Shown: in pieces, positions 1-64,000 of the stretch
How positions within the stretch are numbered: the stretch's first letter is position 1
How the letters are laid out: each line of letters opens with the position of its first letter
NCBI RefSeq assembly: GCF_012272855.1
Contig: NZ_JAAXCQ010000011.1
Location: 62,001 to 126,000, forward strand
DNA from: Arenibacter sp. 6A1
Lineage (GTDB): Bacteria > Bacteroidota > Bacteroidia > Flavobacteriales > Flavobacteriaceae
Direction of reading: 5' to 3'
Length of the DNA stretch: 64,000 nt
Notes under the pieces: model-generated
What the model was told of the DNA's origin: nothing
The model's database searches: none
The model's input: only the letters and a program-made list of their open reading frames with translations
Made by a program: the position numbers and the translations under genes

Positions 1-844
1 TTACATCAAAAAACAAGCTTACCTCGTATAGCGATTTTGCCATGTTTGAAGGGGCAAATCCTAAATCTTTTCCGATTCCAAAAATAAACTCGGATTCCCT
101 ATAATCCAAGGAATGGTCTTCCCACACCGTCAGACATGCCACATCTAAAAAATATTGGTTTTCATAAACCGAGAACCTTTGTGACAACTGATGGCGATAA
201 GAACCGTCAAAATTTTTATGGTTGCTATCTATAAAAGTAAGGGAGGCCGCAAAAAGTTGTGCGAGCTTTTCATCGTTCCTATTCTTCTCCTTAGAATGTA
301 AGGTGTGATAGGTAATATTGATAGTGATATGCTCTAAACCTTGCGCTATTTCCTTGATAGCAGGCGCACCTTCCAAATACCTTTTAAAGGCCAGTACATC
401 TATAAAAAGTAAAGAATTGGTAATGCTGCTGTTAAAGGTTTTGCTAATAAAGCTGTCTTCTAAATAGATTCTAGAATCTAATAGTTTTTCTAATTGGTCA
501 GAAGTTTTTTTTCCCGTTAAAATCTTATTCAAGAAGGATGTTTTGTTGACATCCAAATCCTGATAGAACTTAAAAATATGTTCTAAAAACAATGAAAAAT
601 CATGTTCTTGGGTCTTAAAACTGTAAGTGTAATAAAGGGCTGTTAGAAGATTTAATTTAGCTTTTTCATCTTCAGACAGTGGGTGTTCACTTTCTATAAA
701 GGCAGGTGCTTTTAGATTAATGCCGTAAACAAAACCAGCGTCCCTTAATTGGGTATATAAATCCTCAAAGGAGGTGAAATACGCTCCCTGATCCTTTATC
801 AGAAAGCCAAACTTAGCGATCCAACCAGAGGCAGAAGGATTCAT
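1..844 (-). CDS. LETM1-related biofilm-associated protein (3' end missing)
   Basis: Open frame on the minus strand that runs off the left edge, so only about 281 N-terminal residues are present. It begins MNPSASGWIAKFGFLIKDQG, which I recognise as the N-terminus of the flavobacterial family annotated LETM1-related biofilm-associated protein (usually near 400 residues). The visible part is soluble, mostly helical, without signal peptide or membrane segment. Its molecular role is not established; the name rests on a weak C-terminal LETM1-like similarity, which lies outside this window. An in-frame ATG three codons upstream (853) is the alternative start; 844 is chosen because homologues begin MNPSA. 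It is divergent from the DUF4331 gene, separated by about 175 bp. Confidence 0.75.
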   Translation of the reverse strand, partial: MNPSASGWIAKFGFLIKDQGAYFTSFEDLYTQLRDAGFVYGINLKAPAFIESEHPLSEDEKAKLNLLTALYYTYSFKTQEHDFSLFLEHIFKFYQDLDVNKTSFLNKILTGKKTSDQLEKLLDSRIYLEDSFISKTFNSSITNSLLFIDVLAFKRYLEGAPAIKEIAQGLEHITINITYHTLHSKEKNRNDEKLAQLFAASLTFIDSNHKNFDGSYRHQLSQRFSVYENQYFLDVACLTVWEDHSLDYRESEFIFGIGKDLGFAPSNMAKSLYEVSLFFDV

Positions 845-1020
845 AGGTATCATATTTAGTGGGTCAAAATAAAACAAAAAATATGACTTGGTGGTCCTTT
901 AGCGGAGATTTTGGAAAAAGGTATTTTCTTGGTGTTAACAAAATATTAACAATTAAAACCAAACCCTGAAAATTAAAGCTCCGTAGGTAAGGATGATTTT
1001 AAACCTAAAATATCTTGATC

Positions 1021-1701
1021 ATGAAAAAAACAACATTATTATTTGGACTTGCTTTTCTGGCGATGCTAGGGCTAATCATGGTTGCCGCCGACCATATAGA
1101 CGCGCCTTCCTCTAAGGGTACTACGGCAGACATTGCCGATTTTTATGGATTTGAACCTACAGAAGGTTCTGATAATACGGTTTTTGTGGTAGACCTTCAG
1201 TCGAGTGTACTTCCAGAATTAGCGTATGGCACCTTCGATGAAGAGGTATTGACCGAAATAAACATCGATACTGATGGCGATCTGATCGAAGACTTGGTCA
1301 TACAAGCTATCCCTAGAAACGGCAGAATGTACTTTTTTGGTCCGGTAACACCCGCCAAAACAGGCTTGGACAGTGAGGTATTGGTTGATGCACCTTTAGG
1401 AAGCGTTGCCATTTCTGGTGAAACGGCCGTTAAGGAAACTACGGCCAGCGGAGCAACTCTTTTTGCAGGACCACGGCAAGATCCCTTTTTCTTCGATTTC
1501 TTTCAGTTCAATGCAGTTATCGGGGGAATGGCAGCAGAAGGATTCAAAACCGCGGACGAGGCAGAAAATACCTTCGCTGGTGCCAATACCATGTCTATCG
1601 TTATAGAACTTCCAAACTCCTTATTGGGAACAACTACTGCAAGCAATGCCCTAGGTTTGTCTGTGTATAAAACTTGGGTAACCACCAATAAAAAACAATA
1701 A
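1021..1701 (+). CDS. DUF4331 domain-containing exported protein
   Basis: 226-residue exported protein. Residues 1-23 form a signal peptide ending in VAA, directly followed by DHIDAP, the hallmark of the DUF4331 family. The core contains the family pattern of acidic ADIADFYGFEP and AGPRQDPFFFD. Function of DUF4331 is unknown; the members are periplasmic or extracytoplasmic. A TTG six bases upstream is in frame, but the ATG at 1021 gives the better signal peptide. The next gene starts 27 bp downstream and encodes a related lipoprotein, so the two are probably one transcript. No clear TAnnTTTG promoter box was seen upstream; the leader contains a TTAACAA direct repeat near 940-955. Confidence 0.85.
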   Translation: MKKTTLLFGLAFLAMLGLIMVAADHIDAPSSKGTTADIADFYGFEPTEGSDNTVFVVDLQSSVLPELAYGTFDEEVLTEINIDTDGDLIEDLVIQAIPRNGRMYFFGPVTPAKTGLDSEVLVDAPLGSVAISGETAVKETTASGATLFAGPRQDPFFFDFFQFNAVIGGMAAEGFKTADEAENTFAGANTMSIVIELPNSLLGTTTASNALGLSVYKTWVTTNKKQ

Positions 1702-1728
1702 ACACCTAATAACTTAAAATATAAAATC

Positions 1729-2496
1729 ATGAAACTATATAATATAAAATATGCTGTAATGGCCGTAGTAGGCCTTATCTATTTCTCCTCTTGTAATAAC
1801 GATGACGGTGCCAGGGACCCTATGGCGATGGCCGCCTGTTATGACGGAATTATGAACGGTTCCGAGACAGGGGTAGATTGTGGAGGGGCTTGTGAGCCTT
1901 GTACTACCACTACGGATTTCTCTGGTAGTTATTCCCAAGTAGACCATATGGGGAGACCCGGAATAAATACTGTATTGGGCTTTGATATGGAAGGAGAAGC
2001 AAGTGTTAAGGACGCACAGAACAGAACCATCCCTTCCGAAATGGCCACTACTTTTCAACTAGGCTATGAAGCCAGGTTAGAGCAGTACCACGATGTGTAT
2101 GCCAACTTGTTGGGAGCCGATCCGGCAGAGGTGAATTATGAGAATAATATACTGAATTTGACAGCAGCGCAATTGACCGGATATTTGGCGGCAGATGTAT
2201 TAGAGGTGGCCCCTAATTTACCGACTACCTATTTTAACCCCGGTACCGATCTAGATATGGACGGAAGGATCTTGGTCCCCGATGGCGATGAGGTAGCTTT
2301 AACAGGAAGAGCACTAACCGACGATGTGATAGATGTATCCTTAATACTACTGTTCGGAGGTATGGAAGGAGACCGCTTTAGTGGTCAGGATTTAGATGAT
2401 GATGGGATAGCCGATTTGCCAAGGCTAACCTCCGATGGGGTTAGCTTAACCGCCACTATTAGTGCTAATTTTCCGTATTTAGGAAGTCCGAAATAG
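1729..2496 (+). CDS. DUF4331-like lipoprotein with Cys-rich N-terminal motif
   Basis: 255-residue lipoprotein. Residues 1-22 are a lipoprotein signal with lipobox Cys22 (FSSC). Residues 36-58 hold a four-Cys segment (C37, C51, C55, C58) of the form C.DGI.NG.ETGVDCGG.C..C, a module common on flavobacterial surface lipoproteins. The following domain contains DHMGRPGINTVL and ends FPYLGSPK, as in the lipoprotein that accompanies DUF4331 proteins in flavobacteria. It has several Asp/Gly-rich stretches (DLDMDG, DLDDDGIADL) that could bind calcium; this is an inference. No enzymatic motif is visible. It lies 27 bp after the DUF4331 gene and is followed by a stem-loop at 2515, then by a TPR lipoprotein gene. 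Confidence 0.8.
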   Translation: MKLYNIKYAVMAVVGLIYFSSCNNDDGARDPMAMAACYDGIMNGSETGVDCGGACEPCTTTTDFSGSYSQVDHMGRPGINTVLGFDMEGEASVKDAQNRTIPSEMATTFQLGYEARLEQYHDVYANLLGADPAEVNYENNILNLTAAQLTGYLAADVLEVAPNLPTTYFNPGTDLDMDGRILVPDGDEVALTGRALTDDVIDVSLILLFGGMEGDRFSGQDLDDDGIADLPRLTSDGVSLTATISANFPYLGSPK

Positions 2497-2514
2497 GCTT
2501 TGTATTAAAATAAG

Positions 2515-2549
2515 AATAAGGGAGACTTTTAAAACTGCTCCCTTATTTA
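2515..2549 (+). terminator. stem-loop after the DUF4331 pair
   Basis: A 10-bp perfect stem, AATAAGGGAG at 2515 with CTCCCTTATT at 2538-2547, closes a 13-nt loop. The T-run after it is weak (TTTACCTTTT), so it may be an attenuator rather than a full terminator between the DUF4331 pair and the TPR gene. Confidence 0.5.
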
Positions 2550-2628
2550 CCTTTTACGGCAGATCTCCCCGATATTATGTAATCATTGGAGCTCAGTGCA
2601 ACGTTTTAAAAATCCTAAAAATACCCTC

Positions 2629-3906
2629 ATGAAAAATTATCTTCTTTTAATACCGGTCCTGGTTATTATGTCCTGTTCAAGTGAGAAACCAGGTCAAATT
2701 ACCCAAGTACAAGATTACGAGGCTTTCTTATTAAGTAAGGAAGCTAAAAACACCTCCAAATATTTTGAACTGTGGAACAACAAGATAAAACCCGACAGTA
2801 TGCAACTATTGAGTTTTGGCATCGTTGCGGGAGAATACAGTAGGTATTTTCAGAATACAGGCGATATACAACAACTGAAAAAGGCCGAATATGCCCTTAA
2901 GAAAGCGGTAGAAATTGCCGCCATAGGAAAATCGGATTATCAAAGGTCCTTGGCAAGAAACTACATTTCCCAACATCGGTTTAAAGAAGCCTTAGTACTG
3001 GCCCAGCAAGCACTGGCTATGGGGAGTGGGGTAGCGGAATCTGAAAAACTCCTTTTCGATATACATATGGAACTAGGGAATTACCAATTGGCCGAAGGCT
3101 TTCTTAATAATATAAAAGATATGTCCGATTTTGGTTATTTAATCCGCCTAGCCAAATGGAACGACCATTTGGGCGATTTAAATACGGCCATACTTTTTAT
3201 GGAAAAGGCTACCAAAAAGGTAGAAAGCTCAAAGGATACTGCCTTAATGCTATGGGCATATACCAATTTAGCCGATTATTACGGTCATGCAGGGCGCATT
3301 AAGGAATCTTACCAATTGTATTTAAAATCCTTGCATATAGATCCTACCAATGCCTATGCTAAAAAAGGGATTGCTTGGATTATTTTTTCCCATGAGAGAA
3401 ATCCTATGGAAGCCTTGAGGATCGTAAATTCCGTAGCCGAAAATAATAAATCCCCAGAATATGATTTGTTAAAAGCCGAAATAGCGGCATATATGGGAAA
3501 GGAGTCTGAACAAATGGAAAATATGGATCATTATTTCTTGGCAGTAAACAATGCGGCCTACGGACCAATGTACAATGCTATGAATATTAGGCTGTATTTA
3601 GAGGAAACTGCCCAGTATGACAAGGCCCTGGATATGGCCAAAATTGAAGTGGCCAATAGGCCCACTCCCGAAGCTTATGGATTGTTGGCATATAGTTATT
3701 TTAAGCTCGGGGAACATGAAAAGGCATTACAGCTGGTAGAAGAATATATAGTAGGGAAAACATTTGAACCGGCAACCTTATTTGCGGCAGCTACCATTTA
3801 CAATACTATGGGAGAATTTGATAAGGCTAAGGGATTAAAAGAAGAACTCCTGGGAGCAGTGTATGAATTGGGACCCTCTATGGAACAAAAAGTAAATAGG
3901 CTTTAA
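2629..3906 (+). CDS. TPR-repeat lipoprotein
   Basis: 425-residue lipoprotein. The start at 2629 is chosen over an upstream in-frame GTG (2596) because it gives a short lipoprotein signal with lipobox MSC (Cys16). The rest is helical and built of TPR-like units: paired helices with A/G-A-Y spacing, for instance LARNYISQHRFKEALVLAQQ and TNLADYYGHAGRIKESYQLY, then AYSYFKLGEHEKALQLVEEY near the C-terminus. TPR proteins act as protein-interaction scaffolds; no catalytic residues are seen. The same three-gene order (DUF4331, DUF4331-like lipoprotein, TPR) is familiar from other flavobacteria, often followed by a HupE/UreJ-type gene; here no such gene follows. Confidence 0.8.
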   Translation: MKNYLLLIPVLVIMSCSSEKPGQITQVQDYEAFLLSKEAKNTSKYFELWNNKIKPDSMQLLSFGIVAGEYSRYFQNTGDIQQLKKAEYALKKAVEIAAIGKSDYQRSLARNYISQHRFKEALVLAQQALAMGSGVAESEKLLFDIHMELGNYQLAEGFLNNIKDMSDFGYLIRLAKWNDHLGDLNTAILFMEKATKKVESSKDTALMLWAYTNLADYYGHAGRIKESYQLYLKSLHIDPTNAYAKKGIAWIIFSHERNPMEALRIVNSVAENNKSPEYDLLKAEIAAYMGKESEQMENMDHYFLAVNNAAYGPMYNAMNIRLYLEETAQYDKALDMAKIEVANRPTPEAYGLLAYSYFKLGEHEKALQLVEEYIVGKTFEPATLFAAATIYNTMGEFDKAKGLKEELLGAVYELGPSMEQKVNRL

Positions 3907-3966
3907 TGAATTCCCAAACCTATTTTTTGACAGCGCCATGAATAGGAGAGTAGTTTTTTTAGGTAG

Positions 3967-4000
3967 GCACTATTACCGGTATTGGTCATGGTGCTTTTTT
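3967..4000 (+). terminator. rho-independent terminator after TPR gene
   Basis: A stem of eleven positions with one mismatch pairs 3967-3977 with 3984-3994 around a 6-nt loop and is followed by six T. It sits 60 bp after the TPR stop codon, in the interval before the convergent chrA gene. Confidence 0.65.
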
Positions 4001-4036
4001 AATGAGCAATAGTAATATCCTAAGCTTGTTTTTTAC

Positions 4037-4122
4037 GCGTTAGGGATCGCAGCGGCATCCCCGCAGCAGGGCAAGGGATACAGCGAAGAGCCCGCCCGAC
4101 GAAGGAGGGAACGCCCAAATTA
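4037..4122 (+). repeat. 86-bp GC-rich intergenic repeat, copy 1
   Basis: First of five near-identical 86-bp elements in the window, read 5'-GCGTTAGGG to AACGCCCAAATTA-3'. It is about 64% G+C in AT-rich surroundings. The ends GCGTT and AACGC pair, and the interior folds as a long imperfect stem (7-25 with 39-57 in repeat numbering) plus a short stem (59-61 with 71-73). It lies between the convergent TPR and chrA genes and has no open frame with coding character. Confidence 0.9.
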
Positions 4123-4163
4123 GTACGATAAGGCTAGTGCAAGACAGTCTACCGAGCAGCGCC

Positions 4164-5285
4164 TTATATAAGGGATAGTAAATACCCTAAAACAGCGCCA
4201 CCAAGAACTATAAAACCACTGTTCATTTTTTTAAAAATAAATACGGTGACCATACTTAAAACGGCAATGAAAATCATGCGCCAATCGGTAAGGGTTTCTT
4301 TTCCCATGCTAATACAGACGGCGGCGATTACCGCTACTGCCGCAATATTTACAGCATCTAAAAAGGCTCCTATTATTTTAGAATTCCTCATTTTGGGAAT
4401 CAATGGATTAAGGATCAAAACAAATAAAAAGGACGGGAGAAAAATTCCCACTGTAGCCGCGATGGCTCCTAAGGGACCATCCATTTGCCAACCGATAAAA
4501 GTAGCCGTTGTTAATATAGGACCGGGAGTAAACTGGCCAACGGCGACCGCATCGATCAATGCCTGTCTGCTGAGCAAGCCCTTGCCTACCAGTTCGGCAT
4601 CTAAAAAGGCAAATAAAACATAGCCACTGCCATAAAGAATGGCTCCGATTTTTAAAAAGGTCAGGAATATTTTAAGACTCCCTATCTTAAGGGCCGAACC
4701 CAATTGAAAAAGCAGTAAGGGGGCGAAAGATGATAAGGTAGATTTTCTTTGGCCAATTAGATAAATGAAGACTCCCATAAAACCACAAGCAAAGAGGGCG
4801 ATAATTTCACTGACGCCCATAACACATAGGATAAGGGTAAGGATTCCTAAAATAGCCAAGGTGGTGTTTTTAATGGCCTTTTGTCCAAGTCGGTATGCAG
4901 CCATGAGGATGATGGCGATAACCGCGGGTTTAATACCGTATATAAATGGCGTTATTGCGGGGAGTTGGCCATACTCTTTATACAACCATGCGAAAATACC
5001 GGTGATGAACATAGCGGGGGCAATAAAACTAATCCCCGCCACAACCAGGCCTTTCCATCCGGCCCTTTCATGACCGCAATGCATGGTCATTTCGGTAGAA
5101 TTGGGACCCGGGATAATATTCGTGGCCCCTATAAGGTCTAAAAAGTGCTCCCGGCTCATCCATTTTCTTTTATGGACAACTTCGTCCTCCAATATGGCAA
5201 TATGTGCGGCCGGACCTCCGAATGAAATACTGCCCAATTTGAAAAATAGCCACGCTATTTCTTTCAGTTTCTTGCTTTGTGACAT
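4164..5285 (-). CDS. chrA: chromate efflux transporter, ChrA family
   Basis: 373-residue inner-membrane protein with two homologous halves, the long bidomain form of the CHR family. The first half has the GGP motif at residues 23-25 (SFGGPAAHIA) and PGPNSTEMTM near 58-67; the second repeats these as ILYGSGYVLFAF and VGQFTPGPILTTATFIGW. About ten to twelve hydrophobic segments are visible. Characterised members expel chromate in a proton-linked manner; many genomic copies have unproven substrates, so chromate is inferred from family. It is transcribed alone, convergent with the TPR gene, with repeat copy 1 between the two stop codons. Confidence 0.88.
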   Translation of the reverse strand: MSQSKKLKEIAWLFFKLGSISFGGPAAHIAILEDEVVHKRKWMSREHFLDLIGATNIIPGPNSTEMTMHCGHERAGWKGLVVAGISFIAPAMFITGIFAWLYKEYGQLPAITPFIYGIKPAVIAIILMAAYRLGQKAIKNTTLAILGILTLILCVMGVSEIIALFACGFMGVFIYLIGQRKSTLSSFAPLLLFQLGSALKIGSLKIFLTFLKIGAILYGSGYVLFAFLDAELVGKGLLSRQALIDAVAVGQFTPGPILTTATFIGWQMDGPLGAIAATVGIFLPSFLFVLILNPLIPKMRNSKIIGAFLDAVNIAAVAVIAAVCISMGKETLTDWRMIFIAVLSMVTVFIFKKMNSGFIVLGGAVLGYLLSLI

Positions 5286-5468
5286 TTAAAATTCGCTACA
5301 ATTAGTTTTTTAGCCTTGCTTTTAAGGATGCAAATAACGGATTTTGTGTAATACTTGTATGGATATTAGCGCAAAGAATTGTGAATAAAAGACAGAAGGG
5401 GATTTTTATTATTTCTTCAGCCAATCTATGACTGCTTTAGGAATAACCAGGGAATTGGTTTCAATAAT

Positions 5469-5506
5469 AAAAAGGCTGCCTACATTGGTTGTAGACAGCC
5501 TTTTTT
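5469..5506 (-). terminator. bidirectional terminator
   Basis: Stem AAAAAGGCTG-C-CTACA pairs with TGTAG-A-CAGCCTTTTT around an ATTGGT loop, with one internal mismatch and A/T runs on both sides. It ends transcription of the oxidoreductase gene at 5573, which reads leftwards. Confidence 0.8.
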
Positions 5507-5572
5507 AAATTACGGGCCAGGCCCGGAATAATAATTTTGAGGCTGACAATGGTCATCAACGCCTCCCTATTA

Positions 5573-6595
5573 TTAAGATTCTAATATTTCCAATTGTTTA
5601 ATTACCTGTTCCTCGGTTACTGGGTAGGGCTTGCCATTTCTTATAGTCTGATAAACATATTCGAATAAATTAAGATAGGTAGATTTGTCTGAAGGGATTG
5701 TTTCCCGTGTTCTTTTACCTTCTTCGTCAATGGTGGTTAAGATCCCGAATTTACTAGGGTCTTCCATACCAAATAAAGGATCGCCAGGACTCATGCCTTC
5801 CGAAAGCTGCACTTCTTGTATATTGGTACGATGTTTTAAATAAGAGCCTTTGGTTCCGTTGAGAATAAAGGCAGGTTGCTCTTCTACCACCAACATACTC
5901 ATGGTTAAAAATACCTGTACGTCATTAGGGTACAAGAGATGAATATGGGCATAATCGTCTACTTGCGTATTGGGTCTAAATTGCCCCAAGTTTTTCGTCC
6001 AGCTGATCGGGTTGCCAAAAAGAGAGAGTACGGCATCTAGCACATGCGGCCCTAAATCGTTGAGCAAACCGCTGCCAGGTACCGGTGTTTCTTTGTGTGC
6101 TTTTGGACTAATATGGTGGCGATAGCGGTCATAACGCATATGTACCTCTACCAAGCGTCCTAATTTTCCGGAATCCAATACCTTTTGTATGGATAAAAAA
6201 TCACTGTCGAACCTGCGGTTCTGATAAGGAAATATATGTACGTTATGGCGTTTTGCTGCTGCATACAGTTTTTTTGCCTGATCGGAAGTTACCGTAATAG
6301 GCTTTTCGACCAAAACATGCTTGCCTGCTTGTAACGCCTTTAGCGCAAATTCAAAGTGGGAGGCATTGGGGGTGTTTACAACCACCAGCTCTATATTGGG
6401 ATCGGCGATAAGGGCATCTACGGTGTCGTGACTTTTTATCTCAGGGTAGCTATGGTGGGCCTTTTTTTCGGTTCTTTCTACTACGGCTTCTAGGGCAAAT
6501 CCTTGGTGTTCCTTTAAAAAAGGAGCATGGAATACTTTTCCAGACATGCCAAAAGACAATATACCGGTTCGTATCGTTTTTTTAGTGTTGTCCAT
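5573..6595 (-). CDS. Gfo/Idh/MocA family NAD(P)-dependent oxidoreductase
   Basis: 340-residue cytosolic dehydrogenase. The N-terminal Rossmann fold begins TGILSFGMSGKVFHAPFL (residues 11-28), the signature of the YdgJ/IolW branch of the family, which includes NADP-dependent scyllo-inositol dehydrogenase. The EKP motif that closes the nucleotide site (VLVEKPITVT) lies near residue 97. The C-terminal half is the usual substrate-binding domain with QNRRFDSDF and GSGLLNDLGPHVLDA, the latter containing the catalytic-site Asp and His. Length is normal for the family. The substrate is a sugar or cyclitol by family only. It is a single gene, followed by a strong terminator and preceded by about 145 bp without a gene. 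Confidence 0.9.
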   Translation of the reverse strand: MDNTKKTIRTGILSFGMSGKVFHAPFLKEHQGFALEAVVERTEKKAHHSYPEIKSHDTVDALIADPNIELVVVNTPNASHFEFALKALQAGKHVLVEKPITVTSDQAKKLYAAAKRHNVHIFPYQNRRFDSDFLSIQKVLDSGKLGRLVEVHMRYDRYRHHISPKAHKETPVPGSGLLNDLGPHVLDAVLSLFGNPISWTKNLGQFRPNTQVDDYAHIHLLYPNDVQVFLTMSMLVVEEQPAFILNGTKGSYLKHRTNIQEVQLSEGMSPGDPLFGMEDPSKFGILTTIDEEGKRTRETIPSDKSTYLNLFEYVYQTIRNGKPYPVTEEQVIKQLEILES

Positions 6596-6739
6596 AATTG
6601 TATTGGGAAAGTTTTTTAGTGGTCCGTGATTTAGAAACGGATGCTATTTTAAAGTCCATTGGACCACATTACTGTAATTATATTTTAGGCTTAAAACGCT
6701 TTGGGGATTAAGGAAAAAGGGAGTTTGTTACAAGAGCGA

Positions 6740-7321
6740 TTAGCCGTGTATAGTTTCCGACTTCCCGTAGTTTTTAATGACTTCTCCTTCAAATTGTATT
6801 AATTCTTCCCATCGCTTATTAACATCGATACCTTCTCCATATTTTCTGGCAAAGCCTATAAAGGTGGTGTAATGTCCGGCTTCACTGATCATCAGATCGC
6901 GATAAAAAGTAGCTAGTTCTGGGTCTTTTATCTGATTTGATAAAAGCTTAAAACGCTCACAGCTACGGGCTTCTATCATGGCCGAGAACAACAATCTATC
7001 TACTAAGGATTGCTGACGGCTACCGCCTTTGATCATAAACTTATACAATTCATTTACGTAGCTGTCCTTGCGCTCTCGCCCTAGGGTATAGCCACGTTTC
7101 TTGATGATTTCATGGACCATTTCAAAATGCTGTAACTCCTCTTGGGCCAATGTCAAAAGGTCCGTGACCAATTCTGTATGTTCAGAGTTTAAGGTAATAA
7201 TAGAAATGGCATTGGTAGCTGCTTTTTGTTCGCACCAAGCATGATCGGTCAGTATTTCTTCAATATTAGATTCCACAATATTTACCCATCGTGGATCTGT
7301 TTCTAATTTTAACCCTAGCAT
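6740..7321 (-). CDS. miaE: tRNA-(ms2io6A)-hydroxylase MiaE
   Basis: 193-residue cytosolic protein of the MiaE family, a non-haem di-iron enzyme with a four-helix ferritin-like fold that hydroxylates the isopentenyl group of ms2i6A37 in tRNA. The iron-ligand helices are visible: EEILTDHAWCEQKAA, AQEELQHFEMVHEII (ExxH), EARSCERF and SEAGHYTTFIGFA (ExxH). Length and motif spacing match the family. It lies upstream of a GAF-domain gene read the other side of a 59-bp gap on the same strand (the GAF gene is at 7381-7863, so it precedes miaE in transcription). The two could be co-transcribed. The presence of miaE implies the ms2i6A pathway (miaA, miaB) elsewhere in the genome. Confidence 0.92.
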   Translation of the reverse strand: MLGLKLETDPRWVNIVESNIEEILTDHAWCEQKAATNAISIITLNSEHTELVTDLLTLAQEELQHFEMVHEIIKKRGYTLGRERKDSYVNELYKFMIKGGSRQQSLVDRLLFSAMIEARSCERFKLLSNQIKDPELATFYRDLMISEAGHYTTFIGFARKYGEGIDVNKRWEELIQFEGEVIKNYGKSETIHG

Positions 7322-7380
7322 AGCAATGTTTTTAGGTAAAGGTAACTAATCTTCTTTTAAACGGGGGAGGAGCCTGTCCT

Positions 7381-7863
7381 TTATGGCAATATTACAAACT
7401 TGCTCATCTCCGCACCAATCTTTAAAAGCGTATTTACCTCTTCTTCTTTAAAGTCGTACGGTACTGGCTTTGCCACTCCTAAAGTGCCAAATAAACGGCC
7501 TTCTAAAAGCATGGGGATCGCTATGGAGCCTTCAACCTTAGTGTCTTTTGCCGCTGGGCGGGCCACTCCCGAATCATCGGTTTGTAGGTTGCACATTTCT
7601 ACGGGCTTTAAACGCTCGGCAGCAATACCGGCCATCCCTTTGCCAATTGGGATTTGAGATAGCTTAGGGATCAAAAACTCAGGAATGCCCTTATGTGCCT
7701 GCAACTGTAGTAAGGAAGTAGCTGGGTCCATAAAATGAATGGTTCCCGTGGTACAATCAAAATAAGAAATAATATCGGATAGAATTTGTTGCCAATCAAT
7801 GGTCGGCTGGTTCAGCCCTTTATAAATAGCATCTAGTAATAAATCCTTTTTTTCGCTCGTCAT
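7381..7863 (-). CDS. GAF domain-containing protein
   Basis: 160-residue cytosolic protein consisting of one GAF domain (about residues 15-158). GAF domains bind small molecules or cyclic nucleotides and act as sensors. Visible features include TGTIHFMD, the loop GIPEFLIPKLSQIPIGKGMAG, and SIAIPMLLEGRLFGTLGVA near the C-terminus. The upstream ATG at 7899 would add a Lys-rich stretch; 7863 (MTSEKKDLLLDAIYKGL) is preferred because the helix begins there. No output domain is attached, so it works as a stand-alone sensor or partner subunit. It is followed at 59 bp by miaE on the same strand. Confidence 0.82.
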   Translation of the reverse strand: MTSEKKDLLLDAIYKGLNQPTIDWQQILSDIISYFDCTTGTIHFMDPATSLLQLQAHKGIPEFLIPKLSQIPIGKGMAGIAAERLKPVEMCNLQTDDSGVARPAAKDTKVEGSIAIPMLLEGRLFGTLGVAKPVPYDFKEEEVNTLLKIGAEMSKFVILP

Positions 7864-7971
7864 GGTAGGTCTTTTTTTTAAACTACCCAAATGTAGCAAT
7901 TTGAAACAACAATATTAGGCAGCTGGAATGTTAAGACTATTCCAAATAATTTTGCAAAGAATATATGGCCC

Positions 7972-8002
7972 AAAAAACCTCCAAAACAGTAGAATTGGAG
8001 GC
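7972..8002 (-). terminator. terminator after anti-sigma gene
   Basis: On the minus strand GCCTCCAA pairs with TTGGAGG around a 9- to 10-nt loop and is followed by TTTTTTGG. It lies 30 bp downstream of the anti-sigma stop codon. Confidence 0.7.
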
Positions 8003-8033
8003 AAATTTTATAAAAAGAGTACTGCTTCAGCGT

Positions 8034-8816
8034 TTAGGAAACTGCCACGCCTAGGGCATACAATTGGTCCAAGTTGGGTGATTCGCTACCTCCCGCAGGT
8101 TCTAAGGTTATCCCAAAGGCTTCGGAATCGTTAGGATTGGCCAAGGCAAATACCCTGTTGTTATCCATGGTAAAATCCGATAAAAGCCCCATACTCGTTG
8201 GGGTCAATGGATCTAACTTTAAAGACCATACCTGGTATACCATGCCCTCTGGGGGTTCTGGCAATCCTTGGGCATCTATATAAACTTGTTGCTCCTTTTT
8301 GTTCCAATATGCTTTGGCATAGGCATTGGGAGCTACGATCTGACCTCCCATGGCCACCACCGTAATATTTTTATCCCGTATGGTCTCCAAAAGGATCTTG
8401 GTTTTTTCCAAAGAGGTTTCCGATTCCGCGATCTGTTCTTCCAAGCTCACTTTTTCTTTTGCCGCTTGGTCAATATCAGATTTTAGCTGGCGGTTTTCTT
8501 GAAACACCCACATAAGTCCCGCCATAAAAATGAGCGATGCGGCCCATCCAAAATAAGCCCCCCAATTTATTTGTTTTAAAGGTGGTGCACCGGCGTTTTT
8601 GCCGTTGATTTTTACCTTAATAGCTTCAAACCCTTTTACTCCCGGTGAAACAGATTTTGAAAGGGACAAAATAGAAGCTTCAATGGCCTCTATTTCTTTT
8701 TTAATTTCAGGATATTTTTCTGCGTTCAGGTACACTTCTAAATTCTCGATCTCCGAAAGGGTGCCTGCAACATACAGTTCCAAAATACCAGATGATATGT
8801 ATTCTTTTATATCCAT
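8034..8816 (-). CDS. RskA-type anti-sigma factor
   Basis: 260-residue single-pass membrane protein. The N-terminal part (1-70) begins MDIKEYISSGILELYVAGTL, the short zinc-free anti-sigma domain of the RskA group. One membrane helix follows near residues 86-105 (WGAYFGWAASLIFMAGLMWV), then a coiled coil (105-135) and the extracytoplasmic RskA C-terminal domain with VVAMGGQIVAPNAYAKAYW and PEPPEGMVYQVWSLKLDP. It would hold the sigma factor encoded directly upstream (gap of one base) until released by a signal. Substitution AMGGQ for the usual threonine/alanine-rich entry is unremarkable. Both genes end at the terminator at 7972. Confidence 0.88.
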   Translation of the reverse strand: MDIKEYISSGILELYVAGTLSEIENLEVYLNAEKYPEIKKEIEAIEASILSLSKSVSPGVKGFEAIKVKINGKNAGAPPLKQINWGAYFGWAASLIFMAGLMWVFQENRQLKSDIDQAAKEKVSLEEQIAESETSLEKTKILLETIRDKNITVVAMGGQIVAPNAYAKAYWNKKEQQVYIDAQGLPEPPEGMVYQVWSLKLDPLTPTSMGLLSDFTMDNNRVFALANPNDSEAFGITLEPAGGSESPNLDQLYALGVAVS

Positions 8817-8817
8817 A

Positions 8818-9351
8818 TTATAATGCCATATTATTCCTTATTTGGGAAATGCAATTCCGATTTCTGGTTTTTACCGTTCCCAAGGGAATATCTAATTCTT
8901 CAGCTACTTCTTTTTGGGTAAACCCTTTAAAGTATAGTAGTTCTATGATTTGTACACATTTGTCCTTTAAATTTACCAATAGGCGTCTAAAGCCCGCGTG
9001 GTCTTCTTTTTCAGTAATGGTATCGGCTTTGTTATCTAAAATACCTACGAAGAAATCCGAGGAAAGGTTCTGTTTGTTGTTTTTATAAGACTTACTGCGA
9101 ATTTCATCGATAGCCGCATTCCGAGCAATATTCAGGATCCAGGTAAAAAACCGGCCTTTGCTTGCGTTATAACTCTCCGCGTTGTTCCATATTTTTATAA
9201 AAACGTCTTGGCAAATCTCTTCGGCCAAAGTATCGTTCCTTACAATCGTATTTATAATACCGCATATATTTTCGGAATACATGCCGTAAAGTTTTTCAAA
9301 AGCAGCCGTGTCTTTTTTTTGAAATTGCACTACCAATAGGTCTAACTCCAT
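8818..9351 (-). CDS. ECF-family RNA polymerase sigma factor (SigK-like)
   Basis: 177-residue sigma-70 family protein with region 2 (about 10-90: FEKLYGMYSENICGIINTI, then EEICQDVFIKIWNN and FTWILNIARNAAIDEIRSK) and region 4 (about 120-175: LLYFKGFTQKEVAEELDIP, GTVKTRNRNCISQIRN). No region 1 or 3, as expected for ECF factors. The stop codon TAA is followed after one base by the ATG of the RskA-type anti-sigma gene, a standard paired arrangement. The regulon cannot be read from this sequence; the superoxide dismutase and OsmC-fusion genes upstream are candidate members by proximity only. Confidence 0.92.
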   Translation of the reverse strand: MELDLLVVQFQKKDTAAFEKLYGMYSENICGIINTIVRNDTLAEEICQDVFIKIWNNAESYNASKGRFFTWILNIARNAAIDEIRSKSYKNNKQNLSSDFFVGILDNKADTITEKEDHAGFRRLLVNLKDKCVQIIELLYFKGFTQKEVAEELDIPLGTVKTRNRNCISQIRNNMAL

Positions 9352-9517
9352 TCAGCTTATTTTTCTTAAAGATAGAAAAAGGCCTTCAACTTAGTGGTTT
9401 TTTTAGTCCTAAATATTCTATGGGCAATAAGCATAGGAAAACAAGGTCTTGTAAAAAAGAAATTTTAACCGGTGAGATGGTCAGGTGTTAAACAGCTGGT
9501 TTTTTGGTGGTGTCTAT

Positions 9518-9603
9518 TAATTTGGGCGTTCCCTCCTTCGTCGGGAGGGCTCTCCGCTGTATCCCTTGCCTTGCTGCGGGGATGCCGCTGCGATCCCTAA
9601 CGC
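9518..9603 (-). repeat. 86-bp GC-rich intergenic repeat, copy 2
   Basis: Minus-strand copy of the 86-bp repeat, differing from copy 1 at positions 33, 50 and 58 of the repeat. Its T58 restores a sixth pair in CCCTCC...GGAGGG, and G50 makes a C14-G50 pair. It lies in the 468-bp gap between sodC and the sigma factor gene, in the same orientation as both genes. Apart from this copy and the sodC terminator, that gap holds nothing I can identify. Confidence 0.9.
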
Positions 9604-9760
9604 ACTAAAGTGTAGCAATTGTATAGGGTGCCAATGAAGGAACGCTATTGCTACCGTATCAAAAAAAATAAGGGGGTAGTAATGGATCCCGGATACTTTT
9701 TGCTCCATGCCATTGGGTTTATTTTATCAAGAAGCGCTGTGAAATGGGTGCTTTAGATTA

Positions 9761-9798
9761 AAAAAAGCCGTCTAAAAATAGTTAGACGGCCTTTTTTT
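9761..9798 (-). terminator. terminator after sodC
   Basis: GCCGTCTAA pairs with TTAGACGGC around a short loop, with A-runs and T-runs on the two sides. It starts 22 bp after the sodC stop codon and would work in both directions. Confidence 0.82.
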
Positions 9799-9819
9799 AT
9801 GTTGTAAAAGTAGTTGTGA

Positions 9820-10407
9820 TTATTCTATAATCCCAGTACAAGAAACCCTTCCGCCAGCATCACCGGTAGGTTGGGTAACAAAATCATCGACTCCTTGGTG
9901 AACGATAACTGCTTTTCCAAGAATGTTTTTTGTATCGTCATCACATCCTATACACCATTCATCCGTTGAGAATTCTACGGTTCCATTTCCATCGGCATCA
10001 GCAGTAAAATTGCCAATATCGCCTCTGTGATATCCTTCTTCTGCTCCCCATTTTCCATGATTGGCAAAAGTAGGGTTCCAGTGACCTCCGGTAGATTTAC
10101 CATCTGCAGAAGAACAATCTGCCTTTTCATGTAAGTGAATGGCATGTTCCCCAGGTGTCAATCCTGTTAATGTTGCCTTCATGGTAACCGTTCCATTTTC
10201 CTCGGTAAAGCTAACATCTCCGGTAACATTACTATCGCTTTTAGGCTCCATGGAAAATTTAATGGTCTTAACCTCAATCTTTTCGGTTATTTCCTTTGCC
10301 GTAGCTTCAATTTCTTCCATAGCCTCTTTGGATTCTTTTTTTACCTCCTTACAACTAAAGGAAGCTATTAAAATAATCCCTAAAGACAATACCTTTATTT
10401 TTTTCAT
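9820..10407 (-). CDS. sodC: Cu/Zn superoxide dismutase lipoprotein
   Basis: 195-residue lipoprotein: signal 1-19 with lipobox FSC (Cys19), a charged helical linker (20-50), then a full Cu/Zn SOD domain. It converts superoxide to hydrogen peroxide and oxygen in the periplasm or outer-membrane surface. Metal ligands are visible: HLHEKADC (two Cu His), NHGKWG (bridging His), YHRGDIGNF (Zn His and Asp) and VIVHQGVDDF (Cu His). GGRVSC ends the domain with the active-site Arg and the second disulfide Cys. Transcribed alone, followed by a strong terminator. A TTG-N20-TAACTTTA sequence at 10434-10464 on the minus strand is a weak promoter candidate. Confidence 0.93.
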   Translation of the reverse strand: MKKIKVLSLGIILIASFSCKEVKKESKEAMEEIEATAKEITEKIEVKTIKFSMEPKSDSNVTGDVSFTEENGTVTMKATLTGLTPGEHAIHLHEKADCSSADGKSTGGHWNPTFANHGKWGAEEGYHRGDIGNFTADADGNGTVEFSTDEWCIGCDDDTKNILGKAVIVHQGVDDFVTQPTGDAGGRVSCTGIIE

Positions 10408-10509
10408 CAGTTCTTAAATTTTAAATTAATAGTTAAAGTTACGTATAATTTAAAACGATATCAAAACTAAGTCGAATTGATTTTAGCCTCATAATCAGTG
10501 GGGGCTTTC

Positions 10510-11724
10510 CTAATCTATACGATTTGTAAGGATAGTAGCTTCATTGTGAAGGGTTTTGTGAACGGGACATTTGTCGGCTATTTCTAGCAAACGGCCAATT
10601 TGTTTTTCATCTAGTTGCCCATTAATTTTTATTTGACGCGTAAAAGTGTCTATTTTGGAATTTTCAGTTTCACAATTAGCACAGTCTTCTGCATGTATTT
10701 TCCCGTAAGAGGTATGTACTTTCACATTCTTGAGCGGCCAATTTTTTCTTTTGGCGTACATTTGAAGGGTCATAGCAGTACAGGCCGACAATCCCGCAGA
10801 AATCAATTCATAGGGGGAAGGGCCATAATTGTTTCCGCCAAAATCGATGGGTTCATCGGCGGTCATATAATGACTGCCAACTTTCATTTGGGTGGTAAAG
10901 TTGTCCTCGTCATCTAAGCTGGCCACAACATCTTCCTCAGTTTGCAACAGGTCCTTCTCGGCGGCTTGTAGATACCTTTTGGCCCAACTGGCAATAAGAC
11001 TCCCAGCATACATAGAATCTTCTTTTTTAGAAAGTAAATGGTCTGCCCCGTCTAAGGAAATAAAGCTTTTTGGATGAAATGCGTTAACATAAAGTTCTTC
11101 GGCATTATGGATCCCTACAATCTGGTCTTGAGGCGAGTGTAGGATAAGAATAGGTTTGCGAAGATTTTTTAAGGTCGGTTTTAGGGATTTTGTGGCAATA
11201 TCGTCCAAAAACTGTTTTTTTATGGTAAAATTACGCCCGCCAATATGTACTTCGGCAAGACCGTCCTGTTCTATGTTTGCAAGGTCATTTTTAAAAAGAT
11301 GTGTAATATGGTCAAGGGAGGCCGGAGAAGCTATGGTTGCTACGGCATGTACCGAAGGTATTTTCTCGGCCGCAAAAATAATGGCAGCCCCACCAAAAGA
11401 ATGTCCTATGAGTAGCGATGGAGCGCTATGGTGCTCTTCCAAAAATTTTGCGGCCGCTATTAAATCAGAAACATTGGCAGAAATATTGGTATTCGAAAAT
11501 TCGCCATCACTTTCGCCTAAACCCGTGAAATCGAATCGCAAAACACCAAATCCTTTCGCGGTTAAGGCATTGCTCATGTTTTTAAGAGCACTGAGGTTTT
11601 TACCACAGGTAAAACAATGGGCAAAAATTACAAAGTTATGCGGACGTCTATCTACGGGCAAGGCCAAGCGCCCACTTAGGTTTTTATCTTCCTGGTTTTT
11701 AAAAGTTACTTTTTGAATATTCAT
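10510..11724 (-). CDS. alpha/beta hydrolase fused to OsmC-like peroxidase domain
   Basis: 404-residue cytosolic fusion. Residues 1-255 form an alpha/beta-hydrolase with nucleophile elbow GHSFGG near residue 107, an acid-loop LILHSPQDQIVGI and a late His (LDGADHLL). Residues about 265-404 are an OsmC/Ohr-like domain with its two reactive cysteines in LSACTAMTLQMYAKR and DKCPVHKTL. OsmC proteins reduce organic hydroperoxides; the hydrolase may liberate or remove an ester-linked substrate. This fusion is seen in other bacteria as 'bifunctional alpha/beta hydrolase/OsmC'. The start at 11724 (MNIQKVTFKN) replaces a longer frame reaching 11793, whose extra residues look non-conserved. Upstream of sodC on the same strand with a 102-bp gap. 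Confidence 0.88.
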   Translation of the reverse strand: MNIQKVTFKNQEDKNLSGRLALPVDRRPHNFVIFAHCFTCGKNLSALKNMSNALTAKGFGVLRFDFTGLGESDGEFSNTNISANVSDLIAAAKFLEEHHSAPSLLIGHSFGGAAIIFAAEKIPSVHAVATIASPASLDHITHLFKNDLANIEQDGLAEVHIGGRNFTIKKQFLDDIATKSLKPTLKNLRKPILILHSPQDQIVGIHNAEELYVNAFHPKSFISLDGADHLLSKKEDSMYAGSLIASWAKRYLQAAEKDLLQTEEDVVASLDDEDNFTTQMKVGSHYMTADEPIDFGGNNYGPSPYELISAGLSACTAMTLQMYAKRKNWPLKNVKVHTSYGKIHAEDCANCETENSKIDTFTRQIKINGQLDEKQIGRLLEIADKCPVHKTLHNEATILTNRID

Positions 11725-11840
11725 AATATCTTTTTTAGCTTTTAAAGGGTAACAAATGCATAAATAAAGATAAGGTATATAGCTGACAAACAATCCTATA
11801 TAGGATTTGTGTCGGAATGAAAATTTGGATTAATAAAAAC

Positions 11841-12581
11841 TTACCTGTTTCGTACGTATATTAATTTGGACCTTCCTTTAGAACCTTCCCTTTGGTCGAT
11901 CTCAAAATTTTTGATAGACTTGATCAGCGGGGTAAGCTTTTGAAAGCCATAATTTCTGGAATCAAAATTGGGCTGTTTTTTTTGTAAAAGACTTCCAACG
12001 TCTCCTAAAAAGGCCCAACCATCGTCATCGGCCAAAGCCGATATGGTAGAGGCAATCAGTTTTATCTGTTTGGTGGTGATCTTATCTACACTGGTTTTCT
12101 TACGAGAACGGCTGTCCGAGGACTCAGATGAACTTTCCTCCGATAGGTCCTTTAAAATTTCGATATATATAAATTTATCACAAGCGACAATAAAAGGGCT
12201 CGGTGTTTTCTTTTCCCCGATGCCAATCACATGCATTCCGGCTTCGCGTAACCTAGTGGCCAAACGTGTAAAATCACTGTCGCTGGACACAATGCAAAAA
12301 CCGTTTACCTTATTAGAGTATAGAATGTCCATGGCATCGATGATCATGGCCGAATCGGTGGCATTTTTACCAGTGGTATAAGCGTACTGTTGTATGGGGG
12401 TGATGGCGTTTTCTAACAAAAGGTTTTTCCATTTGGAGAGTTTAGGATTGGTCCAATCCCCGTAAATTCTTTTGATGGTAGGGTTTCCATATTTGGCGAT
12501 CTCTTCCATCATTTCTTTTACATAGGCCGATGGAATATTATCACCATCAATTAATACTGCAAGGTTTATTTCCATGTTCAT
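11841..12581 (-). CDS. NYN-domain (PIN-like) putative RNase with C-terminal winged-helix region
   Basis: 246-residue cytosolic protein. Residues 1-145 form an NYN/LabA-like PIN domain: LAVLIDGDNIPSAY (first Asp), NATDSAMIIDAMDILY and IVSSDSDFTRLATRLREAG (further acidic residues), the pattern that coordinates a catalytic metal. A Ser-rich linker (SEESSSESSDSRSRKK) joins a C-terminal region (about 170-246) with KLTPLIKSIKNFEIDQ, like an OST-HTH/LOTUS RNA-binding fold. It is likely a ribonuclease or RNA-binding protein; targets are unknown. Start could also be ATG at 12575 (MEINLAVLIDG). Transcribed alone. Confidence 0.85.
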   Translation of the reverse strand: MNMEINLAVLIDGDNIPSAYVKEMMEEIAKYGNPTIKRIYGDWTNPKLSKWKNLLLENAITPIQQYAYTTGKNATDSAMIIDAMDILYSNKVNGFCIVSSDSDFTRLATRLREAGMHVIGIGEKKTPSPFIVACDKFIYIEILKDLSEESSSESSDSRSRKKTSVDKITTKQIKLIASTISALADDDGWAFLGDVGSLLQKKQPNFDSRNYGFQKLTPLIKSIKNFEIDQREGSKGRSKLIYVRNR

Positions 12582-12632
12582 TTTATTGTTGTTGCTACTA
12601 AGCTAATAATTTATCGGGGATTGGCCATTTAA

Positions 12633-12676
12633 AAACACCTATTCCTCCATTTTTAAGGTGGTGGAATAGGTGTTTA
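12633..12676 (-). terminator. terminator after M1 peptidase gene
   Basis: A long hairpin pairs AACACCTATTCC with GGAATAGGTGTT, with further inner pairs CCA/TGG, and has T-rich sequence on both sides. On the minus strand it follows the M1 peptidase stop codon by 37 bp. Confidence 0.85.
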
Positions 12677-12712
12677 GAACATTTTTTGTTATCCCTGTTC
12701 TATGTTATAAAT

Positions 12713-14332
12713 CTATTGGCTATTTTTAGAATAGATATAAAAGTTTCTGTCAACTTTAAAATCTTTTATCTCAGCATCGAAGGATTCGGTTTTCCAATGA
12801 GAAGAAGGAAAAATCCATTGTTGTGTTTCTCCTACCGATACCTTTACCGGCATATCAAATCCGTCCACGATATCGGTATATCGGTATTGGAGAGAATTGC
12901 CATTTATTGTATACTCTAATAAAGGTATTTTAGTGGTACGGAGGTATTGTTCAAAAAACTCGGTAAGGTCTATACCGCTATGAATACTTATGTAGTTCTC
13001 TATCTGTTGGGTAGTAACGGTCTGATGGTAAAACTCTTGGTTGAGTCCGCGTAAGATGGATCGCCATTTTTCATCGTCCTCCAAAAGCTGTCGTAGGGTA
13101 TGCAGCACATTGGCCCCTTTGTAATAGATATCGCCACCTGTTTGGTTAACATTGTAAGGCGCTATCATGGGAGTGCTATTGTCTATATTTTTTCTGGTAC
13201 CGATAACATAATCGGCAGCAGCCTCTTTTCCGTAGAAATAGTCTAAAAATAAATTCTCGGAATAGGAGGTAAAGCTTTCATGGATCCACATATCCGCGGT
13301 ATCCTTATTGGTGATATTGTTCGCAAACCATTCGTGCCCAGATTCGTGAATGATGATAAAATCAAATTTTAACCCCCAGCCGGTACCCGATAGATCTCTT
13401 CCCAAATAGCCATTTTTATATTCGTTGCCATAGGTGACCGAGCTTTGGTGTTCCATGCCTAAATAGGGGACCTCTACCAGCTTAAAACCATCTTCATAGA
13501 AGGGGTAGGGACCAAACCAATGCTCAAAAGCTTCCATCATTCTGGTGGCATCTTTAAATTGTCGTTTTGCCTTTTCCAAGTTTTCGGGAAGCACATAATA
13601 GTCCATATCCAATGCACCCTTTTCTCCCATATATGTTTCTCCAAAATGTACATAGTTGGCAATATTGGCATTAACGCCATAATTATTGATGGGGTTGCTC
13701 ACAAACCAGTGGTAGGTGTTGGTTTTCCTTCTTTCTTCTACTTTTCGCAGTCTGCCATTAGAAACATCCATCAATCCCTTAGGAACGGTAATGCTTATGG
13801 CCATGCTATCGACCTCGTCGTACATATGGTCTTTGCTGGGCCACCATACACTGGCACCCAAACCTTGACAAGAGGTGGCAACGAACGGCTGGCCGTTGCT
13901 GTCCTTTTTCCAAGAAAACCCACCGTCCCATGGTGCTTTTACCGCCTCCCTGGGAATCCCGGAATAACGAACGACCAACTCATTAAAAGCTCCTTGAAGC
14001 TGTTTTTTCTTTAAGGTGACAAAATGAGCGTTCCCTTTAGAGGTAAAAGAAAGGGATTTACCGTCTTGGGTTATTTTTTTTATTTTTAAAGGGGGCTGTA
14101 AATCTATTTGAAGGAGTTGGTTTTCCTCCAAGACCTTATAACGAATGGTATTAGAACCAGAGATGCTTTTTTTCTTGGGATCGACCTTTACCTTCAAGTG
14201 ATAGTAGTTCAGGTCCCACCACTCCCGTTCCGGAGTAATACTCCCACGAAGAGAGTCTTGTTCAGTAAATTGAGGTGTTTGGGCATGGGTATTAAGGGTG
14301 ATGCCCAAAAATAAAATAAATAAAATTCTCAT
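12713..14332 (-). CDS. M1 family metallopeptidase
   Basis: 539-residue exported zinc peptidase. Residues 1-17 are a signal peptide (MRILFILFLGITLNTHA before Q18). The N-terminal beta domain (40-210) is followed by the thermolysin-like catalytic domain with HESGHEWFANN, the HExxH zinc site, and the downstream Glu ligand in WIHESFTSYSENLF. The exopeptidase GMEHQS motif (LGMEHQSSVTYGN) corresponds to GAMEN. It lacks the long C-terminal helical domain of PepN-type enzymes, so it belongs to the shorter, periplasmic bacteroidetes form. Cleaves N-terminal residues from peptides by family. The M28 peptidase gene lies upstream on the same strand. Confidence 0.9.
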   Translation of the reverse strand: MRILFILFLGITLNTHAQTPQFTEQDSLRGSITPEREWWDLNYYHLKVKVDPKKKSISGSNTIRYKVLEENQLLQIDLQPPLKIKKITQDGKSLSFTSKGNAHFVTLKKKQLQGAFNELVVRYSGIPREAVKAPWDGGFSWKKDSNGQPFVATSCQGLGASVWWPSKDHMYDEVDSMAISITVPKGLMDVSNGRLRKVEERRKTNTYHWFVSNPINNYGVNANIANYVHFGETYMGEKGALDMDYYVLPENLEKAKRQFKDATRMMEAFEHWFGPYPFYEDGFKLVEVPYLGMEHQSSVTYGNEYKNGYLGRDLSGTGWGLKFDFIIIHESGHEWFANNITNKDTADMWIHESFTSYSENLFLDYFYGKEAAADYVIGTRKNIDNSTPMIAPYNVNQTGGDIYYKGANVLHTLRQLLEDDEKWRSILRGLNQEFYHQTVTTQQIENYISIHSGIDLTEFFEQYLRTTKIPLLEYTINGNSLQYRYTDIVDGFDMPVKVSVGETQQWIFPSSHWKTESFDAEIKDFKVDRNFYIYSKNSQ

Positions 14333-14397
14333 AGTTTGTTAAGTGGTAATATTGAATTATTAGAGTTACTGCTATGGTTCTTTTTTTATGCTGGTTT

Positions 14398-14538
14398 TTA
14401 TCTCATGGTTTCATTAGGGAATACTACAACGCTTTCAGAACCGTCTTCTCCTACGGCCGCTATTCCGAAGAGATAATTATCGATCACAATTCCTTGCAGG
14501 GTAAACTCGGTTACATTTTCTACATACCTGCTGTAATC
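14398..14538 (-). pseudogene. C-terminal tail of the M28 peptidase, beyond an in-frame stop codon
   Basis: Directly after the TAG that ends the M28 reading frame, the same frame stays open for 46 codons and encodes DYSRYVENVTEFTLQGIVID followed by NYLFGIAAVGEDGSESVVVF, ending NETMR and TAA. In homologues this stretch follows DTTSPT with a Trp between, so the TAG stands where TGG is expected. Either a nonsense mutation, a sequencing error, or readthrough explains it. No start codon and no independent signal for separate translation are seen. Confidence 0.8.
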
Positions 14539-15729
14539 CTAGGTAGGGGAGGTGGTATCTCTCCAGTAAATTTTATAACCCTTGGCCCCGGCTACTTGGG
14601 TCCATTTTAGTTTTGCCGATGGAGCGACCATACCCCCGATCCATACTTTTTCCGGCGCTGGGGGAGCCCAAGCGAGGGAGGCTAAATTAATGGCATTTAC
14701 GGCCGTTAACTTTTTTGCATACTCAAAATTTACATGCTCCAAGACATCCCCATAGGAAATGCCATTTTCTGTCCGGATATCTTGGTGCTGTTGTGTATAA
14801 TTTTCATGGGCCTCCATGATCCTGATGCCGGCATAACCAGCGTCATTAAAAGGCCTGTGGTGCCCACCACGGCCAAAACGGTCTAGCCTGTAGATCAACA
14901 TAGGATTCATTTCGGGCATGTAAAGACGTACATTTTTATGAACATAGCGTGCCAATTGCCTCGAAATACCATCGACCTCGCCACCGTAAAAACGGCGCAT
15001 ATTTCTTTGTTTCTCTGTTTCTGTAGGAGGTACGGGCTCTGAAAAAATCCTAAAATCTGTATTGCTGATGATACCATCGACACCCTTAATATTTCCGATC
15101 ATATCATTATTGAAAACACCAATAATGTCCCAGTTCTTTTCCTTGGCCATGTTTGCCATGCCTTGTCCGCCAAAAAGCCCTTGTTCTTCGCCCGAAAGCC
15201 CTAGATAAACAATACTGCTTTCGAAGGTGTATTTAGAGAGTACCCTCGCCGCTTCTAAAGTGCCTGCCATACCACTGGCATTGTCATTGGCCCCTGGGGC
15301 ATCGGAAGTATAATTAGTAGGATCGCTTACCCTAGAGTCTATATCCCCGCTCATAATAATATAGCGGTCTGGGTATTTGGTTCCTCTTTGGATGGCCACA
15401 ACATTTACTACCCACACATCTTTGGTAATACGCCCGTTTTCACCCTTTTTCACCAAATCTTTTTGGTAAGTTACCTCTAGGCAGCCCTTACATCCTTCCG
15501 ATATGTTTTGAAACTCGGCCTTTATCCATCGTCTGGCTGCACCAATACCCCTGGTAGCAGACAAAGTATCGCTTAGGGTATGTCGAGTTCCAAAATTAGC
15601 CAATGTCGCAACGTCCTTTTCAATGCGCTCTGCCGAAACAGTCGCAATTATATCATACATGCGTTGGTCGGTCTGAGCACTAAGGGCCGTAGAAAATAAT
15701 AGTAGCAACCAGGTAAGGCGCATATTCAT
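14539..15729 (-). CDS. M28 family metallopeptidase, C-terminally truncated by an amber codon
   Basis: About 396-residue exported zinc peptidase (signal peptide MRLTWLLLLFSTALSA before Gln). Metal ligands of the M28 fold are visible: SGDIDSR (His replaced by Asp-containing context), GANDNASGMAG (bridging Asp), LSGEEQGLFGGQ (Glu-Glu), NNDMIGN (Asp) and a late His in HHRPFNDAGYAG. A final fibronectin-like segment starts at PAPEKVWIGGMVAPSAKLKW but stops at DTTSPT, where TAG replaces the expected Trp codon; the frame continues to 14398. The catalytic domain is complete, so activity may remain. Start 15729 (MNMRLTW) chosen; a frame from 15765 would spoil the signal peptide. Confidence 0.85.
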   Translation of the reverse strand: MNMRLTWLLLLFSTALSAQTDQRMYDIIATVSAERIEKDVATLANFGTRHTLSDTLSATRGIGAARRWIKAEFQNISEGCKGCLEVTYQKDLVKKGENGRITKDVWVVNVVAIQRGTKYPDRYIIMSGDIDSRVSDPTNYTSDAPGANDNASGMAGTLEAARVLSKYTFESSIVYLGLSGEEQGLFGGQGMANMAKEKNWDIIGVFNNDMIGNIKGVDGIISNTDFRIFSEPVPPTETEKQRNMRRFYGGEVDGISRQLARYVHKNVRLYMPEMNPMLIYRLDRFGRGGHHRPFNDAGYAGIRIMEAHENYTQQHQDIRTENGISYGDVLEHVNFEYAKKLTAVNAINLASLAWAPPAPEKVWIGGMVAPSAKLKWTQVAGAKGYKIYWRDTTSPT

Positions 15730-15788
15730 GGTTTTTAAAAATTGGGGTAATTTACATTTATCCATACGTATTGAATCTTAATAAAGTG

Positions 15789-16952
15789 TTAAGAAGTTTT
15801 CTGCAATAAATTCCAAACCCCTATGATAGGGCCTATGGCTAAGAGTAAAAAGAGATAACTAGGATCAGTTTTTGGGGCTATAAAAGAAAGAAGTTGTATG
15901 CTTATGATACTAATGCTAAATCCTATGCAATTGACAATAGTAAGGGCAGTACCTTTTAAATGTACGGGAGCCGATTTGGCAACCATGCTCGAAAACTGTG
16001 GAGAATCTGAAACAACGGCCATTCCCCAAATACAAAGGAGCAATAAAAACAGGGGAGGTGACAATAAGTAAAATAATGGCGATAACAGGCAAAGTACTCC
16101 TGAAAGTGATAAAGAAAATATGGCTACTTTTTTACTGCCGACCTTTAAAGAAAAATAACCTCCCAAAGCGCAGGAAATACTGCCTAGCGCAATGATGGTA
16201 AAGGACCAAATAGAGATTGGTAATTGGTGGGTGTTAAAAGAGTTGTAGGTATGTAAAGCGAAGGGGATAAAGGCCCAAAAAGCGTATAGTTCCCACATAT
16301 GGCCAAAATAGCCAAAGGCCGCTTTTCTAAAAGCTGGAATTTTAAAGAGCTTGGTGCTCGCCTGTATCTGAAAAGTAGTACTCTTTTTTCTAAACGGACC
16401 ATTGGGGATAAATAAGTACATAAAACATCCGCCTATGGCCGCCAGTAAAGAGGTGGTGGTCACTACAAGAGTGTCATTACGACCCCAATCCATGCCTTTA
16501 ATAGCATGGGGAAAGGCGGTCCCTAAAACTAAAGCACCTACTAAAAAACCTAAGGCCCTTCCCAAACCATGCCGGTAATAATCGGAAGCAATTTTCATCC
16601 CGACCGGATATATCCCTGCCAAAAAGAACCCCGCACCAAATCTAGCGGCAAGTAAGGTCGTTTGGGTAAGGTTGTTCGATAGTAAGGCCAAGTTGCACAG
16701 TGCTGCTAAAATTGCCGAAAGTAAAAACACCTTGGAAGGAGAATACCTGTCGGCAATCATTAGAGTAGCAAATAATAAGGTACCCACAATAAACCCAAAT
16801 TGTACGGACGATAATATTAATCCGGTGAATTGATGGTTTGCACCAATCACCTTCACTAAATCGTCTACGACCACATTCCCGGCAAACCATATGGAGGTAC
16901 ATGCGAATTGGGAAAAAATAATGACCGGAAGTATATGGGGTTTAATATTCAA
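15789..16952 (-). CDS. MFS transporter, TTG start
   Basis: 387-residue inner-membrane protein with twelve predicted helices, a major facilitator. The N-terminal half has ADRYSPSKVFLLSAILAALC, the loop 2-3 region, and helix 4 ARFGAGFFLAGIYPVGMKIA; the C-terminal half repeats the pattern around GGYFSLKVGSKKVAIFSLS. Substrate is not readable. The only usable start is a TTG at 16952: the frame is closed just upstream and no ATG lies near the first helix. This start follows the stop codon of the trehalose synthesis gene by two bases, so translation is probably coupled and the transporter may serve the trehalose locus. No separate promoter is visible. Confidence 0.85.
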   Translation of the reverse strand: MNIKPHILPVIIFSQFACTSIWFAGNVVVDDLVKVIGANHQFTGLILSSVQFGFIVGTLLFATLMIADRYSPSKVFLLSAILAALCNLALLSNNLTQTTLLAARFGAGFFLAGIYPVGMKIASDYYRHGLGRALGFLVGALVLGTAFPHAIKGMDWGRNDTLVVTTTSLLAAIGGCFMYLFIPNGPFRKKSTTFQIQASTKLFKIPAFRKAAFGYFGHMWELYAFWAFIPFALHTYNSFNTHQLPISIWSFTIIALGSISCALGGYFSLKVGSKKVAIFSLSLSGVLCLLSPLFYLLSPPLFLLLLCIWGMAVVSDSPQFSSMVAKSAPVHLKGTALTIVNCIGFSISIISIQLLSFIAPKTDPSYLFLLLAIGPIIGVWNLLQKTS

Positions 16953-16954
16953 GC

Positions 16955-19162
16955 CTATTTTATAAATCGACTTAACAACTCCCGTACCCTTTTGGTATTT
17001 TCTACATAGTATTTGGCTTGGGTCTTTTGCATACCTACCTTCACGGTAATGGCATCGTCCGGTAATTCTTCGAACATATATTCATCGGTCCAGTCATCGC
17101 CAATGGCAAATACAAAATCGTAATCGTTCTCCGCGAGCATTTTTACGGCCGCCCTACCTTTGTTAACACCACTGCTTTTAATTTCTAAAACCTTATTCCC
17201 AGAAAGTACGGTTAAATTATCGTTGGCAATAAGGCTAGTTAATACCGTCGTTAATTCAGTGGCCCTTTTCTTGCCAAAGTCGGGATCTGTATTTCTATAG
17301 TGCCATGCCAAGGAGAAGTTTTTTTCCTCTATGAACGAGCCTGGGGTTCTATCGACAAAAGATTCCAATATGGGCTTTATTTTGGGCATCCAGTCGTTTT
17401 TTATCTGCTCTAGCAGCGTAAAATCTTCACCTTCTTTGGATAACCATACCCCATGTTCGGCAATCATATTGTATTTTTTATGAAGGAACCAACGGTTAAA
17501 GGTGGCGGTATCCCGACCACTGATTAAATATACATCTGTATTTTCTTGGGCATTGATCTGATCTAAGAGATCATATAACTGTTCATCCGGACCTGCTTTT
17601 TGAGGGTCTACGTGAAAGCCAGAAAGGGTACCGTCATAATCAAAGAACAATAGTTTCCTTTTAGAAGCATGGTATTGTTCAATAACCCCGTCCAGCGTTT
17701 TTTTAGAAAGTATTTTCGAAATATATTGATGGGTCGTTTCTCTTTGCTCTAATAGCGATTTCATAAAATCATTGGCCCATTTCTCCACATTGTAACGTTC
17801 TAGACGTTTTTGTAAAATAGTGTTCCTGGCAATTTGCTCTTCTTTGGGCATGTTGATGGCTTGGATCAAAGCATCTGCTATCTGATCAAAATTGTTCGGG
17901 TTGATGAGTAGGGATTCATTCATCTCATTGGCCGATCCGGCCATTTCACTCAAAATTAAAACACCGGTTTTATCGGTCCTTGTGGCAATGTACTCCTTGG
18001 CCACCAAATTCATGCCGTCGCGAATAGGGGTTAGTAGGGCAATATCACTGGAAGTATAAAGGTCTATTAAATTTTCAAAAGGCATGGATCGGTAGAAATA
18101 CCAAATGGGAGTCCAGCTTACCGTAGCAAATTCTCCGTTGATCCTTCCTACCAATTCATCAATTTCCTTTTTTAATAATTGGTATTGGGGCACATTGGAT
18201 CTAGAAGGCACGGCAAGGATAATCAGCCGTACTTTTTCCTTGTACTCAGGGAATTTATTCAGGAAATATTCAAAGGCCTTCAGCCGTTTCGCGATCCCCT
18301 TGGAATAATCCAATCGATCTATAGATAGGATCAGTTTGGCATCTGGGGTCGATTCTTTGTGGACATTGAGTCGGCGTTGTAATTCCGATTGATTTTCCGT
18401 GGTGTTTTTCTGATGAACCTTGGCGGCACTACTAAATTTTTTATAGTCGATTCCCATGGGGAAAGAATCGACTTTGATAACCCTATCGTCGACATTTATT
18501 TCATTGAAGCTTACCTCTAGGCCTAAAAGCCTCCTTACCGAACTTAAAAAATGCCGCTCGTAATCATAAGTGTGGAAACCGATGAGGTCTGCACCTAATA
18601 GACCACGCAAAATTTCTTTACGCCAGGGCAATGTCCTAAATATTTCATATGAAGGAAAGGGGATATGTAAAAAGAATCCAATAGCCGCTTTGGGGCGCTT
18701 GGCCTTGACCATTTCTGGGACCAACATTAATTGGTAATCATGGACCCAGATGACATCATCGTCCTCCGAGTTTTTTAAAATGGCATCGGCAAACTTTTGG
18801 TTTACTGCCTTAAAGGTTTCCCAACTGGCCGATTCAAATTCCGAATACTCCAAAAAATAATGGAATAAGGGCCACACGGTGCGGTTGCTAAAACCAAAAT
18901 AAAAACCTTCTATTTCCGCTTCGGTAAGGCTTACTTTGGAACAACCATGGGCCTTCAGCGCTTTATCTATTTTAGGTTCCAGTTCCTTGGGGATATCCTC
19001 CTTCGTTAAACCGCTCCATCCTATCCAAAGGCTATCGCTTCCAGAATGTACAGATTTCATTCCCGTAGCCAACCCGCCCACACTAGGGGTGGCTGTGATA
19101 TCGCCATTTTCGATTTGCAATTGTACAGGGAGTCTATTTGAAATTATGATAGTTTTAGCCAT
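16955..19162 (-). CDS. otsAB: bifunctional trehalose-6-phosphate synthase / phosphatase
   Basis: 735-residue cytosolic fusion. Residues 1-465 are a GT20 trehalose-6-phosphate synthase with SVGGLATGMKSV, WVHDYQLMLVPEM, IGFFLHIPFPSYEIFRTLPW, IDRLDYSKGIAKRL and RDGMNLVAKEYIATR, which bind UDP-glucose and glucose-6-phosphate. Residues about 500-735 are the HAD trehalose-6-phosphate phosphatase with DYDGTL (nucleophile Asp near residue 507), LISGRDTATFNRWF and GDDWTDEYMFEEL. Both halves keep their catalytic residues, so one polypeptide makes trehalose. It is divergent from a GH15 hydrolase gene (104 bp apart) and followed at two bases by the MFS gene. This set suggests osmotic or desiccation protection. 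Confidence 0.94.
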   Translation of the reverse strand: MAKTIIISNRLPVQLQIENGDITATPSVGGLATGMKSVHSGSDSLWIGWSGLTKEDIPKELEPKIDKALKAHGCSKVSLTEAEIEGFYFGFSNRTVWPLFHYFLEYSEFESASWETFKAVNQKFADAILKNSEDDDVIWVHDYQLMLVPEMVKAKRPKAAIGFFLHIPFPSYEIFRTLPWRKEILRGLLGADLIGFHTYDYERHFLSSVRRLLGLEVSFNEINVDDRVIKVDSFPMGIDYKKFSSAAKVHQKNTTENQSELQRRLNVHKESTPDAKLILSIDRLDYSKGIAKRLKAFEYFLNKFPEYKEKVRLIILAVPSRSNVPQYQLLKKEIDELVGRINGEFATVSWTPIWYFYRSMPFENLIDLYTSSDIALLTPIRDGMNLVAKEYIATRTDKTGVLILSEMAGSANEMNESLLINPNNFDQIADALIQAINMPKEEQIARNTILQKRLERYNVEKWANDFMKSLLEQRETTHQYISKILSKKTLDGVIEQYHASKRKLLFFDYDGTLSGFHVDPQKAGPDEQLYDLLDQINAQENTDVYLISGRDTATFNRWFLHKKYNMIAEHGVWLSKEGEDFTLLEQIKNDWMPKIKPILESFVDRTPGSFIEEKNFSLAWHYRNTDPDFGKKRATELTTVLTSLIANDNLTVLSGNKVLEIKSSGVNKGRAAVKMLAENDYDFVFAIGDDWTDEYMFEELPDDAITVKVGMQKTQAKYYVENTKRVRELLSRFIK

Positions 19163-19266
19163 AATTTGGTAGGTTTTGGTTTATATAGTTCTATATTTTC
19201 CTTAAATTTCGACAAAACGATTAGTAAAAACAACTTTAATGGTTGTAAAAAACACTTATTTAGCAT

Positions 19267-21075
19267 ATGGATAATTTGGACTACGGAATAATTGGAAATT
19301 GTAGAAGTGCTGCCCTAATTTCCAAGAATGGCTCATTGGATTGGTGTTGTTTGCCCGAATTTGATTCGTCTTCGGTATTTGCAAAAATTTTGGACGAGGA
19401 AAAAGGGGGGAGTTTTGAGATTTTAGTAGATGATTCCTATACGATCGATCAAAAGTATAAAGAGAATACCTGTATCCTAGTCACTAGATTTTCTGATGGC
19501 GAGAATACTTTTGAGGTGCACGACTTTATGCCCCGTTATTACAATGAAGGCGGAGGGTACTATACCCCGCCAGAAATAGTGAGGTATTTTAAACATATTT
19601 CAGGAAACCCAAAATTTAGGGTAGTTTACAACCCTAAGTTGGTATATGCCTTAGGGGAAACAGAAAGCTATATTAAACCCGATTTTATTGCCAGCCTTAC
19701 CCATGCCAAAAAATTTGATACCGTATTCCTGTACACTTCTTTTGATAAGGAAAAGGTACTAAAGGGCGAAGAAATAGTTCTAAAGGAAGCGGGGTATTTT
19801 CTCTTGAGCTATAACGAGAAGATAATAAAACCCGATACCAAGAAAATAAATCTACTTTTACAACGCACCAAGGTCTATTGGTTAAATTGGACCGATAAGG
19901 TTCCTACCTATAAAAAATTCAATGACCAGATAATTCGTAGTGCGCTTACCCTTAAGCTGCTGAGTTATGACAAGTCTGGTGCTGTATTGGCCGCTGCTAC
20001 GACCTCTCTGCCAGAAACTATTGGAGAGGTTCGAAACTGGGACTACCGATTCTGTTGGATAAGGGACGCCTCTATGGTGATCAAGGTAGTTTCGGAACTG
20101 GGACATAAAAACGTGGCCAAAAGATACCTGCAGTTTATTATAGATCTTATCCCCAATAAGGACGAAAAACTGCAGATCATGTATGGTATCAATAAGGAAA
20201 AAATACTGACCGAAGAGACGCTCGATCACTTAAGCGGCTACAAAGGTTCTAAACCCGTACGTATCGGTAATGCTGCCTATGCACAGCGGCAAAATGATAT
20301 CTATGGAATATTGATGGATGTTATTTATACACAGTTGGATAAGTTCAATACCGATATAGAGAACAAAGAAGAATTATGGACCATTACCAAAGGTATTGTT
20401 TGGATCGTAGATAATCACTGGGAAGAGCCCGACAAGGGTATATGGGAATTCCGAACCGAAGACAGACACTTTACATTTTCTAAAATATTGTGCTGGGTAG
20501 CCCTGGACAGAGCCATTAAAGTGGCAAAAATATTTGGAAAAACACATAAGATCGATAAATGGAGATCCCTAGAAAAGAGGATCAGGGAAGATATTTATGC
20601 CAATGCTTGGAGTGAGGAAAAGCAGTCCTTTACCCAGTCCTATGGTTCCCAGGATTTAGATGCATCCGTACTTCTGATGGAGTCCTATGGATTTATAGAA
20701 GCCAAAAACCCACAATTTGTAAATACGGTAAAAGCCATTGAAAAGGAGTTGAGCAATGAAGGCCTGTTATATCGCTATAAAAATAAGGACGACTTTGGAT
20801 TACCCTCGTCTTCCTTTACTATTTGTACCTTTTGGTTCATCAACAGCCTATTTAAAATAGGAGAGGAGGAAAAAGCGATGGCGCAATTTGAGAAGCTATT
20901 GTCCTATGGCAATCATTTAGGACTCTTTAGTGAAGATATCGACTTTAAAACAAAACGCTTGTTAGGGAATTTTCCGCAGGCCTACTCGCATTTGGCACTG
21001 ATAGAATGTGCCATTAACTTTTCTAAAAAAGACAGTGAGACCAAGCTTAAGGAATCTTTTGATAATAAGGAATAG
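19267..21075 (+). CDS. glycoside hydrolase family 15 (glucoamylase/trehalase type)
   Basis: 602-residue cytosolic enzyme without signal peptide. The N-terminal beta-sandwich domain begins DYGIIGNCRSAALISKNGSL, followed by the (alpha/alpha)6 barrel with ETIGEVRNWDYRFCWIRDAS around residues 250-270, and the later EFRTEDRHFTFSKILCWVAL. This branch of GH15 includes mycobacterial-type trehalases and bacterial glucoamylases. Next to otsAB, hydrolysis of trehalose to glucose is the likely role; glucan hydrolysis is the alternative. The catalytic Glu pair cannot be assigned safely by eye. Start at 19267 is the first ATG and gives the known N-terminus. Ends at a compact terminator shared with the next gene. 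Confidence 0.9.
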   Translation: MDNLDYGIIGNCRSAALISKNGSLDWCCLPEFDSSSVFAKILDEEKGGSFEILVDDSYTIDQKYKENTCILVTRFSDGENTFEVHDFMPRYYNEGGGYYTPPEIVRYFKHISGNPKFRVVYNPKLVYALGETESYIKPDFIASLTHAKKFDTVFLYTSFDKEKVLKGEEIVLKEAGYFLLSYNEKIIKPDTKKINLLLQRTKVYWLNWTDKVPTYKKFNDQIIRSALTLKLLSYDKSGAVLAAATTSLPETIGEVRNWDYRFCWIRDASMVIKVVSELGHKNVAKRYLQFIIDLIPNKDEKLQIMYGINKEKILTEETLDHLSGYKGSKPVRIGNAAYAQRQNDIYGILMDVIYTQLDKFNTDIENKEELWTITKGIVWIVDNHWEEPDKGIWEFRTEDRHFTFSKILCWVALDRAIKVAKIFGKTHKIDKWRSLEKRIREDIYANAWSEEKQSFTQSYGSQDLDASVLLMESYGFIEAKNPQFVNTVKAIEKELSNEGLLYRYKNKDDFGLPSSSFTICTFWFINSLFKIGEEEKAMAQFEKLLSYGNHLGLFSEDIDFKTKRLLGNFPQAYSHLALIECAINFSKKDSETKLKESFDNKE

Positions 21076-21084
21076 CAATGTCTT

Positions 21085-21112
21085 AAACCCCTCTTTCGGG
21101 AGGGGTTTTTTA
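21085..21112 (+). terminator. bidirectional terminator overlapping a stop codon
   Basis: AACCCCTC pairs with GAGGGGTT around TTTCGG and is followed by a T-run; the last bases are the stop codon of the convergent decarboxylase gene. Only about 34 bp separate the two stop codons. Confidence 0.82.
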
Positions 21113-22558
21113 TGAATTTTTAGCAGCGGGTAGATTTGCTGTGGCCAGGGCTTCTGCTTTGTCCAAGAGCATTTCTAAATGTGCTGGGGTAGTATAAGGG
21201 TTCATGATGGTGGTACGCAGATAATGAATGCCCCTTAATTTTGTTTGTACAATATAGCATTCTCCCTCTTCCAAAATAGCGAGCCTGATTTTCTCATTAA
21301 TACTATTAAGACTAGTGGTATCTAATTTAGTACTGACGTATCTAAAACAAACAATATTGCTCATTGGGTCAACCGCCAGTTCAAAAGAGCTATGGTTCCT
21401 AATGATTTCTGCAAACCCTTGCCCTAAATCGTAAAGGGAAGTCACAAAATCATCAAAAATAGTTTCGCCGTAGGTCTTTAAGAGTGTATACCAGTGCAGG
21501 CTCATCATAGATTTGGTACATTCAAAAGTACGCTTTGCTAAGTTATACCAGTCTTCTTCGGTAGACTGTTCTAGTAAGTAATCGGCTTTTTGACTAAAGG
21601 TGGCATGGGAATGTGCTCTGTTTTTAAATAATAAAGCAGTGGTTATGGTTGGCATCATCATCATTTTATGACCATCAATAACCACCGAATCTGCTTCGGA
21701 AATCCCATGTAGTTTATTCTTGTATTTTGCTGAAAAAATAGCCGCTCCTCCGTGGGCACCATCGACGTGAAACCAAAGCTTGTTTTGTTTGCTAAATTCT
21801 GCAATGGCCTCCAAATCATCGTACATTCCCGTTGCTGTGGAGGGCGCACTTCCTACAATAGCAAACACTTCAATACCTTCCTTTTTTGCTTGGGCAAGTG
21901 AAGTCTCCAATGCTGTAGTATCCATGGTGAAATTTGATGTAGTCGGAATTTTAATGATTCCCTTTTCTCCCAAGCCCATAATCTTGGCAGCCCTATCGAT
22001 ACAATAATGAGCTTGTTCACTGACCATAATGCCTAATTTTTGGCTATGCCCTTCGTTCCATATGTCATTTGGTAGCATCGCTTTTCTGGCGGCTAATAGG
22101 GCGGTTAAATTGGCTAAAGTGCCACCAGAGGTAAGAATACCGCCGGCCTTTGGTTCATATCCAAGTTTTTTGCACAGTAAATCGGTTATGATAAGTTCCA
22201 TGGCAGTGGCTGCTTTTCCCATTTCATAAACCGCCATGCCATTATTTAACAAGGACCCTATCAGTCCGGTCAAGGCAGTAATAGGGGCAGGTGGACTCAC
22301 CTGATGTCCTATGTATTTTGGATGGTGTACATGAATAGAACGAGATATGATTGTTTTGAAAAGTGCGTTTTCATCCCCGTTTTTTAAAAATTCGGTCCAA
22401 TATTGATGTTCATCCTTAGGTAAAACCCAATCCAAGACTTTTTCCGATTTCCCTTGGGTAGTTTGTTCCAAATGGTCGGCCAAAGAATCGATTAGTTCAT
22501 GCCCTCTTTTTCTAAAATCTTCAGAAGAATATGCGGAACCAAGAAGTGTGTTTTTCAT
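21110..22558 (-). CDS. pyridoxal-dependent decarboxylase (group II)
   Basis: 482-residue cytosolic PLP enzyme of the aromatic-amino-acid / glutamate / diaminobutyrate decarboxylase fold. The PLP lysine is in VVIDGHKMMMMP (near residue 297), and the substrate-side signature HHPKYIGHQVSPPAP near residue 77 and TSGGTLANLTALLAAR near 145 are conserved. HVDGAHGGAAIFS holds the Asp that pairs with the PLP ring nitrogen. The Asp/Pro commonly before HK is DG here. The substrate cannot be fixed by eye: L-2,4-diaminobutyrate, aromatic amino acids and glutamate are all options. Monocistronic, convergent with GH15. Confidence 0.87.
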   Translation of the reverse strand: MKNTLLGSAYSSEDFRKRGHELIDSLADHLEQTTQGKSEKVLDWVLPKDEHQYWTEFLKNGDENALFKTIISRSIHVHHPKYIGHQVSPPAPITALTGLIGSLLNNGMAVYEMGKAATAMELIITDLLCKKLGYEPKAGGILTSGGTLANLTALLAARKAMLPNDIWNEGHSQKLGIMVSEQAHYCIDRAAKIMGLGEKGIIKIPTTSNFTMDTTALETSLAQAKKEGIEVFAIVGSAPSTATGMYDDLEAIAEFSKQNKLWFHVDGAHGGAAIFSAKYKNKLHGISEADSVVIDGHKMMMMPTITTALLFKNRAHSHATFSQKADYLLEQSTEEDWYNLAKRTFECTKSMMSLHWYTLLKTYGETIFDDFVTSLYDLGQGFAEIIRNHSSFELAVDPMSNIVCFRYVSTKLDTTSLNSINEKIRLAILEEGECYIVQTKLRGIHYLRTTIMNPYTTPAHLEMLLDKAEALATANLPAAKNS

Positions 22559-22818
22559 ATTTGGTTGGGTATTGTTTTTTTAAGGATTATATGTAATTCG
22601 CATAGCTGAATTCGGATTTGCGACCTGTTTTTTATCCTACTTGTTTCAAGTTGCTAAGGTAATTCATCGACTTGTAGGTTGCAATAAAGGTATAGTTGCC
22701 TTTCCCTTTTGATTCCTAATCTTATGAGTTTTATAAGTTTAAAATCAAAATTATGGTGGGGTTTAGGCTACTGGGAATTATAGTTCCTTATAAATTAAAC
22801 AATCCGAAGCGGTTTCGT

Positions 22819-22826
22819 TAAATTTG
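22819..22826 (+). promoter_or_regulatory. -7 box TAAATTTG upstream of the M49 peptidase gene
   Basis: Exact match to the Bacteroidota -7 element TAnnTTTG, 27 bp before the M49 start codon. No TTG is present at the ideal distance upstream, so the promoter is only partly supported. Confidence 0.4.
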
Positions 22827-22853
22827 TGTCTTATAATTCAAATAACGTATAAA

Positions 22854-24899
22854 ATGAACTTAAAAAATGTTTTTGGTTGTTTCCTAATACTCGCTTCTTT
22901 AGGGGCTTGTAAGGAAAAAGCAGTAGCGCCAGATCCCGTTGTAGAGAAAGAAATGGGGTTTGATTATATGGTAGATCAATTCGCCGATATAAAGGTTTTA
23001 AGGTATCAAATTCCAGGATTTGATGAACTAACATTGAAAGAGAAAAAGATGGTTTATTATTTAACCCAGGCCGGTTTGGCTGGGCGCGATATGATTTGGG
23101 ACCAGAATTACCGTCATAACTTGGAAATTAGAGCGGCTTTAGAAAATATATATACGCAGTATGCTGGGGATAAAACTACCGCAGATTGGAAAGCGTTTGA
23201 GGAATATTTGAAAAGAATTTGGTTTTCGAACGGTATCCATCACCACTATTCTAACGATAAGATAAAACCTGAGTTTTCATCAGATTTTTTAAACTTTTTG
23301 TTAGCGGAGACCGATACAGTACTGAAAGGAGAAGCCTTTGAAGTGATTTTTAATGATAATGACAATAAAAAGGTCAACAAGAAAAAGGGCGTTGATAATA
23401 TAGCTTCGTCGGCAGTGAATTTTTATGATCCTTCCATTACAGATGCTGATGTGGAAGCCTTTTATAAAAAAGCTTATAAAGGACCAAAAAATGCCCCTAT
23501 AGAAGCTGGGCTGAATTCTAAATTAGTCCGTGAAAATGGTAAAATCGTGGAAAAGGTTTGGAAGTCTGGCGGTCTTTACGGGAGTGCCATTGATGAGGTT
23601 ATCAAATGGTTGGAAAAGGCCAAGGAAGTAGCAGAAAATGACGAACAAACAAATGCTTTGGGACTTTTAATCGAATATTATAAAACTGGAAGTTTAGATA
23701 CTTGGGACGAATATTGTATTGCTTGGGCAACTTCGACCTCTGGAAATATAGATTGGATCAATGGTTTTATAGAAGTTTACAACGACCCCAAAGGGTACCG
23801 CGGATCTTATGAGTCTATTGTTCAGATCAAAGATTTCGAAATGTCTAGACAAATGGCCGTTTTGTCCGAAAATGCTCAGTGGTTCGAAGACAATACTCCT
23901 TTAATGGAGGAGCACAAAAAAGCCAAGGTGGTTGGCGTGTCTTATAAAACGGTGAATGTGGCCGGAGAATCTGGAGACGCTTCACCAAGTACCCCAATAG
24001 GGATTAACCTACCTAACAACAACTGGATCAGACAGCAGCACGGAAGTAAATCGGTTTCCTTAGGGAATATCATCAATGCTTATAGCCATGCTGGTGGTAG
24101 CGGAAAATTAAAAGAATTTGCCAATGATGCCGAAGAAATTGAATTGGAAGAGCAGTATGGCGAAATAGCCGATAAATTACATACAGCCTTGCACGAAGTA
24201 ATCGGCCATGCTTCCGGACAAATTAACGAAGGAATAGGACAGCCAAAAGAAACCCTTAAGAATTACGCTTCTACCATGGAAGAGGGTAGGGCAGATTTAA
24301 TCGGGCTGTATTACCTGATGGATCCTAAATTACAAGAGCTTGGATTGGTAGATGACTGGAGAAAAGTTGGAAAAGCTGCTTATGACGGGTATATTAGAAA
24401 TGGATTAATGACACAGTTAGTGCGTATTAATCTAGGAGATGATATTGAAGAAGACCATATGGTCAATAGACAATGGGTTTCTGCATGGGCTTTTGAAAAA
24501 GGTCAGGCAGATAAGGTGATTGAGAAAATCACTCGCGATGGCAAGACCTATTACAATATCAATGACTATGATAAACTACGTGAAATTTTTGGACAGTTGT
24601 TACGTGAAACACAACGTATAAAGTCTGAAGGCGATTTTAAAGCTGCACAAGATTTGGTAGAAGGCTATGGTGTAAAAGTAGATCAAACCATACATGCCGA
24701 GGTGTTGGAACGAAACGCACAATTTAGTTCGGCTCCATATAGTGGTTTTGTAAATCCAGTATTGGTGGCAGAAACCGATGAGGCAGGAGAAATAACCGAT
24801 GTAAAGGTTACCCAGCCAAAGAGCTTTGAAGGTCAAATGTTAGAATATGCTAAACAGTATAACTTTTTAGGGCAAGGTGCCTTGGAGCTTGTACAATAA
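22854..24899 (+). CDS. dipeptidyl-peptidase III family (M49) lipoprotein
   Basis: 681-residue lipoprotein: signal 1-19 with lipobox GAC (Cys19). The M49 catalytic core is present: zinc motif HEVIGH near residue 450 (the family's HExxxH) and the second zinc Glu in EEGRADLIGLYYL near residue 479. M49 enzymes remove N-terminal dipeptides; the lipid anchor places this one at the inner or outer membrane, in line with bacteroidetes members. Start at 22854 is preferred to an in-frame GTG at 22824 because it gives the lipoprotein signal. Single gene; closed by a bidirectional terminator at 24950. Confidence 0.9.
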   Translation: MNLKNVFGCFLILASLGACKEKAVAPDPVVEKEMGFDYMVDQFADIKVLRYQIPGFDELTLKEKKMVYYLTQAGLAGRDMIWDQNYRHNLEIRAALENIYTQYAGDKTTADWKAFEEYLKRIWFSNGIHHHYSNDKIKPEFSSDFLNFLLAETDTVLKGEAFEVIFNDNDNKKVNKKKGVDNIASSAVNFYDPSITDADVEAFYKKAYKGPKNAPIEAGLNSKLVRENGKIVEKVWKSGGLYGSAIDEVIKWLEKAKEVAENDEQTNALGLLIEYYKTGSLDTWDEYCIAWATSTSGNIDWINGFIEVYNDPKGYRGSYESIVQIKDFEMSRQMAVLSENAQWFEDNTPLMEEHKKAKVVGVSYKTVNVAGESGDASPSTPIGINLPNNNWIRQQHGSKSVSLGNIINAYSHAGGSGKLKEFANDAEEIELEEQYGEIADKLHTALHEVIGHASGQINEGIGQPKETLKNYASTMEEGRADLIGLYYLMDPKLQELGLVDDWRKVGKAAYDGYIRNGLMTQLVRINLGDDIEEDHMVNRQWVSAWAFEKGQADKVIEKITRDGKTYYNINDYDKLREIFGQLLRETQRIKSEGDFKAAQDLVEGYGVKVDQTIHAEVLERNAQFSSAPYSGFVNPVLVAETDEAGEITDVKVTQPKSFEGQMLEYAKQYNFLGQGALELVQ

Positions 24900-24949
24900 T
24901 TGAACATTTTTTCACTATCCAGATTAGGAATTAATTTCTGGTTATAAAT

Positions 24950-24980
24950 AAAAAACCGCTCCCGAAAGGAGCGGTTTTTC
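24950..24980 (+). terminator. bidirectional terminator
   Basis: AAAACCGCTCC pairs with GGAGCGGTTTT around CGAAA, with A and T runs on the sides. It separates the convergent M49 peptidase and fadE genes. Confidence 0.88.
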
Positions 24981-25011
24981 ATTACTGCTTTTTTACAAAG
25001 CGCTACTTGAA

Positions 25012-26823
25012 TTAGTCAAAGGTATATCCGTTATCTGCAGCTACTTTATCGGCAATTTGGGTCCGCAAAGCTACTACATTAGGTTGATTGGTATATTTTG
25101 TAAAACGTTTGAGTCCCATTAGCATCATTCGCTGCTCATCGCCTTCGGCAAAGGAAACAATGGCTTCCTTACCTTTTTGGATAACGGTGTCAACGGCGGT
25201 GTACAAATATAATTTGGACATTGCTATTTGGGTGGCCTGAGATTCTTCCCCAAAACGTTTTGCATTTTTCTCTGTACGTAAAATGGTCGATTCGGCCATG
25301 TAAATTTCAATTAATATATCCGAGGCAGATAACATTAACTGCTGGTGATTTTCCAATTCTGGCCCAAATTTTTGGACAGCACTACCTGCTACCATCAGGA
25401 ATACTTTCTTGAGTCTTGCCAAAATATCTTTTTCTTCAGAAAACAACTCCGAAAAATCGGGAACATCAAAAGAGGGGATACCCATTAATTCATCGGATAC
25501 TTTCATAGCTGGCCCTAAAAGGTCTACATGGCCTTTCATAGCTTTTTTTACCAGCATACCAACGGCCAACATACGGTTTATCTCGTTGGTGCCTTCATAA
25601 ATCCTGGCAATACGGGCATCTCTCCAAGCCGACTCCATAGGGGTATCAGCGGAGAATCCCATCCCGCCAAAAATTTGAATACCTTCGTCGGTAGTGCTTT
25701 GAACATCTTCGGAAACGGCTACCTTAAGGATAGAACACTCAATAGCGTATTCTTCCACTCCTTTTAATTCTGCTTCCTGATGCGAATTACCTTCGGCTTC
25801 CCGAATGGCAATCCTATCTTCAATATTTTTTGCGGCCCTATAACTAGCCGATTCGTCTGCGTAACAATTGGTAGCCATATTGGCAATTTTGGCCTTAATA
25901 GCACCAAAATTTATAATCGGTGTTTTAAACTGAACACGTTCATTGGCATATTTGGTAGCTTCGGTTATAACCCTTCTTTGAGCTTCCAAACAGGCAGCAG
26001 CCAATTTTATACGGCCTACATTTAAAGCATTCATGGCTATTTTAAATCCGTTGCCACGGGTAGAAAGCATATTTTCTACCGGCACTTTGGTATCATTAAA
26101 AAATACCTGTCGAGTCGATGAAGAATGTATCCCTAGTTTCTTTTCTTCCTCTCCCATACTGATCCCATTACTGGGGTCGTTTTCTATGATAAAACCAGTG
26201 ATGTTTTTATCGTCTTCTATACGGGCAAATACAATAAACATATTACAGAACCCTGCATTGGAAATCCACATTTTCTGACCTGTAATATTGTAGTATTTCC
26301 CATCCTCGGATAAGACCGCCTTTGTTTTACCGGAGTTGGCATCGGAGCCTGCTCCTGGTTCGGTAAGACAATAGGCACCAAACCATTCGCCCGATGCTAA
26401 TCTGGGAACATATTTATTCTTTTGTTCCTCCGTACCATAAAGGGTAATGGGCATGGTTCCAATACCGGTATGAGCGCCAAAGGCCGTACTAAAAGAACCA
26501 CTAGCCCCAGAAATGTAATCGCATACCAACATCGTTGAAACAAATCCCATCCCCATACCACCGTAAGATTCTGGAACAGCAATACTTAACAAACCTAGTT
26601 CCCCTGCTTTGCGCATGGTTTCCTCGGTAAAGGCATAGTCCTTTTTTTCAAACCGTTCCCAATGTGCCCAAAGTTCTCGATCTACAAACTCTTTGGTGCT
26701 TTCTCGCATCATTTTTTGCTCTTCCGATAAATCTTCAAGCGTAAAAATATCTTCACATTTGGTCTCTTTTACAAGGAACTGTCCGCCCCTTAGTATGTCT
26801 TTGTTTGTTGTTTCTGTGCTCAT
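25012..26823 (-). CDS. fadE: acyl-CoA dehydrogenase (FadE-type, beta-oxidation)
   Basis: 603-residue cytosolic flavoprotein, long two-domain form. The N-terminal and middle domains carry PESYGGMGMGFVSTMLVCDY and YCLTEPGAGSDANSGKTKA (FAD and substrate binding); the C-terminal helical domain carries DEGIQIFGGMGFSADTPMES and RIYEGTNEINRML with the Glu region that acts as base. It catalyses the first step of fatty-acid beta-oxidation, giving trans-2-enoyl-CoA. About 180 extra residues after the core match the long FadE of Bacillus (fadNAE). It is the last gene of marR-fadN-fadA-fadE; the 208-bp gap before it may contain another promoter. Confidence 0.92.
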   Translation of the reverse strand: MSTETTNKDILRGGQFLVKETKCEDIFTLEDLSEEQKMMRESTKEFVDRELWAHWERFEKKDYAFTEETMRKAGELGLLSIAVPESYGGMGMGFVSTMLVCDYISGASGSFSTAFGAHTGIGTMPITLYGTEEQKNKYVPRLASGEWFGAYCLTEPGAGSDANSGKTKAVLSEDGKYYNITGQKMWISNAGFCNMFIVFARIEDDKNITGFIIENDPSNGISMGEEEKKLGIHSSSTRQVFFNDTKVPVENMLSTRGNGFKIAMNALNVGRIKLAAACLEAQRRVITEATKYANERVQFKTPIINFGAIKAKIANMATNCYADESASYRAAKNIEDRIAIREAEGNSHQEAELKGVEEYAIECSILKVAVSEDVQSTTDEGIQIFGGMGFSADTPMESAWRDARIARIYEGTNEINRMLAVGMLVKKAMKGHVDLLGPAMKVSDELMGIPSFDVPDFSELFSEEKDILARLKKVFLMVAGSAVQKFGPELENHQQLMLSASDILIEIYMAESTILRTEKNAKRFGEESQATQIAMSKLYLYTAVDTVIQKGKEAIVSFAEGDEQRMMLMGLKRFTKYTNQPNVVALRTQIADKVAADNGYTFD

Positions 26824-27031
26824 AATGTTTTTTAATTAAGAAAAAATAAAATGGAGTAGCATATAATTAGGGGCTTATTCTGAGGGTCCTAGGATATTTC
26901 GATGCCATTTTACAAATTTATAGTTCAGTTTGTTTTGGGTAAGAAAGGAATCAAGACCTTATTGTTTCGGTAGTGATGCTTCTGCATATCACTGGCCTTA
27001 AGGTTTTTCTTCTTTGTCTTATCGTATGGTT

Positions 27032-28222
27032 TTATTGTAAGAATTCAAATATTCCGGCGGCACCTTGTCCTGTTCCAACGCACATGGTGACCATTCCGTA
27101 TTTACCTTTCATATTTCTCTTTCGCATTTCATCGAATAATTGAACCGAAAGTTTTGCTCCTGTACATCCTAATGGGTGTCCTAAAGCAATAGCCCCTCCA
27201 TTGACATTGACGATCTCCGGATTAAGGTTTAGTTCTCTGATCACTGCCAAGGATTGGGAAGCGAAAGCCTCGTTTAACTCTATCAATTCAATGTCGTCTT
27301 GTTTCAGGCCTGCCAATTTCAGTGCTTTTGGAACCGCTTTTACAGGGCCTATTCCCATAATGCGTGGTTCTACTCCGGCAGCGGCATAGTTCACCAATCT
27401 TGCAATTGGCTCTAGGTTCAATTCCTTTACCATAGCCTCGCTCATGACCATTACAAAGGCTGCGCCATCGCTCATTTGGGATGAGTTTCCTGCGGTTACA
27501 CTGCCTCCAGCGGCAAATACTGGGCGTAAGCCTGCCAAAGCCTCCTTATTGGTACCTTTTCTTGGTCCTTCATCTTTGGTTACCGTATATTTTCTAGTCG
27601 CTTTTTTCCCGTTTTCATCTATGTAAACTTGTTCTACATCTATGGGTACAATTTGGTCCTGAAAGCGGTTTTCGGCCTGTGCCTTTAGAGCTTTCATATG
27701 GGAGTGATACGCAAACTCATCCTGGTCTTCACGAGATACTTTAAACTGATTGGCAACGGCTTCGGCAGTGTTGCCCATTCCCCAATAGTAATCTTCATGG
27801 CCAGACTTTACCAAATCATAATTCAGTTCTGTTTTGTATCCTGTCATTGGCACCGCACTCATGCTTTCTGCTCCGCCAGCAATAATACAATCGGCCATTC
27901 CTGACTGTATTTTTGCCGTGGCAATGGCAATGGTTTCTACGCCCGAAGAGCAAAACCTATTGACGGTAACCCCGGGAACATCAACAATGTCGAGTCCCAT
28001 TAAAGAGATCAATCGTGCCATATTTAAGCCCTGGGAACCTTCGGGCATGGCATTTCCAACAATAACATCGTCTATACGGGTCTTGTCTAGTTGCGGTAAT
28101 TCCTTCATCATATATTCGATGGTTTCCGCTGCCAATTCATCGGTTCTTTTAAAACGGAATACGCCTTTAGGTGCTTTCCCTACTGCTGTTCTATATGCTT
28201 TTACTATATATGCTGTTTTCAT
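27032..28222 (-). CDS. fadA: acetyl-CoA acyltransferase (thiolase)
   Basis: 396-residue cytosolic thiolase. The nucleophile Cys91 is in NRFCSSG; the C-terminal half carries the catalytic His in GGAIALGHPLGCTG and Cys in VTMCVGTGQGAAG. It cleaves 3-ketoacyl-CoA with CoA to release acetyl-CoA, the last step of each beta-oxidation round, working with the fadN product encoded 168 bp upstream. In the gap before its start there is an imperfect copy (ATGCAATGCAT near 28279) of the palindrome found upstream of marR. Length is usual for the family. Confidence 0.94.
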   Translation of the reverse strand: MKTAYIVKAYRTAVGKAPKGVFRFKRTDELAAETIEYMMKELPQLDKTRIDDVIVGNAMPEGSQGLNMARLISLMGLDIVDVPGVTVNRFCSSGVETIAIATAKIQSGMADCIIAGGAESMSAVPMTGYKTELNYDLVKSGHEDYYWGMGNTAEAVANQFKVSREDQDEFAYHSHMKALKAQAENRFQDQIVPIDVEQVYIDENGKKATRKYTVTKDEGPRKGTNKEALAGLRPVFAAGGSVTAGNSSQMSDGAAFVMVMSEAMVKELNLEPIARLVNYAAAGVEPRIMGIGPVKAVPKALKLAGLKQDDIELIELNEAFASQSLAVIRELNLNPEIVNVNGGAIALGHPLGCTGAKLSVQLFDEMRKRNMKGKYGMVTMCVGTGQGAAGIFEFLQ

Positions 28223-28390
28223 CTTGTTTTTTAGTGTTGAGTATTAAGGGGTTCGTCTGTAAAAATGAGTCTTTGTAATGCAATGCATAAGTCAATTCTT
28301 GGTTGTGCTTTTTCTTTTTTAAACGTCACCTTTATGCCTTGGTTTCAAATTACTCAATACCTGGTACTAACTAGGAGGTGCTTACGTAGC

Positions 28391-30796
28391 TTAGTTACGA
28401 AGTGGCTTTCCTGTTTTTAACATATGCTGAATACGCTCTAAGGTTTTTCTTTCCGTACATAGGGAAAGGAATGCCTCTCGTTCCAAGTCCAATAAATATT
28501 GTTCGCTGACCAGTGAAGGTTCGGACAAATCACCACCCGCCATTACATAGGCCAATTTATTGGCTATTTTATGGTCGTGGGCGCTTATGTAATTACTGTC
28601 TTGCATAGCATCGGTTCCTACCATGAACATTCCCAAGGCTTGTTTTCCCAATACCTTTATATCTGTTCGCTTAATCGGTTGGGTGTATCCAGATTCCGCC
28701 ATAATTTTAGCATAGGCTTTGGCCGTTGCTATTTGTCGGTCTTTATTGACAACCACAATATCTTTTCCTTTCTGTAATATCCCCAAATCAAAGGCTTCAT
28801 AGGCCGATGTCGATACTTTAGCCATTCCTATGGTCAAGAAATACTCCTGAAGGACATTTAGCTCTATGTCGTTCTTTTTAAAGGTATCCTGGGCACGAAG
28901 GGTCATTTCTTTAGATCCTCCTCCGCCAGGAATTACACCAACACCAAATTCTACGAGTCCGATATAGGTTTCTGCAGCGGCAACGACCATGTCGGCATGT
29001 AGGGATAGTTCACAGCCCCCACCTAGTGTCATTCCATGTGGAGCGGCAATGGTAGGGATGGCAGAATAGCGCATGCGCATCATCGTATCCTGGAACATTT
29101 TGATGGCCATATTTAACTCATCGTATTCCTGTTCTACCGCCATCATAAATATCATTCCTATATTGGCTCCTACAGAGAAATTTGGAGCCTGGTTACCAAC
29201 CACCAAACCTTGGAAATCTTTTTCGGCTATATCAATCGCCTTGTTCAATCCGGCCAATACATCGCCACCAATGGTGTTCATTTTCGACTGGAATTCTACA
29301 TTTAGAATACCATCGCCTAGGTCTTCTACCACAACACCGCTATTTTTAAAAACCTCCTTGGTTTTGCGGATGTTGTCTAAAATGATAAACGCATCCTGGC
29401 CTGGTATTTTTTGGGCCGATTTCTTTTGGATATCGTAACAATAGCTTGCGCCTTCTTTTACGGAGTAGAAAGTGTTGGCTCCCGAAGCGATCATTTCTCC
29501 TATCCATGGCGCAGGAGTCAATCCTTCGGCCTTTATCAAATCCAATCCTGCTTGAACGCCTATGGCATCCCAGATTTGGAAAGGCCCGTGTTCCCATCCA
29601 AAACCAGCTTTCATGGCGTCATCAATCTTGTAAATCTCATCGGTTATTTCTGGAATCCTGTGCGAAACATAGGCAAATAAAGCGGCAAAACTCTTTCTGT
29701 AAAACTCCCCGGCCTTGTCTTTTCCAGCCACCAATACTTTAAAACGGTCTACCACCTTATCGATGGTTTTGGTCAGTTCTAAGGTGGCAAAACTCGCTCT
29801 TTTATTATCTCGGTATTCTAGTGTATTTAGATTTAGGGTTTTTATCTCGCTAGAACCATCTTTGTTTTTTACTTTTTTATAAAAACCTTGGCCAGTTTTA
29901 CTTCCCAACCATTTGTTTTCTATCATGGAGTTGATAAAACCGGGCAGTTTAAACAATTCGTGGCGTTCGTCCTTGGCACAATTTTCATAGATACCATTGG
30001 CAACATGTACGAGGGTGTCCAATCCAACAACATCTACGGTACGAAAAGTAGCCGATTTAGGGCGGCCTATGACCGGTCCGGTAAGTTTGTCTACTTCTTC
30101 TACGGTAAGTCCCATATCATTGACCATATGAAACAGGCTTTGAATGCTGAAAATACCGATTCTATTGCCTATAAAAGCAGGAGTGTCTTTGGCAACTACG
30201 GAAGTTTTACCTAAGAATTGTTCTCCATAACCGTTCAGGAATTTTAATACTTCTGGTGATGTTTTTGGACCAGGGATTATCTCAAATAATTTTAAATAAC
30301 GTGCTGGATTAAAAAAGTGGGTACCACAGAAATGTTTTTGGAAATCATCACTGCGGCCTTCGCTCATAAATTTAATCGGAATCCCGGAGGTGTTCGAGGT
30401 AATTAAAGTACCTGGTTTTCGGTATTTTTCCAAGTTCTCGAACACCATCTTTTTGATGTCCAATCGCTCTACCACTACCTCAATGATCCAATCTACCTGC
30501 CCTACCTTGGCAATATCGTCCTCCAAATTCCCAGTGGTGATTCGTTTGGAAAATTTTTGGTGGTAAATAGGAGAAGGTTTAGATTTAAGTGCCGTAACCA
30601 AGGAATCGTTAACAAGCCTATTGCGGACAAGGGTGTCTTTTAAGGTGAGGCCTTTTGCTTTTTCGGCATCAGTGAGTTCCCTTGGTACAATATCTAATAG
30701 TAATACTTCTACGCCAATATTGGCAAAGTGACATGCAATACCACTGCCCATAATTCCAGAGCCTATGACCGCTACTTTTTTAATGTGTTTGTTCAT
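28391..30796 (-). CDS. fadN: 3-hydroxyacyl-CoA dehydrogenase / enoyl-CoA hydratase, FadN architecture
   Basis: 801-residue bifunctional enzyme of beta-oxidation. The N-terminal NAD-binding fold starts VAVIGSGIMGSGIACHFANI; the dehydrogenase domain contains TSNTSGIPIKFMSEG, CGTHFFNPARYLKLFEI and GNRIGIFSIQSLFH. The crotonase domain follows (about 490-690: IAAPHGMTLGGGCELSLHAD, FGVGVIPGGGGSKEMTLR) with its catalytic Glu region. This order is the reverse of E. coli FadB and matches Bacillus FadN. The start codon is ATG at 30796, one codon after a TTG. It follows the marR gene by 24 bp and is probably co-transcribed with it. Confidence 0.9.
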   Translation of the reverse strand: MNKHIKKVAVIGSGIMGSGIACHFANIGVEVLLLDIVPRELTDAEKAKGLTLKDTLVRNRLVNDSLVTALKSKPSPIYHQKFSKRITTGNLEDDIAKVGQVDWIIEVVVERLDIKKMVFENLEKYRKPGTLITSNTSGIPIKFMSEGRSDDFQKHFCGTHFFNPARYLKLFEIIPGPKTSPEVLKFLNGYGEQFLGKTSVVAKDTPAFIGNRIGIFSIQSLFHMVNDMGLTVEEVDKLTGPVIGRPKSATFRTVDVVGLDTLVHVANGIYENCAKDERHELFKLPGFINSMIENKWLGSKTGQGFYKKVKNKDGSSEIKTLNLNTLEYRDNKRASFATLELTKTIDKVVDRFKVLVAGKDKAGEFYRKSFAALFAYVSHRIPEITDEIYKIDDAMKAGFGWEHGPFQIWDAIGVQAGLDLIKAEGLTPAPWIGEMIASGANTFYSVKEGASYCYDIQKKSAQKIPGQDAFIILDNIRKTKEVFKNSGVVVEDLGDGILNVEFQSKMNTIGGDVLAGLNKAIDIAEKDFQGLVVGNQAPNFSVGANIGMIFMMAVEQEYDELNMAIKMFQDTMMRMRYSAIPTIAAPHGMTLGGGCELSLHADMVVAAAETYIGLVEFGVGVIPGGGGSKEMTLRAQDTFKKNDIELNVLQEYFLTIGMAKVSTSAYEAFDLGILQKGKDIVVVNKDRQIATAKAYAKIMAESGYTQPIKRTDIKVLGKQALGMFMVGTDAMQDSNYISAHDHKIANKLAYVMAGGDLSEPSLVSEQYLLDLEREAFLSLCTERKTLERIQHMLKTGKPLRN

Positions 30797-30820
30797 CAAT
30801 AAAATCGAATTAATTAGTTT

Positions 30821-31261
30821 TTAATCTTTTTTATAAATTTTCTTTTCAGCAATTAACCTGTTGATAGTCTCCGTAACCTCGAAAAAAGCGTTCAATTTTT
30901 CAACCGACACTTCATTTCGTACCACCTCGTTAAACCGTAATACTACATCCTTGGAGATTTTTCTTTTTTCTAATCCCAATGGAGTAAGATGTATAAGCAC
31001 ACCTCTTCCGTCACACGGATTAGGTTTTCGTTCTATAAAACCTTTTTCTTCCATACTTTTTAAAATTCGGGAAAGGCTTGTGGCCTCCATGCCCATTTTG
31101 GGACCTAAGGAGGTAGAAGGGGTGCCTGTCTTGGAATCAATACTTAAGAGGGTAAAACCTATGGCCATAGAAGTATCAAAGTTTTTAGCTTCTTCATTGT
31201 ACATTTTTGTGACCGTTTGCCATGTTGTTCTCAAGGCATAGTCTATTGTAAATTCTTTCAT
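30821..31261 (-). CDS. MarR family transcriptional regulator of the fad locus
   Basis: 146-residue cytosolic winged-helix protein. The DNA-binding core has TSLGPKMGMEATSLSRILKS (recognition helix) and the wing FIERKPNPCDGRGVLIHLTP; terminal helices form the dimer. The MarR fold usually represses its own operon until it binds a phenolic, lipid or acyl ligand. Here it heads marR-fadN-fadA-fadE and its promoter overlaps a 24-bp perfect palindrome, so repression relieved by an acyl-CoA or fatty acid is a fair inference. Bacillus regulates the same gene set with a TetR-type FadR instead. Confidence 0.88.
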   Translation of the reverse strand: MKEFTIDYALRTTWQTVTKMYNEEAKNFDTSMAIGFTLLSIDSKTGTPSTSLGPKMGMEATSLSRILKSMEEKGFIERKPNPCDGRGVLIHLTPLGLEKRKISKDVVLRFNEVVRNEVSVEKLNAFFEVTETINRLIAEKKIYKKD

Positions 31262-31281
31262 GTAATCAGTAACGCTTGTCT

Positions 31282-31289
31282 CAAAGATA
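31282..31289 (-). promoter_or_regulatory. -7 box TATCTTTG of the marR-fad operon
   Basis: Minus-strand TATCTTTG fits TAnnTTTG and lies 21 bp upstream of the marR start codon. The triplet at the -33 position (ATG instead of TTG, spacing 19) falls inside the palindrome at 31295. Confidence 0.55.
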
Positions 31290-31294
31290 GAAAA

Positions 31295-31318
31295 ATATAT
31301 TATGCATGCATAATATAT
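31295..31318 (-). promoter_or_regulatory. 24-bp perfect palindrome, candidate MarR operator
   Basis: The centre reads TATTATGCA-TGCATAATA and the symmetry extends without mismatch over 24 bp. It covers the region upstream of the -7 box and the -33 site of the marR promoter. Size, symmetry and position agree with an autoregulatory MarR operator; binding itself is inferred. Confidence 0.7.
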
Positions 31319-31347
31319 ATGTTAAATTATCATAGGGTAAGGCACAA

Positions 31348-31382
31348 AAAAAACAGCTTTCAAAAATTGAAAGCTGTTTTTA
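31348..31382 (-). terminator. terminator after fadD
   Basis: AAAACAGCTTTCAA pairs with TTGAAAGCTGTTTT around an AAA loop and is flanked by A and T runs. It ends fadD and separates it from the marR promoter. Confidence 0.87.
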
Positions 31383-31402
31383 AGTGTTTTGTTTACTGTT
31401 CT

Positions 31403-33181
31403 TTATATTGAATGTTCGTAAATATCGTTATAAAGGTCAATGTATTTTTGCTTTATTATTTTACGCTTGAGCTTTAATGTAGGGGTAAGGTGACCTTCTT
31501 CGATGCTCCAAGCATTGGGTGTTAATCTAAACTGTTTCACTTTTTCCCATTTTGCAAAATTTTCATTGGCCTCATCTACTTCTTCCTGGAAACGTGCAAT
31601 GACTTTTTCATTGGTCACAAGACTGAGATTGTCCTTAACTTCTATTCGGTGTATTTTGGCCCAGTTTCTCACAAATTCAAAATCGGGCTGAATCAAAGCA
31701 GCCGGCATTTTTTCGCCTTCGCCAATGACCATTATTTGTTCTATAAACCTAGATTGTTTAAAACGGTTTTCCAATAGTTGTGGGGCTACGTACTTTCCGC
31801 CCGAAGTTTTAAACATTTCTTTCTTTCTATCGGTGATCTTCAAAAAGCCATCACTGTCTATTTCTCCAATATCTCCCGTATGAAAGTACTGGTTGTTTAA
31901 GGCTTCGGCCGTTTTTTCCTCGTCTTTGTAATACCCCATCATCACCTGGGGGCCTTTCACGCAAATTTCGCCGTCTTCGGCAATTTTTACTTCGGTTCTA
32001 TCCAATAGTTTTCCAACGGTACCAATTTTAAATCCACCATCGCGCATATCGTTTACCGAGATGACCGGGGAAGTTTCTGTAAGTCCATAACCTTCCATAA
32101 CTCCTAATTCTGCGGCATTGAATATCCTGGCAAGCCTTGGTTGTAGTGCTGCACTTCCCGAGGCTATAAGGCTTAAGTTGCCTCCAAGGCCAGCTTTCCA
32201 TTTGCTGAAAATAAGCTTTCGGGCAAGGGCTAGTTTTTGTTCGTACCACCAGCCGTTTTGTCCATAAGGTTCATAATCTAACCCGACCTCTACGGCCCAG
32301 AAGAAAAGGTTCTTTTTTATACCCTTGAGCGCGGCACCCTTGGCAATGATCTTATCGTATACCTTTTCTAATAATCGGGGTACTGCGGTCATAACATGGG
32401 GTTCCACCTCTTTAAGGTTGTCACTTATTTTATCCATAGATTCGGCAAAATAAATAGAAACACCCCTTAGCTGGTACAAATACATGATCATGCGTTCATA
32501 GATATGGCATACCGGTAAAAAACTCAAGGCTTTGGTCTCCCCATCGACAATAGGAAATCTTTTAGAACTTTCAATAGCATTGCTAACGATATTGTGATGG
32601 GATAACATTACTCCCTTTGGTCTACCAGTGGTACCCGAGGTGTAGATTAGCGTCGCCAAATCAGTGGACTTAACGGCTGCCATATGTTTTTCTACCTCGT
32701 CCTGATTACTTGTGTCTTTCCCTAAGGCTAGAACTTCTTTCCAGTTTTTACAGGTCTCCAACTCATCAAAAGAGTATATTTCCTTTAAGAAAGGTAATTT
32801 GTCCCTTATGGCTTGTAGCTTATTGTATACTTCCTCACAGGAAACAAAACAGTAGGAGGCTTCAGAATGGTTTAGAACATATTCATAATCCTCGGAGGAT
32901 ATGGTTGGGTATATGGGCACATTTTGGGCTCCCAATTGTAGGATACCTATATCCATAATATTCCATTCCGTTCGGTTGGTCATAGAAATCACTGCAATTT
33001 TATCATTGGGTTTAATCCCTAGGCGCAGTAAGGCACGGCTAACCGCATTTGCCTTGTCTACATATTCCTGAGTTGAAGTAGCGATCCATTCTCCATTGTA
33101 TTTGGTTATAAGGGATTCTTTTAAATTGAATTTCTCTAATTGGTAGTAAGGGAAATCAAAAAGGCGAGTGATTTTTTGCAT
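31403..33181 (-). CDS. fadD: long-chain fatty-acid-CoA ligase
   Basis: 592-residue AMP-forming acyl-CoA synthetase. The P-loop motif LIYTSGTTGRPKGVMLSHHN lies near residues 177-196, followed by GYGLTETSPVISVND, YFHTGDIGEIDSDGFLKITD and RKKEMFKTSGGKYVAP (the hinge and C-terminal domain). It activates free fatty acid with ATP and CoA, feeding the fadNAE enzymes encoded downstream. The C-terminus has a charged tail (KLKRKIIKQKY) typical of long-chain and LACS-like bacteroidetes members. It has its own terminator and lies in the same direction as the marR operon, 142 bp upstream of it. Confidence 0.92.
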   Translation of the reverse strand: MQKITRLFDFPYYQLEKFNLKESLITKYNGEWIATSTQEYVDKANAVSRALLRLGIKPNDKIAVISMTNRTEWNIMDIGILQLGAQNVPIYPTISSEDYEYVLNHSEASYCFVSCEEVYNKLQAIRDKLPFLKEIYSFDELETCKNWKEVLALGKDTSNQDEVEKHMAAVKSTDLATLIYTSGTTGRPKGVMLSHHNIVSNAIESSKRFPIVDGETKALSFLPVCHIYERMIMYLYQLRGVSIYFAESMDKISDNLKEVEPHVMTAVPRLLEKVYDKIIAKGAALKGIKKNLFFWAVEVGLDYEPYGQNGWWYEQKLALARKLIFSKWKAGLGGNLSLIASGSAALQPRLARIFNAAELGVMEGYGLTETSPVISVNDMRDGGFKIGTVGKLLDRTEVKIAEDGEICVKGPQVMMGYYKDEEKTAEALNNQYFHTGDIGEIDSDGFLKITDRKKEMFKTSGGKYVAPQLLENRFKQSRFIEQIMVIGEGEKMPAALIQPDFEFVRNWAKIHRIEVKDNLSLVTNEKVIARFQEEVDEANENFAKWEKVKQFRLTPNAWSIEEGHLTPTLKLKRKIIKQKYIDLYNDIYEHSI

Positions 33182-33612
33182 ATTTTATGAGCTATACGTC
33201 ATCGCAAATTAAGAAAAGGGAACGGTATTTTAAAATGACATTCGCAATTAATGGCTATTTTTTTTGAAGATTTAATATTCTTGGTTTAAAAACAAAGGGA
33301 TGGTCTATTGGAGAATTCTTGTTAAGTGGTTTAAAAAGAGGTTTTTGTGAGGGTAGTTGCTGTGATTTGTCCCAATAGTAAAGGCCTCAATTTTTTTTAA
33401 GTCCTTGGGTATGATAGCTTCCAAGCTACTGGCAGGGGAAATCTATAAAGACTTTATTTTTTTAAAGCCATGGAGAACCCTTTGGATAATGGGACTTATG
33501 CTGTACTTTTAGCGTTGTTTATATAGTATCTAATGTTATTTGGCTAAGAATTGATACTATAAAAAATAAATTAATTAAGTTCAACGATTAAATTTTTAAA
33601 CTAAAAAAAGAA
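33182..33612. other. 431-bp intergenic region, no gene seen
   Basis: Between divergent fadD and the GHL10-like gene. I see only short open frames (under 20 codons) without coding character, a few T-runs, and no hairpin or repeat I would defend. A degenerate TTAATTTG at about 33207-33214 on the minus strand could serve fadD. Confidence 0.6.
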
Positions 33613-34728
33613 ATGAAAAGACTGTTTGCAATTTTCGCAATTGTTTGCACTATGTATTCTTGTGCCGATGCTGAAAAAACAAAAATTCCGGTATACGCGT
33701 GGTCTGGAGGTCCTGGCGAGGCTACTGACCAAGAGTTAAAAATAAAATTTGATGATTTTAAAAGCAAAGGGATAGACGGAATCATGTACAATGGAGGGCA
33801 TGACCCCGAGACTTATAAAAGGGTAGGAAAGCTTGTAAAAGAAGCCGGAATGGAATTTCATACTTGGATACCGACCATGGTACAGGGCGAAAATCCTAAG
33901 TTGTCTCATGATCTATATGCCGTGAATAGACTTGGAGAATCTTCTTTTGATAATCCACCGTACGTTCCTTATTATAAGTTTTTGTGTCCTAGTAAAGAAG
34001 GCTCTTATAACTTTTTAGCTGATTTATATGGAGGTATTGCCGAATTGGAAGAGGTAGATGGTATTCATTTGGATTATATTCGTTTCCCTGATGTAATTTT
34101 AGCAGAAGGCCTATGGGACAAATATGGTTTGGTAATGAACGAAGAATATCCAGTAGCCGATTTTTGTTATTGTGATGATTGTACGGCCGATTTTAAAGAA
34201 AAAACTGGAATTGATATCAAAGAAGTAGAAGATCCTTCTCAGATTCAGGAATGGAAGGAGTTTAGATACGATTTGATTACGAATATGGTGAATCGTATAG
34301 CGAAGGTTGTACATGAAAAAGGAAAGCGCCTAAATGCCGCAGTTTTTCCAGGTCCAAGTATTTCAAAGAAATTGGTTAGACAAGAATGGAACAAGTGGGA
34401 TCTTGATGCCGTTTTTCCAATGAACTACAACGATTTTTATTTAAAAGATGCCTCATGGGTAGGAGAGGTTGTTAAAGAAGAGGTTACTGCTGTTAACGGT
34501 ACTAAACCTATCTATAGTGGACTTTTTATTTGTCCGAACCCAGAGAGAAAGACAGAGGAGAACGATCCTGAAAACCACGGTTTATTGCCTTCGGAAATGG
34601 AAACTGCCATTAGAGGTTCTATGGAGAATGGTGCTGCCGGGATTTGTCTTTTTACCCCAGAAAGAATGACAGAAGCTCATTGGGTAGAGTTTGAAAAGGC
34701 TATTTATGCCGATTATTCTAAAAAATAA
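33613..34728 (+). CDS. GHL10-like putative glycosyl hydrolase lipoprotein
   Basis: 371-residue lipoprotein: signal 1-17 with lipobox YSC (Cys17). The body resembles the family-10-like glycosyl hydrolases (GHL10/DUF4015 type TIM barrels): IDGIMYNGGHDPE, AGMEFHTWIPTMVQGE, GIHLDYIRFPDV (with the D-Y-I-R-F strand typical of these proteins), LNAAVFPGPSISKK and AVFPMNYNDFYL. Catalytic residues are likely among the Asp in HLDYIRFPD and the Glu/Asp near NYND but are not proven. Substrate unknown; cell-envelope or dietary polysaccharide is a guess. Free-standing gene with large gaps on both sides, closed by the terminator at 34788. Confidence 0.8.
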   Translation: MKRLFAIFAIVCTMYSCADAEKTKIPVYAWSGGPGEATDQELKIKFDDFKSKGIDGIMYNGGHDPETYKRVGKLVKEAGMEFHTWIPTMVQGENPKLSHDLYAVNRLGESSFDNPPYVPYYKFLCPSKEGSYNFLADLYGGIAELEEVDGIHLDYIRFPDVILAEGLWDKYGLVMNEEYPVADFCYCDDCTADFKEKTGIDIKEVEDPSQIQEWKEFRYDLITNMVNRIAKVVHEKGKRLNAAVFPGPSISKKLVRQEWNKWDLDAVFPMNYNDFYLKDASWVGEVVKEEVTAVNGTKPIYSGLFICPNPERKTEENDPENHGLLPSEMETAIRGSMENGAAGICLFTPERMTEAHWVEFEKAIYADYSKK

Positions 34729-34787
34729 AAGCGTATAACCTTGAGTGCCTACGAATAATGGGCTAAGGTGTTACTACAGATTAAACG

Positions 34788-34830
34788 GAAAGCCGTTGTC
34801 CTGATGAAAATCTGGACAACGGCTTTTTTT
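34788..34830 (+). terminator. terminator after GHL10-like gene
   Basis: AAAGCCGTTGTCC pairs with GGACAACGGCTTT around an 11-nt loop and runs into TTTTT. It lies about 60 bp after the stop codon. Confidence 0.87.
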
Positions 34831-35008
34831 GTAAAGCAGGTTTTTGAAGGGTACCTAAAAAAAATAATTTATGGCCTTATAGCACAAAAAATCAGCTACC
34901 TAGAATGGCGTCCCTTACATTTAAACAAGAGCTTATTTTATAGTTTTTTAGGAGTGTTTTTCTTGTTCTCAGGTCTAATAGATACATTGTATTATGGCAT
35001 ATTATGAT

Positions 35009-35094
35009 GCGTTAGGGACCACGGCGGCATCCCCGCAGCAAGGCAAGGGATATAGCCAAGGGCCCGCCCGACGCAGGAGGGAACGCCCAAATTA
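35009..35094 (+). repeat. 86-bp GC-rich intergenic repeat, copy 3
   Basis: Plus-strand copy; differs from copy 1 at repeat positions 11, 13, 15, 33, 45, 49, 53 and 66. The changes at 11 with 53 (T-A to C-G) and 15 with 49 (A/G to G-C) keep or create pairs in the long stem. It sits between the convergent GHL10-like and GNAT genes, in the same orientation as copies 1 and 5. The rest of that 429-bp gap holds only the terminator at 34788. Confidence 0.9.
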
Positions 35095-35157
35095 GAAATC
35101 TAAATACTAAAGGGGAGCAGTAGGTGTTTCGTTAAAACGATAACGCTCCACAGCTTA

Positions 35158-35610
35158 TTATAGGTGTAGTTTTAAACCTTCGTGTGAGGCTTTAAAGCCT
35201 AGCTTTTCATAAAACCGGATGGCCTCTGGACGCTGTTTGTCCGAGGTTAATTGTATTAAATGAACGCCTTTTTCCGTGGCCCTGGCCTTAATCCAGGCAA
35301 ACATTTGTTGGCCTATGCCTTGACCGGTATAGTCTTCGCGAACCCAAACATTTTCTACCAGACACCGTATTCCGCCCTGAAAAGTGAGGTAGGGGATAAA
35401 GCTTAGTTGAAAGGTGGCTATAACTTCCTTGTCTGCGTTTTCCAAAACGGTAAGTTCTTGGTTGCTATCGGCGGCAATACGCTCAAAAGCGTCGTAATAT
35501 ACCTTAGGTAAGGGAGACTGATAATTTTCGCGTAGGCGTCCTAGTTTGTCTTTGGAAATCATTTTAATGATGGCCGGAAGATCTTCTTTTGTGGCGAGAC
35601 GAAATTTCAT
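35158..35610 (-). CDS. GNAT family N-acetyltransferase
   Basis: 150-residue cytosolic acetyltransferase. The acetyl-CoA site is visible in ENVWVREDYTGQGIGQQMFA (the V-R-x-x-x-x-G-Q-G-I-G motif A) and the C-terminal IRFYEKLGFKASHEGLKL is the usual final strand-helix. Substrate unknown. It follows purL on the same strand after 133 bp, and a hairpin lies in between, so it is likely a separate unit. Length normal for a single GNAT domain. Confidence 0.87.
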   Translation of the reverse strand: MKFRLATKEDLPAIIKMISKDKLGRLRENYQSPLPKVYYDAFERIAADSNQELTVLENADKEVIATFQLSFIPYLTFQGGIRCLVENVWVREDYTGQGIGQQMFAWIKARATEKGVHLIQLTSDKQRPEAIRFYEKLGFKASHEGLKLHL

Positions 35611-35661
35611 GAGGTTTTATCTTATAAAGTGGTGTTTTGGGAGCAGTGGCGCTAAACAATA

Positions 35662-35695
35662 ACGAGTATTTAAGCAGCAAGGCCTAAATACTCGT
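35662..35695 (-). terminator. hairpin after purL
   Basis: ACGAGTATTTA pairs with TAAATACTCGT, an 11-bp perfect stem with a 12-nt loop, about 48 bp downstream of the purL stop. The following sequence (TATTGTTTAG) is only moderately T-rich. Confidence 0.6.
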
Positions 35696-35743
35696 ATCGT
35701 TTATAAAACAAATTTAAAAGTTACAACGTATTAATTGTACTAC

Positions 35744-38700
35744 TTATTTTCCGTTTTTGTCAATCCATTTTCTAGCGTTCAAGAAAGCCTCTAACCAAGG
35801 TGTTGTTTGGTCTTTTCTTCCTGCTGGGTAATGTGCCCAGTTCCATTGGAAAATAGAACGCTCAATATGTGGCATGGTTACCAAATGTCTACCGGTCTTA
35901 TCGCAAAGCATGGCAGTGTTAAAATCACTACCGTTAGGATTTGCAGGATACCCTTCATAGCTATAGTTAGCCACAATTTGATAGTTGTCCTTAGATAAAG
36001 GTAGTTTAAACTTACCTTCTCCATGAGAAATCCATACCCCAAGGTTGGCTCCTTCCAAGGAAGAAAGCATTACCGAGTTGTTTTTTTGGATAGTTACCGA
36101 GGTAAATCCGCTTTCGTGTTTTTTAGAATCGTTATACGTCATTTTTCCATGTTCGGAGTGATCAGGGTTGATCAATTCCAATTCCATGAATAACTGACAA
36201 CCGTTGCAAATACCTACTGAAAGTGTGTCGGGTCTGGCAAAGAAATTCATTAAAGCCGTGTTGGCTTTTTCATTGTATTTAAAAGCTCCTGCCCATCCTT
36301 TGGCACTTCCCAAAACATCAGAGTTGGAGAAGCCTCCAACGGCACCAATAAACTGGATATCTTCTAAAGTTTCCCTTCCCGAAATTAAATCGGTCATGTG
36401 GACATCTTTTACATCAAATCCGGCTAGGAACATGGCATTGGCCATTTCGCGTTCAGAATTACTTCCTTTCTCTCTTAAGATAGCCGCTTTTGGCCTGTTT
36501 CCTGCTGCAGGTAGTGACGGCAACTTCCCGTCAAAGTTTGCTGGGAAGCTATAATTTAAAGGCTGGTTCTTGTAATTGTCAAAACGGTCCTTCGCCAAGT
36601 TGTTGGCAGTTTGCTTCTGATCTAACAAATAAGAGGTCTTAAACCAAGTGTCTCTTAAAGAGCTTACGTTCAATCCCATTTCTACCCTGTCATTCTTAAT
36701 GCTAAGCGTAGCTTCTTCCGATACAGAACCAATTTTATGGAAATCGACGCCAGCGGCGGTCAAGGTGTTTTCTATACTGGCATCTTTCGCTTGGAAAACG
36801 ATTCCGGCATTTTCAGAGAACAACAATTTAATAGTGTCTGCTTCCCCTAAAGAAGTCAGATCTAAATTTGCTCCCAAATTATTGTCGGCAAAACAAAGCT
36901 CTAAAAGAGTGGTGATCAATCCTCCAGAAGCAACGTCGTGACCGGCTAAAATTTGTCCCTCTACAATCAATGACTGTACAGTGTTAAAGGTATTTTTAAA
37001 ATTAGCAGCATCATTAATAGTAGGAGCCTCGTTGCCGATAGTGTTACGTATCTGGGCAAAAGAAGAACCGCCTAATTTATAAGTGTCTTTGGAAAGGTTG
37101 ATATAATAAATATCACCTCCATTTTTTTGTAATACAGGTTCTACTACTTTGGTGATGTCGTTACAGTTTCCTGCTGCCGAAATGATTACGGTTCCTGGAG
37201 CAATAACTTCCTCATTTTTGTAGCGTTGTTTCATAGAAAGAGAATCTTTCCCAGTAGGAACATTGATTCCCAAAGCGATCGCGAAATCAGATACTGCCGT
37301 TACAGCTTCGTATAATCTGGCATCTTCTCCTTCGTTTTTACAAGGCCACATCCAGTTTGCTGATAAGGAAACCGATTGTAATCCGTCTTTTAAAGGTGCC
37401 CAAACGATATTGGTCAAAGCTTCGGCAATACTGTTTTTACTACCTGCCGCCGGATCGATCAATCCAGAAATAGGAGAGTGTCCAATAGAAGTAGCGATTC
37501 CTTCTTTTCCTTTATAATCTAAGGCCATAACCCCACAGTTGTTCAACGGCAACTGTAATGGTCCGGCACATTGTTGTTTAGCAACCTTACCACCTACACA
37601 ACGGTCTACCTTATTGGTAAGCCAGTCTTTGGAGGCCACAGCTTCTAACTGCAATACATTCTCTAAGTACTCATGAAAGTTTTCCAAGGAATACGAAGGC
37701 GCTGCATAGCTTCTTTCTACGGTAGCGTCGTTCATAATAGTTTTTGGAGAGCTTCCGAACATATCCGACAAATCTAAATCCATAGGTTTTTCACCTGTGG
37801 TAGGAGATTCGAAGGTAAAACGTTTGTCGCCTGTTACATCTCCAACTTCGTACATAGGAGAACGTTCCCTATCTGCAATACGGTGTAACATTTCTACATC
37901 GTCCTTGCCGATCACCAAGCCCATACGTTCTTGGGATTCGTTTCCTATGGTTTCTTTGGCCGATAGGGTAGGGTCGCCAATAGGCAATTTGTCTAAATCT
38001 ATTTTTCCTCCTGTTTCTTCTACCAATTCAGATAGGCAGTTTAAGTGTCCTCCTGCACCGTGGTCATGGATAGAAACAATAGGATTGTGTTCGCTTTCTA
38101 CCAGGCCTCGTATGGCGTTGGCAGCTCTTTTTTGCATCTCTGGATTAGAACGCTGTATGGCATTTAATTCTATAGTAGAGCCAAAAGCACCGGTATCGGC
38201 ACTGGAAACTGCAGCACCACCCATACCAATACGGTAGTTGTCACCTCCTAAAATGACAATTTTGTCGCCTGTTTTAGGGTTGTCTTTTAGCGCTTGCTCT
38301 GCTTTTCCATATCCTATACCACCAGCTTGCATGATAACTTTATCGAACCCTAATTTTCGGGCACTTTCTTCATGTTCAAAGGTCAATACCGAACCAGCGA
38401 TCAAGGGCTGTCCAAATTTGTTTCCAAAATCGGATGCTCCGTTAGACGCTTTAATCAATATATCCATCGGAGTTTGGTATAGCCACTCTCTTTCATTCAT
38501 GGCATTTTCCCAAGGCCTGTTTTCTTCTAATCTAGAATAAGAGGTCATGTATACTGCCGTTCCTGCCGATGGCAAAGAACCTTTTCCTCCTGCCAAACGG
38601 TCACGGATTTCTCCACCTGCACCAGTAGCAGCACCGTTAAAAGGCTCTACCGTAGTAGGGAAGTTATGGGTTTCTGCTTTTAATGAAATAACAGAATCAA

Positions 38701-39412
38701 ATTCGCTTTCTTGGTAAAAATCTGGCTTATCAGAAGTCTTAGGGGCAAACTGTACCACCTTTGGTCCCTTGATAAAAGCAACATTATCCTTATAGGCCGA
38801 TACGATATCGCCAGGATTTTCTTGAGACGTTTTCTTGATCAATTTAAATAGGGAAGAAGGTTTTTCTTCACCATCGATCACAAAGGTCCCATTAAATATT
38901 TTATGCCTACAGTGCTCCGAGTTTACTTGGCTAAAACCAAAAACTTCCGAGTCTGTAAGTTTTCGTCCTATCTTTTTGGACATTTGTTCCAAGTAATCTA
39001 CTTCTTCATCGCTAAGTGCCAAGCCTTGCTGATCGTTGTACAAAGCTATGTCCTCTATTTCTAAAATAGGTTCTGGCTGTACATTTACCGTAAATACATC
39101 TTGCGTAAGGCTATTGAATTTCTGAAGAAGCATAGGATCAAAATCATTAGACTCCTTATCGCTAGGTGAAAATTCTTCTATTCTAATAATCCCCGAAATC
39201 CCCATGTTCTGGGTGATTTCTGTAGCATTGGTACTCCATGGAGTGATCATTGCTGCCCTTGGACCAACAAAAAAGGCGTCTAGTGACGCCGCATTTATCT
39301 TAGGTTGGTTGCCAAACAACCACGTAAGTTTAGTAGTATCTTCCTGTGAAAGGTCTTTATTTGTCTGTACCGCATATATCTTGGTACTTAGGTCTCCAAA
39401 GAAATGAATCAT
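35744..39412 (-). CDS. purL: phosphoribosylformylglycinamidine synthase, single-chain
   Basis: 1222-residue cytosolic enzyme of purine synthesis that turns FGAR, glutamine and ATP into FGAM. Order: N-terminal PurS-like region (1-150), linker with SEVFGFSQVNSEHCRHKIFN, first ATP-grasp/PurM-like domain (LKAETHNFPTTVEPFNGAAT near 255), second domain (GINVPTGKDSLSMKQRY near 720), and glutaminase domain (about 970-1222) with nucleophile Cys in SVGICNGCQLF near residue 1067 and the His/Glu pair in MPHIERSIFQW. Length is a little under that of E. coli (1295). Gene stands alone; the -7 box at 39446 marks the likely promoter. Confidence 0.96.
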   Translation of the reverse strand: MIHFFGDLSTKIYAVQTNKDLSQEDTTKLTWLFGNQPKINAASLDAFFVGPRAAMITPWSTNATEITQNMGISGIIRIEEFSPSDKESNDFDPMLLQKFNSLTQDVFTVNVQPEPILEIEDIALYNDQQGLALSDEEVDYLEQMSKKIGRKLTDSEVFGFSQVNSEHCRHKIFNGTFVIDGEEKPSSLFKLIKKTSQENPGDIVSAYKDNVAFIKGPKVVQFAPKTSDKPDFYQESEFDSVISLKAETHNFPTTVEPFNGAATGAGGEIRDRLAGGKGSLPSAGTAVYMTSYSRLEENRPWENAMNEREWLYQTPMDILIKASNGASDFGNKFGQPLIAGSVLTFEHEESARKLGFDKVIMQAGGIGYGKAEQALKDNPKTGDKIVILGGDNYRIGMGGAAVSSADTGAFGSTIELNAIQRSNPEMQKRAANAIRGLVESEHNPIVSIHDHGAGGHLNCLSELVEETGGKIDLDKLPIGDPTLSAKETIGNESQERMGLVIGKDDVEMLHRIADRERSPMYEVGDVTGDKRFTFESPTTGEKPMDLDLSDMFGSSPKTIMNDATVERSYAAPSYSLENFHEYLENVLQLEAVASKDWLTNKVDRCVGGKVAKQQCAGPLQLPLNNCGVMALDYKGKEGIATSIGHSPISGLIDPAAGSKNSIAEALTNIVWAPLKDGLQSVSLSANWMWPCKNEGEDARLYEAVTAVSDFAIALGINVPTGKDSLSMKQRYKNEEVIAPGTVIISAAGNCNDITKVVEPVLQKNGGDIYYINLSKDTYKLGGSSFAQIRNTIGNEAPTINDAANFKNTFNTVQSLIVEGQILAGHDVASGGLITTLLELCFADNNLGANLDLTSLGEADTIKLLFSENAGIVFQAKDASIENTLTAAGVDFHKIGSVSEEATLSIKNDRVEMGLNVSSLRDTWFKTSYLLDQKQTANNLAKDRFDNYKNQPLNYSFPANFDGKLPSLPAAGNRPKAAILREKGSNSEREMANAMFLAGFDVKDVHMTDLISGRETLEDIQFIGAVGGFSNSDVLGSAKGWAGAFKYNEKANTALMNFFARPDTLSVGICNGCQLFMELELINPDHSEHGKMTYNDSKKHESGFTSVTIQKNNSVMLSSLEGANLGVWISHGEGKFKLPLSKDNYQIVANYSYEGYPANPNGSDFNTAMLCDKTGRHLVTMPHIERSIFQWNWAHYPAGRKDQTTPWLEAFLNARKWIDKNGK

Positions 39413-39869
39413 CTTATTTTGTAAGTTGTATGTTTAAGAAAGGCACAAATTTACGGTTTTAAACTGTAATTTTTTACTAGAATGATGAACAGTTTTAGGT
39501 GCTGGTTGTTAATTTTTTCATAGCAACTACCTTTTTTTACTTTTTATAGGGGTAATTAGCTGGTATATAGCGTAGTGTGTAGAGGTGTTTTTAGGGTGTG
39601 CGATAGATTGCAATAAGAAAGAAAACATTTTTTTGCGGGCCTTAGGACTATTGGATTAGGGGTGTCTATGCGGTTTTTTTATGGTAGGGAAATCTAGAAA
39701 GTACGAGGAGTAAATAGGAGTTCTTTTTGATGGAAGACGCAAAAAAAAAAAGGAGGCAAGCCGCGAGGGAAAAACTACCGTTGCAGATATATTGGTTCTT
39801 GAGATAAAATGCAGCAAGGGGCTTTTATAAGTGTACTCCCTTAGTGTAAAATGCGCAAGTGATATAATT
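39413..39869. other. 457-bp intergenic region
   Basis: Between purL and the CDF gene, read on the same strand. It contains the purL promoter candidate and otherwise nothing I can support: no coding-like frame, no repeat copy, no purine riboswitch core. An A-run of eleven bases lies near 39741. Confidence 0.6.
39446..39453 (-). promoter_or_regulatory. -7 box TAAATTTG of purL
   Basis: Minus-strand TAAATTTG matches TAnnTTTG and lies 34 bp from the purL start. A TTG at the proper distance is not present. Confidence 0.5.
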
Positions 39870-40736
39870 TTATTTGGGTTCTATATGAATCAAAATATTG
39901 CCAAGATTAGGAATGTCCTTTAATAAGGTGTCTTTTAGTTTATGTGAAATGTCGTGTCCTTCGGTAACCGATATGTCTCCGTTAACCATGGCGTGCAGGT
40001 CTACATGGTATTTGGTGCCCGCCTTTCTCACAAAACATTTTTCCGTGCCCAAAATGCCGTCTACGCTCATAGAAACGGCCCTTATTTCTTCAATTAAATC
40101 GTCGTACAGATGCTCGTCCATAATTTCTCCTAGGGCAGGACGAAAGATTAAATAACTATTATAAATGATAAAACCAGCGGCAAAAAGAGCAGCCCAATCA
40201 TCGGCAGTTTCATATCCTTCTCCAAAAATCAAAGCAATAGAAATCCCGATAAAAGCCATCACGGAAGTAATCGCATCACTCCTATGGTGCCAAGCATCTG
40301 CTTTTAGGGAAGAGCTATTGGTCTCTATACTTTTTTTTAATACTAGTCGAAAAGAAATTTCCTTCCAAAAAATGATAGCGCCCAGTACTATTAGGGTCCA
40401 TGGTTTGGGAAGATTATGGGGAGTTCTAATATTGTGAATGCTCTCGTGGGCAATAAAAATGGCAGATAAGATTAAAAAGCCTACCACCAAAAAAGTAATC
40501 AAAGGTTCAATTCTACCATGGCCGTAGGGATGGTTCTCATCGGCCGGTCTTTTGGCGTATTTTAGTCCAAACAGCACCAGAAAAGACGAGAATATATCAG
40601 TGGTAGATTCTATGGCGTCGGCAATTAGGGCATAGGAATTACCAAAAAAACCCGCCAATCCTTTTATAATAGCCAATAGTCCACTACTAAGGATGCTGTA
40701 GTAAATTGTTTTTATGGCCGTTTTTTCGTTCTTCAT
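39870..40736 (-). CDS. cation diffusion facilitator transporter
   Basis: 288-residue inner-membrane metal exporter. Six helices are visible; the metal site is in helix 2 (ALIADAIESTTDIFSSF, Asp pair) and helix 5 (KADAWHHRSDAITSVM, His-Asp). The loop motif HPYGHGRIEPL is typical of the Zn/Fe/Mn CDF proteins. A cytosolic C-terminal domain with histidines (HVDLHAMVN, VTEGHDISHKLK) binds metal and dimerises. It exchanges Zn or related divalent cations for protons. Divergent from the acyl-CoA dehydrogenase at 41140, with repeat copy 4 between. Confidence 0.9.
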   Translation of the reverse strand: MKNEKTAIKTIYYSILSSGLLAIIKGLAGFFGNSYALIADAIESTTDIFSSFLVLFGLKYAKRPADENHPYGHGRIEPLITFLVVGFLILSAIFIAHESIHNIRTPHNLPKPWTLIVLGAIIFWKEISFRLVLKKSIETNSSSLKADAWHHRSDAITSVMAFIGISIALIFGEGYETADDWAALFAAGFIIYNSYLIFRPALGEIMDEHLYDDLIEEIRAVSMSVDGILGTEKCFVRKAGTKYHVDLHAMVNGDISVTEGHDISHKLKDTLLKDIPNLGNILIHIEPK

Positions 40737-40846
40737 TGTTGTTGGAAGGTTTTTTCCGAGGACAAAGATAAGGGTTCAAATCTATAAGCAGCCCGTTGTT
40801 GCCAGTAAGTGTCTTCTTTTAAAAACTTCGCTAAATTCTAGTGTAA

Positions 40847-40932
40847 TTATCTGGGCGTTCCCTCCTTCGTCGGGCGGGCCCTTGGCTGTATCCCTTGCCT
40901 TGCTGCGGGGATGCCGCCGCGGTCCCTAACGC
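40847..40932 (-). repeat. 86-bp GC-rich intergenic repeat, copy 4
   Basis: Minus-strand copy with changes to G-C pairs at stem positions 11/53 and 15/49; its last bases are AGATAA instead of AAATTA. It is the only copy in a divergent, promoter-bearing gap (CDF gene to the left, acyl-CoA dehydrogenase to the right), 111 bp from the CDF start and 208 bp from the dehydrogenase start. Nothing else was found in this 403-bp gap. Confidence 0.9.
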
Positions 40933-41139
40933 AAAAAAAACATTGGGTAATTATTCGTAAATGGAACTAAATTGAAAAGGAACCAAAGAAATAGCACATC
41001 TTTGTATGGGGTGTCAAGGATTGTATAGTGCCTTATAGGGGGCTTTTGCCCCGGAAATAATTAGGAGATATTTATAATAAATAATGGAACAATTATGTTT
41101 TATCTTAGTGATGGAATATTAACAAAAGCATTTTAAATT

Positions 41140-42954
41140 ATGGCAAAGGAATATGTAGACATAAATACCTTAAAATTTTTGTTATATCAGGTTCATGAAT
41201 TAGACGGACTATTTGGGTTTGAACGTTATGAGGGGCATGACAGGCCATCTATGGATATGTTTTTGGACGCTATCAAGGATTTTGCCGATCGCGACCTGTT
41301 TCCGTATTTTAAAGAAATGGACGATGTTCCTGCGGTTTTCGATAAGGGTGAGGTTCGGGTGCATGAGCAGGTAGCCGTTATGATGAAAAAAGGAGGGGAA
41401 ATGGGTGTTATTTGCGGTCCTTTGGATTATGACGAGGGCGGATTACAAATACCGTTTATGGTACATACTGCAGCCACCTACATATTAGATGCTGCCAATA
41501 ATCATTTGCCGGGCTATGCCACCTTAACCCTAGGGGCGGCAGAGCTTATAGTCCATTTTGCCAACCAACATCTAAAAGATACCTATGTACCTAATATGCT
41601 TTTAGGGGCATGGGGAGGAACAATGTGTCTTACCGAGCCTCAGGCAGGTAGCTCCTTGTCAGATATTACGACCAAGGCTACTCCGACCGATGAGGGGTAT
41701 TATAAAATATCGGGGCAGAAAATATTTATCTCTGGTGGCGATTACCAATATGTAGAGAATATTGTTCACTTGGTATTGGCAAGGATCGATGGGGCCTCAG
41801 AAGGCACTAAGGGGATCTCTTTGTTTGTAGTGCCCAAGAACCGCCTGGAAACCGATGGTAGTCTTGTTGGGAATGACGTAAAGACCCTGGCCGATTTTGA
41901 AAAAATGGGACAACGAGGTTTTGCTACTACCCATTTGGGATTTGGAGATTCCGACGATTGTCAGGGCTGGTTGGTAGGGGAGGCCAACCAAGGATTGAAA
42001 TATATGTTCTTGATGATGAACGATGCTAGGATAGGAGTAGGTAGGGGAGCCGCAGCCATAGCTATGGCGGCCTACCAAGCATCCCTGCAATATGCAAAGG
42101 AACGTTCCCAAGGGCGAAAATTGTCCGAAACAGGGAAAAAAGACCCGGGAGAAGACCAGTGTTTAATCATTGAACATCCCGATGTAAGACGGATGCTTTT
42201 TCTGCAGAAAGCCATCGCAGAAGGGGCTTTGAGCCTTATTTTATTGGCGGCTAAGTATCACGATTTACAACGTTCTGTTACCGATCATTCCGAAAAGGAA
42301 AAGTATCAGTTATTGTTAGAAATTATTACTCCCATGGTTAAAACATACCCGGCAGAAGCTGGAGCATTGGCAGTGAGTAACGGACTTCAGGTCTTAGGGG
42401 GGTACGGATTTTGTTCGGACTTTATCTTGCAACAATATTATAGGGATATCAGGATATTTAGCATATACGAAGGAACAACCGGAATACAGGCTCAGGATTT
42501 ATTGGGACGAAAAGTTTTGATGCATAATGGCAAGGCCCTACAATTGCTTATAGAAGAAATAGGCACAACCATTGCCGTTGCTTCCGATTATCAAGACTTG
42601 CAGGAATGGGCCAATACGTTAAAGGGCAAATTGACCCTGGTACATGAGGTGTTGGTGTATTTAAAGACATTTGCCAACAAGGAAAATTATGAAAGGTATT
42701 TGTCCGATGCCAATCTGTTTATGGAATTCTTAAGTTATGTGGTCATAGGGTGGAATTGGTTGGAAATGGCTTATGTAGCAAAACAGGCCCTCGACAATAA
42801 AGATACAGCCTATTCGGAGGCCTTTTACGAAAGTAAAATCCATACCATGAAATTTTATTTTAAATACGAGTTGACAAAAACCAATGCCTTGGCCGAAACC
42901 ATCATGCACAAGGAGGTGCTGACCCAGGTAACAGAAAAGGAATTTTTAGTATAA
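41140..42954 (+). CDS. acyl-CoA dehydrogenase with C-terminal extension
   Basis: 604-residue cytosolic flavoprotein of the long acyl-CoA dehydrogenase group. Seen in order: an N-terminal helical domain (about 1-160), TMCLTEPQAGSSLSDI (FAD/substrate), the middle beta domain with ISGGDYQYVENIVHLVLARI, and the C-terminal helical domain with VLGGYGFCSDFILQQYYRDI and RIFSIYEGTTGIQAQDLLGR, where the Glu of YEGT is the base. A further 100-residue helical tail (acyl-CoA dehydrogenase C-terminal family) follows. It is not adjacent to other fad genes. Chain length preference is unknown. Confidence 0.92.
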   Translation: MAKEYVDINTLKFLLYQVHELDGLFGFERYEGHDRPSMDMFLDAIKDFADRDLFPYFKEMDDVPAVFDKGEVRVHEQVAVMMKKGGEMGVICGPLDYDEGGLQIPFMVHTAATYILDAANNHLPGYATLTLGAAELIVHFANQHLKDTYVPNMLLGAWGGTMCLTEPQAGSSLSDITTKATPTDEGYYKISGQKIFISGGDYQYVENIVHLVLARIDGASEGTKGISLFVVPKNRLETDGSLVGNDVKTLADFEKMGQRGFATTHLGFGDSDDCQGWLVGEANQGLKYMFLMMNDARIGVGRGAAAIAMAAYQASLQYAKERSQGRKLSETGKKDPGEDQCLIIEHPDVRRMLFLQKAIAEGALSLILLAAKYHDLQRSVTDHSEKEKYQLLLEIITPMVKTYPAEAGALAVSNGLQVLGGYGFCSDFILQQYYRDIRIFSIYEGTTGIQAQDLLGRKVLMHNGKALQLLIEEIGTTIAVASDYQDLQEWANTLKGKLTLVHEVLVYLKTFANKENYERYLSDANLFMEFLSYVVIGWNWLEMAYVAKQALDNKDTAYSEAFYESKIHTMKFYFKYELTKTNALAETIMHKEVLTQVTEKEFLV

Positions 42955-43114
42955 GGAAGAGTACGGTCGGTATTGGGTGCTATGGGTGGAAACCAAAAAA
43001 TGTAAAGTTTTAGGTAGGGTGATTTATGGTTGAGTTGTTATATATATGAAAATGCGTTCGAGGGTGTGTTTCTTAGAATATAGATCACTAGTAGAACATA
43101 AATATAATAATGAG

Positions 43115-43558
43115 ATGAAAAGACTACATTTTTTATTGACCACCGCCTTTGTTGTGATGTCCTTTGGTTTAACAGCGCAAGAAACGGAAGCTAGTTCCGA
43201 AGAAAAACTTTCTTATTATGAAAAGAGAGCTAAGGAGGATGCGCAGTTTGAGCAATCACAAAAATTAGACAACGAGAAAGAAGAAGAGGAGTTTTGGGAA
43301 GATCAAAAGGAATATGAAAAAAAACTAAAGAAGCGCGATAGAAAAGCTTACAAAGCTTATATGAAAGGAAAAAGGGATGCTTATGCCGAGCACGAACAAC
43401 ATTGTGATTCTCATTGTCATCACAGTTCAAGGTATCATTATCACGCCTCTTTTTACTATCATGGGCACGACCATTATGAATATAGAAGATCGCCAAGGCG
43501 GACTTCAGTTCGGACGAATGTAGGGATCGGTTTGCCAAGTGTTAGGGTGGGACTCTAA
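43115..43558 (+). CDS. small secreted protein with His-rich C-terminus
   Basis: 147-residue protein that I do not recognise. Residues 1-21 are a signal peptide (MKRLHFLLTTAFVVMSFGLTA before Q). Residues 30-95 are a highly charged, Glu/Lys-rich helix that may form a coiled coil. Then comes a stretch with 10 His in about 33 residues, containing HCDSHCHH and YYHGHDHYEY, and an Arg/Ser tail. Such a stretch could bind zinc, copper or nickel; this is inferred from composition. Start at 43115 is chosen over an ATG at 43046, which would put the signal peptide inside the chain. It follows the acyl-CoA dehydrogenase by 160 bp. Confidence 0.72.
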   Translation: MKRLHFLLTTAFVVMSFGLTAQETEASSEEKLSYYEKRAKEDAQFEQSQKLDNEKEEEEFWEDQKEYEKKLKKRDRKAYKAYMKGKRDAYAEHEQHCDSHCHHSSRYHYHASFYYHGHDHYEYRRSPRRTSVRTNVGIGLPSVRVGL

Positions 43559-43579
43559 TATCCGAACAAGACAAAATAA

Positions 43580-43630
43580 AAGCGGCCAAATATCATGTAT
43601 TCCTACATGCTATTTGGCCGCTTATTTTTT
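43580..43630 (+). terminator. bidirectional terminator
   Basis: AAGCGGCCAAATA pairs with TATTTGGCCGCTT and encloses a second stem (CATGTA with TACATG). T-run follows. It separates the His-rich protein gene from the convergent RsmB-type gene. Confidence 0.88.
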
Positions 43631-43653
43631 ATAATGCTAAAAGTAAAGTGCTC

Positions 43654-44874
43654 TTAGGCAGAAGGCGTCTTTTCTAAAAGGGCCATATAAAATCCGTCAA
43701 AACCACTTTTTGAAGCATAAATATTCTTCTGGGCACTTAGTTTAAAGTCTTTACCAGCTTCAGAGCTTAAGAATTTATTTACTTGTTGAATATTCTCTTG
43801 TGGTAATATGGAACAGGTAGCATACACCATTTTTCCACCAGTTTTTACAATCTTGCTATAATCTTGTAAAATTTGCTGTTGGGTAACCATGATTTTTTCC
43901 AAGAACTCAGGTTGTAGTTTCCATTTGGCATCCGGATTTCTTCGTAAAACCCCTAAGCCAGTACAAGGCGCATCAATTAACACGCGATCGGCACTACCGT
44001 GTAGTTTTTTAATAACCTTGGTAGAGTCTATAGTTCTGGTCTCCACGTTATGGGCACCATTTCTTTTTGCTCTTCGTTTTAGTTCTTTTAGTTTATTGTC
44101 ATAGATGTCCATGGCAATCAACTGTCCTTTGTTTTGCATCTGAGCTGCTAAATGAAGTGTTTTTCCTCCAGCACCAGCACAGGTGTCTACGACTCTTTGT
44201 CCTGGTTGTACGTCTAAGAACGGGGCAACGAGCTGTGAAGAGGCGTCTTGTACTTCGAACCAACCGTTTTGGAAGGCATCGGTAACAAAAACATTAGCGC
44301 GCTCTTTTAATTGTAAAGCATCTGGATAGCCACGGATCACCTCGGTTTCTATGCCTGCTTCCAATAAGGCGGCCTTTACATTTTCTTTGGTCGATTTAAG
44401 GGTGTTGACCCTTAAAATTACATCGGCTTGTTGGTTTAGCGCATGGATTTCCTTGGTCCATAAATCTTCGCCTAAGGCTTTTGCTCCAAGTTCGTCCATC
44501 CAATCGGGAATGGACTCATTGAACTTTCTTATTTTAGAAAGTTCATCAAACCTTCCTTTAATCCTTCTCTCTGGGGTAGGTTCTATCTGTTTCCAATCAG
44601 GTAGTTTTATTCCTTTAAGTACCGCCCATACGGCAAATAGTCTAAACAGGTTGGGTCTAGTGTAAGGCGCTTTTACTTCGGCTATTTCGGTGTATAGCCT
44701 TTTCCAACGCACCATATCATAAGTGGTCTCGGCAATGAAACCTCTGTCTCGTGCTCCCCAACGTTTGTCGTACTTTAATACTTTTTCTACTACTTTATCA
44801 GCGTATTCTCCCTCGTTAAATATATAATGTAACGCATCAACAACGGCAAACACTAGATTTCTATGTAATCGCAT
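43654..44874 (-). CDS. RsmB/NOP family rRNA (cytosine-C5) methyltransferase
   Basis: 406-residue cytosolic SAM-dependent methyltransferase. N-terminal RNA-binding part (1-190), then SAM motif VVDTCAGAGGKTLHLA, motif IV IDAPCTGLGVLRRNPD with the Cys that assists release, and motif VI YATCSILPQENIQQV with the nucleophilic Cys. This arrangement is that of RsmB and related m5C methyltransferases acting on 16S rRNA. Which cytosine is modified cannot be read here. Divergent from the lipoprotein gene at 44949, with about 75 bp between them. Confidence 0.9.
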   Translation of the reverse strand: MRLHRNLVFAVVDALHYIFNEGEYADKVVEKVLKYDKRWGARDRGFIAETTYDMVRWKRLYTEIAEVKAPYTRPNLFRLFAVWAVLKGIKLPDWKQIEPTPERRIKGRFDELSKIRKFNESIPDWMDELGAKALGEDLWTKEIHALNQQADVILRVNTLKSTKENVKAALLEAGIETEVIRGYPDALQLKERANVFVTDAFQNGWFEVQDASSQLVAPFLDVQPGQRVVDTCAGAGGKTLHLAAQMQNKGQLIAMDIYDNKLKELKRRAKRNGAHNVETRTIDSTKVIKKLHGSADRVLIDAPCTGLGVLRRNPDAKWKLQPEFLEKIMVTQQQILQDYSKIVKTGGKMVYATCSILPQENIQQVNKFLSSEAGKDFKLSAQKNIYASKSGFDGFYMALLEKTPSA

Positions 44875-44948
44875 TTCTAAAAAAAATTAAGATTGCAAAG
44901 GTATTGTATTAGAACCTAATCCTCTTATTTTTGGTGAAAATTATAGCT

Positions 44949-45980
44949 ATGCGTACGTATTTTATGTTTTTAGTGCTTTTGGTGACCGTTTCTTGTGCCA
45001 AAAAAAAGGAAATAAAGACTTTCGATTCAGTTGAAATAGAGACAGTTTTTTCGGATTCCTTGAGTTTTAGGGCGATAGAGATTATGGGTGGCAACAGTTT
45101 GGCTTTTGCCGCAAATAAAGGGGCTTATGGACTGGTAGATCTAAAAAGCCATCAAGTAATGGTCAATACCCAGCTATACGATACCATTGCGCCCGAATTT
45201 AGGGCAGTAGCAGCAACATCAACAGACTTTTTTATGCTATCGGTGAGTAATCCTGCCTTATTATACAAAACAGGGGATACGGGAATTATGGAGCTGGTTT
45301 ATAAAGAAGAGGATGAAAAGGTTTTTTACGATGCCATGACCTTTTGGAACGATCAGGAAGGAATAGCGCTAGGTGATAGTATGGACGGATGCCTATCTAT
45401 TATCATTACTAGAAACGGTGGAAAAACATGGCGTAAATTGCCTTGTTCGGCCTTGCCGGCATCCATGACAGACGAAGGTGCTTTTGCGGCTAGTAATACC
45501 AATATTAAAACGGTTGGGGATAAAACCTGGATCGGTACCACAGGAGGGCAGATTTATTTTTCGGAAAATAAAGGAAAGACATGGAGTGTCTTCGAGACTC
45601 CTATAGCGAGTGCAGAAAGCACACAAGGAATCTATAGCCTCGATTTTTATGATGAAAACCTTGGGGTGGCCATCGGAGGCGATTATACAAAACCAGCGAT
45701 CAATACGGCTAATAAAGCTATTACAAGAGACGGCGGTAAAACGTGGCAGCTTTTGGCCGATGGCAAAGAACCTAATTATAAGAGTTGTGTGCAATTTGTT
45801 CCAAATGCTGGAGGGAATGCCCTAGTGGCCGTTGGTTTTACCGGTGTTTCTTATTCGGCCGATGCGGGGGGGTCTTGGAAACAACTTTCGGATGACTCTT
45901 TTTATACAATAAGATTTTTAAACGATTCCATTGCTTATGCCGCAGGGAAAAACAGGATTGCAAAATTGAAGTTTAAATAA
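44949..45980 (+). CDS. BNR / YCF48-like beta-propeller lipoprotein
   Basis: 343-residue lipoprotein: signal 1-16, lipobox VSC (Cys16). The body shows repeated Asp-box motifs of photosystem assembly (YCF48)-like and sialidase-like propellers: SIIITRNGGKTWRKL, IYFSENKGKTWSVF, AITRDGGKTWQLLAD and SYSADAGGSWKQLSD, each on its own blade. Such propellers in flavobacteria are often called 'oxidoreductase', but no redox site is seen; a binding or assembly role is more likely. Start is ATG at 44949, six codons after a GTG. Free-standing gene. Confidence 0.85.
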   Translation: MRTYFMFLVLLVTVSCAKKKEIKTFDSVEIETVFSDSLSFRAIEIMGGNSLAFAANKGAYGLVDLKSHQVMVNTQLYDTIAPEFRAVAATSTDFFMLSVSNPALLYKTGDTGIMELVYKEEDEKVFYDAMTFWNDQEGIALGDSMDGCLSIIITRNGGKTWRKLPCSALPASMTDEGAFAASNTNIKTVGDKTWIGTTGGQIYFSENKGKTWSVFETPIASAESTQGIYSLDFYDENLGVAIGGDYTKPAINTANKAITRDGGKTWQLLADGKEPNYKSCVQFVPNAGGNALVAVGFTGVSYSADAGGSWKQLSDDSFYTIRFLNDSIAYAAGKNRIAKLKFK

Positions 45981-46180
45981 AAAACGAAGCACGATAACCG
46001 GTGGGCATACATTGGATTGTTGAAGGCTCCACTATTGGTCTATTAGAAAAACACAGGAATGGTTTTACAATCTGCTGGACAATGGTTGTTTGGCAGATTG
46101 TCAATGGGATGGGTTTAGCCAGTTCTCAATATTTGCAATTATGACCTAATTGTTGCATTGGATAGTTGTTGTGTTGTTAT

Positions 46181-46266
46181 GCGTTAGGGACCGCGGCGGC
46201 ATCCCCGCAGCAAGGCAAGGGATATAGCCAAGAGCCCACCCGACGAAGGAGGGAACGCCCAAAATA
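46181..46266 (+). repeat. 86-bp GC-rich intergenic repeat, copy 5
   Basis: Plus-strand copy in the convergent gap between the BNR lipoprotein and the Spy-like gene; it ends 8 bases before that gene's stop codon. It carries C11 with A53, the one copy in which this pair is broken, and T45, a G-U pair. A weak hairpin (ACAATCTGC with GCAGATTGT, 46067-46101) lies upstream of it. Confidence 0.9.
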
Positions 46267-46274
46267 CAGTAAAA

Positions 46275-46733
46275 TTATTTTTTCTGATTTGCCTTTCTTT
46301 GACGGTATTGTTTTATCAATTGTCGTTTAAATTCTTCTTCGGAACGCAACAGTAATATAGTCTTTTTAGAAGAAATTGTTTTTGAGACTTTTTCGATATA
46401 CGCCTTAGAAGATTTGTGCTTTTCATCTTCTAATTTAACCATTTTGTCTAAAAGGGCATTAGCTTCTTTGTTCGATAGTTGGTCTAAAATTTTTATTTTA
46501 TCCTTTATTTCAGAGTGTTCCTTTTTGTGAAAGGCTTCCTTTTCTGACTCATAACTATTGTAAATGGGCCAGAATTCCTGAGCTTCCTTACTGTTTAGTT
46601 CCAAGCGTTCGGTGATAAAGGCTATTTTGAGGGACTTAATTTTGTCCCAATCATGTTTTATTTGGGAATATCCAAGCGAGCTTGTCAACAGTAGTAGCAG
46701 TACTGTGAATGTTTGTATTTGTTTACTCATCAT
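46275..46733 (-). CDS. Spy/CpxP-like sensor protein of an ECF cassette
   Basis: 152-residue secreted protein with signal peptide (MSKQIQTFTVLLLLLTSSLG region) and a helical, Lys/Glu-rich body: LKIAFITERLELNSKEAQEF contains the E-R-L-x-L-x-x-x-E pattern of Spy/CpxP-like periplasmic proteins. Flavobacterial databases call it 'sensor of ECF-type sigma factor'. It sits behind the anti-sigma gene and overlaps its end (the ATG pair lies inside the last codons). Possible role: sensing unfolded or stressed envelope. ATG at 46730 is an equal alternative start. Confidence 0.8.
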   Translation of the reverse strand: MMSKQIQTFTVLLLLLTSSLGYSQIKHDWDKIKSLKIAFITERLELNSKEAQEFWPIYNSYESEKEAFHKKEHSEIKDKIKILDQLSNKEANALLDKMVKLEDEKHKSSKAYIEKVSKTISSKKTILLLRSEEEFKRQLIKQYRQRKANQKK

Positions 46734-47235
46734 TTGTTAAATTAAGTTCATTAAGATCTCTAACATTGGTGTTTAAATATTCTAAAATGCTTTCCTCTGC
46801 CAGGGCATTTTCTAATACGTCGTTGTAATCAAGTTCTTCGAGGGATAGGATTTCTGCCAAATCATAAGCAGAAAAGCTTAATTCGTGATTTTCAAAATAT
46901 TGATCTATATCAGAATTGGCTAGGTCGCCATAGGTTATGGTTTTTGTAGTATTCCAGGTTAATCCAAAAAGCAATAGCAGTATAGCCGCTATGGATGCTG
47001 CCGTATAATAATATTTTTTAAAGGATTTTATAGGAATTACCTTGGTGTCCTGCTTTTCTAATTTCTGGATGATTTCGGAATGCAGGTTGTTAAAATAGTG
47101 CTCAGGAACCTGAAAGGCTTCTTCTTGAGAGACCGTGGATGCGTCCTGGGCAATGTTGTCCATTATTCGTCCGGAAAGCTTCTCAAAATAGCCTGCTGGG
47201 GTTTTAAAGCCGTTATGTTTGTCTAAGTGTTGCAT
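46723..47235 (-). CDS. membrane anti-sigma-like protein
   Basis: 170-residue single-pass membrane protein. N-terminal 85 residues contain two short repeated GF..P..YF motifs: GFKTPAGYFEKLSGRIMDNI and QVPEHYFNNLHSEIIQKLE. One membrane helix (about 90-107, YTAASIAAILLLLFGLTW) is followed by an acidic extracytoplasmic part. Position directly after an ECF sigma gene and before the Spy-like gene supports an anti-sigma role; no zinc motif is seen. The gap to the sigma stop codon is 32 bp. Confidence 0.75.
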   Translation of the reverse strand: MQHLDKHNGFKTPAGYFEKLSGRIMDNIAQDASTVSQEEAFQVPEHYFNNLHSEIIQKLEKQDTKVIPIKSFKKYYYTAASIAAILLLLFGLTWNTTKTITYGDLANSDIDQYFENHELSFSAYDLAEILSLEELDYNDVLENALAEESILEYLNTNVRDLNELNLTNDE

Positions 47236-47267
47236 TTCAACGTTTTTACCGATACACCATTGCTGGT

Positions 47268-47852
47268 TTACTGTTCTTTTAAAAAGGCTTCTATTTTTTT
47301 GGTTGCCAAATGATAGGATGCTTTTAAAGCACCCACGGAAGTTTCCAGTATTTCTGATATTTCCTGATATTTCAGTTCCTGGAAGTACTTCATATTAAAT
47401 ATTAACTTTTGTTTTTCTGGTAGACCTGCGATCGCCTGTTGCAGTTTAAGTTGAATTTCGTCGCCTTCAAAATATACATCGGCTCTTAATTCTTCTGAAA
47501 TTTTACTATATAACTGATCTTCGTTTAGTTTTAATTTGTTGGCTTTGTTTTTTAGAAAAGACAAGGCCTCATTGGTCGCAATCCGATACATCCAAGAAAA
47601 CAATTTACTATCGCCCTTAAAACTGTCAATATTTCGAAATACCTTTATAAAGGTGTTTTGTAATACATCATCCGCGTCGGCATGATCTAGTACAATTCTT
47701 CTAATATGCCAATACAAACGTTCCTTGTAAGCATTTACAAGCACCTCAAAGGCTTTGGCCTGAAGGTCTTTTTGCTTTAACTGTCTTACTAAAATTTCCT
47801 CCGCAATCAACGTTTGTCTCTTATAGTTACTACTATGACCCCAAATTTTCAA
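47268..47852 (-). CDS. ECF-family RNA polymerase sigma factor
   Basis: 194-residue sigma factor with region 2 (YKERLYWHIRRIVLDHADAD, DVLQNTFIKVFRNI, LFSWMYRIATNEALSFLKNK) and region 4 (GLPEKQKLIFNMKYFQELKY, ISEILETSVGALKASYHLAT). The reading frame has no ATG: the longest form starts with TTG at 47852 and a second TTG at 47810 is preceded by AAGAGA, so the true start is unsettled. It leads a three-gene cassette with the membrane anti-sigma protein and the Spy-like sensor. Confidence 0.88.
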   Translation of the reverse strand: MKIWGHSSNYKRQTLIAEEILVRQLKQKDLQAKAFEVLVNAYKERLYWHIRRIVLDHADADDVLQNTFIKVFRNIDSFKGDSKLFSWMYRIATNEALSFLKNKANKLKLNEDQLYSKISEELRADVYFEGDEIQLKLQQAIAGLPEKQKLIFNMKYFQELKYQEISEILETSVGALKASYHLATKKIEAFLKEQ

Positions 47853-47988
47853 AAAGGTTTAATAGTATAAAGATATTTATTAAATAATTGAGTACTAGTG
47901 AATTTGAATAGAAAGTTGAAGAAGTCGTATCCATAGAGGCAAGGATTGCTTCTTCTAAGAAGAAAAATGAATAAATAATCGTTTAAAA

Positions 47989-48087
47989 AATATAGGCAGG
48001 AAATGCTAAACGAATAGGAGGGATCGTTACTAGTAGCGATCGTATTGATTTTTAACCTATCATAAACGAGCATTTCCTGCCTATATT
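47989..48087. repeat. 99-bp structured element with 19-bp perfect inverted arms
   Basis: The arms are AATATAGGCAGGAAATGCT (47989-48007) and its exact complement (48069-48087). The 61-bp interior holds ATAGG with CCTAT and GATCG with CGATC. On the minus strand the left arm runs into TTTTTT, and the right arm begins 2 bp past the ABC transporter stop codon, so it could serve as that gene's terminator. The loop is much longer than usual, so it may instead be a small mobile or RNA element. Confidence 0.7.
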
Positions 48088-48089
48088 AA

Positions 48090-49916
48090 TTACACTTCAA
48101 AAGATTGCATGGTGACTAATTTTTTGTAGACACCGTTAGTGGCAAGGAGTTCTTGGTGCGAGCCTTGCTCTACAATTTCTCCCTTTTGAAGAACCACAAT
48201 GGTATTTGCATTTTGAATGGTCGAAAGTCGATGTGCAATTACAATAGAGGTTCTATTTTGCATCATTTTTTCCAAAGCATCCTGAACGAGGCGTTCGCTT
48301 TCCGTATCTAGGGCAGAGGTGGCTTCGTCCAATATCATGATAGGTGGATTTTTCAATACGGCCCTAGCAATGGATAAGCGTTGTTTTTGCCCTCCGCTTA
48401 GTTTATTACCACTGTCACCAATATTGGTGTTGTAGCCATTAGGGAGGCCAGAAATAAATTCATGGGCATTGGCTATTTTGGCTGCCGCTATAACTTCTTC
48501 ATCGGTGGCATTTTCTTTTCCTAGGGCAATGTTGTTTTTAACTGTGTCATTAAACAAAATGGAATCTTGAGTTACTAGTCCCATCAAAGCGCGTAACGAT
48601 TTTTTAGAGAAGTCCTTAATAGGGACGCCGTCAATTTTAATTTCCCCTTCGTTAACATCGTAAAATCTGGTGACCAAATTGGCAATGGTGCTTTTTCCGC
48701 TACCAGACTGTCCTACTAGGGCTACGGTATGTCCTTTGGGGACCTGTAAGTTGAAATTCTTGAGAACATACTCGTCCTCATACTTAAAGGAGACATTTTC
48801 AATGGCAATACCCTCTGTAAAAGTTTCCTTTGCTATGGCAGAAGGTTTTTCTGCGATCGGATTTTCGGTTTCCAGTATCTCTAATACCCTTTCTGCTGCT
48901 GCATTCCCTTTTTTAACGCCAAAAGAAGCCTTGCTTATGGCTTTGGCAGGGGTAAGGATATTATAGGCCAATCCCATATAAGCAATAAAGGAGGCGGCAT
49001 CCAAGGTTTTTTCTACCAATACCATTTTACCGCCAAACCACAAGAGGACTCCAATGACCAAAATACCTAAAAACTCCCCGGTAGGAGAGGCTAAATTTTG
49101 TCTGTTGAGTAATTTGTTCGAAAATTGGAAAAACCGTAGCGTAGAATTACTAAAGGCTTTATAGAATCTAGATTCGGAATTAAAGGCTTTGATCACTCTA
49201 AGGCCGCCCAAGGTCTCTTCGACTATCGATAATAATTCTCCTTGTTCTTTTTGAACCCTATCCGATTTCTTTTTTAAAGATTTTCCGATCCTAGAAATAA
49301 TCATTCCGGCAACGGGAATAAAGATAAAAACAAAAAGGGTCAGTTTGGTGCTAATCCCAAACATGATAAGAATAGTGAACACTATCGTTAACGGCTCTCT
49401 TACGATAAGCTCTAGGATAGAAAGAAACGAATGTTGTATTTCCAATACATCCGAAGTAATCCTGGCAATGACATCGCCTTTTCTTTTTTCGGAATAAAAG
49501 GAAATGGGAAGATCGACAATCTTCTTGTACATGCTATTTCTGATATCCTTAAGTACCCCATTCCTTAAAAAAGTAATGAAGTACATGGCCAAATAATTGA
49601 AAAGGTTTTTTAATAAAAAGAGCGCTAAAACCAAGCCTATTACCAAGATCAGACCTTTCATTTGATCATCACCGGAATAGGCTGTAACCCTATAGCTGAT
49701 ATATTCTTGCAGGTAATCCTTTAGGTGTCCTATATCTGTATATACCGGTTCGTTCAGTACTTTTTTCTCAGGCGTAAAAAGCACATCGAGCATTGGGATA
49801 AGTGCAGCAAATGACAACGCACTGAACAATGCGTAAAGAATGTTGAAAAATATATTTAAATAACCGTATTTACGGTAAGGTTTCGCAAAGCGAAGGATTT
49901 TTTTAAAGTACTCCAT
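48090..49916 (-). CDS. MsbA-like ABC exporter (TMD-NBD half transporter)
   Basis: 608-residue inner-membrane protein. Residues 1-340 carry six membrane helices; the nucleotide-binding domain (350-608) has Walker A GQSGSGKST near 403, signature LSGGQKQR near 505, Walker B IMILDEATSALD near 525 and H-loop AHRLST. It works as a homodimer. Family members export lipid A, lipids or drugs; in this operon with a sugar mutase and GT2, a lipid-linked glycan or lipid substrate is an inference. The start codon ATG shares its A with the upstream TAA stop, implying translational coupling. Confidence 0.9.
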   Translation of the reverse strand: MEYFKKILRFAKPYRKYGYLNIFFNILYALFSALSFAALIPMLDVLFTPEKKVLNEPVYTDIGHLKDYLQEYISYRVTAYSGDDQMKGLILVIGLVLALFLLKNLFNYLAMYFITFLRNGVLKDIRNSMYKKIVDLPISFYSEKRKGDVIARITSDVLEIQHSFLSILELIVREPLTIVFTILIMFGISTKLTLFVFIFIPVAGMIISRIGKSLKKKSDRVQKEQGELLSIVEETLGGLRVIKAFNSESRFYKAFSNSTLRFFQFSNKLLNRQNLASPTGEFLGILVIGVLLWFGGKMVLVEKTLDAASFIAYMGLAYNILTPAKAISKASFGVKKGNAAAERVLEILETENPIAEKPSAIAKETFTEGIAIENVSFKYEDEYVLKNFNLQVPKGHTVALVGQSGSGKSTIANLVTRFYDVNEGEIKIDGVPIKDFSKKSLRALMGLVTQDSILFNDTVKNNIALGKENATDEEVIAAAKIANAHEFISGLPNGYNTNIGDSGNKLSGGQKQRLSIARAVLKNPPIMILDEATSALDTESERLVQDALEKMMQNRTSIVIAHRLSTIQNANTIVVLQKGEIVEQGSHQELLATNGVYKKLVTMQSFEV

Positions 49917-51625
49917 TAAGCTATCTTCAATTCTTTTAGTATTCTATCGATTTTTGCGTTTAGCTCCGCATCAACCTTTTTAAAGTCTTCTGATTTTTCC
50001 AAGTTACCGTTTATGCTGAAATAGAATTTTATTTTAGGCTCCGTTCCACTAGGTCTAGCAGCCATTTTAGTCCCGTCCTCTGTAATGTATATCAACACAT
50101 TGGAAGTAGGGATGTCTATATCTGAAACGACCCCTGTGATTAAATTTTTGGAAGTAGCGGTATTGTAGTCCTCAATGATGACCACTTTAGATCCGTCCAA
50201 GGCGCTTACAGGGTTGTTTTTAAAGTCTACCATCATCTGGCTTATTTCTTCCGCCCCTGACATTCCCTTTTTTGTCAAAGAAATTAGTTTTTCCTTATAA
50301 AAACCATAGGCAACATAGCAATCTATAAGGTCTTTATAGAAAGAACTGCCATTTGCTTTTGCGTTGGCTCCAATTTCACAGGCTAAAAGGGTAGATGTAA
50401 CAGCGTCCTTATCACGAACGAAATCGCCCACCATAAAACCAAAACTTTCTTCTCCTCCACCAACAAAATGTTGTTCTGGGAAGTCCTTGATCATTTTGGC
50501 AATCCATTTAAAGCCAGTCAAGGCTGTTTTGCATTCTACGCCATATCCCTTTGCCAATGCATCCATCATTGGGGTAGAAACGATTGTAGAAGCAATAAAT
50601 TCGTTGCCAGTGAACCCTTGGGCTTTGCGTTGGTCCAATAAAAATTTGGTCATCATGATCATGGACTGATTTCCATTCAAGATTTCCATTTTTCCATCTA
50701 AATTCCTAACCGCTACTCCTAAACGGTCACTATCAGGATCTGTACCTATAACCATATCTGCGCCTATTTCTTCGGCTTTTTTGATCGCGATGGAAAGGGC
50801 TTCTGGCTCCTCGGGATTTGGCGATTTTACGGTAGGGAAGTTTCCGTCTGGTTTGGCTTGCTCCTCAATAACGGTCACGTTTTTATAACCTGCTCTTTTT
50901 AAAACTTCAGGGATGGCCGTAATGGATGTACCGTGAAGAGAGGTAAATACAATTTTAAAATCGTCCTTGCCCTTGGCATTAAAGCTGCCGTTTTTTACAG
51001 ATGCGTCAATAAAGGCCTCATCTACTTCTTTGTCGATAAGTTCTATAAGGTCGTTATTGGCGTCAAATTTTATATCCTCATAAGAAAGGCTGTTGATCTC
51101 TGCTACAATAGCACCGTCTTCTGGGGGTACTATTTGCCCGCCGTCGGTCCAATATACCTTGTATCCGTTATATTCTGGCGGATTATGGGATGCGGTCAGT
51201 ACAATACCGGCGTGACAGCTCAGGTGTTTTACGGCAAACGATAGTTCCGGAGTGGTACGCAATTCGGAAAATAGATACACCTTAATTCCGTTAGCGGCAA
51301 AAACTTCGGCAACGGTCTTGGCTAAGGTGTCGCTATTATGTCTACAATCGTAGGCAATTACCACTTTTACTTCTTCGTTAGCATATACTTTATTTAGGTA
51401 GTTGCTAAGCCCTTGAGTACTTTTTCCCAGCGTATATTTGTTAATTCTATTGGTCCCCGCTCCCATGATTCCGCGCATACCTCCTGTTCCAAATTCTAGG
51501 TTTTTATAAAACCTATCCTTCAGTTCTTCGGTGTTGTTTTGCAGGAGATCATTAATTTCTGTTTTCGTATTAACATCAAAAAAATCGGTTAGCCAGCTTT
51601 TTGCGTTGGTAAGAATCGTATCCAT
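49916..51625 (-). CDS. phospho-sugar mutase (phosphoglucomutase/phosphomannomutase)
   Basis: 569-residue cytosolic enzyme of the alpha-D-phosphohexomutase family. The phosphoserine loop is TASHNPPEYNGYKVYW (Ser near residue 145), the magnesium loop GTDPDSDRLGV near 293, the sugar loop GGEESFGFMVGDF near 388, and the C-terminal phosphate site RPSGTEPKIKFYFSI near 540. It interconverts sugar 1- and 6-phosphates, probably glucose or mannose. It precedes the ABC exporter with a one-base overlap and follows a GT2 gene by 46 bp. Confidence 0.9.
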   Translation of the reverse strand: MDTILTNAKSWLTDFFDVNTKTEINDLLQNNTEELKDRFYKNLEFGTGGMRGIMGAGTNRINKYTLGKSTQGLSNYLNKVYANEEVKVVIAYDCRHNSDTLAKTVAEVFAANGIKVYLFSELRTTPELSFAVKHLSCHAGIVLTASHNPPEYNGYKVYWTDGGQIVPPEDGAIVAEINSLSYEDIKFDANNDLIELIDKEVDEAFIDASVKNGSFNAKGKDDFKIVFTSLHGTSITAIPEVLKRAGYKNVTVIEEQAKPDGNFPTVKSPNPEEPEALSIAIKKAEEIGADMVIGTDPDSDRLGVAVRNLDGKMEILNGNQSMIMMTKFLLDQRKAQGFTGNEFIASTIVSTPMMDALAKGYGVECKTALTGFKWIAKMIKDFPEQHFVGGGEESFGFMVGDFVRDKDAVTSTLLACEIGANAKANGSSFYKDLIDCYVAYGFYKEKLISLTKKGMSGAEEISQMMVDFKNNPVSALDGSKVVIIEDYNTATSKNLITGVVSDIDIPTSNVLIYITEDGTKMAARPSGTEPKIKFYFSINGNLEKSEDFKKVDAELNAKIDRILKELKIA

Positions 51626-51671
51626 ATGTGTTGTGATTTTTTAAGGTTCTATACTTTTAAAGTATCTTGGT

Positions 51672-52628
51672 TTAGTTATTGTTTAGGTTCATATCTTCCG
51701 AAATAGAGTACCGTGTTTCGTCCTTTCGTGATCTGACCATAATTTCGCCTAAAAATCCGGCTAAGAAAAGTTGGGAGCCAATGATCATGGAGACTAGGGA
51801 TATAAAAAACTGTGGTCTTTCTGTAAGTAGTCTGCCATAGGGGTTGATAAAAAGTTTATCGATGCCCAAATACAAGGCAAATCCAAATCCTATAGTAAAC
51901 ATGACAACGCCTAAGGCACCAAAGAGGTGCATAGGTCTTTTTCCGAATTTAGAAACGAACCATATGGTAATAAGGTCCAAAAATCCGTTGATAAAGCGTT
52001 CCATGCCAAATTTGGTGTTGCCGTATTTTCGGGCCTGGTGCTGTACGATCTTTTCATCTATTTTAGAGAAACCGGCACTTTTTGCCAAAACGGGGATATA
52101 TCGGTGCATTTCTCCCGATACCTCAATTGTTTTTACGACTTCCTTTTTATAAGCTTTAAGGCCACAGTTAAAATCGTGCAGTTGTACCCCAGAGGTTTTC
52201 CTTGCTGCCCAATTGAATAGTTTGGAAGGGAGGTTCTTGGAAAGAACCGAATCGTATCTTTTCTTCTTCCAGCCAGAAATTAAGTCGAAACCATCCTTGT
52301 GGATCAGTTGGTACAATTCTGGGATTTCTTCAGGGTTGTCTTGTAAATCGGCATCCATGGTAATCACGACCTCTCCTTGTGCTGCTTTAAAGCCGGCATG
52401 GAGGGCCTGGGATTTTCCGAAGTTTTTTAAAAAACGAATCCCCTTAACATTGGGGTTCTCTTTTCCTAAGGCGGCAATTATCTCCCATGAGCGATCGGTA
52501 CTGCCGTCGTCAATAAATAGTATTTCATATAAAAAATGATTGGATTGCATGACTTGTACAATCCAATCGTGAAGTTCTTTTAAAGACTCTTCTTCGTTGA
52601 GTAAGGGAATTATTATAGATAGGTTCAT
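51672..52628 (-). CDS. GT2 family glycosyltransferase with two C-terminal membrane helices
   Basis: 318-residue membrane-bound enzyme of the dolichyl/undecaprenyl-phosphate glycosyltransferase type (DPM1/ArnC-like). The catalytic domain has SIIIPLLNEEESLKELHDW, FIDDGSTDRSWEII, TMDADLQDNPEEIPELYQLI (DAD-type metal motif) and DFNCGLKAYKKEV. Two helices near 235-255 and 275-297 anchor it. It likely transfers a sugar to a polyprenyl phosphate on the inner membrane. It is followed by the mutase that could provide its sugar phosphate precursor. Confidence 0.88.
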   Translation of the reverse strand: MNLSIIIPLLNEEESLKELHDWIVQVMQSNHFLYEILFIDDGSTDRSWEIIAALGKENPNVKGIRFLKNFGKSQALHAGFKAAQGEVVITMDADLQDNPEEIPELYQLIHKDGFDLISGWKKKRYDSVLSKNLPSKLFNWAARKTSGVQLHDFNCGLKAYKKEVVKTIEVSGEMHRYIPVLAKSAGFSKIDEKIVQHQARKYGNTKFGMERFINGFLDLITIWFVSKFGKRPMHLFGALGVVMFTIGFGFALYLGIDKLFINPYGRLLTERPQFFISLVSMIIGSQLFLAGFLGEIMVRSRKDETRYSISEDMNLNNN

Positions 52629-52663
52629 TCGGTACTTATGGAAAATCTTTTCAAAAGTACAAA

Positions 52664-53197
52664 TTACTGAATAGTTTCTTGTTTTTTTAGAATTAATGCA
52701 GGAATTAATGATAAAAGAAATCCTAAGACCACACTAAATATCAATCCAAAGATAATTTGCATGGAAGGGGTAGAGAATTTTTTGCCCATTTCTAATTGGG
52801 CATCTATCTGATCTGGTGTCATTTTGGTAGTCTCTAATAATAGGCCTTTTTGATATTCCGCCGCCTTGGCCATCATCTCAGGATCTATGACCCCGGCCAT
52901 AATCTGATTGAAAACAATACCGATGATCCCCCCAACCAAACAAACGCCAACACCTATTTTTAAGCCTTCTCCAAAGGACATTAAATTGTTGTTGGCCCTT
53001 TTGTACTGTATCATACCTAATAGTATACAGGATATAGAAAGCACAACACTTACCCCAAGAACCATAAAGCCTCCTTGGTAATGCATTTCCAAAGAATATA
53101 GCATAAGCGCAAATACCACGCTTAGAGCACCGAGGACTAATCCGTAGTGTAAAGCAAATTTTCCGGTTTTAGGTTTGATATCTTCTGTCTTTATCAT
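52664..53197 (-). CDS. DUF4199 membrane protein
   Basis: 177-residue protein with four membrane helices (about 16-36, 40-60, 73-95 and 145-170) and a soluble helical segment (100-140: EMMAKAAEYQKGLLLETTKM), the layout of DUF4199. It has no catalytic motif and its function is unknown. It lies 35 bp before the GT2 gene, on the same strand, and is the first gene of the DUF4199-GT2-mutase-exporter set; this link is common in flavobacteria. rpmE diverges from it. Confidence 0.85.
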   Translation of the reverse strand: MIKTEDIKPKTGKFALHYGLVLGALSVVFALMLYSLEMHYQGGFMVLGVSVVLSISCILLGMIQYKRANNNLMSFGEGLKIGVGVCLVGGIIGIVFNQIMAGVIDPEMMAKAAEYQKGLLLETTKMTPDQIDAQLEMGKKFSTPSMQIIFGLIFSVVLGFLLSLIPALILKKQETIQ

Positions 53198-53298
53198 TTT
53201 CGTTGCTATTTTATAGTTTTAAAATTAGTTGAAATAAGGCTTTATTTGTTACATTTGGGGCGAAGATATTTTTATTTTTCTTTTTTAGACATTTTAAA

Positions 53299-53328
53299 TT
53301 GTTGTTTTGAGAAAAATAATTAAATTTG
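53299..53328 (+). promoter_or_regulatory. promoter of rpmE: TTG-N19-TAAATTTG
   Basis: TTG at 53299 and TAAATTTG at 53321, with a spacer of exactly 19 bases, match the Bacteroidota housekeeping promoter. It sits 35 bp before the rpmE start codon. Confidence 0.85.
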
Positions 53329-53363
53329 CACCACGAAATTAAGAAGGAACTAACGTTTTTACA

Positions 53364-53615
53364 ATGAAAAAAGATATACATCCAGAAAATTATAGATTGG
53401 TAGCTTTTAAAGATATGTCCAATGAAGAGGTATTTATTACAAAGTGTGCTGCTGAAACAAAAGAAACTTTAGATGTTGATGGAGTAGAATATCCATTGAT
53501 TAAATTAGAAATCTCAAGAACTTCTCACCCGTTCTATACTGGGAAGGCTAAATTATTGGATACAGCTGGTCGTATCGATAAGTTTAAAAACAAATACGAA
53601 AAATTCAAGAAATAA
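53364..53615 (+). CDS. rpmE2: 50S ribosomal protein bL31, type B
   Basis: 83-residue ribosomal protein, type B length. It starts MKKDIHPENYRLVAFKDMSN and ends in a Lys-rich tail; the HPFYTGK motif of type B L31 is present. It lacks the zinc-binding CxxC pairs of type A, so it is the zinc-free form. It is translated from a near-perfect promoter and closed by its own terminator. Divergent from the DUF4199 gene. Confidence 0.95.
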   Translation: MKKDIHPENYRLVAFKDMSNEEVFITKCAAETKETLDVDGVEYPLIKLEISRTSHPFYTGKAKLLDTAGRIDKFKNKYEKFKK

Positions 53616-53639
53616 TATCTTTTTTTATAAAAAAGAGTT

Positions 53640-53667
53640 AAAAAGTCACGCTATAGCGTGACTTTTT
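53640..53667 (+). terminator. terminator after rpmE2
   Basis: AAAAAGTCACGC pairs with GCGTGACTTTTT around a TATA loop, followed by T-run. It lies between rpmE2 and the next gene. Confidence 0.9.
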
Positions 53668-53684
53668 TGTTTTAAATTTATAGT

Positions 53685-54869
53685 ATGAATTATATTCTTT
53701 TTGATGGAACCGTAAGGGAAGCCTTGTTGCCCTTCACATACACTAGGCCAGTAGCAGATATTAGAATCGGTATTTTGACCATTCGCGAGAAATGGGAAAA
53801 ATACCTAGGCAATACTATCACCACGATAACGGAAGAGTATCTGTCCGAAAAATATCCTATGGTTGAGATGGAGCAAAATGTTCTTATCAATGCTTCATTT
53901 TTGCCTAATGAAGAATTGGTGTCCTTGGTTAGTGAGCTACAGGAAAACGAAGCTATTTTTTGGCACGAGGAGGTAATCGCCTTTTTTGCCTTGGAAAATC
54001 AGGAAGAAGTAGATTTTTCGTCCTACACGGCTATTGAGTATAGTGGGCCGGTGTTGCGTATAGAAAATACCTGGGATATTTTTTCAAAGAACGGAGAGGC
54101 CTTGCAAGCCGATTTTGATTTGCTGACCGCGGATAGGGTTAGTCAGCCTATATCTAGGACCAATACGGTTTTTAATTCCGAAAATATATTTTTGGAAGAA
54201 GGAGCCAGTGTAGAGTGTAGTGTTTTAAATGCTCAAGAAGGACCAATCTATATAGGTAAGGATGCTTTAGTGATGGAGGGGAACCTGATAAGAGGTGGTT
54301 TTGCCCTCGGTGAGAAGGGTGTGGTAAAGATGGGGTCAAAAATTTACGGTCCCACCACGGTAGGCCCAAAAGGAAAGGTATGTGGCGAAATTAGTAACTC
54401 TGTGATCTTTGGGAATTCTAGTAAAGGCCATGATGGGTATTTAGGGAATTCGGTCTTGGGAGAATGGTGCAATATAGGAGCCGACGCTAACAACTCTAAT
54501 CTTAAGAATAATTATTCCCAAGTAAAATTGTGGAATTACGAAACGGAAAGTATGGTGCCGACCGGACTCCAGTTTTGTGGGCTTATAATGGGCGATCATA
54601 GTATGGCCGGAATAAATACCATGTTTAATACAGGGACGGTCATAGGTGTTAATGCTAACATATACGGGACCGGATTTCCGCCACATTTTATACCTAGTTT
54701 TAGTTGGGGTGATGCTTCGGGTTTTACTACCTATCAATTAGAAAAGGCTTTTGTGACCGCTAAAATAATGATGGCGAGAAGGGAAGTGGAATTTGATGAA
54801 GTAGAAGAACGTATTCTAAAGCATGTTTTTGAGGAAACTACAGAATGGCGGAAATACAATAGGAATTAA
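53685..54869 (+). CDS. GlmU-like putative sugar nucleotidyltransferase
   Basis: 394-residue cytosolic protein. The N-terminal part (1-170) begins MNYILFDGTVREALLPFTYT, then TRPVADIRIGILTIREKWE; the C-terminal part (180-350) has left-handed beta-helix hexapeptides (GPIYIGKDALVMEGNLIRGG, VVKMGSKIYGPTTVGPKGKV). It is conserved in Bacteroidota as GlmU family protein, but the usual LAAGxGTRM nucleotide loop is not seen, so uridylyl-transfer is unproven. It follows rpmE2 closely (69 bp) but behind a terminator. Confidence 0.85.
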   Translation: MNYILFDGTVREALLPFTYTRPVADIRIGILTIREKWEKYLGNTITTITEEYLSEKYPMVEMEQNVLINASFLPNEELVSLVSELQENEAIFWHEEVIAFFALENQEEVDFSSYTAIEYSGPVLRIENTWDIFSKNGEALQADFDLLTADRVSQPISRTNTVFNSENIFLEEGASVECSVLNAQEGPIYIGKDALVMEGNLIRGGFALGEKGVVKMGSKIYGPTTVGPKGKVCGEISNSVIFGNSSKGHDGYLGNSVLGEWCNIGADANNSNLKNNYSQVKLWNYETESMVPTGLQFCGLIMGDHSMAGINTMFNTGTVIGVNANIYGTGFPPHFIPSFSWGDASGFTTYQLEKAFVTAKIMMARREVEFDEVEERILKHVFEETTEWRKYNRN

Positions 54870-54971
54870 GCAATAAAACTTTATCGGTTTAGGCTTCCCA
54901 AGGGATGGACTGTTGTTTTTTAATTCAAATTCATGTTCTTTTACTGCTTTAATAGAATGTAAATAATTGGT

Positions 54972-54979
54972 ATATTTGC
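54972..54979 (+). promoter_or_regulatory. -7 box TATATTTG, long leader before mtaB
   Basis: TATATTTGCAC fits the Bacteroidota -7 box and resembles the rpmE and rpmH promoters, but no TTG lies 19 bases upstream. A start near 54985 would give a leader of about 125 nt before mtaB. The leader can form small hairpins (GATT-GGT-AATC at about 55003-55013 and GGTTCTG with CAGGAGCC at about 55040-55057). Confidence 0.45.
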
Positions 54980-55110
54980 ACTCTTAAAAAAAAAGCCTTT
55001 CTTAGATTGGTAATCGAAATAAGGTATAAACACTATTATGGTTCTGTTTCAGGAGCCTAGAATAATCAAACGCCCTTGAGGTGTTGATATTCGTGACAAG
55101 TATATTTAAC

Positions 55111-56442
55111 ATGGATAAAAAGAAAGTAGCATTTTACACGCTTGGCTGTAAGCTGAATTTTTCAGAAACATCTACCATTGCAAGAGATTTTGTAGAAGAG
55201 GGTTTTGAGCGTGTCGAGTTTTCGGAAAATGCAGATATGTATGTGATCAATACCTGCTCTGTTACAGAAAATGCGGATAAACGATTTAAATCCATTGTTA
55301 AACAGGCTCAAAAAATAAATCCAAATGCTTTTGTTGCGGCCATAGGGTGCTATGCCCAGTTAAAGCCAGAAGAGTTGGCGGCCGTCGATGGGGTAGATTT
55401 GGTGCTGGGGGCTACTGAAAAATTTAAGATTACCGATTATATCAACGACCTGACTAAAAACGATTACGGAGAAGTGCATTCCTGTGAAATTCAGGAGGCC
55501 GATTTTTATGTAGGTAGTTATGCGATAGGAGATAGGACCAGGGCTTTTTTAAAAGTTCAGGACGGTTGCGATTATAAGTGTACCTACTGTACCATTCCTT
55601 TGGCCAGGGGGATCTCTAGAAGTGATACCTTGCAAAACGTTTTAAATAATGCCGCCGAAATCTCCCAAAAGGGGATTAAGGAAATTGTGCTTACCGGGGT
55701 TAATATTGGCGATTATGGAAAAGGAGAGTTCGGCAATAAAAAACACGAACATACATTTCTAGACCTTGTAAAAGCTTTGGATAAAGTAGACGGGATCCAT
55801 AGGTTGAGAATATCTTCTATTGAGCCAAATTTATTGAAAAATGAAACCATAGATTTTGTTGCGCAAAGTAATTCCTTTGTGCCGCACTTTCATATTCCCC
55901 TTCAAAGCGGTAGTGATATTGTCTTAAAAGCTATGCGAAGACGTTATTTAACGGACTTGTATGTCGATAGGGTTAAAAAGATTAAAGAGGTAATGCCGCA
56001 TGCCTGTATTGGGGTCGATGTTATTGTTGGTTTTCCTGGGGAAACTGACGAATTGTTTTTAGAGACCTATCATTTTTTAAATGAATTGGATATTTCCTAT
56101 TTACACGTCTTTACTTATTCTGAAAGAGATAACACTGTGGCAGCGGATATGGAAGGGGTTGTTCCTCAGAAAGTAAGAAATAAAAGAAGTAAAATGCTTC
56201 GCGGGCTATCGGTTAAGAAAAGAAGGGCGTTTTATGAAAGTCAATTAGGGTCCAGGAGAACCGTATTGTACGAAGGGGAGAATAAAGAAGGCTATATTCA
56301 CGGTTTCACGGAAAACTACGTAAAAGTAAAGGCGCCGTGGGATCCGGGATTAGTAAATACCTTGCAAGAAATAGAACTTACAGAGATTGCCGAGGATGGT
56401 TTAGTGCGGTTTAAAGTAGTTGAAAAAGCAGCCGTAAATTAA
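55111..56442 (+). CDS. mtaB: tRNA (t6A37) methylthiotransferase MtaB
   Basis: 443-residue cytosolic iron-sulfur enzyme that makes ms2t6A37 in tRNA. N-terminal MTTase domain with cysteines in TLGCKLNFSE, INTCSVTENAD and GCYAQLKPEEL; radical-SAM domain with DGCDYKCTYCTIPLARGI (CxxxCxxC at about 153-160) binds the second cluster and SAM; C-terminal TRAM region (380-443). Start at ATG 55111 is chosen, not the GTG ten codons upstream, as MDKKKVAFYTLGCKL is the family N-terminus. It has a long leader and is followed by a terminator. Confidence 0.95.
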   Translation: MDKKKVAFYTLGCKLNFSETSTIARDFVEEGFERVEFSENADMYVINTCSVTENADKRFKSIVKQAQKINPNAFVAAIGCYAQLKPEELAAVDGVDLVLGATEKFKITDYINDLTKNDYGEVHSCEIQEADFYVGSYAIGDRTRAFLKVQDGCDYKCTYCTIPLARGISRSDTLQNVLNNAAEISQKGIKEIVLTGVNIGDYGKGEFGNKKHEHTFLDLVKALDKVDGIHRLRISSIEPNLLKNETIDFVAQSNSFVPHFHIPLQSGSDIVLKAMRRRYLTDLYVDRVKKIKEVMPHACIGVDVIVGFPGETDELFLETYHFLNELDISYLHVFTYSERDNTVAADMEGVVPQKVRNKRSKMLRGLSVKKRRAFYESQLGSRRTVLYEGENKEGYIHGFTENYVKVKAPWDPGLVNTLQEIELTEIAEDGLVRFKVVEKAAVN

Positions 56443-56487
56443 TGGCGCCATAGCTCGACAACAAAACAAAAGTCGTGAAGTATATAT

Positions 56488-56526
56488 AAGAGGTTGTCTA
56501 AATCCTAAAGGCAGCCTCTTTTTTTA
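56488..56526 (+). terminator. terminator after mtaB
   Basis: GAGGTTGTC pairs with GGCAGCCTC (9 bp with two G-U pairs) around an 11-nt loop, then seven T. Confidence 0.8.
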
Positions 56527-56592
56527 TTTGAGAAGGTGGTCGATGTTTCGTAACCATTAAAGGTCGACAAAAATAATATAGTCTTTAGGAGA

Positions 56593-56886
56593 TTATATTC
56601 TTATCCCAACTGGTAGCATTTCTTTGTATTGTCTGTTTTTTCTAAGGAATCCTGCTATTTCAGGACTGGTAGGTACTATTCGTAAGTTTTCTTCTTGAAG
56701 GTGGTTTAAAACACATTTAATAAAATCTTCCTTAAATCCTATTGCTGTGATTTCTTCAGGAACAACCAATTTGGTTAAAAAAACTTTGCGTTCTTGGGAA
56801 GAGTATTCAATTTTTGCGAGGTGTCCGTTAAATTCGAACTCGAATTGTCTTAAGAATTCATTATTCTTAATTTCTATGTGATTCAT
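56593..56886 (-). CDS. small GNAT-like acetyltransferase (YjdJ type)
   Basis: 97-residue cytosolic protein. It fits the short GNAT-like fold of the YjdJ/Acetyltransf_CG group: FNGHLAKIEYSSQERKVFLTKL, VVPEEITAIGFKEDFIKCVL and a final basic strand. The family binds acetyl-CoA; substrates are unknown. It stands alone between the mtaB terminator and the hydrolase at 57052, on the opposite strand. Its length is normal for the group. Confidence 0.82.
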   Translation of the reverse strand: MNHIEIKNNEFLRQFEFEFNGHLAKIEYSSQERKVFLTKLVVPEEITAIGFKEDFIKCVLNHLQEENLRIVPTSPEIAGFLRKNRQYKEMLPVGIRI

Positions 56887-57051
56887 ATTCTTTGATTTTA
56901 AATATTGATTAAATTTGGACTAAAGGTTCTCGGGATTTAATCCAATAAATCATTTTAAAAAAAGTAGGTCAAAAATTGGCAGACTGAAAACCAAGGGCAA
57001 AGGTAGTGAAAAAAAAGGAGGATTCCTATTTAAAAACGAGGCTAAATACTT

Positions 57052-57714
57052 ATGAGTCAGAATAAAATACATATTTATTTCATGCCGGGAATGGCAGCCA
57101 ATGCTTCTATTTTTGAACATATACGCTTGCCTGAGGAACTTTTTGAGCTTCATTTTTTGGAATGGAAAATTCCAAACAAGAACGAAAGTTTAGAAGACTA
57201 CGCTATTAGGATGAATTCCTCGGTGAAGCATTCCAATGCTGTTTTGGTGGGAGTGTCTTTTGGGGGGATGCTGGTTCAGGAAATGGCCAAACATATTGAA
57301 GTGAAAAAGGTAATCATTATCTCTAGTGTAAAACTGGCCTCCGAACTTCCAAGACGAATGGTTTTTGCCAAATACACTAAACTTCATAAATTGCTGCCAA
57401 CAGGAATGGTAAACAATGTTGAGTTAATGGCTAAATACGCCTTTGGCGAAACTGCTACAAAGCGTTTAAAACTTTATCAACAGTATTTGTCCGTTCGAGA
57501 TAAGTATTATTTAGATTGGTCTATTGATCAAATTGTGAATTGGAAACAAGGGGGGTATGACGAAAAGGTGGTTCATATCCATGGTGAGAAAGATCCTGTT
57601 TTTCCGATCGCATATATTCGCGATTGTGTAAAAGTGAAGAATGGTACGCATACGATGATTATCCATAGGGCAAAATGGTTTAACGAGCACTTGCCAGAAA
57701 TTATATTGCAATAA
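57052..57714 (+). CDS. alpha/beta hydrolase
   Basis: 220-residue cytosolic hydrolase. The oxyanion strand IYFMPGMAANASIFEHI, the nucleophile elbow GVSFGGM (Ser near residue 69), the acid loop IHGEKDPVFPI (Asp) and NGTHTMII (His) complete the triad. The lid region is short. Substrate not known. It precedes the lytic transglycosylase by 137 bp on the same strand. Confidence 0.85.
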   Translation: MSQNKIHIYFMPGMAANASIFEHIRLPEELFELHFLEWKIPNKNESLEDYAIRMNSSVKHSNAVLVGVSFGGMLVQEMAKHIEVKKVIIISSVKLASELPRRMVFAKYTKLHKLLPTGMVNNVELMAKYAFGETATKRLKLYQQYLSVRDKYYLDWSIDQIVNWKQGGYDEKVVHIHGEKDPVFPIAYIRDCVKVKNGTHTMIIHRAKWFNEHLPEIILQ

Positions 57715-57851
57715 GGAATGGCTACATTATATTTTTTGGAATAAATTGTTTTTCATGTAAAGGGTGGCTTATAATAATTATCTTAGGATGGAAAAAAAAT
57801 GCCCAAAAAAAGCAAGGAAATAAGAGTAGGACAGACAAACTAAAGAGAGGG

Positions 57852-58820
57852 ATGAAAAAAATGAATTTTATGAAAGCGGTAAAGAATATTTTAATGATTT
57901 TGGGAGTTGTTTTTGTGGGCAGCAGTTTAATATTTGCTGTAAAAAACAACGACGCTTCTGTGTCGACAGAAGTGGTAAAGACTACTAAAAACGATGTTGA
58001 AAAGGAAGGGTATCGGATTACGGCTATTGAAATCCCTGAAAATTTAAATTTTTCGGGAGAAGCGGTTCCTTTTGACGATCCTGAAATTATGGAGCGTGTA
58101 GACCGAGAGTTCTTGGTAAACACCTATTGGCAATCCAATGCTGTGCTTCTGATGAAGAGAGCAAACAAGTACTTTCCGATCATAGAGCCTATTTTGGCTA
58201 AAAATGGCATCCCGGACGATTTTAAATATTTGGCGGTGGCAGAGAGTGGATTGCAGAATGTGGTGTCCCCAGCGGGCGCTAGAGGGTTTTGGCAAATTAT
58301 GCCGGGTACAGCCAAAGATTACGGCTTAGAGGTAAACGCTAATGTGGATGAAAGATACCACATAGAAAAATCGACCGAAGTCGCTTGTGAGTATTTGAAG
58401 AAGTCAAAGGAGAAATTTGGGAGTTGGACACTCGCGGCGGCGGCTTATAATGCTGGGCCTGCCGGGATACAAAGGTATATGGGGGTACAGAAGGTCGATG
58501 GTTATTACGATTTGTTGCTTGGGGAAGAAACTGGGCGATACGTATTTAGAATCTTGGCCATAAAAGAAATACTTTCCGATCCTGAAAAATACGGCTTTCA
58601 TTTAGATAAGGAAGATATGTATACCAAGGTGCCTACCTATACTGTAGACATTTCAGAGCCAGTGGCCAATTTTGCGGATTTTTCCAAGGAATACGGAATT
58701 AATTATAAGATTTTAAAACGTCATAATCCTTGGCTTAGAGAGCCGCACCTGAACAATTCTTCCAAGAAAAAATACACCTTGGAAATCCCTAATAAAGGCT
58801 ACTATAAGATAGCTAAATAA
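57852..58820 (+). CDS. MltD-like lytic transglycosylase
   Basis: 322-residue envelope protein with an N-terminal membrane or signal helix (residues 8-28: ILMILGVVFVGSSLIFAV). The SLT domain (about 110-225) has KYLAVAESGLQNVVSPAGAR with the catalytic Glu near residue 131, GFWQIMPGTAKDYGLEVN and AAYNAGPAGIQRYMG. The C-terminal 60 residues (YTVDISEPVANFADFSKEYG region) resemble LysM-like wall binding. It cleaves peptidoglycan glycan strands non-hydrolytically. Its TAA stop overlaps the ATG of cls, a typical translationally coupled pair. Confidence 0.9.
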   Translation: MKKMNFMKAVKNILMILGVVFVGSSLIFAVKNNDASVSTEVVKTTKNDVEKEGYRITAIEIPENLNFSGEAVPFDDPEIMERVDREFLVNTYWQSNAVLLMKRANKYFPIIEPILAKNGIPDDFKYLAVAESGLQNVVSPAGARGFWQIMPGTAKDYGLEVNANVDERYHIEKSTEVACEYLKKSKEKFGSWTLAAAAYNAGPAGIQRYMGVQKVDGYYDLLLGEETGRYVFRILAIKEILSDPEKYGFHLDKEDMYTKVPTYTVDISEPVANFADFSKEYGINYKILKRHNPWLREPHLNNSSKKKYTLEIPNKGYYKIAK

Positions 58821-60280
58821 TGGTCCTATGGAAAGAACATATATGGTCTTTTCTATTAGGGATTAATTATTTGTTGGTTATTATTTTTGCCGTGATTATT
58901 GTTTTGAAAAACAAGAATCCGGTAAAAACATTATCCTATATTTTTGCCTTGGCCGTCTTGCCTTTTATAGGATTGCTGGTCTATTATTTATTTGGACAGG
59001 ACTATCGGAAAAATAAGATTTTTGAGAAAAAATATATCCTGGATAATGAAAGACTTAGGAATTGGGCAACCTCCCTAAGTTTAAGTGAAAGTGAAAAGGA
59101 TTGGTTCGAAACAGAATTTGGGGAAGGTATTTCCAAAATTTATCGTTTGCTGGGCAACAATCAAAAGGCAGTACTGACCTTTGATAATAAACTAGAGGTT
59201 CTTTTAAACGGGGAGGAAAAGTTTAAATCCTTAAAAGCCGATCTCAAAAATGCTAAAAAGCATATTCATCTAGAGTATTTTGTGATTTTTGACGATGAGC
59301 TCGGAAGCGAAATTATTGATATTCTCTGTAGCAAGGCACAAGAAGGGGTGTTGGTGCGCTTAATATATGACGATGTAGGAAGTAATATGTCTTCTAAGAG
59401 CAAAGCAAAGCTCACTCAAAACAAAGTGGCTCATTTTCCCTTTTTACCGGTGCTTTTTTCTAACTCTACCTCTAAATTAAATTATAGGGACCATAGGAAA
59501 ATTGTAGTTATCGATGGGGATATCGGGTATGTAGGGGGAATTAATATGAGTCAGAAGTATGATAATTCCTATAACAATGCCCGGTATTGGCGAGACACGC
59601 ATTTAAAAATAATAGGAGGGGCGGTTGGAGCACTTCAATCTTCCTTTTTGCTGAGTTGGAACTTTGTTTCTAAAGAAGAGATTGCCATAATAAATGGTTA
59701 TTTACCTCAAACCAAACCTGAATTTAAAAAGCCTGTGGCTGTGCAAATAGCTGCTAGCGGGCCAGATAGTGATTGGGCGAATATTATGGAAGCTATTTTT
59801 TGTGCTATCAACTCAGCCAAGGAAAAAGTTTTTATAACCTCTCCGTATTTTATGCCCAACAGTGAAATTTTAACCGCATTGACAACGGCTGCACGTAGTG
59901 GTGTCGATGTCCGCATTCTAATTCCTTACGAATCAGATTCATGGGCGGCACAATATGCCACGGACTCATATATTGAAGAGTCGCTAAGGTCCGGGATTAA
60001 AATTTATAGGTACCGAAAAGGGTTTATACATGCTAAAACCATGGTCATAGACGATTTATTTTCGAGTATTGGTACCGCTAATCTAGACTATAGGAGCTTT
60101 TCTATCAACTTTGAAATAAACGCTTTGGTGTATAATAGGGGGATCAATGAACAAATGAGCGCGGTTTTTGTTCAAGATTTGGAAGATAGCGAAGAGATGA
60201 CTTTGGAGCGCTGGGAAAAGCGAGGTATAGTAAGAAGGCTTCAAGAGTCTTTTGGGAGACTTTGGGCTCCATTGCTGTAA
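58820..60280 (+). CDS. cls: cardiolipin synthase
   Basis: 486-residue inner-membrane enzyme of the phospholipase D superfamily. Two N-terminal helices (10-30, 38-58; PLDc_N) precede two PLD domains: HKD motif 1 is DHRKIVVIDGDIGYVGG near residue 225, motif 2 is HAKTMVIDDLFSSIGTANLD near 402. It forms cardiolipin from phosphatidylglycerol. It is coupled to the lytic transglycosylase gene by a one-base overlap and closed by a strong terminator at 60315. Confidence 0.93.
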   Translation: MVLWKEHIWSFLLGINYLLVIIFAVIIVLKNKNPVKTLSYIFALAVLPFIGLLVYYLFGQDYRKNKIFEKKYILDNERLRNWATSLSLSESEKDWFETEFGEGISKIYRLLGNNQKAVLTFDNKLEVLLNGEEKFKSLKADLKNAKKHIHLEYFVIFDDELGSEIIDILCSKAQEGVLVRLIYDDVGSNMSSKSKAKLTQNKVAHFPFLPVLFSNSTSKLNYRDHRKIVVIDGDIGYVGGINMSQKYDNSYNNARYWRDTHLKIIGGAVGALQSSFLLSWNFVSKEEIAIINGYLPQTKPEFKKPVAVQIAASGPDSDWANIMEAIFCAINSAKEKVFITSPYFMPNSEILTALTTAARSGVDVRILIPYESDSWAAQYATDSYIEESLRSGIKIYRYRKGFIHAKTMVIDDLFSSIGTANLDYRSFSINFEINALVYNRGINEQMSAVFVQDLEDSEEMTLERWEKRGIVRRLQESFGRLWAPLL

Positions 60281-60314
60281 GGAAGCAATGGTGTGTCGGT
60301 ATAGTTAGGGAAAT

Positions 60315-60353
60315 AAAAAAAAGCTCTGGTAAAAGGTTACCGGAGCTTTTTTT
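60315..60353 (+). terminator. bidirectional terminator
   Basis: AAAAAGCTCTGGTAA pairs with TTACCGGAGCTTTTT around AAGG, with one G-U pair. It separates the convergent cls and TPR-like genes. Confidence 0.9.
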
Positions 60354-60424
60354 GTATAATAATGAAAATTGGACTTCTTTTAGAAGTCCCAAGAAAAGGA
60401 GTTTCTGAAAAAGACTTCTCTTGC

Positions 60425-60940
60425 TTATATTTTTTTCAATTGTTGTTGCATCATTTTAATTTGATCAGCCAACATGTTTTGTTTGTCTAATTTCTTGGCC
60501 TCGTTTAAAAGCAAGGTCGCTTCTCTTTTACGGCGTTTTTGCATGGCAATTCCAGCAAGGCTTAATTTTGCCATGGCCACGTCATAATCCATGTTTAGAC
60601 CCAGTTTTAAAGCTTTTTTAAAGAATTTTTCGGCTTGGGTCAAGTTGGTTTGAGAAAATATAATTCCGTTAAGGTAATTGTAGTATCCGTTTTGTTTTGT
60701 GGTAAGTGCGGCGTCTGGGTTTTTAATTTTATCGAGCCATTTCTTTGTTCCTTCCATATCCTGCTTACGCATTTTTAAAAAGGCCAAAAGAATTATTTCA
60801 TTCCTATAATACAGAAAAATAAAAATAGAAGAAAGTAAAAGTAAGAATATTCCATTCCCAATATTGCCTTCTATGAATTGGAATACAGCATAGGCAATAA
60901 TTAGCCCTGCAACGACTAGTTTTAAATTTTTGTTGAACAT
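60425..60940 (-). CDS. membrane-anchored protein with TPR-like repeats
   Basis: 171-residue protein of no known function. Two N-terminal membrane helices (about 8-25 and 29-47) are followed by a soluble helical region of about three TPR-like units, e.g. YYNYLNGIIFSQTNLTQAEK, LSLAGIAMQKRRKREATLLL and a Lys/Gln-rich coiled-coil end. It may scaffold a cytosolic or periplasmic partner. It lies 6 bp after the DUF6263 gene on the same strand, so both are probably co-transcribed. Confidence 0.75.
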   Translation of the reverse strand: MFNKNLKLVVAGLIIAYAVFQFIEGNIGNGIFLLLLSSIFIFLYYRNEIILLAFLKMRKQDMEGTKKWLDKIKNPDAALTTKQNGYYNYLNGIIFSQTNLTQAEKFFKKALKLGLNMDYDVAMAKLSLAGIAMQKRRKREATLLLNEAKKLDKQNMLADQIKMMQQQLKKI

Positions 60941-60946
60941 ATTTAC

Positions 60947-61831
60947 TTATAAATTAATTAATTCGTACGTAGTTTTAGAGGTTATTGTGGTGGGGATTTC
61001 CTGATCGCTCATTTGTGCAATGGTCGATGTTCCCGAAGATTTTCCGTCTACTTCCATCTTTACGATAAAGCCAGAGGATATATCTGTTTGGATCTTGGTA
61101 GTCTGTGTGCCACTTAATTTCATGCTGGTGGTTGGATCCTTTACATTCATATTTACCTTGGCCTTGCCACTAATATTGGCTCTGTTATTGGTAACACTTA
61201 ATAAGGTCCACGTATTGGTAGAGGTCAATGTGCCAGAATAAGTATTTTGCCATTGATCGTGTATTTTTATTTTATTGTTGGGGTAGATGTAGGTCATTTG
61301 CTTATAACTGTTGGATAATGCTTCCGAACCGAATTCTTTTTGCAAAGACTTTTTCATCATGTTTAAGGAGAATTTGTCCTTTAAGCCAGAGGCCTTTGCC
61401 ATTTTACTGACCAAACTATCGCCGCCTTGAACGTCTAGAATATTGCCGTTCTTGGCTAAAATTAATTTAATAGGATTGTTTAGGATGGTATGGAAAACCC
61501 TAGATTGTATGTCTCCTTCCTTAATTTGTTTGGCTTTTACGTTCATTAGCTCTCCCTGAATGCTCGATGTCATTTTTAGGTTGAGATCCTTGAAAGTTAG
61601 GGAAACCACATAGTTTTTGTTTTCTTCCCCCAAGACTTTAAATTGCAGGATGCCATCAATGGTATTGGTAATGATGTGCGAAGCCCCATCTAATTCTTGG
61701 GTAATCACCTGTTTAGCTTGTTGTTTTATGGTAAAAACATCCCCTTTGTTAAGTTGATACGCAAAAGTAGTTTGTCCAAATAGTGTTGCGTTGAACAAGG
61801 TTAAAAATAATAAAATAAGGGAGCGCTTCAT
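60947..61831 (-). CDS. DUF6263 family secreted protein
   Basis: 294-residue exported protein. Signal peptide MKRSLILLFLTLFNATLFG before Gln; a long beta-rich body (VFTIKQQAKQVITQELDGAS, LKDKFSLNMMKKSLQKEFGS) ends ITSKTTYELINL. It belongs to DUF6263, a Bacteroidota family without known activity. The frame extends to 61936, but that extension overlaps the rpmH promoter and spoils the signal peptide, so 61831 is used. Confidence 0.82.
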   Translation of the reverse strand: MKRSLILLFLTLFNATLFGQTTFAYQLNKGDVFTIKQQAKQVITQELDGASHIITNTIDGILQFKVLGEENKNYVVSLTFKDLNLKMTSSIQGELMNVKAKQIKEGDIQSRVFHTILNNPIKLILAKNGNILDVQGGDSLVSKMAKASGLKDKFSLNMMKKSLQKEFGSEALSNSYKQMTYIYPNNKIKIHDQWQNTYSGTLTSTNTWTLLSVTNNRANISGKAKVNMNVKDPTTSMKLSGTQTTKIQTDISSGFIVKMEVDGKSSGTSTIAQMSDQEIPTTITSKTTYELINL

Positions 61832-61929
61832 GTAATTGTCGAGATTCGGTTTAAACCGATGCAAAAGTAATAAAAACCTAGCGGTCGGCAGTCGGGCTGT
61901 TCTAAAAAAAAATATTTTTTTAATTACAT

Positions 61930-61959
61930 TTGCCAAAGCAAAAACTCTTTGTATATTTG
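61930..61959 (+). promoter_or_regulatory. promoter of rpmH: TTG-N19-TATATTTG
   Basis: TTG at 61930 and TATATTTG at 61952 with a 19-base spacer match the Bacteroidota consensus. It lies upstream of rpmH by 79 bp and also argues against a longer DUF6263 protein on the other strand. Confidence 0.85.
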
Positions 61960-62038
61960 CACCCGGAATTTGTTAGGACAAGCAGATTCAGAATGATTGT
62001 CAAAAAGTAATTTAAGGAGACTATAAAAATACGCTACG

Positions 62039-62200
62039 ATGAGCAAAAGAACATTTCAACCATCTAAGAGAAAGAGAAAAAACAAACATGGTTTCAGAGA
62101 ACGTATGGCTACTGCTAATGGTAGGAAAGTTCTAGCTAGAAGAAGAGCTAAGGGAAGAAAGAAATTATCGGTCTCCTCTGAACTGAAGCATAAGAAATAA
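62039..62200 (+). CDS. rpmH: 50S ribosomal protein bL34
   Basis: 53-residue protein [20 protein letters not shown] followed by an Arg-rich body and the ending [11 protein letters not shown]. The motif [20 protein letters not shown] is the invariant start of bL34. The Lys-rich C-terminal extension is a familiar feature of Bacteroidota L34. It is the last gene before carB and has its own terminator. Transcription is from the promoter at 61930. Confidence 0.96.
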
Positions 62201-62228
62201 TGTCGACATTATTTTTGTTTAAAATATT

Positions 62229-62264
62229 AAGGTGTTACTTTTTTTAGAGTAGCACCTTTTTTTT
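62229..62264 (+). terminator. terminator after rpmH
   Basis: AAGGTGTTACT pairs with AGTAGCACCTT (11 bp, one G-U pair), followed by T8. It lies 28 bp after the rpmH stop codon and 36 bp before carB. Confidence 0.88.
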
Positions 62265-62300
62265 GCCCAATTCGCTTTTACATTTAAACACTTATTAAAA

Positions 62301-64000
62301 ATGCCCAAAAGAAAAGATTTAAACTCTATTTTAATTATTGGTTCTGGCCCAATTGTAATTGGTCAGGCTTGTGAATTCGATTATTCAGGTACACAAGCAT
62401 TGCGTTCTTTACGAGAAGATGGGATAGAAACGATACTGATTAACAGTAATCCGGCTACCATCATGACCGACCCGACAATGGCCGATCACGTTTATTTGAA
62501 ACCGTTGACTACCAAATCGATTAGAGAGATTCTGGAAAAGCACCCCAATATTGATGCCGTTCTACCAACAATGGGTGGGCAAACCGCATTAAACCTTTGT
62601 ATTGAGGCAGATGAAAAGGGAATTTGGGAAGACCATGGAGTCGAAATTATAGGTGTCGATATCGATGCCATTAATATTACCGAAGACAGGGAGAAGTTCC
62701 GCGAACTGATGCTTAAAATAGGGATCCCTATGGCACCTCAGGCTACCGCAACATCTTTTCTAAAAGGTAAGGAAATTGCTCAGGAATTCGGTTTTCCATT
62801 GGTAATTAGAGCTTCTTATACCCTTGGGGGAGCAGGAGCTTCTATTGTTTACAAACCAGAAGATTTTGACGAGCTTCTTAGCCGTGGTTTGGAAATTTCC
62901 CCAATTCACGAGGTGATGATAGATAAGGCCTTAATGGGCTGGAAGGAATACGAACTAGAATTGTTGAGGGACAAAAATGATAACGTTGTTATTATTTGTA
63001 CCATCGAGAATATGGACCCAATGGGGATCCATACAGGAGATTCTATTACCGTGGCCCCAGCAATGACCTTGTCTGATCGTACCTTCCAGAGAATGCGTGA
63101 TATGGCCATCAAAATGATGCGTAGTATCGGTGACTTTGCAGGTGGATGTAACGTACAGTTTGCCGTTAGTCCAGATGAAAAAGAAGATATTATCGCTATT
63201 GAGATTAACCCAAGGGTTTCTAGGTCGTCAGCATTGGCTTCTAAAGCAACTGGTTATCCTATCGCTAAAATAGCCGCTAAATTGGCTATGGGGTATAACC
63301 TGAACGAATTAAGCAACCAGATTACTAAATCTACCTCTGCTTTATTTGAGCCTACCCTAGATTACGTGATCGTAAAAATACCACGCTGGAACTTTGATAA
63401 ATTCGAAGGATCGGACAGAACTTTAGGACTTCAGATGAAATCTGTTGGGGAAGTAATGGGTATCGGTCGTTCTTTCCAGGAAGCCTTGCACAAGGCAACG
63501 CAATCTTTGGAGATAAAAAGAAATGGTTTAGGTGCCGATGGTAAAGGATATACTAATTATGATGAAATCATCAGTAAACTTACCATCCCAAGTTGGGACC
63601 GTGTATTTGTGATCTATGATGCTATTCAGATTGGAATTCCGCTAAGCAGAATCCACGATATCACTAAAATAGATATGTGGTTCTTAAAGCAATACGAACA
63701 ACTGCACCACTTAGAAAAAGAAATTTCTAAATATACTGTAGAGACCTTAACCAAAGACTTATTGTTAGAGGCTAAGCAAAAAGGTTTTGCAGATAGGCAA
63801 ATTGCCCATATGCTAGACTGTTATGAAAGTGAAGTTTATAAAAAACGCGAATCGCTTAATATTAACAGAGTCTATAAATTGGTAGATACCTGTGCGGCAG
63901 AATTTGAGGCGATGACCCCTTACTACTACTCAACTTTCGAGGCTGAGATAGAGACTCCGGAAGGAGAAAGGTATGTAGCCAATGATAGTGCTGTCAGCGA
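62301..64000 (+). CDS. carB: carbamoyl-phosphate synthase large subunit (3' end missing)
   Basis: About 566 N-terminal residues of a protein of about 950 or more; it runs off the right edge. It makes carbamoyl phosphate from bicarbonate, ammonia and ATP for arginine and pyrimidine synthesis, with the CarA subunit as glutaminase. Visible: ILIIGSGPIVIGQACEFDYS (preATP-grasp), PTMGGQTALNL, PLVIRASYTLGGAGASIVYK (glycine-rich ATP loop), GDSITVAPAMTLSD and EINPRVSRSSALASKATGYP (metal ligands). No separate carA gene is in the window. Confidence 0.96.
   Translation, partial: MPKRKDLNSILIIGSGPIVIGQACEFDYSGTQALRSLREDGIETILINSNPATIMTDPTMADHVYLKPLTTKSIREILEKHPNIDAVLPTMGGQTALNLCIEADEKGIWEDHGVEIIGVDIDAINITEDREKFRELMLKIGIPMAPQATATSFLKGKEIAQEFGFPLVIRASYTLGGAGASIVYKPEDFDELLSRGLEISPIHEVMIDKALMGWKEYELELLRDKNDNVVIICTIENMDPMGIHTGDSITVAPAMTLSDRTFQRMRDMAIKMMRSIGDFAGGCNVQFAVSPDEKEDIIAIEINPRVSRSSALASKATGYPIAKIAAKLAMGYNLNELSNQITKSTSALFEPTLDYVIVKIPRWNFDKFEGSDRTLGLQMKSVGEVMGIGRSFQEALHKATQSLEIKRNGLGADGKGYTNYDEIISKLTIPSWDRVFVIYDAIQIGIPLSRIHDITKIDMWFLKQYEQLHHLEKEISKYTVETLTKDLLLEAKQKGFADRQIAHMLDCYESEVYKKRESLNINRVYKLVDTCAAEFEAMTPYYYSTFEAEIETPEGERYVANDSAVS

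Follow-up and report, generated by a model that had tools for sequence, protein, structure and literature searches.

Within 64,000 nucleotides of Arenibacter sp. 6A1, the whole stretch analysed here and referred to as the window, a short repeat recurs five times between unrelated genes, raising the question of what kind of element it is, how it came to be so widely placed and whether its copies are retained because they do something where they lie. A first-pass annotation had located five copies on the two strands, and all of its positions and strands were verified. Our own covariance model, R1, whose training set of 41 copies included these five, returned exactly five matches in the window, at 4037 (+), 9521 (-), 35009 (+), 40850 (-) and 46181 (+), scoring 101.7-107.7 bits. 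The length first reported, 86 bp, needs trimming: 83 bp are strongly conserved, and the remaining three bases less so. In 41 aligned copies the ends of the 83-bp unit read GCGTTAGGG...AACGCCCAAA, and over this length the window copies have a G+C content of 65-70%. Base frequencies downstream of 69 copies of the GC type described below reveal a weaker conservation extending for about 30 bases, given here as a tail. The features are as follows.

4037..4119, + strand: copy 1, 107.7 bits with model R1, in a convergent gap; neighbours, TPR-protein gene (2596-3906, +) and chromate-transporter gene (4164-5285, -)
4037..4041, + strand: 5' side, GCGTT, of the terminal helix predicted for copy 1 by RNAalifold, pairing with AACGC at 4110-4114
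4095..4109, + strand: side hairpin, CCC...GGG, of the three-way junction predicted for copy 1 by RNAalifold
4120..4150, + strand: weakly conserved tail of copy 1, family consensus approximately TTATTATGCTAAAAA...
9521..9603, - strand: copy 2, 105.4 bits, in a tandem gap, sense; neighbours, ECF sigma factor gene (8818-9351, -) and Cu/Zn superoxide dismutase gene (9820-10407, -)
35009..35091, + strand: copy 3, 103.5 bits, in a convergent gap; neighbours, gene lacking a Pfam match (33613-34728, +) and acetyltransferase gene (35158-35610, -)
40850..40932, - strand: copy 4, 102.0 bits, in a divergent gap; neighbours, cation-efflux gene (39870-40736, -) and acyl-CoA dehydrogenase gene (41140-42954, +); site common to the sister genome G009
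46181..46263, + strand: copy 5, 101.7 bits, in a convergent gap; neighbours, BNR/sortilin-like gene (44931-45980, +) and ORF (46275-46733, -); site common to G009

The gap that holds copy 3 measures 429 bp in Arenibacter sp. 6A1 versus 133 and 96 bp in two Arenibacter genomes. For copies 3-5 the matching gaps in two Arenibacter genomes are much shorter and contain no model match, and they are too diverged for exact junctions to be drawn.

The changes among the five copies had been described as structure-preserving, a view that is well supported beyond these copies by both the 41-copy and the cross-genus alignments. Pair 11/53 does read T-A twice, C-G twice and C/A once, and pair 15/49 reads A/G twice and G-C three times; the terminal pairing of GCGTT with AACGC and the CCC/GGG side hairpin both recur in the structure predicted by RNAalifold, from which a third proposed pair, 19/45, is absent. 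In the 41-copy alignment 92.6% of cells are paired, with double changes in five of the 19 pairs. The cross-genus alignment comprises 84 sequences and was fitted to the model, a procedure that favours the structure. It has 91.3% of its cells paired, double changes in 16 of the 19 pairs, and a covariation score of 0.321 versus 0.103 for shuffled alignments and at most 0.067 for slid structures. Across genera the terminal helix shows double changes in all five of its pairs, and the side hairpin has 77.4% of cells paired; both this hairpin and the tip vary widely in length among copies. The predicted three-way-junction fold is thus one that covariation across genera shows. Single GC-type copies (n = 2) show no folding advantage over shuffles on either strand, whether taken as RNA or as DNA, and a single T-type copy, taken as RNA, folds better than shuffles, with z of -2.14 and -1.85 on the two strands.

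A resemblance to the flavobacterial motif Flavo-1, raised by the first-pass annotation, stands in part: the alignment of copy 1 spans the entire RF01705 model (positions 1-76 of 76), helices included, but at 31.9 bits (E 2e-5 in a permissive search of 161 bases) it scores under the gathering score of 42. With the curated cut-offs of Rfam none of the five window copies passes, and in 140 kb of contig C57 none of nine copies is reported, though our model finds nine there, which places the subfamily under Rfam's threshold; of the two subfamilies in this genome, the larger escapes the cut-off wherever checked (0 of 14 copies). Canonical Flavo-1 copies are present in the same genome, 49 of 68 matches lying above the cut-off when 150 of 1099 candidates were scored. 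The repeat equals them in its outer ends and inner loops, and shares the Bacteroidetes host range given for Flavo-1 in the available part of PMC2864571. It differs in its GC-rich 16-nt tip, that of canonical copies being T-rich/A-rich, in its longer side hairpin, that of canonical copies being usually shorter, and in the lineage-specific expansion of the GC type. Copy L040 is of mixed type, joining a T-rich tip to a GC-type side hairpin. These alignments assign the repeat to the Flavo-1 superfamily, as a subfamily with a GC-rich tip that falls below the Rfam threshold. Flavo-1 itself was described in 2010 by Weinberg et al. (PMC2864571) and bears the Rfam label 'Gene; sRNA' (RF01705). The accessible sections of a transcriptome study of F. 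psychrophilum offer no real clue to its function (PMC9723704), the function entry is blank in a 2022 small-RNA review, and in two further papers RF01705 serves as a data set only; no function is proposed for Flavo-1 in the accessible text of the open papers found. Among the matches listed for literature on repeats in Flavobacterium genomes and on REP-like repeats, nothing was relevant, and the papers listed for a sequence string appear from their titles to be accidental matches to primers.

Copies beyond the window, on which the case for a repeat family had been made to depend, were found by blast, with at least 40 matches in the genome (40 of 225 candidates scored), and the flavobacterial setting suspected from the sequence was borne out, since the closest named purL genes are those of Arenibacter. 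The model finds 85 copies in 1,624,940 bases (1.62 Mb, 35% of the genome, in six contigs or parts), 69 of the GC type and 16 others, which extrapolates to about 244 genome-wide; since 40 blast matches in the genome and, in 1.62 Mb, 85 model matches were obtained, the repeat is not a product of chance. A model search of 31 genomes, in which a portion of the candidates was scored and whole-genome copy numbers are therefore minimum values, found at least 147 copies each in Arenibacter sp. 6A1 (G000) and its sister G009, 6-11 in each of the other 16 congeners, and 0-15 in 13 genomes outside the genus. The repeat has therefore multiplied in one clade, this species and its sister. RF01705 has a match in 234 of 397 genomes of the family, and in another genus two species carry 125 versus 24 matches.

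G009 is the nearest relative found, its purL being 96% identical, with the rest of the genus at 76-78%. All 15 copies on contig C57 occupy the same sites in G009, whose contig holds two more past the end of C57; on contig C2, eight of 12 are common to both genomes and G009 has one there that is absent from G000. In total, 23 of 27 compared copies share sites between the sisters. Among the four unshared copies on C2, one is reduced in G009 to a remnant that keeps the right end, most of the element being gone, two lie where the sisters differ over more than the element, and the fourth, of T type, is absent together with its flank; no clean empty site was found among the sites compared. Comparison of the element across the 23 ortholog pairs gives 84 differences in 1925 bases (4.4%) and two gap columns. 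Divergence in the 60-bp flanks is 32.3% upstream and 23.7% downstream with all rows included, or 25.3% and 20.4% once rows above 40% divergence are dropped (7 of 23 upstream, 2 of 23 downstream), and at fourfold sites of colinear genes (120 and 79) it is 22.6% and 23.0%.

The differences between orthologs cluster at the tip and at a few other positions, with none in 20 ortholog pairs at positions 1-10, 16-27, 39-43 and 60-64. Ortholog comparisons show 7 differences in 680 at columns that do not vary in alignment A3 and 64 in 980 at the other columns, a split that is not fully independent because some of these G000 copies are also part of A3. Leaving out the three of 23 pairs not 83 bp long, orthologs differ on average at 3.55 of 83 positions and paralogs at 6.86. 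In eight of 20 pairs no other copy is as close as the ortholog, and in 13 none is closer. Rare alleles of G000 copies are shared by the ortholog in five of 25 cases (mean 0.6 and maximum 4 in 1000 random pairings), and 34 of 71 ortholog differences are between alleles common in the family. The 4.4% at elements, set against about 23% at fourfold sites, suggests purifying selection with mostly vertical descent, and possibly some conversion, the estimate of constraint coming from one species pair, G000 and G009. This sister pair offers a direct handle on Flavo-1: as divergence between same-site copies is about one fifth of that at fourfold-degenerate positions, there must be either a role at individual sites or an efficient homogenising process, and these two are distinguishable from each other.

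GC-type copies are placed preferentially at convergent gene ends. Excluding copies without a neighbour on one side (three of 69 GC-type and two of 16 others), 29 of the 66 GC-type copies are in convergent gaps, 34 in tandem gaps (20 sense, 14 antisense) and three in divergent gaps, versus 89, 396 and 141 among 626 background gaps of at least 100 bp, which include the copy-holding ones and derive from a simple gene caller (ORFs of at least 100 aa). An earlier set, comprising C2, C11 and 22 further GC-type loci, gave 24 of 49 convergent versus 31 of 220 (Fisher p 4.6e-7). The 14 other copies of this genome are distributed as two convergent, ten tandem and two divergent, with no convergent enrichment of T-type copies (2/14). 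Convergent placement elsewhere amounts to 7 of 28 in genome G156 and 8 of 26 in G062, two of 30 loci having been skipped in each and two G062 loci lying inside an ORF. Some copies are found within operons. The thiC-thiE gap of G000 (genes named by eye) holds one in antisense. In seven genomes, which belong to six other genera, the sufD-sufS and hmgA-hppD gaps hold one each, and all 14 of these copies are antisense; these gene names were assigned by us from the sequences and not by family search, and the seven genomes, selected because they showed a pair of copies some 27 kb from each other, do not form a random sample. In the stretches of G000 examined, hmgA alone was found among sufD, sufS, hmgA and hppD, with a GC-type copy some 130 bp upstream in sense orientation.

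Several known classes of dispersed repeat invite comparison. Like REP, BIME and REPIN sequences, these are dispersed, extragenic and folded repeats in hundreds of copies. REPs in other bacteria prefer tandem and convergent gaps (PMC3733652, in the part available), and the 66 GC-type copies show the same preference for convergent and tandem over divergent gaps, one that is weak or absent in two other genomes. The repeat differs in being an 83-bp three-way junction, as against the 20-40 bp stem-loop with a terminal GTAG or CGTC tag described for REPs in the same source, and no such tag was seen at repeat ends or in the flank consensus; low divergence at orthologous sites is documented here for the Arenibacter repeat. 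MITEs and IS ends are similarly short and dispersed, with a 5-bp inverted terminal pairing, but in the repeat no associated transposase was found and, in line with the first-pass annotation, no target duplication was seen by eye in the flanks of 69 copies; its covarying inner structure is, moreover, common to several genera. Mobilisation by Y1/RAYT transposases was rejected, since PF01797 counts do not track copy number (one in G009, seven in G001, none in G002, G011 and G013), and no copying enzyme was found; among 32 Y1 loci five hold one model match each, one of them weak, and none is flanked on both sides. An integron attC site was rejected because the end motifs stand in the opposite order to those of attC, and an intrinsic terminator because no T run follows the fold in the flanks, inspected by eye. 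A larger mobile unit was likewise rejected: upstream flanks share repeats and some close <- -> pairs occur, but downstream flanks yield just three matches. Several of the shared upstream flanks are those of rRNA operons, with 16S in L043 and, by eye, a 5S end in L020.

The explanation we favour, tentatively and with a little less than even confidence, is REP-like mobile dispersal followed by retention as structured transcript-boundary elements, the GC-rich-tip subfamily of Flavo-1. It would bring together five things that are observed: the covarying fold, the burst in copy number, the persistence of copies at most sites, their low divergence and their placement. By this account the folded strand would have been copied in trans by a putative enzyme, as proposed by analogy with REPs, in a burst that would precede the parting of this species and its sister, and the copies would then have been held at their sites and in their sequence. 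That a family spread in a burst and then remained near-unchanged at its sites suggests that the copies are doing a job there. At transcript boundaries (convergent ends and intra-operon gaps) the fold might, by analogy, halt or delay RNA polymerase or shield the ends of mRNAs, and we infer such a boundary role as the reason for retention. Selection would then, rather than homogenisation, probably be the main cause of the low divergence. The converse view, of purely selfish mobile repeats (REPIN- or MITE-like) that stay alike through gene conversion or ongoing copying and do nothing for the host at single sites, we consider unlikely, though it is favoured by copy-number bursts in single lineages, by the modest number of pairs in which the ortholog is strictly nearest, by the 20 of 25 rare alleles that the ortholog does not share, and by the nearly half of ortholog differences that fall between common family alleles. 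It sits poorly with the complete sharing of sites on C57 and with orthologs that differ about half as much as paralogs. Moreover, differences at variable positions (7 of 20 pairs at position 33 and 7 of 20 at 34) are fewer than the fraction of about 0.6 estimated for random draws from the family, and the neighbours of these positions never change.

Retention of the copies as transcript-boundary elements must also be weighed against a role as a free-standing small RNA gene or a cis-regulatory RNA present in many copies, which appears quite improbable. The covarying structure accords with it, as do cross-genus wobbles that favour the top strand (26 G-U versus 3 A-C, with 16 of the 26 G-U at one pair), and some Flavo-1 matches in F. 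psychrophilum lie in 5' transcribed regions, according to the available sections of PMC9723704. Among the 66 GC-type copies, 24 tried pairs gave 13 G-U versus 25 A-C wobbles; 21 of these 25 A-C are at 29/34, outside the pairs of the structure, and without 29/34 the counts are 13 and 4. On the opposing side, no conserved promoter is seen, because the upstream flanks are the least conserved part (32.3%), and a promoter of the element's own was rejected on the same grounds, the upstream flank being pyrimidine-rich beside the element yet least conserved between the sisters. Tandem GC-type copies are, in addition, divided between sense and antisense, those at the suf and hmgA-hppD sites are uniformly antisense, and the same sections of PMC9723704 report Flavo-1 in both orientations and in many cases outside transcribed regions. 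With copies both sense and antisense to their neighbours, action of the repeat as RNA is no more than possible. A last proposal would make each of some 240 copies a selected chromosomal boundary element, with an even spacing of about 21 kb and inverted close neighbours functional in dividing the chromosome into regular units; this we hold to be very unlikely. The gaps between GC-type copies are indeed more even than random placement in eligible gaps predicts (CV 0.593 versus 0.926, sd 0.100, with 0 of 2000 placements as low), and short ones are scarce, three being under 5 kb versus 11.4 expected and 15 under 10 kb versus 22.4. Adjacent copies are inverted in 60 of 79 cases for all types (p 4e-6) and in 47 of 63 for the GC type, including 15 of 15 GC-type pairs closer than 10 kb. 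The inversion pattern was noticed on three contigs, and three others, added afterwards, gave 29 of 39 for all types (p 0.003), yet 20 of 30 for the GC type (p 0.099), with 6 of 6 GC-type and 11 of 12 of all pairs inverted below 10 kb. As a general property, however, alternating orientation was rejected, two other copy-rich genomes, G156 and G062, giving 35 of 73 and 19 of 49. The location of some copies inside operons also speaks against such units, and the plain reading is that recombination has removed close direct repeats in this lineage, which would produce an identical pattern.

Two further placements were observed in passing. Among 80 named purL loci, four have a copy just upstream of the gene (Tamlana twice, Algibacter and Flaviramulus), and in five congeners a copy occupies one orthologous site after what appear, by eye, to be the last ATP-synthase genes.

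Arenibacter sp. 6A1 and its sister species share a 509-bp segment in which one copy of the folding repeat is preceded by about 420 bp of upstream sequence; this segment occupies a different locus in each genome:

contig C2 of Arenibacter sp. 6A1, 164423-164931: 509-bp segment
contig C49 of the sister species (G009), 123725-124233: 509-bp segment

At both loci the segment is paired, in the divergent arrangement (<- ->), with a T-type copy, and its occurrence at two loci in this company points either to recombination or to a mobile unit larger than the repeat itself.

The orientation of copies differs between genomes. On contig C1 of the copy-rich genome G062, copies lie on a nearly uniform strand across 800 kb (12 of 14 minus), in contrast to the alternation seen in Arenibacter sp. 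6A1; replication-strand bias could be the cause of this one-strand run. In seven genomes from six genera, selected for two copies about 27 kb apart (L348-L361, near position 3000 of each locus), one antisense Flavo-1 element is retained in the sufD-sufS gap and a second in the hmgA-hppD gap, at that spacing. Flavo-1-type copies adjoin apparent rRNA operons, at either side, in L004, L015, L020, L040, L042, L043 and L044, with the 16S start visible in L043 and the 5S end in L020; because copies adjoin these operons, many repeat matches fall close to contig ends.

Variation within the element was also seen. A third tip type of the Flavo-1 superfamily (…CCCGCAGCGAGGAACGAGG…GAGGACTTG…) occurs at two loci, and a divergent form of it is present in an Algibacter record. 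In some congeners a separate palindrome, located by eye, is apparently inserted where the terminal helix of the element meets the one that follows it.

L064, 9642-9727, plus strand: third tip type
L139, 4695-4794, minus strand: third tip type
L201, L215 and L216, just before position 1501, element orientation: GCCTGCC-type palindrome (by eye)

At about 8950-9500 of L064, the end of a Y1-transposase-like gene is reiterated as tandem units of roughly 147 bp each.
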